A stretch of DNA of 21,533 nt from an uncultured bacterium (GTDB lineage: Bacteria; Bdellovibrionota_C; UBA2361; CAKMMH01). A model generated the notes under the pieces. It worked only from the letters and a program-made list of their open reading frames with translations. It was not told where the DNA came from and did no database searches. Shown here in pieces: positions 1 to 21,533 of the stretch. Each line of letters begins with the position of its first letter. Position 1 is the first letter of the stretch. The translations under genes were made by a program, and so were the position numbers. Location of the stretch: positions 1 to 21,533 of the forward strand of contig CAKMMH010000006.1 of NCBI GenBank assembly GCA_927798255.1. Reading direction: 5' to 3'.

Positions 1-1321
1 AGCAGATATTGCCTACACTTCAGCATTTCATAAATCAGGCGTAATTAGAGCAAATAGCTTTGAGGCTTTATTTGACATCTCACTTGCTCTTTCAATGCAA
101 AAAACTCCAAAAGGAAAAAATGTTGCAGTTATAACAAACGCAGGTGGTCCTGGCATCATGGCAACTGATGCAATCGAAAATAGTGGAATGAAAATGGCAG
201 AGCTTGATAAAACTCTGCAAGCAGAACTTGCTTCAAAACTTCCAGCTGCTGCTTCTGTTCATAATCCAATCGATATTCTTGGGGATGGTAGTCCAGATAA
301 ATATGCAGAAGCTTTAATCACAGCTCAAAAAGATCCTAATGTGGATTCAATTGTTGTTATCTTAACTCCTCAAGCTATGACAAAAGCTGTAGAATCTGCA
401 GAAGAAATTGCAAAGAATATGACAGGCGAAAAACCAGTTATTGCAGTATGGATGGGTGGTGTAATAGTAGATAAAGGTAGAGATGTTCTAAGCAAAAACG
501 GAATCCCTAGCTTTACTGACCCTGTAAGAGCAATTGCTACATTAAAGACAATGCTTGACTACGGAACTTGGTTAAATAAAAAAGAAGAAACACCTCAAAG
601 CTTTAACGTTGATAAAAACGCTGTTAAGGCAATCTTAGATGATGCTAAAGCTAAAGGCTTAAAACAATTAGGTGAAGTTGAAACAAAAGCTATGTTTAAA
701 GCATATGGAGTTTCAATTCCAAACGGTGGACTTGCTAAAACTAAAGAAGAAGCAGGAAAAATTGCAGAGAATGCTGGCTATCCAATCGCTATGAAAATTT
801 CTTCACCAGACATTATTCATAAATCAGATGTTGGTGGTGTTAAACTTTTCTTAAAATCAAAAGAAGAAGTTGAAGCAGCATTTGAAGAAATGACAACAAG
901 AATTGCTAAGGCAAAACCAGAAGCAAAAATTGTTGGAACATACTTAGAGAGAATGTGTGATGGCGGAAAAGAAGTTATCATCGGTATGACTCGTGACCCT
1001 CAATTTGGTCCAATGATAATGTTTGGATTAGGTGGTATCTTCGTAGAAGTTATGAAAGATGTTGTATTTAGACTTGCACCTCTAACAAAATCAGATGCTG
1101 AAGAAATGGTTCAAAGCATTAAATCTTACCCAATCTTAAAGGGTGTTAGAGGACACGCTGGATACGATACAGATAAGATTGTCGACGCTCTTCAACGCAT
1201 AAGTCAACTTGTTGTTGATTTCCCTGAAATTAAAGAAATGGATATTAACCCATTCTTTGTAGGGGAAAGAGGAAAGGAGGGGGCGACTTCTCTTGCTGCT
1301 GACGGCCGTATGACTATATAA
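1..1321 (+). CDS. ADP-forming acyl/acetyl-CoA synthetase, 5'-truncated by window edge
   Basis: The frame is open from base 2, so the gene begins upstream of the window; the first in-window ATG at base 95 is internal, because the residues before it (ADIAYTSAFHKSGVIRANSF) are typical of this family. About 439 residues are visible: the second succinyl-CoA-ligase-like domain (with GGPGIM near residue 48 of the visible part), then an ATP-grasp domain. The ATP-grasp part contains SPDIIHKSDVGGVKL, whose His (about visible residue 273) corresponds to the conserved beta-domain phosphohistidine. The enzyme family interconverts acyl-CoA + ADP + Pi with acid + ATP + CoA in the cytoplasm, giving ATP from acetyl-CoA in fermenters. 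The other phosphohistidine region, SHTGAL-like, would lie just outside the window. The C-terminus reaches the usual MDINPFFV...ADGRM end, but with an extra RGKEGATSL stretch, and its stop codon lies in a long inverted repeat. Substrate (acetate versus other acids) cannot be told. Confidence 0.9.
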   Translation, partial: ADIAYTSAFHKSGVIRANSFEALFDISLALSMQKTPKGKNVAVITNAGGPGIMATDAIENSGMKMAELDKTLQAELASKLPAAASVHNPIDILGDGSPDKYAEALITAQKDPNVDSIVVILTPQAMTKAVESAEEIAKNMTGEKPVIAVWMGGVIVDKGRDVLSKNGIPSFTDPVRAIATLKTMLDYGTWLNKKEETPQSFNVDKNAVKAILDDAKAKGLKQLGEVETKAMFKAYGVSIPNGGLAKTKEEAGKIAENAGYPIAMKISSPDIIHKSDVGGVKLFLKSKEEVEAAFEEMTTRIAKAKPEAKIVGTYLERMCDGGKEVIIGMTRDPQFGPMIMFGLGGIFVEVMKDVVFRLAPLTKSDAEEMVQSIKSYPILKGVRGHAGYDTDKIVDALQRISQLVVDFPEIKEMDINPFFVGERGKEGATSLAADGRMTI

Positions 1322-1447
1322 AAACGAGCGATGCATTCGAGATAGCGTCGTTATTTGAGGGAGACGCCGTCCTCGCTGTACTTTAGTACAGCTGTGGATG
1401 CGTCCCCTCAAATTCCTAGCTCTCTCGACGCCTCACACGTTTTTATA
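1317..1447. repeat. Long imperfect inverted repeat at the 3' end of the synthetase gene
   Basis: The ends TATAAAAACG (1317-1326) and CGTTTTTATA (1438-1447) are exact reverse complements. Further paired blocks follow inward: CGAGATAGC (1338-1346) with GCT-CTCTCG, ATTTGAGGGAGACGC with GCGTCCCCTCAAAT, and a central perfect GCTGTACT-TT-AGTACAGC. The whole 131 bp can fold into one long interrupted hairpin and is much richer in G+C than the bases around it. It contains the stop codon of the upstream gene and ends in a T-run, so it would act as a terminator. Its size and structure resemble palindromic mobile units (such as Rickettsia palindromic elements or MITEs) more than an ordinary terminator. 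No second copy was seen in the window. Confidence 0.75.
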
Positions 1448-1621
1448 AGGGCGTTAAAGTATAAGATTTTTTCTAAAGTTCATTAATATTCATCTTTCGA
1501 TGAAGTTCTACTAAAACGTCTTGTCAATTTTCGCGTCTTGCCTGTTAAATGCGGGCAGTGCGTGATTTCTTTTTTGCGCCTTGCTTGCTTTTTTGGTTGT
1601 TTATTAATTTAATATTTAAAA

Positions 1622-3163
1622 TTAATAATCCTCTTGTGTTAATACATCCTTTGAAACACTTTTCTTGATAAAATTTAAATAAAGTATTGATTTAAATCTT
1701 TCTAAAGAATTTAGCTTCCCACTAGTTACCCTGTATAGGTGATTATAAAAATCATGTATTTCTTTATTTTGTATAATATTTTTCTCTTCTCTTATGCTTT
1801 CTATATAGCCTGTCGGAATTCTTCGTTCAACATGCCCTGGCCTAAACCTAATATTATCGCTAGCTGGAATTCTTGCTAAAAGAGGTTGATTTAGTGCATA
1901 TACATCTAAAATGTATATATTAGGTCCGAGTGTTAATGCGGTAATTGCTCCAGAACCTCGTTCCATTTCGATATTTGTAGCTTTTTTAAAATCCCAGTTA
2001 AGTGTTGCTGAATTTTTGGTTTCTCTTATTGCAGCTTTTAAATTTCTATTTTGATAATATTCACCTTGCTCATCAGCTATGCCTTTATACCAATAATGTC
2101 CAGGTAATGTATAAAATCCTCGCTTCTCCATAGTGATACTTAATATACCAGAAATGATTATTAACGTTGTAAAAATGGAAGGCTCTATATAATTTTTGAA
2201 TATCAGATATCTAAATTTTAAAACACTAAAAAATAATACTGGTGTAAAAAATCTTCCAGCCATAAAATCGCCACCAACATATATGATGTAGCAAACATAT
2301 AATATTATTCCAATATTTATTGCCAGAAAATTTTTCTTATAAAAAAACAAAAATAAACTTAAAATTAACATAAACATTGCAAACGGATCAAATAAAAGAA
2401 AACTTGTAATATAATTTAATCCTTGCCTTATATAAATTTCTAAAGGAATACCAGTATATTGCTTAGCATAATATGTATTAGGGAAAGGAAATCCGTAATA
2501 ATACAATGAAAACAATTCCCATAAAGATGCCGGCACAGAATATGTTAGAAATGTTAAGATGATAGTTTTTATTTTAATATTAGATGTCTTTGATATATAT
2601 AATATGTATGGAAATGTTAGTAGTATTAAATCTTGCCGTGTTAAAAATATTAATGAAAAAATAAGAAAGAATAAGCCTAGTTTTCTTTTATCGCTTTTAT
2701 ATAGAGAGTTTCTTATATTTTCACCGATTATTACAAGAAGTAATAATAAAAGATGAGAAAGAGGTGCCTCAAGACCAGATGTGGAAAAATTGATATAAGA
2801 TTTTGAGCATATTAACGTCACAGAGCCAATAATAAGTGAAAATAAATTATTTCTATTGTAAATAATAAATAAAATAAAAGTTAGAAGTGATATAATAATG
2901 GAAAGATAAAAAGGGGTTAGATACCAATTTTTTGTCAAAAAATAAGTAAAAGATAAAAGAAAAAACCATAAAGGATGTGTAAAAGGTTGGACTCTTTCAC
3001 CAACATTACTAACAGGTCCGTATCCATTAACAAAATTTAAAACAGCACGCATTGTTATCATAATATCATCGCATGCCCAAGCATTTAAGAAAACGCGGTA
3101 TGAATATATACTAAATAATAATAGGGGACATATAAAAGCAATTAAGATTTTTTTAACTTTCAT
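1622..3163 (-). CDS. GT-C family membrane glycosyltransferase (AftB/LphB-like)
   Basis: Protein of 513 residues with about ten hydrophobic segments. The start at 3163 is chosen over an upstream in-frame ATG at 3202 because AAGGAG lies seven bases before it. After the first membrane segment comes DD at residues 32-33, followed by NFxNGYG and GERVQPFTHPLW (55-66). This is the signature of the mannosyl/arabinofuranosyltransferase-like family that includes mycobacterial AftB and Legionella LphB. These enzymes use polyprenyl-phosphate sugars and add a sugar to an envelope glycan on the periplasmic side, with the DD pair as catalytic motif. The C-terminal soluble part has the family's ILDVYALNQPLLARIPA and FRPGHVERRIPTGY segments. 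It sits 42 bases after another polytopic membrane gene, so the two probably form an operon that modifies a surface glycan. Sugar and acceptor are unknown. Confidence 0.8.
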   Translation of the reverse strand: MKVKKILIAFICPLLLFSIYSYRVFLNAWACDDIMITMRAVLNFVNGYGPVSNVGERVQPFTHPLWFFLLSFTYFLTKNWYLTPFYLSIIISLLTFILFIIYNRNNLFSLIIGSVTLICSKSYINFSTSGLEAPLSHLLLLLLVIIGENIRNSLYKSDKRKLGLFFLIFSLIFLTRQDLILLTFPYILYISKTSNIKIKTIILTFLTYSVPASLWELFSLYYYGFPFPNTYYAKQYTGIPLEIYIRQGLNYITSFLLFDPFAMFMLILSLFLFFYKKNFLAINIGIILYVCYIIYVGGDFMAGRFFTPVLFFSVLKFRYLIFKNYIEPSIFTTLIIISGILSITMEKRGFYTLPGHYWYKGIADEQGEYYQNRNLKAAIRETKNSATLNWDFKKATNIEMERGSGAITALTLGPNIYILDVYALNQPLLARIPASDNIRFRPGHVERRIPTGYIESIREEKNIIQNKEIHDFYNHLYRVTSGKLNSLERFKSILYLNFIKKSVSKDVLTQEDY

Positions 3164-3205
3164 AAATGACTCCTTAAAAATTCTTCTAAAAAAGGAAAGC
3201 ACAAT

Positions 3206-4774
3206 TTAATTTTCTGGTGTATGCAATTTAATTTCACAGGGATCTTCTCGTGTCAAACAAATATTACCATTTTTATTATCACATACACATTCTTGTTTTT
3301 CTGATTTTTTTAGATGAATAATTTGATTATGGATATTTGTCCTTTTACATGCTATACCAGAAAGATATAAAATCCCTTTAAATGTTGGGTAAAAGATAGG
3401 GGACGTGCCGTTATCACATAGTGTAATTTTATTAACAGTTTTAATATCTTTTGTTTCATTAGCTAATTTTTCGATACTATTTAAACAATTTGTAGCAAAA
3501 TCTTTGTTTATATCAAAATTATAATGAGTAAAAATATTTAATTTGTATATAAAGATTCCTAAAGATATAAGCAATAATAAACTGTTAATTGTTTTAGGAG
3601 AATTTTCAAGTACTTTTGTTAAGACAATTTTTAAAAGAATGACCGTAAGTACAATTAATGAAAAATAAAAATTTACAAATCTATGTCCTCTAAGATATGT
3701 CGTTGAAAAAAATGGTGTAACAAATGAAAATATTAGAAATAGTGTTACAAACATAGTAAATAGTTTATTTTGGTTAAAAGTATAAAAATATTTTTTATCT
3801 TTACTTAATTTAATAAGTAATAATGCTACTATAAAAAGAACACTTGCTAAAATTATAACATCTAAAAAGCCAGAATTTGCGGGCATTTCTGATATATATA
3901 TTTCATTAAGAGGCGTCCTAAACAAAAATCGAATTTCTTTTATTCTTTCTAGAAGATTTTGAAATAACTCATTAAAATCAAAAAAATGAGCGTGTTCACC
4001 TTGAATTTTAATGAAACTTTCACCTCTTGCAGTAAAAATTCTTAAATCTAATTTTAAATCTGGTTTACAATATTTTAGTAACATTATGGAAAAAATAGAT
4101 GAAATAGTATATGAGGCAAAAAGTTTTTTGTGTTTAATTAAAAGAAATAAAAATATAATTCCCCACATGGCAATGTTAACAGGCCTTGAAATGCAATATA
4201 CTTCGAATCCAAAATTTATAAATAAAAATGGTAGAATAATTGCGTATAATGTCGCTATTTTTTTATTTTCTTTTGTAGCTTCTTCGAAAAGGAAAACAAT
4301 TAAAAATAAAAAGCTTGTTAAAGTAAGTGACGTTATAGCTAATTTATATTCAAAAACATATGATAAAAATTGTGACGAGAGACAGCTAAAAGATATTGTC
4401 AAAAAAGTTATTAAAAAATTTTTTGTAAGAAGGAAGACAAGTAAGCAAAGCGATAATGTAAAAATTGAATAAGCTAATAAGTGCACTATCCTATGGATTT
4501 TAAAGGGGGACGCGTATTCATAGAATATTTTTGATGGTAAAGTGTAAAATAAACTATCTTCTCTTGAGGGTGTGACATTATCACTCATACCGAATGTTTT
4601 AAATTTGTTTTCAAAATCACAAACATTTTGAAAATTGTTATCTAAATGTGAAAAGCCATACATTTCAAATGTATACACTCTGTCAAAATTAAATAATTCT
4701 TTTGAAACCAAAAAAATACATAAAAGACAAGTTAAAATAAGAAGGAAACTTTTTAGGTATTTATTAATTAACAT
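3206..4774 (-). CDS. Polytopic membrane protein with Cys-rich C-terminal periplasmic tail, possibly GT-C type
   Basis: Protein of 522 residues that I do not recognise. It has an N-terminal membrane helix (about residues 8-25), then a soluble loop with CDF and SREDSLFY, then roughly nine further hydrophobic stretches up to about residue 415. A soluble C-terminal tail follows (about 420-522). The tail has six or more cysteines (TLCDNGTSP, GIACKRT, QECVCDNKNG, NICLTREDPC), which suggests a disulfide-bonded extracytoplasmic domain. The general plan, a loop after the first helix with many helices and a C-terminal soluble domain, matches GT-C glycosyltransferases and O-antigen-type membrane enzymes. 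No clear DD or DE motif marks it as one. It is upstream of, and close to, the AftB/LphB-like gene, which is the best clue to its job. No good ribosome binding site is visible before the ATG at 4774, so the start is uncertain. Confidence 0.7.
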   Translation of the reverse strand: MLINKYLKSFLLILTCLLCIFLVSKELFNFDRVYTFEMYGFSHLDNNFQNVCDFENKFKTFGMSDNVTPSREDSLFYTLPSKIFYEYASPFKIHRIVHLLAYSIFTLSLCLLVFLLTKNFLITFLTISFSCLSSQFLSYVFEYKLAITSLTLTSFLFLIVFLFEEATKENKKIATLYAIILPFLFINFGFEVYCISRPVNIAMWGIIFLFLLIKHKKLFASYTISSIFSIMLLKYCKPDLKLDLRIFTARGESFIKIQGEHAHFFDFNELFQNLLERIKEIRFLFRTPLNEIYISEMPANSGFLDVIILASVLFIVALLLIKLSKDKKYFYTFNQNKLFTMFVTLFLIFSFVTPFFSTTYLRGHRFVNFYFSLIVLTVILLKIVLTKVLENSPKTINSLLLLISLGIFIYKLNIFTHYNFDINKDFATNCLNSIEKLANETKDIKTVNKITLCDNGTSPIFYPTFKGILYLSGIACKRTNIHNQIIHLKKSEKQECVCDNKNGNICLTREDPCEIKLHTPEN

Positions 4775-4814
4775 TTTTTTAATATATAAAAATATAAAAC
4801 AATAAAAAATAAAA

Positions 4815-4904
4815 CGGAGAAAGAGGGATTCGAACCCTCGGTACGCTTATTAGGCGTACGCACGCTTTCCAAGCGTGTGCCTTAAGCCACTCGGCCATCT
4901 CTCC
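4815..4904 (-). tRNA. tRNA-Ser, anticodon GGA
   Basis: The minus strand reads as a full class II tRNA of 90 nt. The acceptor GGAGAGA pairs with TTTCTCC. A D arm TGGCCGAGTGGCTTAAGGCA is followed by the anticodon stem CGCTT and loop with GGA. A long variable arm (GTACGC...GCGTAC) and a T arm GAGGGTTCGAATCCCTC complete it. The long variable arm is diagnostic for serine, and GGA reads UCC/UCU. The discriminator is G at 4815, and CCA is not encoded, so it must be added by the CCA-adding enzyme. A T-rich tract follows. Confidence 0.97.
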
Positions 4905-5003
4905 AAAAACTAAGTTAAATTTTAAGTAAAAAATAGATAAAAAGCTATAGTTTGTTTTGAAAGTCGCTAACTATATTAAGGACTAATGGTAAATGGTTTT
5001 TTA

Positions 5004-5765
5004 TTAGAATCCTTTTCCTTTATTTCTTAGCGTTGAAAAAGTATTTGGGTCACTAAAATTAATCATATCGCCTAAAATCCAGCCATATTTATTATCAGCA
5101 CTTTTTACCCTGTACCAAGCGCCATGGTTTTTATCAAGTTTTAGCCTTGTGTTTGCTTTTACAAGATAGATAAGTTTTGAAGAAAGCGATGGAAGTGTGT
5201 GTAAGCTTACATCATCTGTTACATATACAAAAGAAGTATTTTCATCATCGTTAACTTCATCTTCAAAATAATCAGTAGAAATTGTAAAAAATCTTTTACT
5301 AATTGCTTTCTTAGAACTACTATCTTGGCTATTTTTTAATGTTAAGTTTAGTTTTGTTAAAGAAGTATTTGTTTTTGAATTTACATTATTTATTTCAGAT
5401 ACTTTGTTGCTTGCAATAATTATAGGTTGAGTCAATTGAGGATTTTTCTTTACTTCATTTTTTATTTCATTTTTCTTCATTGCAATTTGTTTTCTTAAAT
5501 TTTTTCTCTTTAAGATTCTTTTTAAATAATTATCTTGGTATGAAACTTCAATTAATTTAGATTTAGAGTCATCATCTGTCTTTTTTAATGTAACTTTAGT
5601 TTCTTTCTTTTCATTTTTTACTTGAGGATTACTTAATAATTTTAAAATTTTTTCTTCTTTATTTTTTAAAGTTTCTAATGTCTCTTCATGTGAAAAGGCA
5701 ACATTAACAGGCAAACTAGCAATAATTATGAGGGAAATTAATGTAATAAAAGTATTTTTTTTCAT
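5004..5765 (-). CDS. Secreted SH3-domain (SH3b-like) protein
   Basis: Protein of 253 residues. It starts with a signal peptide (MKKNTFITLISLIIIASLPV..., probable cleavage near residue 25 after AFS). A lysine-rich, low-complexity middle of about 150 residues follows. The C-terminal domain (about 178-242) carries VYVTDDVSLHTLPSLSSKLI, then ANTRLKLDKNHGAWYRVK and GWILGDMI. This is the bacterial SH3b pattern: a variable strand, a GxWYRV core and a final GWI/GWV strand. Such domains in exported proteins commonly bind cell-wall peptides or other periplasmic partners. No catalytic domain is present, so it is a binding or scaffold protein rather than a hydrolase. It stands alone between the tRNA and the divergent prepilin gene. 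The ribosome binding site is weak. Confidence 0.75.
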   Translation of the reverse strand: MKKNTFITLISLIIIASLPVNVAFSHEETLETLKNKEEKILKLLSNPQVKNEKKETKVTLKKTDDDSKSKLIEVSYQDNYLKRILKRKNLRKQIAMKKNEIKNEVKKNPQLTQPIIIASNKVSEINNVNSKTNTSLTKLNLTLKNSQDSSSKKAISKRFFTISTDYFEDEVNDDENTSFVYVTDDVSLHTLPSLSSKLIYLVKANTRLKLDKNHGAWYRVKSADNKYGWILGDMINFSDPNTFSTLRNKGKGF

Positions 5766-6004
5766 AGTTTATAATCTTTTAATATTTTTTGCTTTAAGTT
5801 TATAAAAATTGAAAAAACAAGAAAGAAAAGTATAAAGATTAACCTTGACTTGTTAGTTTTAAATATTACTAACTAGAATCATGAAAGAGTAAATTATCAT
5901 AAATTTAATAAAAAGTCGAATTTTCCTTTTTGAAAAAGCAAATTCAGTATTGTTATTCTCGATTATTTTAAAGTGTAACATATTTTTTATAAAAGGATTT
6001 TCTC

Positions 6005-6385
6005 ATGAAATTTTATACTCAAAAAGGATTTACATTATTAGAATTGCTTATAACTATGTGTATTATAATGATTCTTGCCGGCATAGCCATACCGTCATAC
6101 AAAGATTACAAGAAAAAAGCATATAATGTTAGGGCTCTTTCGGACCTTAAAAATATCTCTACTGCAGAGGAGCTTTATTATATTGATAATGAAAAGTATT
6201 TTGCATGTAAGGACTCTGCTTGTACTAGTCTTCCAAGTATTAAGAATATATCTCAAGGTGTTAAAGTAACAGTTACGGTTAAAAAAGATTCATTTACAGT
6301 AACATCAAAGCATGAACTTGGAGGGAAAGAATATACATTCGATAGTGCAAACGGACTTATTACTAATAAAGATATTAATGTTTAG
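6005..6385 (+). CDS. Type IV prepilin (PilA-like)
   Basis: Protein of 126 residues with a short basic leader MKFYTQKG and then FTLLELLITMCIIMILAGIAIPSY. This is a textbook class III signal: prepilin peptidase cuts after Gly8, leaving Phe at +1 and Glu at +5. The segment KKKAYNVRALSDLKNISTAEELYY after the hydrophobic spine resembles short PilA proteins of Deltaproteobacteria. The C-terminal globular part has Cys68 and Cys73, which could form a small disulfide loop, and ends in beta-strand-like sequence. The ATG is preceded by AAAGGA at a fitting distance. The product would be a major or minor pilin for a type IV pilus, or a type II secretion pseudopilin. No assembly genes are in the window, so which of these is open. 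Confidence 0.88.
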   Translation: MKFYTQKGFTLLELLITMCIIMILAGIAIPSYKDYKKKAYNVRALSDLKNISTAEELYYIDNEKYFACKDSACTSLPSIKNISQGVKVTVTVKKDSFTVTSKHELGGKEYTFDSANGLITNKDINV

Positions 6386-6402
6386 TGTTTAAAATGCTTA
6401 AA

Positions 6403-6438
6403 AAGCTTGCGTATTTTCACTTGAAACTAGGCAAGCTT
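6403..6438 (-). terminator. Rho-independent terminator for the minus-strand gene 6444-6757
   Basis: AAGCTTGC (6403-6410) pairs with GCAAGCTT (6431-6438), with an inner TTTCA/TGAAA hairpin. On the minus strand the stem is followed by TTTTT. It begins five bases after the stop codon of the accessory gene. It also lies after the pilin gene, but has no T-run on the plus strand. Confidence 0.6.
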
Positions 6439-6443
6439 AACGG

Positions 6444-6757
6444 TTACGGGTTAAAATCCTCAGGAAGCTTTCTTTCCTTAACGTAATAATTGATTTGCTC
6501 TTTATCCATTATTACGGGTAGAAAGTCGCGAAGTTGCTCTTTCGTGTTGAATATTAACTTAGAAAGCCTTGCCTCTGAGTTTTTATTATATGATTTAAGC
6601 TTACCTTCGATACGCTCGATGCACAGTTTGATCCTATGCTGCCTAGTTGAAGAAAATCAAGGATTTGTTTATTGTTTGTATCTTTAGGCTTGGCGTTGCA
6701 TAACAATTGGTAAAAGCGCGAAGTATCGGAAAACCTTTTTGTAAGATTTATATCCAC
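6444..6757 (-). pseudogene. Frameshifted small accessory gene, unknown function
   Basis: A GTG start at 6757 is preceded by AGAAAGG at good spacing. The first frame reads (M)DINLTKRFSDTSRF...NNKQILDFLQ and then runs into meaningless sequence. From about 6630 another frame continues as a convincing protein: RIKLCIERIEGKLKSYNKN, then EARLSKLIFNTKEQLRDFL, and ending YYVKERKLPEDFNP with stop at 6444. Joined, it would be a charged, largely helical protein of about 104 residues. A terminator hairpin follows at once, so this was a complete transcription unit, now broken by one frameshift. I do not recognise the family. Base composition is less AT-rich than the neighbouring pilin and protease genes. 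The same AGAAAG-type ribosome binding site precedes other unfamiliar minus-strand genes in the window. Confidence 0.65.
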
Positions 6758-6904
6758 TTGTTACCTTTCTATCGTTAATTGTTAGAGGGAATTTGGTGGT
6801 TAAAAATGCTGTTAATTATATTGATATTTACTGTATTATGCAAATTATTAGGTTGATTTTTAGTAAGAACTAAAGAGGCAAAATATAAGATATTTTTAAT
6901 ATAA

Positions 6905-6946
6905 AAATAGCGAGATAAGAAATTTTTTATTGTTATCTCGCTATTT
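6905..6946 (-). terminator. Terminator of the serine protease gene
   Basis: AAATAGCGAGATAA (6905-6918) and TTATCTCGCTATTT (6933-6946) are perfect 14-base complements with a 14-base loop. On the minus strand the stem runs into TTTTTAT. It lies 10 bases past the protease stop codon. Confidence 0.85.
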
Positions 6947-6956
6947 AATATGAAAA

Positions 6957-7754
6957 TTAAAGTTGTTTTACGCTTGCATTTGCAAGAATAAAGCTTGTAT
7001 TTTCAGAAAAATATAATCCTGGGAAGAATGTTTTATCTCCAGAAAGGCAGTCTCCTACAGTACCACTACTTGTTACTCCAAAAACTCCAAGAACTCCATC
7101 TACATAACCAAATGCAGGTCCGCCAGAATCACCAAAACAAACATTTGTATGAGTGTCATCATAAGCTAACACAAACCCAGATTTATAAGTTTCAGAAGCC
7201 TTCATATATGCAGCTTTTAGTGTGCCATAATCTTTATTCTCGTCTTCTCCGTATCCTGCAACAATTAAAGTTTCACCATTTTTAACACTTCTACTTGTAA
7301 TAATAGGAAGAGGAGCAATGCTAAAAGTACCAGCAATTTTTACTAATGCTACGTCATTTCTATCGTAATTTCTAGCTGGTGAAGGGTTTTTATCATATAA
7401 TGGATGAATAATTGCTTGTACAGCATCATAAGTTTTGCCTCCTGCCTTGATTGCTACAGCTATAGCTCCTTCTTCAAAACAGTGAGCAGCTGTAAGAACA
7501 GTGTTACTATTAATTATTGTTCCTGTGCATAAACCTTCATTGTTGTATTCATTTGTTATATCTAATTCAACAATGGCTGATTTTGATTTATCGCATGTAA
7601 CGCCATTTATTATTTTATTTAATGATTTTGAAATACCAAGTTCTTCACACGCTGTTGAATGTGGGTCGTCGCTATGATGACTTTTTGACTCTGTACATGC
7701 ACTAGCACATAATGCTAATGATGCAATAATGCACAATAAAAATTTTTTATTCAT
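6957..7754 (-). CDS. Lipoprotein-anchored S1 (trypsin-fold) serine protease
   Basis: Protein of 265 residues. The ATG at 7754 is chosen because AAGGGA lies just upstream; an open frame extends further but has no start signals. The signal peptide ends in a lipobox LCASAC, giving a lipidated Cys20. A short linker leads to K47-IINGV, which looks like the zymogen activation site (normally R/K-IVGG). The catalytic triad is visible: His91 in VLTAAHC, Asp134 in RNDVALVKI and Ser210 in CFGDSGGP. Cys76-Cys92 match the conserved disulfide around the His. The residue six before Ser210, which sets S1 specificity, is Asn204 rather than the Asp of trypsin, so cleavage after Lys/Arg is not expected. It is likely an outer-membrane or surface protease. 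It is a single gene with its own terminator; its target is unknown. Confidence 0.9.
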   Translation of the reverse strand: MNKKFLLCIIASLALCASACTESKSHHSDDPHSTACEELGISKSLNKIINGVTCDKSKSAIVELDITNEYNNEGLCTGTIINSNTVLTAAHCFEEGAIAVAIKAGGKTYDAVQAIIHPLYDKNPSPARNYDRNDVALVKIAGTFSIAPLPIITSRSVKNGETLIVAGYGEDENKDYGTLKAAYMKASETYKSGFVLAYDDTHTNVCFGDSGGPAFGYVDGVLGVFGVTSSGTVGDCLSGDKTFFPGLYFSENTSFILANASVKQL

Positions 7755-7887
7755 AAAAAATCCCTTCTTTAAAAAATTAAAATATTTATAGGCTATATTT
7801 AAAAGTTTATAATAATAATAAAAATTAATATCAAAATAGTAAACAGCTAAGCTCACCTTTTTAAATTAACGTAAGACAATCAATATT

Positions 7888-8544
7888 TTATAAACGGATT
7901 GCTTTTAGATAATTTATTTTTAATCCTTGTGATAAAAATAAGCTTTCAAATTCTGTCTTTATGTTATTCTCTAAATAAGGGCTATTATATAAATCTTCTG
8001 TAAATTCTGAAATTTTATAGAGTTTATTACTATCTAAAAATTCTTTCGTATCTAAAAACCGTTCTTTGTGATCAGTTTTGTATAAAAATTCACCATTTTT
8101 TACTAGTATTAAACTTAAATCGTTAAAAAAATCATTTGATAGTACTCTGTGTTTTTCCCACCTATCTTTATCCCATGGGTCTGGAAAATTTATGAAAAGT
8201 TTTGAAATAGAATTGTTTTTAAACCAACACTTTAAATTTCTAGCATCATTTCTTATTAAAATGACATTATTAAGTTCTTCTTTTTTAGCTTTCTTAGCAG
8301 TCATATAAATTCGTTTAAACCTGAGTTCAAAGCCAACTATAAGAAATTGTGGGTATTTTTTTGCAATTTCTATAAGATGCTTCCCAGAGCCTGAACAAAT
8401 TTCTACTATAACACCTTCAAATTTTGCAATTTTGGTATCTAGAATTAACTTCTCACTTTCTTCTATCTTGTTGAAATTACAAGGAATTATATATTCGCTT
8501 TCTTCTTTTATCTTGTTAACATAAGGGTTTACATCGTCTCTCAT
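7888..8544 (-). CDS. trmB: tRNA (guanine-N7-)-methyltransferase
   Basis: Protein of 218 residues, the usual TrmB length. The SAM-binding motif I is EICSGSGKH (residues 48-56; the family usually has GSGxG), with an acidic residue at the end of strand 2 in GFELR (71-75). The family hallmark NFPDPWDKDRWEKHR sits at about 119-133 (usually PDPWPKKRH). The tail has YKTDHKERF and the C-terminal TEFESLFLSQGLKINYLKA, matching the T-x-x-E/Y-x-x-F substrate-binding end. The enzyme makes m7G46 in the variable loop of several tRNAs using S-adenosylmethionine. It starts 113 bases from the divergent lipoprotein gene. No strong Shine-Dalgarno sequence precedes the ATG. Confidence 0.9.
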   Translation of the reverse strand: MRDDVNPYVNKIKEESEYIIPCNFNKIEESEKLILDTKIAKFEGVIVEICSGSGKHLIEIAKKYPQFLIVGFELRFKRIYMTAKKAKKEELNNVILIRNDARNLKCWFKNNSISKLFINFPDPWDKDRWEKHRVLSNDFFNDLSLILVKNGEFLYKTDHKERFLDTKEFLDSNKLYKISEFTEDLYNSPYLENNIKTEFESLFLSQGLKINYLKAIRL

Positions 8545-8657
8545 AAAAGTTATTCTATATCAGATTTAAGAAATTTTTACAAATATTAAAAAGAAGCATA
8601 TTAGAATATTTGAACGATTAAGACATGTCTAAAGTTTTTTATGAGGTAATAATATTT

Positions 8658-9059
8658 ATGAAGAAGCTTGTTTTAGCATTGTTAATAATTGGTATGACAG
8701 GTTGCACAACTTTAAAATCATTCTTTGAAAATATCCCAGTAGGTGCATTAACAGGAACAATAATTGGAGCAGGAACGGGTGCAGGAATAGGCGCTGCTAT
8801 TAGTAATGGTGACCCAGGAAAAAGTGCTCTTTTAGGTGCAGCTATAGGGCTTGTTGCTGGTGGTATCACAGGTGCTATCGTTGAAAGTCAAGATGAAGCA
8901 AAACAAAGACAAGAGTTCATTGAGAAAGTAAGACACAATCAGCAAGACATTTATAACAAAGAAAGAGAGATTGATATTTTAAGACGACAAGTAGAAAGTG
9001 AAACTCCTCATGGACTTCCTCCTCAAGAAACTAAAAAATATTTATATGGAGGTGATTGA
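8658..9059 (+). CDS. Glycine-zipper lipoprotein
   Basis: Protein of 133 residues from the ATG at 8658; an upstream in-frame ATG (8625) lacks a ribosome binding site, while GAGG lies 11 bases before 8658. The signal peptide MKKLVLALLIIGMTGC carries a lipobox with Cys16. Residues about 30-75 are a Gly/Ala-rich zipper (GALTGTIIGAGTGAGIGAAI, then ALLGAAIGLVAGGITGAI). This is like the glycine-zipper lipoproteins of Proteobacteria (OmpA-like or SlyB/Pal-adjacent types), which insert two helices into the outer membrane. The C-terminal part (80-133) is charged and helical and looks able to form a coiled coil (KREIDILRRQVES in outline). It probably supports outer-membrane integrity; the exact family is not fixed. 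Confidence 0.8.
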   Translation: MKKLVLALLIIGMTGCTTLKSFFENIPVGALTGTIIGAGTGAGIGAAISNGDPGKSALLGAAIGLVAGGITGAIVESQDEAKQRQEFIEKVRHNQQDIYNKEREIDILRRQVESETPHGLPPQETKKYLYGGD

Positions 9060-9102
9060 GAGCAATACTGATAATGTTTTTAATCAATCCTTAGGGTAAG
9101 AA

Positions 9103-9136
9103 AAAAGGCGATTTATTTTTTAATAAATCGCCTTTT
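9103..9136. terminator. Bidirectional terminator between the lipoprotein gene and clpX
   Basis: AAAAGGCGATTTATT and AATAAATCGCCTTTT pair around a TTTT loop, with A-runs before and T-runs after. It serves both the plus-strand lipoprotein gene and the convergent minus-strand clpX gene. Confidence 0.9.
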
Positions 9137-9179
9137 ATTTTATTGGGAGATTATACGATAAAATTTTTAAAATCTGTTT

Positions 9180-10439
9180 TTAGCTAGCTAAAGCTTCTTT
9201 ATTTTTATTTTCTTTATGTAAAAGTCTTTTTGCTTTCTCCTGATTTTTAATTACTTTTTCATTAATAACAATTTCTTTAATTTCAGGATGACTTGGAACA
9301 TCAAACATAGTATCAAGCATAGCTTTTTCTATAATTGTTCTTAAGCCTCTAGCACCAGTTTTCTTTTCTAATGCTTGATTAGCAATTTCATCTAATGCTT
9401 CTTTTGTTATTTGTAAATTAACATTGCTCATAGAAAGAAGTTTTTCATACTGCTTAACAAGAGCATTCTTTGGTTCTGTTAAAATCTTTACAAGTGCTGG
9501 TTTGTCAAGTTCCTTAAGAGTTGCAATAACAGGAACACGGCCTATAAATTCTGGAATCATGCCATATTTAACAAGGTCATGACTTTCAATGTTTTCTAAA
9601 ATATTTGGATTAATTTCATCTTGTTTTTCTACTTTTGCACCAAAACCTAAATTCTTTTTACCAATTCTTTGGTTAACAATTTTATCTAGTCCGTCAAATG
9701 CACCACCTATAATAAATAAAATATTTTTAGTGTTAACTTGAATAAATTCTTGTTGCGGATGTTTTCTTCCACCCTTTGGAGGAACGTTTGCAATTGTGCC
9801 TTCAATTAGTTTTAAAAGAGCTTGTTGAACACCTTCTCCTGAAACATCACGTGTTACAGAAGGAGAATCACTCTTTCTTGCAATTTTATCAATCTCATCA
9901 ATGTAAATAATTCCTTTCTCAGCTTTTTCTACATCATAATCTGTTGCTTGAAGGAGAGAAACAAGTACGTTTTCAACGTCTTCGCCAACATATCCAGCTT
10001 CTGTTAAGCTTGTAGCATCAGCAATTGTAAAAGGAACATCAAGAATTTTTGCTAAGGTTTGTGCAAGTAGTGTCTTTCCACTTCCTGTAGGACCAATAAG
10101 CAAAATATTTGATTTTTGAAGCTCAACATCATGTTTTGTTTTAAAGTTATTTTCTAATCTTTTGTAATGATTATGAACGGCTACTGAAAGTACTTTTTTA
10201 GCGTATTCTTGGCCAATAATATATTCATCAAGTTGTTTCATAATTTCTTGAGGAGTAGGGATTTTCTTTGGTTTGTCAGGTTCAAAGTCATCAAAATTTT
10301 GTTCTAGAATCTCAGCGCAAAGTTCTACGCATTCGTCGCAAATATAAACCCCAGGGCCTGCAACTAATTTTTTTACTTCATCTTGATGTTTACCACAAAA
10401 TGAACAATATAATTCATTATCCATCATATCATTTGACAT
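9180..10439 (-). CDS. clpX: ATP-dependent Clp protease ATP-binding subunit ClpX
   Basis: Protein of 419 residues, full length. An N-terminal zinc-binding domain has C12-x2-C15 and C34-x2-C37. The AAA+ core has Walker A GPTGSGKT at 116-123, the GYVG pore loop at 149-152, Walker B IIYIDE ending at 182, and the RKH substrate loop. The ClpP-docking loop reads LGF (in [11 protein letters not shown]), and a GARGLR sensor-2 follows. ClpX unfolds tagged proteins such as ssrA-tagged chains and feeds them to ClpP. clpP is not next door, unlike the frequent tig-clpP-clpX order, and no lon follows. The start is supported by GAGG about ten bases upstream. The 183-base gap to the divergent gene should hold both promoters, but I see no clear consensus. 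Confidence 0.97.
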
Positions 10440-10623
10440 ATTAAATAACCTCTTTTAAATTTTTTTAAGTTAACAATAAGTTCCTTTTTATGATGAATAT
10501 CACTTTAAAAGGTTGTTATTTTAATTGTAAAAATTTTATTACAAATTAGCATATAGTTTTGACTATGAGTTTTTGATATACTGCTAAAAAAGATTGGTGT
10601 TTTAATTATAAGGAAAATTTGCT

Positions 10624-10824
10624 ATGTCAGAATGTAATTTTAATGTTGGAGATAGAGTTCAAAGGTTAGAAGGAAAAGAGATTTTAGGTGTAGTTAAGGA
10701 AGTTCGTGCAGAGCTTAGAAAACCTGGTCAAAAAGAAGCAGAGGCTTCAGAATATATGATAAAAGTTTTGTGGGATAGTGGAACAGAGTCTTATTTTGGC
10801 CCAGAGGCGTTAAAAAAAGTTTGA
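10624..10824 (+). CDS. Small beta-barrel-like (Tudor/SH3-type) protein
   Basis: Protein of 66 residues, preceded by AAGGAAAA about ten bases before the ATG. The pattern VGDRVQRLEGKEILGVVKEVR, then YMIKVLWDSGTESYFGPEALKKV, alternates short strands. It has a GDxV opening and a final W-D-x-G...P-x-x-L segment. This resembles small Tudor/SH3-like barrels of the kind annotated as hypothetical or as DUF2945-like (a hypervirulence-associated Tudor domain). I cannot assign a ligand. No signal peptide is seen, so it should be cytoplasmic. A candidate extended -10 (TGATATACT, 10574-10582) precedes it. It is followed after 45 bases by the EEP-like membrane protein gene on the same strand, so they may share a transcript. 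Confidence 0.7.
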   Translation: MSECNFNVGDRVQRLEGKEILGVVKEVRAELRKPGQKEAEASEYMIKVLWDSGTESYFGPEALKKV

Positions 10825-10869
10825 TTATAAATTATTGATATTAATAGAAAATATTATAAGTTTTGTAAG

Positions 10870-11643
10870 ATGTTGTGTAAAAAATTGGCTAAATGGATTT
10901 TGTGTTGTTTTTTAGCTTTTTTACTACTTTATCTTATTCCGGTCTTGTTTTCTAACGATAACTTTGAAACTAAAATAAAAGACGGTCTAAAGGATAGCAA
11001 AAAAGATAGCAGATATAGTGCATATTATATAAATTTACTAAGTAATAATAGCAGGTTCTGCTTAAAAGAATGTAATAACGGTGATAAGCATTTAAATAAT
11101 TTTATATCAGAAACGCATGCTGATATTTACATTATTCGAAGTCAAAATAAGTTAGATAATTTAGAGTTCAAAGATTATTATACTTACTCTCAATCGCTTT
11201 CTTCTGTGCTTACTATAATTTCAAAATATAAATTAGTGAAAAATAGGGTAGTTTTAAAAGAAAAATTTTTTAATCCTATTTTTACAGGAGTTATTAAATT
11301 TCCAGAAAAAAGAATTTTATTTTCTTTTCTTTCTACATCATTTTTACCAAATGCTTATGAAAGTAAAAAATTTAGAAGATATTTAATGCTAAGGCGTAAT
11401 TTTACGGAGTTTAGACATAAAAAGCTTCCAATTTTGTATTTAGCAGATTGGCGTTTAAATTTTTTCTCTTATCTTAGATGGTGCCATTACTTACAAATAA
11501 AGCCTGTAAATTACATATACAATTTATTTTCACGTAAGAATAAGATACAAGTTTTTACCTCTACAAATAATCTTAAAGTTTACTCGATTACTAAAGATGA
11601 ATTAGGAGGAGTATGGGTTGATTTTAGTTTAAGAAAACATTAA
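10870..11643 (+). CDS. Membrane-anchored EEP-fold-like protein lacking catalytic residues
   Basis: Protein of 257 residues with one N-terminal membrane helix (about residues 9-27) and a soluble remainder facing the periplasm. I do not recognise it by overall similarity. Its segments nevertheless line up in order with membrane-anchored endonuclease/exonuclease/phosphatase (EEP) proteins. YYINLLSNNSRF then FISETHADIYIIRSQ matches the family's N-vLx-N ... ADIivLqEv strand. VLTIISKYKLVKN matches the GvailSKyPl segment. RILFSFLSTSFLP matches the strand ending in the HL motif. LPILYLADWRLNFFS matches the PviVaGDFN strand. In each case the expected catalytic residue is missing: Glu becomes Ser/Gln, His becomes Ser/Thr, and GDFN becomes ADWR. 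The C-terminal SxH motif is also not evident. The likely reading is a pseudoenzyme or a very divergent relative. The ribosome binding site is weak. Confidence 0.6.
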   Translation: MLCKKLAKWILCCFLAFLLLYLIPVLFSNDNFETKIKDGLKDSKKDSRYSAYYINLLSNNSRFCLKECNNGDKHLNNFISETHADIYIIRSQNKLDNLEFKDYYTYSQSLSSVLTIISKYKLVKNRVVLKEKFFNPIFTGVIKFPEKRILFSFLSTSFLPNAYESKKFRRYLMLRRNFTEFRHKKLPILYLADWRLNFFSYLRWCHYLQIKPVNYIYNLFSRKNKIQVFTSTNNLKVYSITKDELGGVWVDFSLRKH

Positions 11644-11737
11644 TTCTCTAAATATAATACTACTTGTAGCAATTTGAGTTTAACTTTATTATCTTTAAAG
11701 TTATTTTTTATATTTTCTTATATTAAAGGTGAATTAT

Positions 11738-12124
11738 ATGGCAAATTTTAAAATTGAATATTTAGGAAATTTACAATGTAAAGCTACTCATAGCGACACA
11801 GGGATTTCATTTATTACAGATGCTGCAAATGATAAAAATGGGATTTCTCCAACAGATTTGCTTGCTTCTTCTTTGGCTACTTGCACTGCAAGTATGATTG
11901 CCTTTGGTGCAGAGGCTAGGGGGATTGATGTAAAAGGCATGCAAGTTATTGCTACAAGAGAAATGAATATGAAAGAACATAAAATTAGTAAAATTACGTT
12001 AGAAATTACTTTTGATAAGCCATTAAGTGAAGAAAATAAAAAAGTATTAATGCAAATTGCAAAAACCTGTCCTGTAAAAAAAGCTCTAAATGAAGATTTA
12101 GATGTTTTTGTAAGTTTTAACTAA
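11738..12124 (+). CDS. OsmC-family peroxiredoxin-like protein
   Basis: Protein of 128 residues. The start at 11738 is set by AAAGGTG, with six bases to the ATG, rather than the GTG three codons earlier. It has the OsmC fold pattern: an N-terminal beta part; GISPTDLLASSLATCTASMI with the peroxidatic Cys49 on the central helix; a middle beta part ending KITLEITFDKPL; and AKTCPVKKAL with Cys111. OsmC/YhfA-type proteins reduce organic hydroperoxides through this cysteine pair as dimers. It matches the shorter YhfA-like branch in length. It lies 94 bases after the EEP-like gene on the same strand and may have its own promoter. Confidence 0.9.
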   Translation: MANFKIEYLGNLQCKATHSDTGISFITDAANDKNGISPTDLLASSLATCTASMIAFGAEARGIDVKGMQVIATREMNMKEHKISKITLEITFDKPLSEENKKVLMQIAKTCPVKKALNEDLDVFVSFN

Positions 12125-12266
12125 AAGATAATTATTTGTTTTTTGTTTGGTATTTTAAGAAGTGAGATTTTCTTATTTTAAGATTTTTCTATCTATAATA
12201 AAATGTTAAAGTAGTACTTTAAGATTTTTTTAAATTTTGCAAATCTTAAAATAGGAAATATCTCAA

Positions 12267-12320
12267 ATGGCAAGAAAAAGCATGCCTCCCACAAAAAATC
12301 TAACAGAATTTAACCTCTAA
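12267..12320 (+). CDS. Possible 17-residue small ORF
   Basis: ATG with AGGA ten bases upstream encodes MARKSMPPTKNLTEFNL and a stop. It is basic and hydrophilic and contains no isoleucine, so it is not an attenuation leader for ileS. It could be a remnant of a longer gene or chance. Coding status is unproven. Confidence 0.2.
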   Translation: MARKSMPPTKNLTEFNL

Positions 12321-12342
12321 ATATATCTTTTATAAAGATAAT

Positions 12343-12373
12343 TGTTTAATTTATAGCAGTTTTTTATTATAAT
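12343..12373 (+). promoter_or_regulatory. Candidate sigma-70-type promoter for ileS
   Basis: A perfect -10 TATAAT at 12368-12373 follows a TTGTTT (12343-12348) as -35. The 19-base spacer is a little long. The start codon of ileS is 88 bases further on. Confidence 0.4.
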
Positions 12374-12460
12374 ACTATACTAGTGTTCGTGTATTTAAAG
12401 ATTAAATAACACAACGATGTTTTTGTATTAAAAGTTTATTCTTAATAAGGAAATAAGAAA

Positions 12461-15400
12461 ATGTGTGATAATGAAAAGTGCTCGTGTCATTGTGAAGATG
12501 TAAGATATCAAGAACTCTCAGGAAAACCTGAAATTGAGAATATACAAGAAGAAATTTTTAAGTTTTGGGAAAGCGAAAAAGTATTTGAACAGTCTGTAAA
12601 TAAAGAAAATGCAAGTGAGATCGTATTTTATGATGGTCCTCCGTTTCCAACAGGTATACCTCATCATGGAACAGTGCTAATTTCTTTTGTGAAAGATATG
12701 GTGGCAAGATATTGGACAATGAAAGGGTACAAAGTCCCTAGAGTTTGGGGATGGGATTGTCACGGGCTTCCTATCGAAAACCAAGTGGAGAAAGATTTAG
12801 GAATTGATGATAAGAATGATATTGAAAATAAGCTAGGAATAGCAAACTTTAATGATAAATGTTATGAGCTTGTGTGTGGAAATAATGAGTCATGGAAAGA
12901 GTATGTTAAATATATGGCTAGATGGGTTGATTATGAAGGTGCGTATAAGACCATGTATCCTAGCTTTATGGAAAGTGTTATTTGGGCATTTAAAACTTGC
13001 TATGATAAGGGGCTTATTTACCAAGACTATAGAGTAACTCCTTATTGTACACATTGTGAAACATCACTTTCAATTTCTGATACAAGAGAGTCTGACTCAA
13101 CTCGTCCAAGACAAGATAGATGGGTAATCGTAAAATTTAAGTCTGAAGAGATATTAGATGGTAAGCAAGTTTACTACTTGGCATGGACTACAACTCCTTG
13201 GACACTTCCTTCAAATTTATGCTTAGCCGTTGGTGCAGAACTTGAGTATTCTTACGTTGATGTAGGAGATGAAATTTTTGTTGCGTGCAAAAATGTTTTA
13301 GGAACTTATGAAAAGATTTTTGGAAAGACTCCTAAAATTTTAAAATCATGCAAAGGACAAGATTTGGTAGGTAAAATTTATGAGCCACTTTTCCCTTATT
13401 TTGAAAATCTAAAAGGCAAGGCTTTTAAAATTGTTACTGCTGATTATGTAGGCTCTGATGAAGGTGTTGGTATCGTACACACTGCCCCAGCCTTTGGTGA
13501 AGATGACTATTGGACTTGTAAGGCAAATAACATTCCTCTTGTAAATCCTGTTGATGAAAAAGGACGTTTTACTAAAGAGGTTACAGATTTTTACGATGAA
13601 GAAGGAAAGAAAAATGTAATTGAGACTAATCCTCAGGTAATCCGTTTCTTATATGATAATAATAAGGCTGTAGCAGACGGAACTATAGAGCATAATTATC
13701 CGCACTGTTGGAGATGTAAAAGACCGTTAATTTATAAGGCAATGGATGCTTGGTATTTTAATGTGACAAAGATAAAAGATAGGCTTATTGAGCTAAATGA
13801 AGAAATAAATTGGGTTCCCGAAACAGTAAAACATGGTCGATTTGGTAATTGGTTAAATAATGCTAGGGATTGGAATATTTCAAGAAATCGTTACTGGGCA
13901 ACTCCTATCCCAATTTGGGAATGTGATAAATGTAAAAAAAGAGTAGTACTTGGTGGCGTTGATGAAATTGAAAAAGTAAGTGGAAAACGATTAACAAATT
14001 TACACAGACAATACATGGATGAAGTTACGTTTAAATGCGACTGTGATGGGTGTGATGGAACGATGAGAAGAATTCCTGAAGTACTTGATTGTTGGTTTGA
14101 AAGTGGTTCAGTTCCTTTCGCGCAGAAGCATTATCCTTTTGAAAATAAAGAATGGTTCGATTCTCATTTCCCTTGTGATTTTATTGAAGAAGGTACAGGG
14201 CAAATTAGATGCTGGTTCTATTATTTGCATGTGTTATCAGTCGCATTATTTGATAAACCTTGCTTTAAAAATTGTATAGTTCATGGAACGCTTTTAGATA
14301 AAGATGGAAAGAAATTATCAAAATCATCTAAAAATTACACAGACCCTATGAAACTTATGAAGAGCTATGGGACCGATGCTTTCAGATTGTATTTATATCA
14401 AACAAACGCAATGATTGTTGGTGATGCACTATTTGAAGATAGCGGACTTCAAGATGCTTATCAGCAAATAATTCTTCCGTTCTGGAATGCATGTAATTTC
14501 TTTATTTCTTATGCAAATATTGATAACTTTCATCCATGCGAATTAAAAACTCCTACTAGTAAGAATCAGTTAGATAGATGGATCCTTGCAAAACTTTATG
14601 ATGCAGTTACGACTATCACTGAAAACATGGATAAGTATCAAGTAAACAAATATGTTGAAAGTTTAGTAGAGCTAGTTGAAGGACTAACAAATTGGTTTAT
14701 ACGTCGTTCAAGAAGACGTTTTTGGGGTAAGGGGATGCCACAAGATAAGCAAGATGCTTACGAAACATTATATTATGTTTTAGTTAATATGGCTAAACTT
14801 TTTGCACCAGTTGCACCTATTATCTCTGAAAAAATTTATAGGACATTGACAAGAAAATATTCAGTTCATTTAACTTCATGGCCAGAAATACCAGCGTCAT
14901 TTAAAGATGATAAGTTATTAAATGAAGTTAAACTTGTAAGAAATATTATCTATATTGCTCGTTCTATTAGAAATAAAAATAATGTTAAAAATAGAATTCC
15001 ATTAAATATGCTTCGTATCGCGTTGTCAGATAGCAATGATAATGAAGTTATAAAAGAGTTTAGTGAAATTATTAAAGAAGAGTTAAATGTTAAAAATATA
15101 GAAATATTAAATGATGTTGAGAGCATTGCTAAAGTTAAATATGCTCCAAACTTTAATGAGATTAAAAATCGCTATAAAGCAGAAACTCCTCAAATTATTA
15201 GTGCAATTAGGGAAGGTAAGTTTAAGTTTGAAAATGATAATATTGTAAACCTTGAAATTAATGGTGAAACAAAGTCATATGATGCAGTAATAATTCTTGT
15301 AACATATCTTGCAAAAGAAGGTGAGCATGTTGCAAGCCAAGATGGTGCAGTTGTTTCTCTTGACTTAAATATAACTGATGAACTTAAGGAAGAGGGTTTT

Positions 15401-15622
15401 GCAAGAGATATCGTAAGAAGCATACAAGATTCTAGAAAGAAGATGGATTGTGATATTACAGATATAATTCAAATAGATATTAATGGAGATGTCCCTCAAA
15501 AATGGTTGGATTACATTTATCATGAGACACTAAGTAGGCCTTCTAAATTTGATGATGAGACGCTTTCATTTGAAGTTTCTTATGATGAAGGAAAATCGGT
15601 TAAGGTAAGTTTAAGAAAATAA
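12461..15622 (+). CDS. ileS: Isoleucyl-tRNA synthetase, long type-2 form
   Basis: Protein of 1053 residues, the length of the eukaryote-like IleS2 class rather than the approximately 930-residue E. coli class. The HIGH signature is PHHGT at 67-71 within PPFPTGIPHHGTVL. The editing (CP1) domain has the threonine-rich AWTTTPWTLPSN and TAPAFGEDDYW. The KMSKS signature is KLSKS at about 618-622. The anticodon-binding and C-terminal domains end in the IleS2-style ITDELKEEGFARDIVRSIQDSR. It charges tRNA-Ile and hydrolyses Val-tRNA-Ile. IleS2 enzymes are generally less sensitive to mupirocin than type 1, which is family knowledge and not proven here. The N-terminus MCDNEKCSCHCED carries four cysteines and a histidine in eleven residues, which is unusual. 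AAGGAAATAAGAAA precedes the ATG. A stub of a second ileS lies directly downstream. Confidence 0.97.
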   Translation: MCDNEKCSCHCEDVRYQELSGKPEIENIQEEIFKFWESEKVFEQSVNKENASEIVFYDGPPFPTGIPHHGTVLISFVKDMVARYWTMKGYKVPRVWGWDCHGLPIENQVEKDLGIDDKNDIENKLGIANFNDKCYELVCGNNESWKEYVKYMARWVDYEGAYKTMYPSFMESVIWAFKTCYDKGLIYQDYRVTPYCTHCETSLSISDTRESDSTRPRQDRWVIVKFKSEEILDGKQVYYLAWTTTPWTLPSNLCLAVGAELEYSYVDVGDEIFVACKNVLGTYEKIFGKTPKILKSCKGQDLVGKIYEPLFPYFENLKGKAFKIVTADYVGSDEGVGIVHTAPAFGEDDYWTCKANNIPLVNPVDEKGRFTKEVTDFYDEEGKKNVIETNPQVIRFLYDNNKAVADGTIEHNYPHCWRCKRPLIYKAMDAWYFNVTKIKDRLIELNEEINWVPETVKHGRFGNWLNNARDWNISRNRYWATPIPIWECDKCKKRVVLGGVDEIEKVSGKRLTNLHRQYMDEVTFKCDCDGCDGTMRRIPEVLDCWFESGSVPFAQKHYPFENKEWFDSHFPCDFIEEGTGQIRCWFYYLHVLSVALFDKPCFKNCIVHGTLLDKDGKKLSKSSKNYTDPMKLMKSYGTDAFRLYLYQTNAMIVGDALFEDSGLQDAYQQIILPFWNACNFFISYANIDNFHPCELKTPTSKNQLDRWILAKLYDAVTTITENMDKYQVNKYVESLVELVEGLTNWFIRRSRRRFWGKGMPQDKQDAYETLYYVLVNMAKLFAPVAPIISEKIYRTLTRKYSVHLTSWPEIPASFKDDKLLNEVKLVRNIIYIARSIRNKNNVKNRIPLNMLRIALSDSNDNEVIKEFSEIIKEELNVKNIEILNDVESIAKVKYAPNFNEIKNRYKAETPQIISAIREGKFKFENDNIVNLEINGETKSYDAVIILVTYLAKEGEHVASQDGAVVSLDLNITDELKEEGFARDIVRSIQDSRKKMDCDITDIIQIDINGDVPQKWLDYIYHETLSRPSKFDDETLSFEVSYDEGKSVKVSLRK

Positions 15623-15631
15623 TATTTATGA

Positions 15632-15911
15632 AAGCTTGATACTCATTTAACCCATGAGTTAATTTTTCAAGGAATTGTGAGAGAAATTGCAAGAGAAATT
15701 ATTAGAAACTTACAAGTGTTAAGAAAAGACACAGGGGATGTTGTTTCAGCAAAAAATTAATATTGCAATTTCTTCATCAGCTAGTCTTGTAAAAGAAGCA
15801 GTTGAGAAATTTAAAGAAAAGATTATGGCTGAAACATTAGCACTATCACTAGAAGAAAATATTGATAATGCAGATAGTGAAAGTTCAATAGATGCAAATA
15901 ATGAAGCGTAA
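15632..15911 (+). pseudogene. C-terminal remnant of a second, divergent ileS
   Basis: Nine bases after the ileS stop, the frame opens with KLDTHLTHELIFQGIVREI, continuing AREIIRNLQVLRKDTGDVVSAK. This is the IleS2 C-terminal motif (T-x-EL-x-x-EGI-AREI-x-R-x-IQ-x-LRK). A stop follows because of one surplus base in an A6 run near 15755. Removing one A restores INIAISSSASLVKEAVEKFK, then EKIMAETLALSLEENID and a stop at 15911. No start codon or N-terminal part remains. The sequence is clearly related to, but diverged from, residues about 965-1053 of the intact gene, so it is not a recent tandem copy. The simplest reading is the leftover tail of an older ileS after replacement by, or recombination with, the present one. 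Confidence 0.75.
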
Positions 15912-15970
15912 CGATTAAAGTTAAGAAGTAAAAATATTTAAATTTTGTAGAGTTCTTATAATAAAAGATT

Positions 15971-16040
15971 CCTAACGAAGCCTGTAAGGTAGAAGGCGTA
16001 TATTGTGTGATGGCCTCCTATCCTTAAAGGCTTCGATAGG
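15971..16040 (-). terminator. Long hairpin downstream of the intact accessory gene
   Basis: CCTAaCGAAGCCT (15971-15983) pairs with AGGCTTCGaTAGG (16028-16040), with one A-A mismatch. Inside it, TAAGG/CCTTA and AGGC/GCCT blocks pair as well, giving a 70-nt interrupted stem. It lies 13 bases after the stop of the minus-strand gene and is followed by a T-rich stretch on that strand. It is larger than a normal terminator. Confidence 0.6.
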
Positions 16041-16052
16041 TTGTGAAAATTT

Positions 16053-17063
16053 CTACTCAACCTTAACGCCAAGTTTTTTTAAATTCTCAAGAATCGTGTA
16101 CAACGTTTTCGCAAGTTCATTTGCAAAGAGCTGCGTTGGAATATTTGTAATCCTAGGCCCTATACTAGTTATGAATTGCGGTACTTTGTTAGCCTCTATA
16201 AACGCTTGAAGTGTGACTAGTTGTTGGTAGTCACACCAAGGCTGACTTGATGCAAGTACGATTCTCTCGCTCTCAGTAATAGCGTTTTCTTTAATATAGT
16301 CAACTACCGTGTCATAGGTTGTTGGTCTATTTGTAGTTGAAACGCTATTTATGTAGACGATTTCTGGCGTTGCTCTGTAAACTTCAAAGCAATCATCAAG
16401 TGAAACATTAGCTTCATTTCTTAGTGTCTCAATTGATTGATAAGGCTGACCGGTAAGAGTTTCTAGGGGATCGATTCCACTAGAAGAAAGCATAGCTTGA
16501 ATGTTCCGAGGGTGTTTGAAAACATACTTCATAAAATCGAACTCTGTTTTTATATCATATTCAAAACAGAATTCAGATTCATTGATGTAAGCATATTCTT
16601 CCTTTGTAAGTAAACGATTGCCACCAAGAATACCAATCTGTTTAAAGGTGATTTGATTTCTTGCTGCTTCTTGCAAAAGAAATGATGCTCTTTTACAAAA
16701 TGAAGCAATCGATGTTCCTAGGATTAGTGCTGATTGGTTTTCAAGTTGATGACTTCTTTTTATGCATTTACTTCTAGTGAACTTTTTGAACCACGTTTTT
16801 ACTAGTTTCGATTCGCTAGAAAAATTTTCATCTCCCTGCATCCAAACTTCATTTCGAAATTGTCTCTTGTTATTTGTAACGAACTTCTCCTGAAAAATTA
16901 AGTTAAGATTTTTAAGGGATTTAAGCTCATCTTCTTGGATTTCTGGAAGTAAGGCTCTAGCAATTTCTTTTGATGTTTGAGATGGTTTAAAATCTTTTGT
17001 AACAAGGGTGCTAAAAGTGTGAACATCTTCCATCATTTTAATAACTTCTTTAGAAGATTTCAT
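16053..17063 (-). CDS. Unknown protein with YdcF/DUF218-like signatures (intact paralogue)
   Basis: Protein of 336 residues with no signal peptide. The N-terminal 100 residues are helical and charged. After that, SALILGTSIASFCKRASFLL, then FKQIGILGGNRLLTKEE, then TTNRPTTYDTVVDYIKE, then RIVLASSQPWCDYQQ follow in order. This parallels the DUF218/YdcF Rossmann-like fold: a VLG strand, an iiSGG strand with a nearby Glu, an S-x-x-T-x-x-NA loop and a vTSxxHxxR strand. I recall similar uncharacterised proteins in intracellular bacteria such as Legionella, with a LGA...RPTT...SNQPHxxYQ pattern. The assignment is an inference and no reaction is known. AGAAAGG precedes the ATG. A decayed paralogue follows upstream in head-to-tail order. 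Base composition is less AT-biased than neighbouring core genes. Confidence 0.75.
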   Translation of the reverse strand: MKSSKEVIKMMEDVHTFSTLVTKDFKPSQTSKEIARALLPEIQEDELKSLKNLNLIFQEKFVTNNKRQFRNEVWMQGDENFSSESKLVKTWFKKFTRSKCIKRSHQLENQSALILGTSIASFCKRASFLLQEAARNQITFKQIGILGGNRLLTKEEYAYINESEFCFEYDIKTEFDFMKYVFKHPRNIQAMLSSSGIDPLETLTGQPYQSIETLRNEANVSLDDCFEVYRATPEIVYINSVSTTNRPTTYDTVVDYIKENAITESERIVLASSQPWCDYQQLVTLQAFIEANKVPQFITSIGPRITNIPTQLFANELAKTLYTILENLKKLGVKVE

Positions 17064-17323
17064 TTGACGCCGCCTTTCTGCTTTTAAAGTTAAGCTTTAT
17101 GGAACCTAAATTTATATCCTTAAAAAACGCTTAAAAGGACATTAAATGTTACAATATATTAAAATTTTAGTAAATAGTAATTGCAGGTGTTTTTTTAATT
17201 GAAATTTAATTTTTTGAATTTAAAGATAAATTTAATAATAAAAAATTCTCAAACAACACCCTTAGGATAAAATATTTAGGCTCCATTTCTCCTTTAGGCT
17301 TTGCGTGAGAATCGGTTTTTACC

Positions 17324-18333
17324 TTATTTTAGCTCGACTCCGATTCTATTGAGGATCTCAAGAATCGTATAGATTAATTTGGCAATGTGATTTCCAAACA
17401 GCGTACTCGGGACTTTTGATACCCCACTTCCGATTCCTCCTACGTTTTGAGGTAGGGGAGCTGCTTTAAAAAACGCATTTATTGACGTGAGTATTTGATA
17501 GTCATTAAATGGTTGTGACGATACAACTACTATGTTCTCTTCTGAGACATTGTTGTTTTTAACATAGTCAACAATTGTCCCATGAGTCGTCGGCTTATAA
17601 GTTGGGTGCATCGTATCGATGCGAACAATTTCTTCTATTTGTTCGTATGCTTTGAGACATTCATTAATTGTTACTCCTTCTCTAAGTGTCTCATTGCTCT
17701 GATATTATTGTTCTGTATCAATTTTGAGTTGATCGATACCGCTTGATTCTAGCATCTTACGGATATTCTCTTTATCTTGGATGATTGCATCCATAAAGTC
17801 AAATTCGAAATTTATTACGCTTTCGGATTTGAAACCATTTTGCTCGAAATACTCTCTTTCGTTAGATGTAATATTCCTATTCCCTCGAAGGGCTGCAACC
17901 TTTCTTATTGGGGGAGAACAGATAAGCATTTCTTTTAAAAGAAACGAAGTTCTCTTACAGAAATTCTTAGCTGTGCTTCCCAATATGAGAGCGGTGTCGG
18001 GAACGAATTTTAATTAGTTAAGCGAGTAAGTCTTTAAGGCTTCCTTAAACCAATTATTAAGATACTCGCTATTAAACGAAATGTATTGGTCCCCAGGTTT
18101 CCATATTTCATAACGGAATTTTCCGTTATGTGGATTAAAGAAAGTTTTTTGAAGTATTTCGTTGATCGTCGTGAACGATTCAAGATGACCTTCGTTAATA
18201 CTTGGGATTATCATCCTTGATGATTTCCTTTAGAATCTCAGAAGGGTTGAAATCTTCCGTGACTAGAGTTCTGTAGGAATGATTTTTTTAGGAGAGAGGA
18301 AAACGTACAAATAACAGCTTCTTTTTGGTCCAT
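17324..18333 (-). pseudogene. Decayed paralogue of the 16053-17063 gene
   Basis: Reading from the ATG at 18333, four disruptions are needed to recover the full paralogue. The frame shifts at a T7 tract (18283-18289), where the paralogue's TFSTLVTKDF is matched by YRTLVTEDF in the next frame. It shifts again near 18210 into MIIPSINEGHLESF. It then meets in-frame TAA codons at 18014-18016 and 17705-17707, before ending at 17324. Matching blocks include TALILGSTAKNFCKRTSFLL, VAALRGNRNITSNE, FDFMDAII, SSGIDQL, KPTTHGTIVDYVKN, VVVSSQPFNDYQ and TLFGNHIAKLIYTILEILN. The upstream region also matches the intact copy (GGTTCCATAAGCT and AGAAAG). It is therefore a duplicated full gene that has lost function. 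The equivalent of the GILGGNR motif reads AALRGNR here. Confidence 0.88.
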
Positions 18334-18508
18334 CTTAGTACTTTCTAGCTTTACAGCTTATGGAACCGTATCGAAAACTTAAGGCGCAATAACGAAAAAG
18401 CGTGATGACGCCATAAAGCTTAAAATGAAAATTATTTCATAATTGGTGTCTTAGTTAAAAATATTAGTGAAATGGTAAAGATTTTATAGAATTTTGTTAG
18501 AATTAATT

Positions 18509-18545
18509 TATGCCATATAATTATAAAAATATATTATATGGCATA
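18509..18545 (-). terminator. Terminator of the M29 aminopeptidase gene
   Basis: TATGCCATATAAT (18509-18521) and ATTATATGGCATA (18533-18545) are perfect 13-base complements with an 11-base loop, 14 bases past the stop codon. The T-tract on the minus strand is weak. Confidence 0.6.
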
Positions 18546-18559
18546 TTGAGTTTTGTTTA

Positions 18560-19795
18560 TTAAATTACAAATTTTCCTTTTTCAATTATTGGAATATTTT
18601 TCCCATCTCTAGTTTCTGCTATAACATCAACTTCAGGAGAAGAAATCATAATATCTGTGTGAAATGAACTTTTGTTAAATCCTTCATTTGCTAGCTCTTC
18701 TTCAGTCATATTATCACTTCCTTCAATGCAAAACTCAAAGCCATTACCAAGAGCTATATGACAAGCAGCATTTTCATCAAACAAAATTTCTTCAAAAATA
18801 TGCCCGCTTTGGAAAATAGGGGAGTCGGTACTTACAAGGGCGACCTCTCCTAAACGAGATGAGCCAGTATCTCCTTTTATATAACTTGCAAAATTTTCTT
18901 TTCCCTCTGTGGCATCAAAATCTGTAACGACACCATCAGTAAAAGTCATTTTTAAACCTTTTACTTGTTTTCCACTTATTAATACTGGGCGTGTTGCTTT
19001 CACTGTTCCTCTTACAGTTCTATAATCTGGAGTTGTAAAAATTTCTTCTGATGGAATATTTGGTTCAAAATCAATTCCAGTGTCTGTTCTTTCAGAGCCG
19101 CCACCAAATTTTGCCTTAGGAGAAAGCCCTATATAAAGGTCAGTTTCAGGGCCTACAAAATGAAGCTCCTTAACTTTAAATGCTTGAAGCTTTTTAACTC
19201 TTTCTTTTATAGCCTTATCTCTTTGTGTCCAAAGTTCTAAGCAATCTTCTTTATCAACCATGCAAATTTTAAAAATATCTTCCCATAACGCTTTTTCTGC
19301 TTCTTTTTCAGTAAGTGTAGGAAAAACTTTCTTACCCCATTTAGGAGAAGACATTGCAGCTATGCACCATTTCATTTTTGATTGTCCTATACCTTCTTCA
19401 TAAAATCTTTTGGCTGCTTTGTTTTTTGCAAGGCTAAGTTTAGTAATTCTTTTAGGGTCTTCATCGTTTAAAATATCTGGGTCTTCTGGGCAAATAAGAC
19501 GAATGTTCGCTATCCTTTTATCTACAAACTCATCATATTTTTTTGCTTCATAATCTAAAACAAAACTTAAATTTTCTTCTTTTGATTTATTTATTCTCAG
19601 CTTTCCTATTCTTGAGTCTATTAAATCAACATACACAGCTTTTGCACCCATCTCATATGCTTTTTTTGTTAAAAGCACGGCAAAATCTCTTCCTATACAT
19701 TCTACTGCGATATTTAATATATCGTCTTTTTTTAAACTAACACCGTGAGTTAAAATTAAATCTGCATACCTATTTAATAAAACTTGCATATCCAT
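18560..19795 (-). CDS. M29-family metalloaminopeptidase (AmpS/PepS/AmpT-like)
   Basis: Protein of 411 residues, the family length. The metal-ligand region is present in order: NIPSEEIFTTPD (first Glu), then RLGEVALV (second Glu). It continues through IFEEILFDENAACHIALGNGF (His and surrounding residues) and SSFHTDIMI (His and Asp). Gly-rich FGGGSERTDTGIDF and KATRPVLISGKQVKGL are also family segments. These cytoplasmic dimers use two Co or Zn ions to remove N-terminal amino acids from peptides, in peptide recycling. GGAG lies eight bases before the ATG; a second ATG two codons later is possible. It is a single gene with its own terminator, divergent from a small lipoprotein gene. Confidence 0.92.
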   Translation of the reverse strand: MDMQVLLNRYADLILTHGVSLKKDDILNIAVECIGRDFAVLLTKKAYEMGAKAVYVDLIDSRIGKLRINKSKEENLSFVLDYEAKKYDEFVDKRIANIRLICPEDPDILNDEDPKRITKLSLAKNKAAKRFYEEGIGQSKMKWCIAAMSSPKWGKKVFPTLTEKEAEKALWEDIFKICMVDKEDCLELWTQRDKAIKERVKKLQAFKVKELHFVGPETDLYIGLSPKAKFGGGSERTDTGIDFEPNIPSEEIFTTPDYRTVRGTVKATRPVLISGKQVKGLKMTFTDGVVTDFDATEGKENFASYIKGDTGSSRLGEVALVSTDSPIFQSGHIFEEILFDENAACHIALGNGFEFCIEGSDNMTEEELANEGFNKSSFHTDIMISSPEVDVIAETRDGKNIPIIEKGKFVI

Positions 19796-19975
19796 AAGAA
19801 AAACTCCAAGAAAAAATTTAAATGTAACAATAAAACAAATATACTATCAATATTTAGATACAAAAAGAGAAAAGTTGGTTTCTTTTTCGAAAGCGTTTTC
19901 TTAATCTATTGTCTCTTAGAATTAATAGTTTTAAACTGAACATGGTTGTATTTTTTAATAAAAGGATTTTTGGTT

Positions 19976-20290
19976 ATGAAAAAAATTGTATGTTTAATTT
20001 TACTTTCAATTTGTCTAGCTGGTTGTGGTTCACAAGTTATGTCTTTACCAACTCCTGCTCCAGCAAATAGTGATCAAGTTGTAGGTCACTGTTCAAATGC
20101 TGATGGTGGATTTTTGTTATTTAGTTTCATTCCTATCTATAATAATGGAAGACTTGAAAGAGCTTACAAGAAGTGCTTAGATTCAGTTAATGCAAACAGG
20201 TTAACAAATGTTACTGTTGTCGATAGATGGTTCTGGACTCCAGCAGGTAATGGATTTGTTACAATTGTTGAAGGAGACGGTGTAAGATAA
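19976..20290 (+). CDS. Small lipoprotein of unknown function
   Basis: Protein of 104 residues. The start at 19976 is preferred because AAAGGA lies upstream and the signal peptide MKKIVCLILLSICLAGC begins there; the lipobox places lipidated Cys at 17. The mature part is short. It contains GHCSNADGGFLLFSFIPIYN, then RLERAYKKCLDSV, ANRLTNVTVVDRWFWTPAGN and FVTIVEGDGVR. The Leu-Thr-Asn-Val-Thr and terminal GxxVR pattern resembles small envelope lipoproteins in which a short helix is followed by a beta hairpin. I cannot name the family. Two cysteines (in GHC and KKC) may form a disulfide. The leader bases before the ATG closely resemble those before the prepilin gene. Confidence 0.75.
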   Translation: MKKIVCLILLSICLAGCGSQVMSLPTPAPANSDQVVGHCSNADGGFLLFSFIPIYNNGRLERAYKKCLDSVNANRLTNVTVVDRWFWTPAGNGFVTIVEGDGVR

Positions 20291-20301
20291 TCTTTAGAAA
20301 T

Positions 20302-20341
20302 AAAAAAAGGAGTGAACTTCGAAATAACGAAATTTCACTCC
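20302..20341 (-). terminator. Terminator of the 20389-20793 gene
   Basis: GGAGTGAA-TTCG (from 20309) pairs with CGAA-TTCACTCC (to 20341). On the minus strand the stem is followed by seven T (20302-20308). The hairpin also falls 18 bases after the plus-strand lipoprotein gene, but has no T-run in that direction. Confidence 0.8.
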
Positions 20342-20388
20342 TCCTCTGAAGTCTTCAAAAATAACCCTTGGGGGCAGTAGCGAAGCGT

Positions 20389-20793
20389 TTATCTCCACTG
20401 CGGTCCCATATAGCCATGCCCTCGAGTGTTGTTCCTGTATTCAACTGGTCCAAGACCGAAGTCTTCTCGACGATGATCATTTTGACGATAGTGATGATCG
20501 TTTCGGCGATAATTGTCATAGCCATAGTTTCCGATGATCCGGATAACGAGGTCAATCCCGCAATCTTTTGCTAGCGAAATACAGTATTCTTTGGTTTTCG
20601 CATTCGCGAATTTCAAGATTTGCTTCATCGTGTCTCTAATTAGAAACACGACTTTCTTAAACTCATCCTCCGGGATATCGTGATTTGAATGGTGCAAGTT
20701 GTGGACTTGAATCCAAAGCCACTCTAAAAACGCTGCTATAGTACCTTTCCCCTGCATCAGATAGTGGCATTCTTTGCTAACAATGCGAATCAT
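20389..20793 (-). CDS. Unknown accessory protein with His/Arg/Asn/Tyr-rich tail
   Basis: Protein of 134 residues from the ATG at 20793, preceded by AGAAAGG with five bases spacing; an in-frame ATG at 20835 has no such site. I do not recognise it. The first 85 residues look like a helical domain (FLEWLWIQVHNLHHSNHDIP, then EFKKVVFLIRDTMKQILKFA, then a YCISLAKDCGID segment). The last 45 are low-complexity and rich in His, Arg, Asn, Asp, Tyr and Gly (YDNYRRNDHHYRQNDHRRED, then YRNNTRGHGYMGPQWR). Such a tail may bind nucleic acid or metal, or be disordered. Codon and base usage are less AT-biased than the neighbouring lipoprotein gene. It has its own terminator. A weak -35-like TTGACG lies about 60 bases upstream. 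Confidence 0.65.
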   Translation of the reverse strand: MIRIVSKECHYLMQGKGTIAAFLEWLWIQVHNLHHSNHDIPEDEFKKVVFLIRDTMKQILKFANAKTKEYCISLAKDCGIDLVIRIIGNYGYDNYRRNDHHYRQNDHRREDFGLGPVEYRNNTRGHGYMGPQWR

Positions 20794-20968
20794 AACAACC
20801 TTTCTAAAACAGAAAATGAGCCTAAGCTCGAACACTAAAAGACGTCAAACCGCAGAAAAATCGGTTAAGAAAGTCTTTTAATAATATTATTAAATTATAT
20901 ATATTAAATATGTATTTTGAAAAAAATGGTTGATTTATGAAGGATATTAAAAAGAAAATTTGATTTGA

Positions 20969-21025
20969 AAAGAGAAAGCATAAGACTCGAATAAATCTAA
21001 CCTTTATAAAACATGCTTTCTCTTT
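20969..21025 (-). terminator. Hairpin downstream of the 21047-21520 gene
   Basis: AAAGAGAAAGCAT (20969-20981) and ATGCTTTCTCTTT (21013-21025) are perfect 13-base complements with a 31-base loop. On the minus strand the stem is followed by TTTTCAAAT. It lies 21 bases past the stop codon. The loop is long for a terminator. Confidence 0.55.
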
Positions 21026-21046
21026 CCGTATACAATTATAGTCAAA

Positions 21047-21520
21047 CTACAATTCTCGTCCTTCTCGTCTCAAAAGATCTAAGAACTCAGGAAGTCTTTC
21101 TTTAAGCCTCTTCTTAGAGAACTCTACGACGTAGAAGTTCTTGTCCGGATTAGGAGGGGCTTCTTTGGTAGCTCTTTCTACCAACTTGAAAATATTCTCC
21201 AATGACTCTTTACCAAAAATATGAAAAGAATCATCTTGTTTTTTCGCGTTATACGGAAAATCAAGGATAAGCAGAGCATATTCGATAAGAAGATCTTTCT
21301 TTACGATCTCTTTTAAGTCGTTTGAGATTTCTTCCTTCTTATTCAGGATTTTATCAGCGGCATCAAAAACCGACAACCTGAAATCGTAGAGATCTGAATG
21401 CGATAAGACGTCGTCATCTCCGTTTTCTTTACAATAGCTGAGGTTATTTTTTAATTCCTCAAGGTCGATATCTTTTTTATCCAACATCAGTTTATAAAGC
21501 GTGATGGATAACTTGATCAT
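21047..21520 (-). CDS. Unknown helical protein, start uncertain
   Basis: Protein of 157 residues if it starts at the ATG at 21520. The frame stays open to the end of the window (21533) and no Shine-Dalgarno sequence is visible, so the true start may lie outside. The sequence is acidic-basic mixed and predicted all-helical by eye: KLMLDKKDIDLEELKNNLSY, then KILNKKEEISNDLKEIVKKD, then a hydrophobic LLIEYALLILDFPY. A short KNFYVVEFSKKRLKERLPEF and a LLRREGREL end follow. There is no signal peptide or membrane helix. I do not recognise the family. It belongs with the other less AT-biased minus-strand genes of this window by composition and by having its own downstream hairpin. Confidence 0.6.
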   Translation of the reverse strand: MIKLSITLYKLMLDKKDIDLEELKNNLSYCKENGDDDVLSHSDLYDFRLSVFDAADKILNKKEEISNDLKEIVKKDLLIEYALLILDFPYNAKKQDDSFHIFGKESLENIFKLVERATKEAPPNPDKNFYVVEFSKKRLKERLPEFLDLLRREGREL

Positions 21521-21533
21521 TTTGAGTCGATAT

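Follow-up and report, generated by a model that had tools for sequence, protein, structure and literature searches.

The window analysed here is the whole 21,533-nucleotide stretch at positions 1 to 21,533 of contig CAKMMH010000006.1, which belongs to the draft assembly of an uncultured bacterium (240 contigs, 1.77 Mb, 88.6% complete, contamination estimated at 2.5%; no 16S rRNA gene was found in it). The window contains five minus-strand genes, named below by their lowest coordinate, and the following features associated with them:

6395–6443, minus strand: hairpin with T-run, terminator of the gene at 6444–6757 (RNA fold z −2.7)
6444–6757, minus strand: broken gene of foreign composition, leader AGAAAGG, GTG start
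15970–16048, minus strand: strong imperfect hairpin directly behind the 336-aa gene, without a T-run (RNA fold z −9.9, DNA fold z −8.9)
16053–17063, minus strand: intact orphan gene encoding a 336-aa protein, leader AGAAAGG, GC3 0.28
17064–17130, minus strand: 5′ leader of the 336-aa gene, with a ggttccataagc-like stretch common to the leader of 17324–18333 (read directly)
17232–17323, minus strand: long hairpin with T-run behind 17324–18333 (RNA fold z −3.6)
17324–18333, minus strand: broken gene related to 16053 (40% identity), leader AGAAAGT
20300–20388, minus strand: hairpin with T-run, terminator of 20389–20793 (RNA fold z −4.4)
20389–20793, minus strand: intact 134-aa orphan gene, ATG at 20793, leader AGAAAGG, GC3 0.48
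20950–21046, minus strand: hairpin followed by four T behind 21047–21520 (RNA fold z −3.8)
21047–21520, minus strand: orphan gene for a 157-aa protein, next to the contig end, which cuts off its leader, GC3 0.42–0.43

Two of the genes are broken, as a preliminary description of this DNA had noted. Gene 17324 is composed of three open pieces (18014–18214, 17705–17983 and 17324–17611) separated by two in-frame TAA codons, with a frame change upstream; in gene 6444, the frame that opens with the GTG at 6757 stops at 6554, and the remaining stretch is open in a different frame. The weaker AT bias ascribed to all five genes was borne out by the codon-usage check, which gave GC3 values of 0.28–0.48 (0.35–0.39 for the pieces of 17324 and 0.36 for 6554–6757), whereas the 458 complete ORFs of at least 200 aa that served as the genome reference have a mean of 0.172 (sd 0.030, 99th percentile 0.263). 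Gene 16053, with its GC3 of 0.28, is only mildly foreign and lies under the cut of 0.30 applied below. The proposed private hairpins were likewise recovered, RNA folding predicting a 3′ hairpin behind all five genes (z −9.9 to −2.7).

A fixed rule with a GC3 cut of 0.30, under which 16053 falls below the cut and 21047 is omitted as open-ended, delineated a genome-wide class of 26 short foreign-codon ORFs in 1.28 Mb of the 1.77 Mb (72%), at least one of the 26 being a piece of a broken gene and further broken genes lying outside the count. The GC3 of the class is 0.31–0.49 versus 0.17 for the genome, and a Pfam family was assigned to 3 of the 26 members (Ndk, GNAT and SSB) versus 8 of 10 controls. 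For some class ORFs (contigs L198, L269 and L278), no further gene was called toward one contig end. The class is distinguished by its terminators: in the discovery sample, 9/16 class genes possess their own terminator versus 33/287 core genes, and in the held-out contigs the counts are 7/10 and 13/136, respectively. Strong hairpins of three class units and one near-class unit are followed by a tail TTTTTTATTATC, which was also observed after one gene-less hairpin and one tRNA.

The AGAAAG leader suggested previously as a common start signal is seen in window genes but was not confirmed as a signature. AGAAAG-type leaders are present as described in all four genes with a visible leader (6444, 16053, 17324 and 20389), but the pattern AGAAAGGN3-9ATG occurs 46 times genome-wide versus 34 for the reversed control pattern, and the discovery-sample enrichment of GAAAGG at most 22 nt from the start (5/16 class versus 4/287 core genes) is absent in the held-out contigs (1/10 versus 1/136); the signature was rejected on these grounds. 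Another leader pattern, RAGG-TT, picked post hoc, was found in 6/16 class and 23/287 core genes of the discovery sample; the held-out counts were 3/4 in the first set and 0/6 in the second, or 3/10 versus 14/136 when pooled (p 0.09), so it is not established as a class leader. RAGG-TT leaders are common to some units with unrelated proteins, an observation without statistical support. A simple −35/−10 promoter pattern was detected in 5/18 class and 53/290 core genes (p 0.24), which does not distinguish the two groups. Each unit may have its own promoter.

The expanded family that had been supposed is not supported. High-GC3 ORFs from the window and from the first 60 contigs were compared by tblastn with these 846 kb, held-out units being left out. 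The comparison revealed a single class-to-class match, that between 16053 and 17324, which is also the only kinship among the five window genes; the remaining matches are dispersed repeats or core paralogues, e.g., the ssb gene on L146 with one on L134. Their lineage-specific character, on the other hand, was upheld. None of 95 other genomes contains the 336-aa protein. A search for 20389 and 21047 in 44 other genomes from the taxonomic class yielded one 20389 fragment (26% identity, E 0.005, two stops) and nothing else, and 20389 has only four close relatives, with 77–93% identity. Full-length relatives of 16053 and 20389 were found in other assemblies, which indicates that at least two of the genes have been kept. 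The cluster of the 336-aa protein includes 62 member sequences, and the protein has one distant intact relative, P0007 (35–37% identity). Gene 17324 is more similar to P0007, with 46% and 57% identity over two stretches, than it is to 16053 (40%). Partial ORFs of the 17324-type gene are present in other assemblies (P0008, P0010, P0011, P0012 and P0013), among which the decay of the genes differs. In P0009 (2 member sequences), the 336-aa protein is fused at its end with an acyl carrier protein, presumably through a chimeric assembly.

A role of the units as effectors or selfish genes, also put forward from the sequence, found no positive evidence. The secretion check showed a hydrophobic N-terminus in 0/26 class proteins, as selected with a frame filter that disfavours membrane proteins; a PADLOC scan of ten unit proteins gave a sole, weak match, of 21047 to Cas3d (E 0.009), and the Pfam families are the Ndk, GNAT and SSB named above. 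The 336-aa protein has no Pfam, PHROGs or PADLOC family and P0007 no Pfam family; together, they constitute a protein family that has no name in the libraries with which each was compared. A relation of the 336-aa protein to DUF218 had been considered ahead of any fold match. Identity with DUF218 by sequence was ruled out by the lack of a Pfam family, by a PF02698 profile search of the genome, which gave no match, and by a profile comparison with DUF218 (hhalign probability 0.1–0.4 per cent); PDB sequence searches gave nothing useful. A first structure model had a pLDDT of 42.7, and Foldseek searches against the PDB and a viral library found no match at E ≤ 0.001. The best fold match, obtained with a model of mean pLDDT 58, is YdcF-like and covers residues 103–304, but is weak and near the noise edge of the tool; it came after the DUF218 idea and lends it partial support. 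Judging by this modelling, the protein may contain a YdcF/DUF218-like Rossmann-type core, differing from DUF218 proteins in the missing profile match and in an extra N-terminal third.

Gene order around another class unit, outside the window, bears on how the units arrived. In 23 of the 31 relatives examined, ndk is followed by rlmN; here, the two are separated by 754 bp containing a foreign ndk (on L235), which adjoins the native ndk and has 38% identity to it. In genomes G007 and G037, which have a longer type of ndk, a tblastn search at 1e-6 found nothing matching the foreign ndk. The comparison of gene order shows a single-gene insertion at an ancestral junction for this one unit, and the five window units would have arrived by insertion likewise. 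Flanking direct repeats were rejected as an insertion trace: in 16 class units the longest repeat averaged 8.25, versus 7.35 after shuffling, and in 45 core genes 7.42 versus 6.90.

Taken together, the five window genes are probably part of a class found throughout the genome, whose members are single-gene units resembling morons, gained by horizontal transfer and subject to fast turnover. This reading draws on the foreign codons, the association with terminators in held-out contigs, the scarcity of relatives, the variable decay and the one insertion at an ancestral junction; no donor was found. Of the earlier proposal of an acquired, expanded family of single-gene units between core genes, the acquired units are retained (foreign codons, the ndk insertion outside the window, decay) and the expanded family is not. 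Short genes from a more G+C-rich source would have entered this AT-rich chromosome one or two at a time, each arriving as a near-complete transcription unit with a Shine–Dalgarno leader, a single ORF and, in many cases, a hairpin terminator of its own; the units, mostly orphans, would then have settled between native genes, some of them now decaying.

That the units are lone cargo genes left by an integrated phage or plasmid, or by a few of them, after break-up and scattering by rearrangement appears unlikely. A short orphan gene with a strong ribosome site and a terminator is typical of the accessory genes carried by phages, which the units resemble in form, and some phages carry ndk, the matches to the ndk unit being under 60% identity (not above 37.6% among the ten matches listed). 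However, searches of 50,697 phage and 72,556 plasmid records gave no match for the 336-aa protein, P0007 or the GNAT unit, viral contigs do not match P0007 or any of five unit proteins tried, ten unit proteins scanned against PHROGs gave weak matches (best E 0.004), and the flanking genes, inspected by eye, include no phage structural genes. A dedicated, undescribed process inserting whole units from leader to terminator, with TTTTTTATTATC and RAGG-TT as traces of a common donor element or of the inserting machinery, is quite unlikely.

It is distinctly improbable that the units are native, fast-evolving lineage-specific genes whose codon usage was shaped by selection and not by transfer. The full-length relatives of 16053 and 20389 elsewhere are in keeping with this, as is HU on L146, presumed highly expressed, with its GC3 of 0.29; but the class differs in codon usage from the other presumed highly expressed genes, and a codon bias driven by expression was rejected on that account. 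Moreover, the non-ORF DNA of this genome has a G+C content of 25%, so genes born there would be AT-rich, and the foreign ndk stands beside a native ndk with 38% identity. Hardly credible is the dispersal of cassettes from the arrays of a mobile or chromosomal integron, with the private hairpins as attC sites: single genes each have a hairpin, long and imperfect behind 16053 (z −8.9 as DNA), but the genome itself (G000, a draft 88.6% complete) yielded no integron integrase (TIGR02249), exact R″/R′ pairs of the attC type number 16 versus 8–50 for four permuted cores, with none folding strongly, and several hairpins are T-run terminators, the integrase absence and the control-level pairs largely refuting this origin.

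As putatively acquired single-gene units, these genes share with phage morons the single gene, the own terminator, the foreign composition and, for one unit, the position between genes adjacent in relatives; PMC3918226 describes two morons, each with its own promoter and terminator. Unlike morons, the units are dispersed in a bacterial chromosome with no prophage recognised around them. With integron cassettes, they have in common single orphan genes with a hairpin, but here no arrays were seen, exact attC-type pairs are not above control and no integrase was found. Horizontally acquired bacterial ORFans are similarly short, with few relatives, atypical composition and decay, whereas a terminator of their own is far commoner among the units described here than among core genes.

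If this reading is right, a bacterium with a small genome has been seeded gene by gene with orphans that carry their own terminators. The contrast in GC3 (0.17 versus 0.31–0.49) makes such units easy to spot and perhaps datable, and they would provide a clean system for studying the origin of orphan genes and the entry of single genes, not islands, into a chromosome.

The draft genome that contains the window comprises 240 contigs (1.77 Mb; completeness 88.55%, contamination 2.5%), and a search of the whole 1.77 Mb found no 16S rRNA. The 95 relatives returned shared the order at the closest, with none from the same family or genus. A discovery sample of 846 kb, made up of the window and contigs C1–C5 and C7–C61 (C1–C5 and C7 trimmed to 20 kb), gave a baseline third-position G+C (GC3) of 0.172 (sd 0.030) across the 458 ORFs that are complete and at least 200 aa long. 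The genes of the window, with their leaders, breaks, hairpins and composition, were largely as in the preliminary description:

6444–6757, minus strand, broken gene
16053–17063, minus strand, gene for a 336-aa protein
17324–18333, minus strand, broken gene
20389–20793, minus strand, short gene
21047–21520, minus strand, short gene

High-GC3 ORFs of the same sample include many further such genes interspersed among core genes. A set chosen by eye (17 genes and the two broken window genes) carried GAAAGG at 8/18 genes (controls, 3/290) and terminators at 12/19 (10/120); since it had been hand-picked, a fixed rule was adopted, under which an ORF had to be complete, 85 aa or longer and at GC3 0.30 or above, with a foreign codon score above the native one and an own-frame coding score clearly above the five other frames. 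With ribosome-site start choice, the rule yields a class of 26 ORFs, 16 from the discovery sample and 10 from the held-out contigs C62–C121 (four in 308 kb and six in 125 kb); with simple start choice, 14 and 4. The discovery sample alone supplied the codon model and the criteria for GC3, length and terminators; the way of choosing starts and the RAGG-TT pattern were settled after the first held-out set had been seen. Three of the window genes do not pass: 16053 falls short at GC3 0.28, 21047 counts as open-ended and 6444 is broken. A single piece of 17324 enters the class as an ORF, as does an ssb gene on contig L146. Also dropped were L085:9004 for its length of 84 aa, L147:1767 by the frame filter and L164:1216 for its GC3 of 0.28; some of these have membrane-type sequences. 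An open-ended ORF of at least 316 aa at a contig end (L159:10011–10958, GC3 0.38) is possibly a large member.

Terminators follow 9/16 class genes versus 33/287 core genes in the discovery sample, and 7/10 versus 13/136 in the held-out contigs (p = 3e-5), by a detector that requires five T and a stem below 50 nt and therefore does not register the hairpins behind 16053, 17324 and 21047. The GAAAGG leader, at 5/16 class versus 4/287 core genes in discovery (p = 2e-5), fell to 1/10 versus 1/136 in the held-out contigs (p = 0.13). On these held-out results the terminator association stands, but the common AGAAAG-type leader, proposed earlier as a signature, does not. The genome contains 22 copies of the tail TTTTTTATTATC (reversed control, 9). 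It comes after a strong hairpin in class units L134, L137 and L159, in near-class L164 and, with no recognisable gene preceding the hairpin, on L162, and it also stands 3' of a tRNA-Ser; L191 has the only further site whose fold is comparable, and this one falls within a long open frame. The L162 hairpin (950–1010, T6ATTATC tail) is perhaps the final remnant of a unit. Looser tails were found in 7/9 class versus 2/34 core terminators in the simple-start run, and in 0/3 versus 0/9 held-out terminators; the motif is a lead rather than a result.

The codon usage of the class is foreign, and high expression was rejected as its source. Nine presumed highly expressed genes, identified by sequence motifs, resemble core genes instead, with C3/G3 of 0.08/0.10 against 0.075/0.096 for 382 core genes, although HU on L146, included among them, reaches GC3 0.29; the class values are 0.21 and 0.18 (18 ORFs, simple-start run). 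The share of NCG codons is 3.3% for the class, 1.2% for core genes and 0.6% for the nine.

Insertion is shown for one unit, which lies outside the window. L235 (contig C101) carries, besides its native ndk (5458–5868), another ndk (GC3 0.35–0.37, leader AAAAGAGGTTTTACT) that is 38% identical to the native one and sits between it and rlmN (start at 4703 by homology). A search of 42 genomes matched ndk in 36, including this one, and gave loci for 29 others: rlmN comes next after ndk in the same orientation, with gaps of 2–370 bp, in 23/29, and rlmN was not found within 1.5 kb in 6/29. Of two genomes fetched additionally, G007 has rlmN near ndk on the opposite strand, and in G037 no rlmN was found in 3.5 kb; the comparison covers 31 of the 35 other matching genomes, and of the units it covers the one on L235.

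Pfam searches gave matches above cut-off for 3/26 class ORFs (GNAT, SSB, NDK) versus 8/10 core controls, which were the first ten in a draw of 20 out of 125 genes of 120–220 aa. The 336-aa protein, as a single query, found one near-identical cluster alone among 5.8 billion proteins; extending the query with pieces of 17324 revealed P0007, a 367-aa predicted protein 35–37% identical to it. P0007 is also nearer to 17324 (46% and 57% identity over two stretches) than 16053 is (40%), and the two window genes therefore do not stem from a recent duplication on the spot. For 20389, four relatives were found (77–93% identity). In the predicted protein P0009, an acyl carrier protein is fused to the C-terminal portion of the 336-aa sequence; this is probably a chimeric assembly.

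Besides the two broken window genes, decay is seen in other assemblies, where 17324 recurs as partial ORFs:

P0008, 75 member sequences
P0010, 10
P0011, 14
P0012, 7
P0013, 1

The termini of P0011 and P0012 coincide with the ends of the window's pieces, and P0010 and P0008 extend beyond the second break. The break is thus probably genuine rather than an error of the draft, and it differs among strains. The 336-aa gene stands apart in this respect, its cluster of 62 member sequences being represented by a full-length protein.

The window also holds an IleRS (12461–15622) 76% identical to that of Ruminococcus and probably acquired. Directly after it (region 12461–15990) lies a degraded piece resembling the C-terminal end of another IleRS, perhaps the native one (best E 0.002), and this adjacency suggests replacement in place. 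A long AT-rich hairpin (12155–12275, z −5.3) separates ileS from an OsmC-like gene. The segment at 1314–1460 (RNA fold z −8.3) belongs to a family of dispersed imperfect palindromes; it matches 12 other contigs of the 1.28 Mb sampled, some close to contig ends, and no Rfam family at gathering score.

The expanded family and the effectors envisaged earlier found no support; a hydrophobic N-terminus is present in 0/26 class proteins versus 119/423 core genes, a count biased by the frame filter, which disfavours membrane proteins. The class comprises acquired orphan genes, ordinary in kind, and what distinguishes it is an unusually clear composition contrast together with the unit structure.
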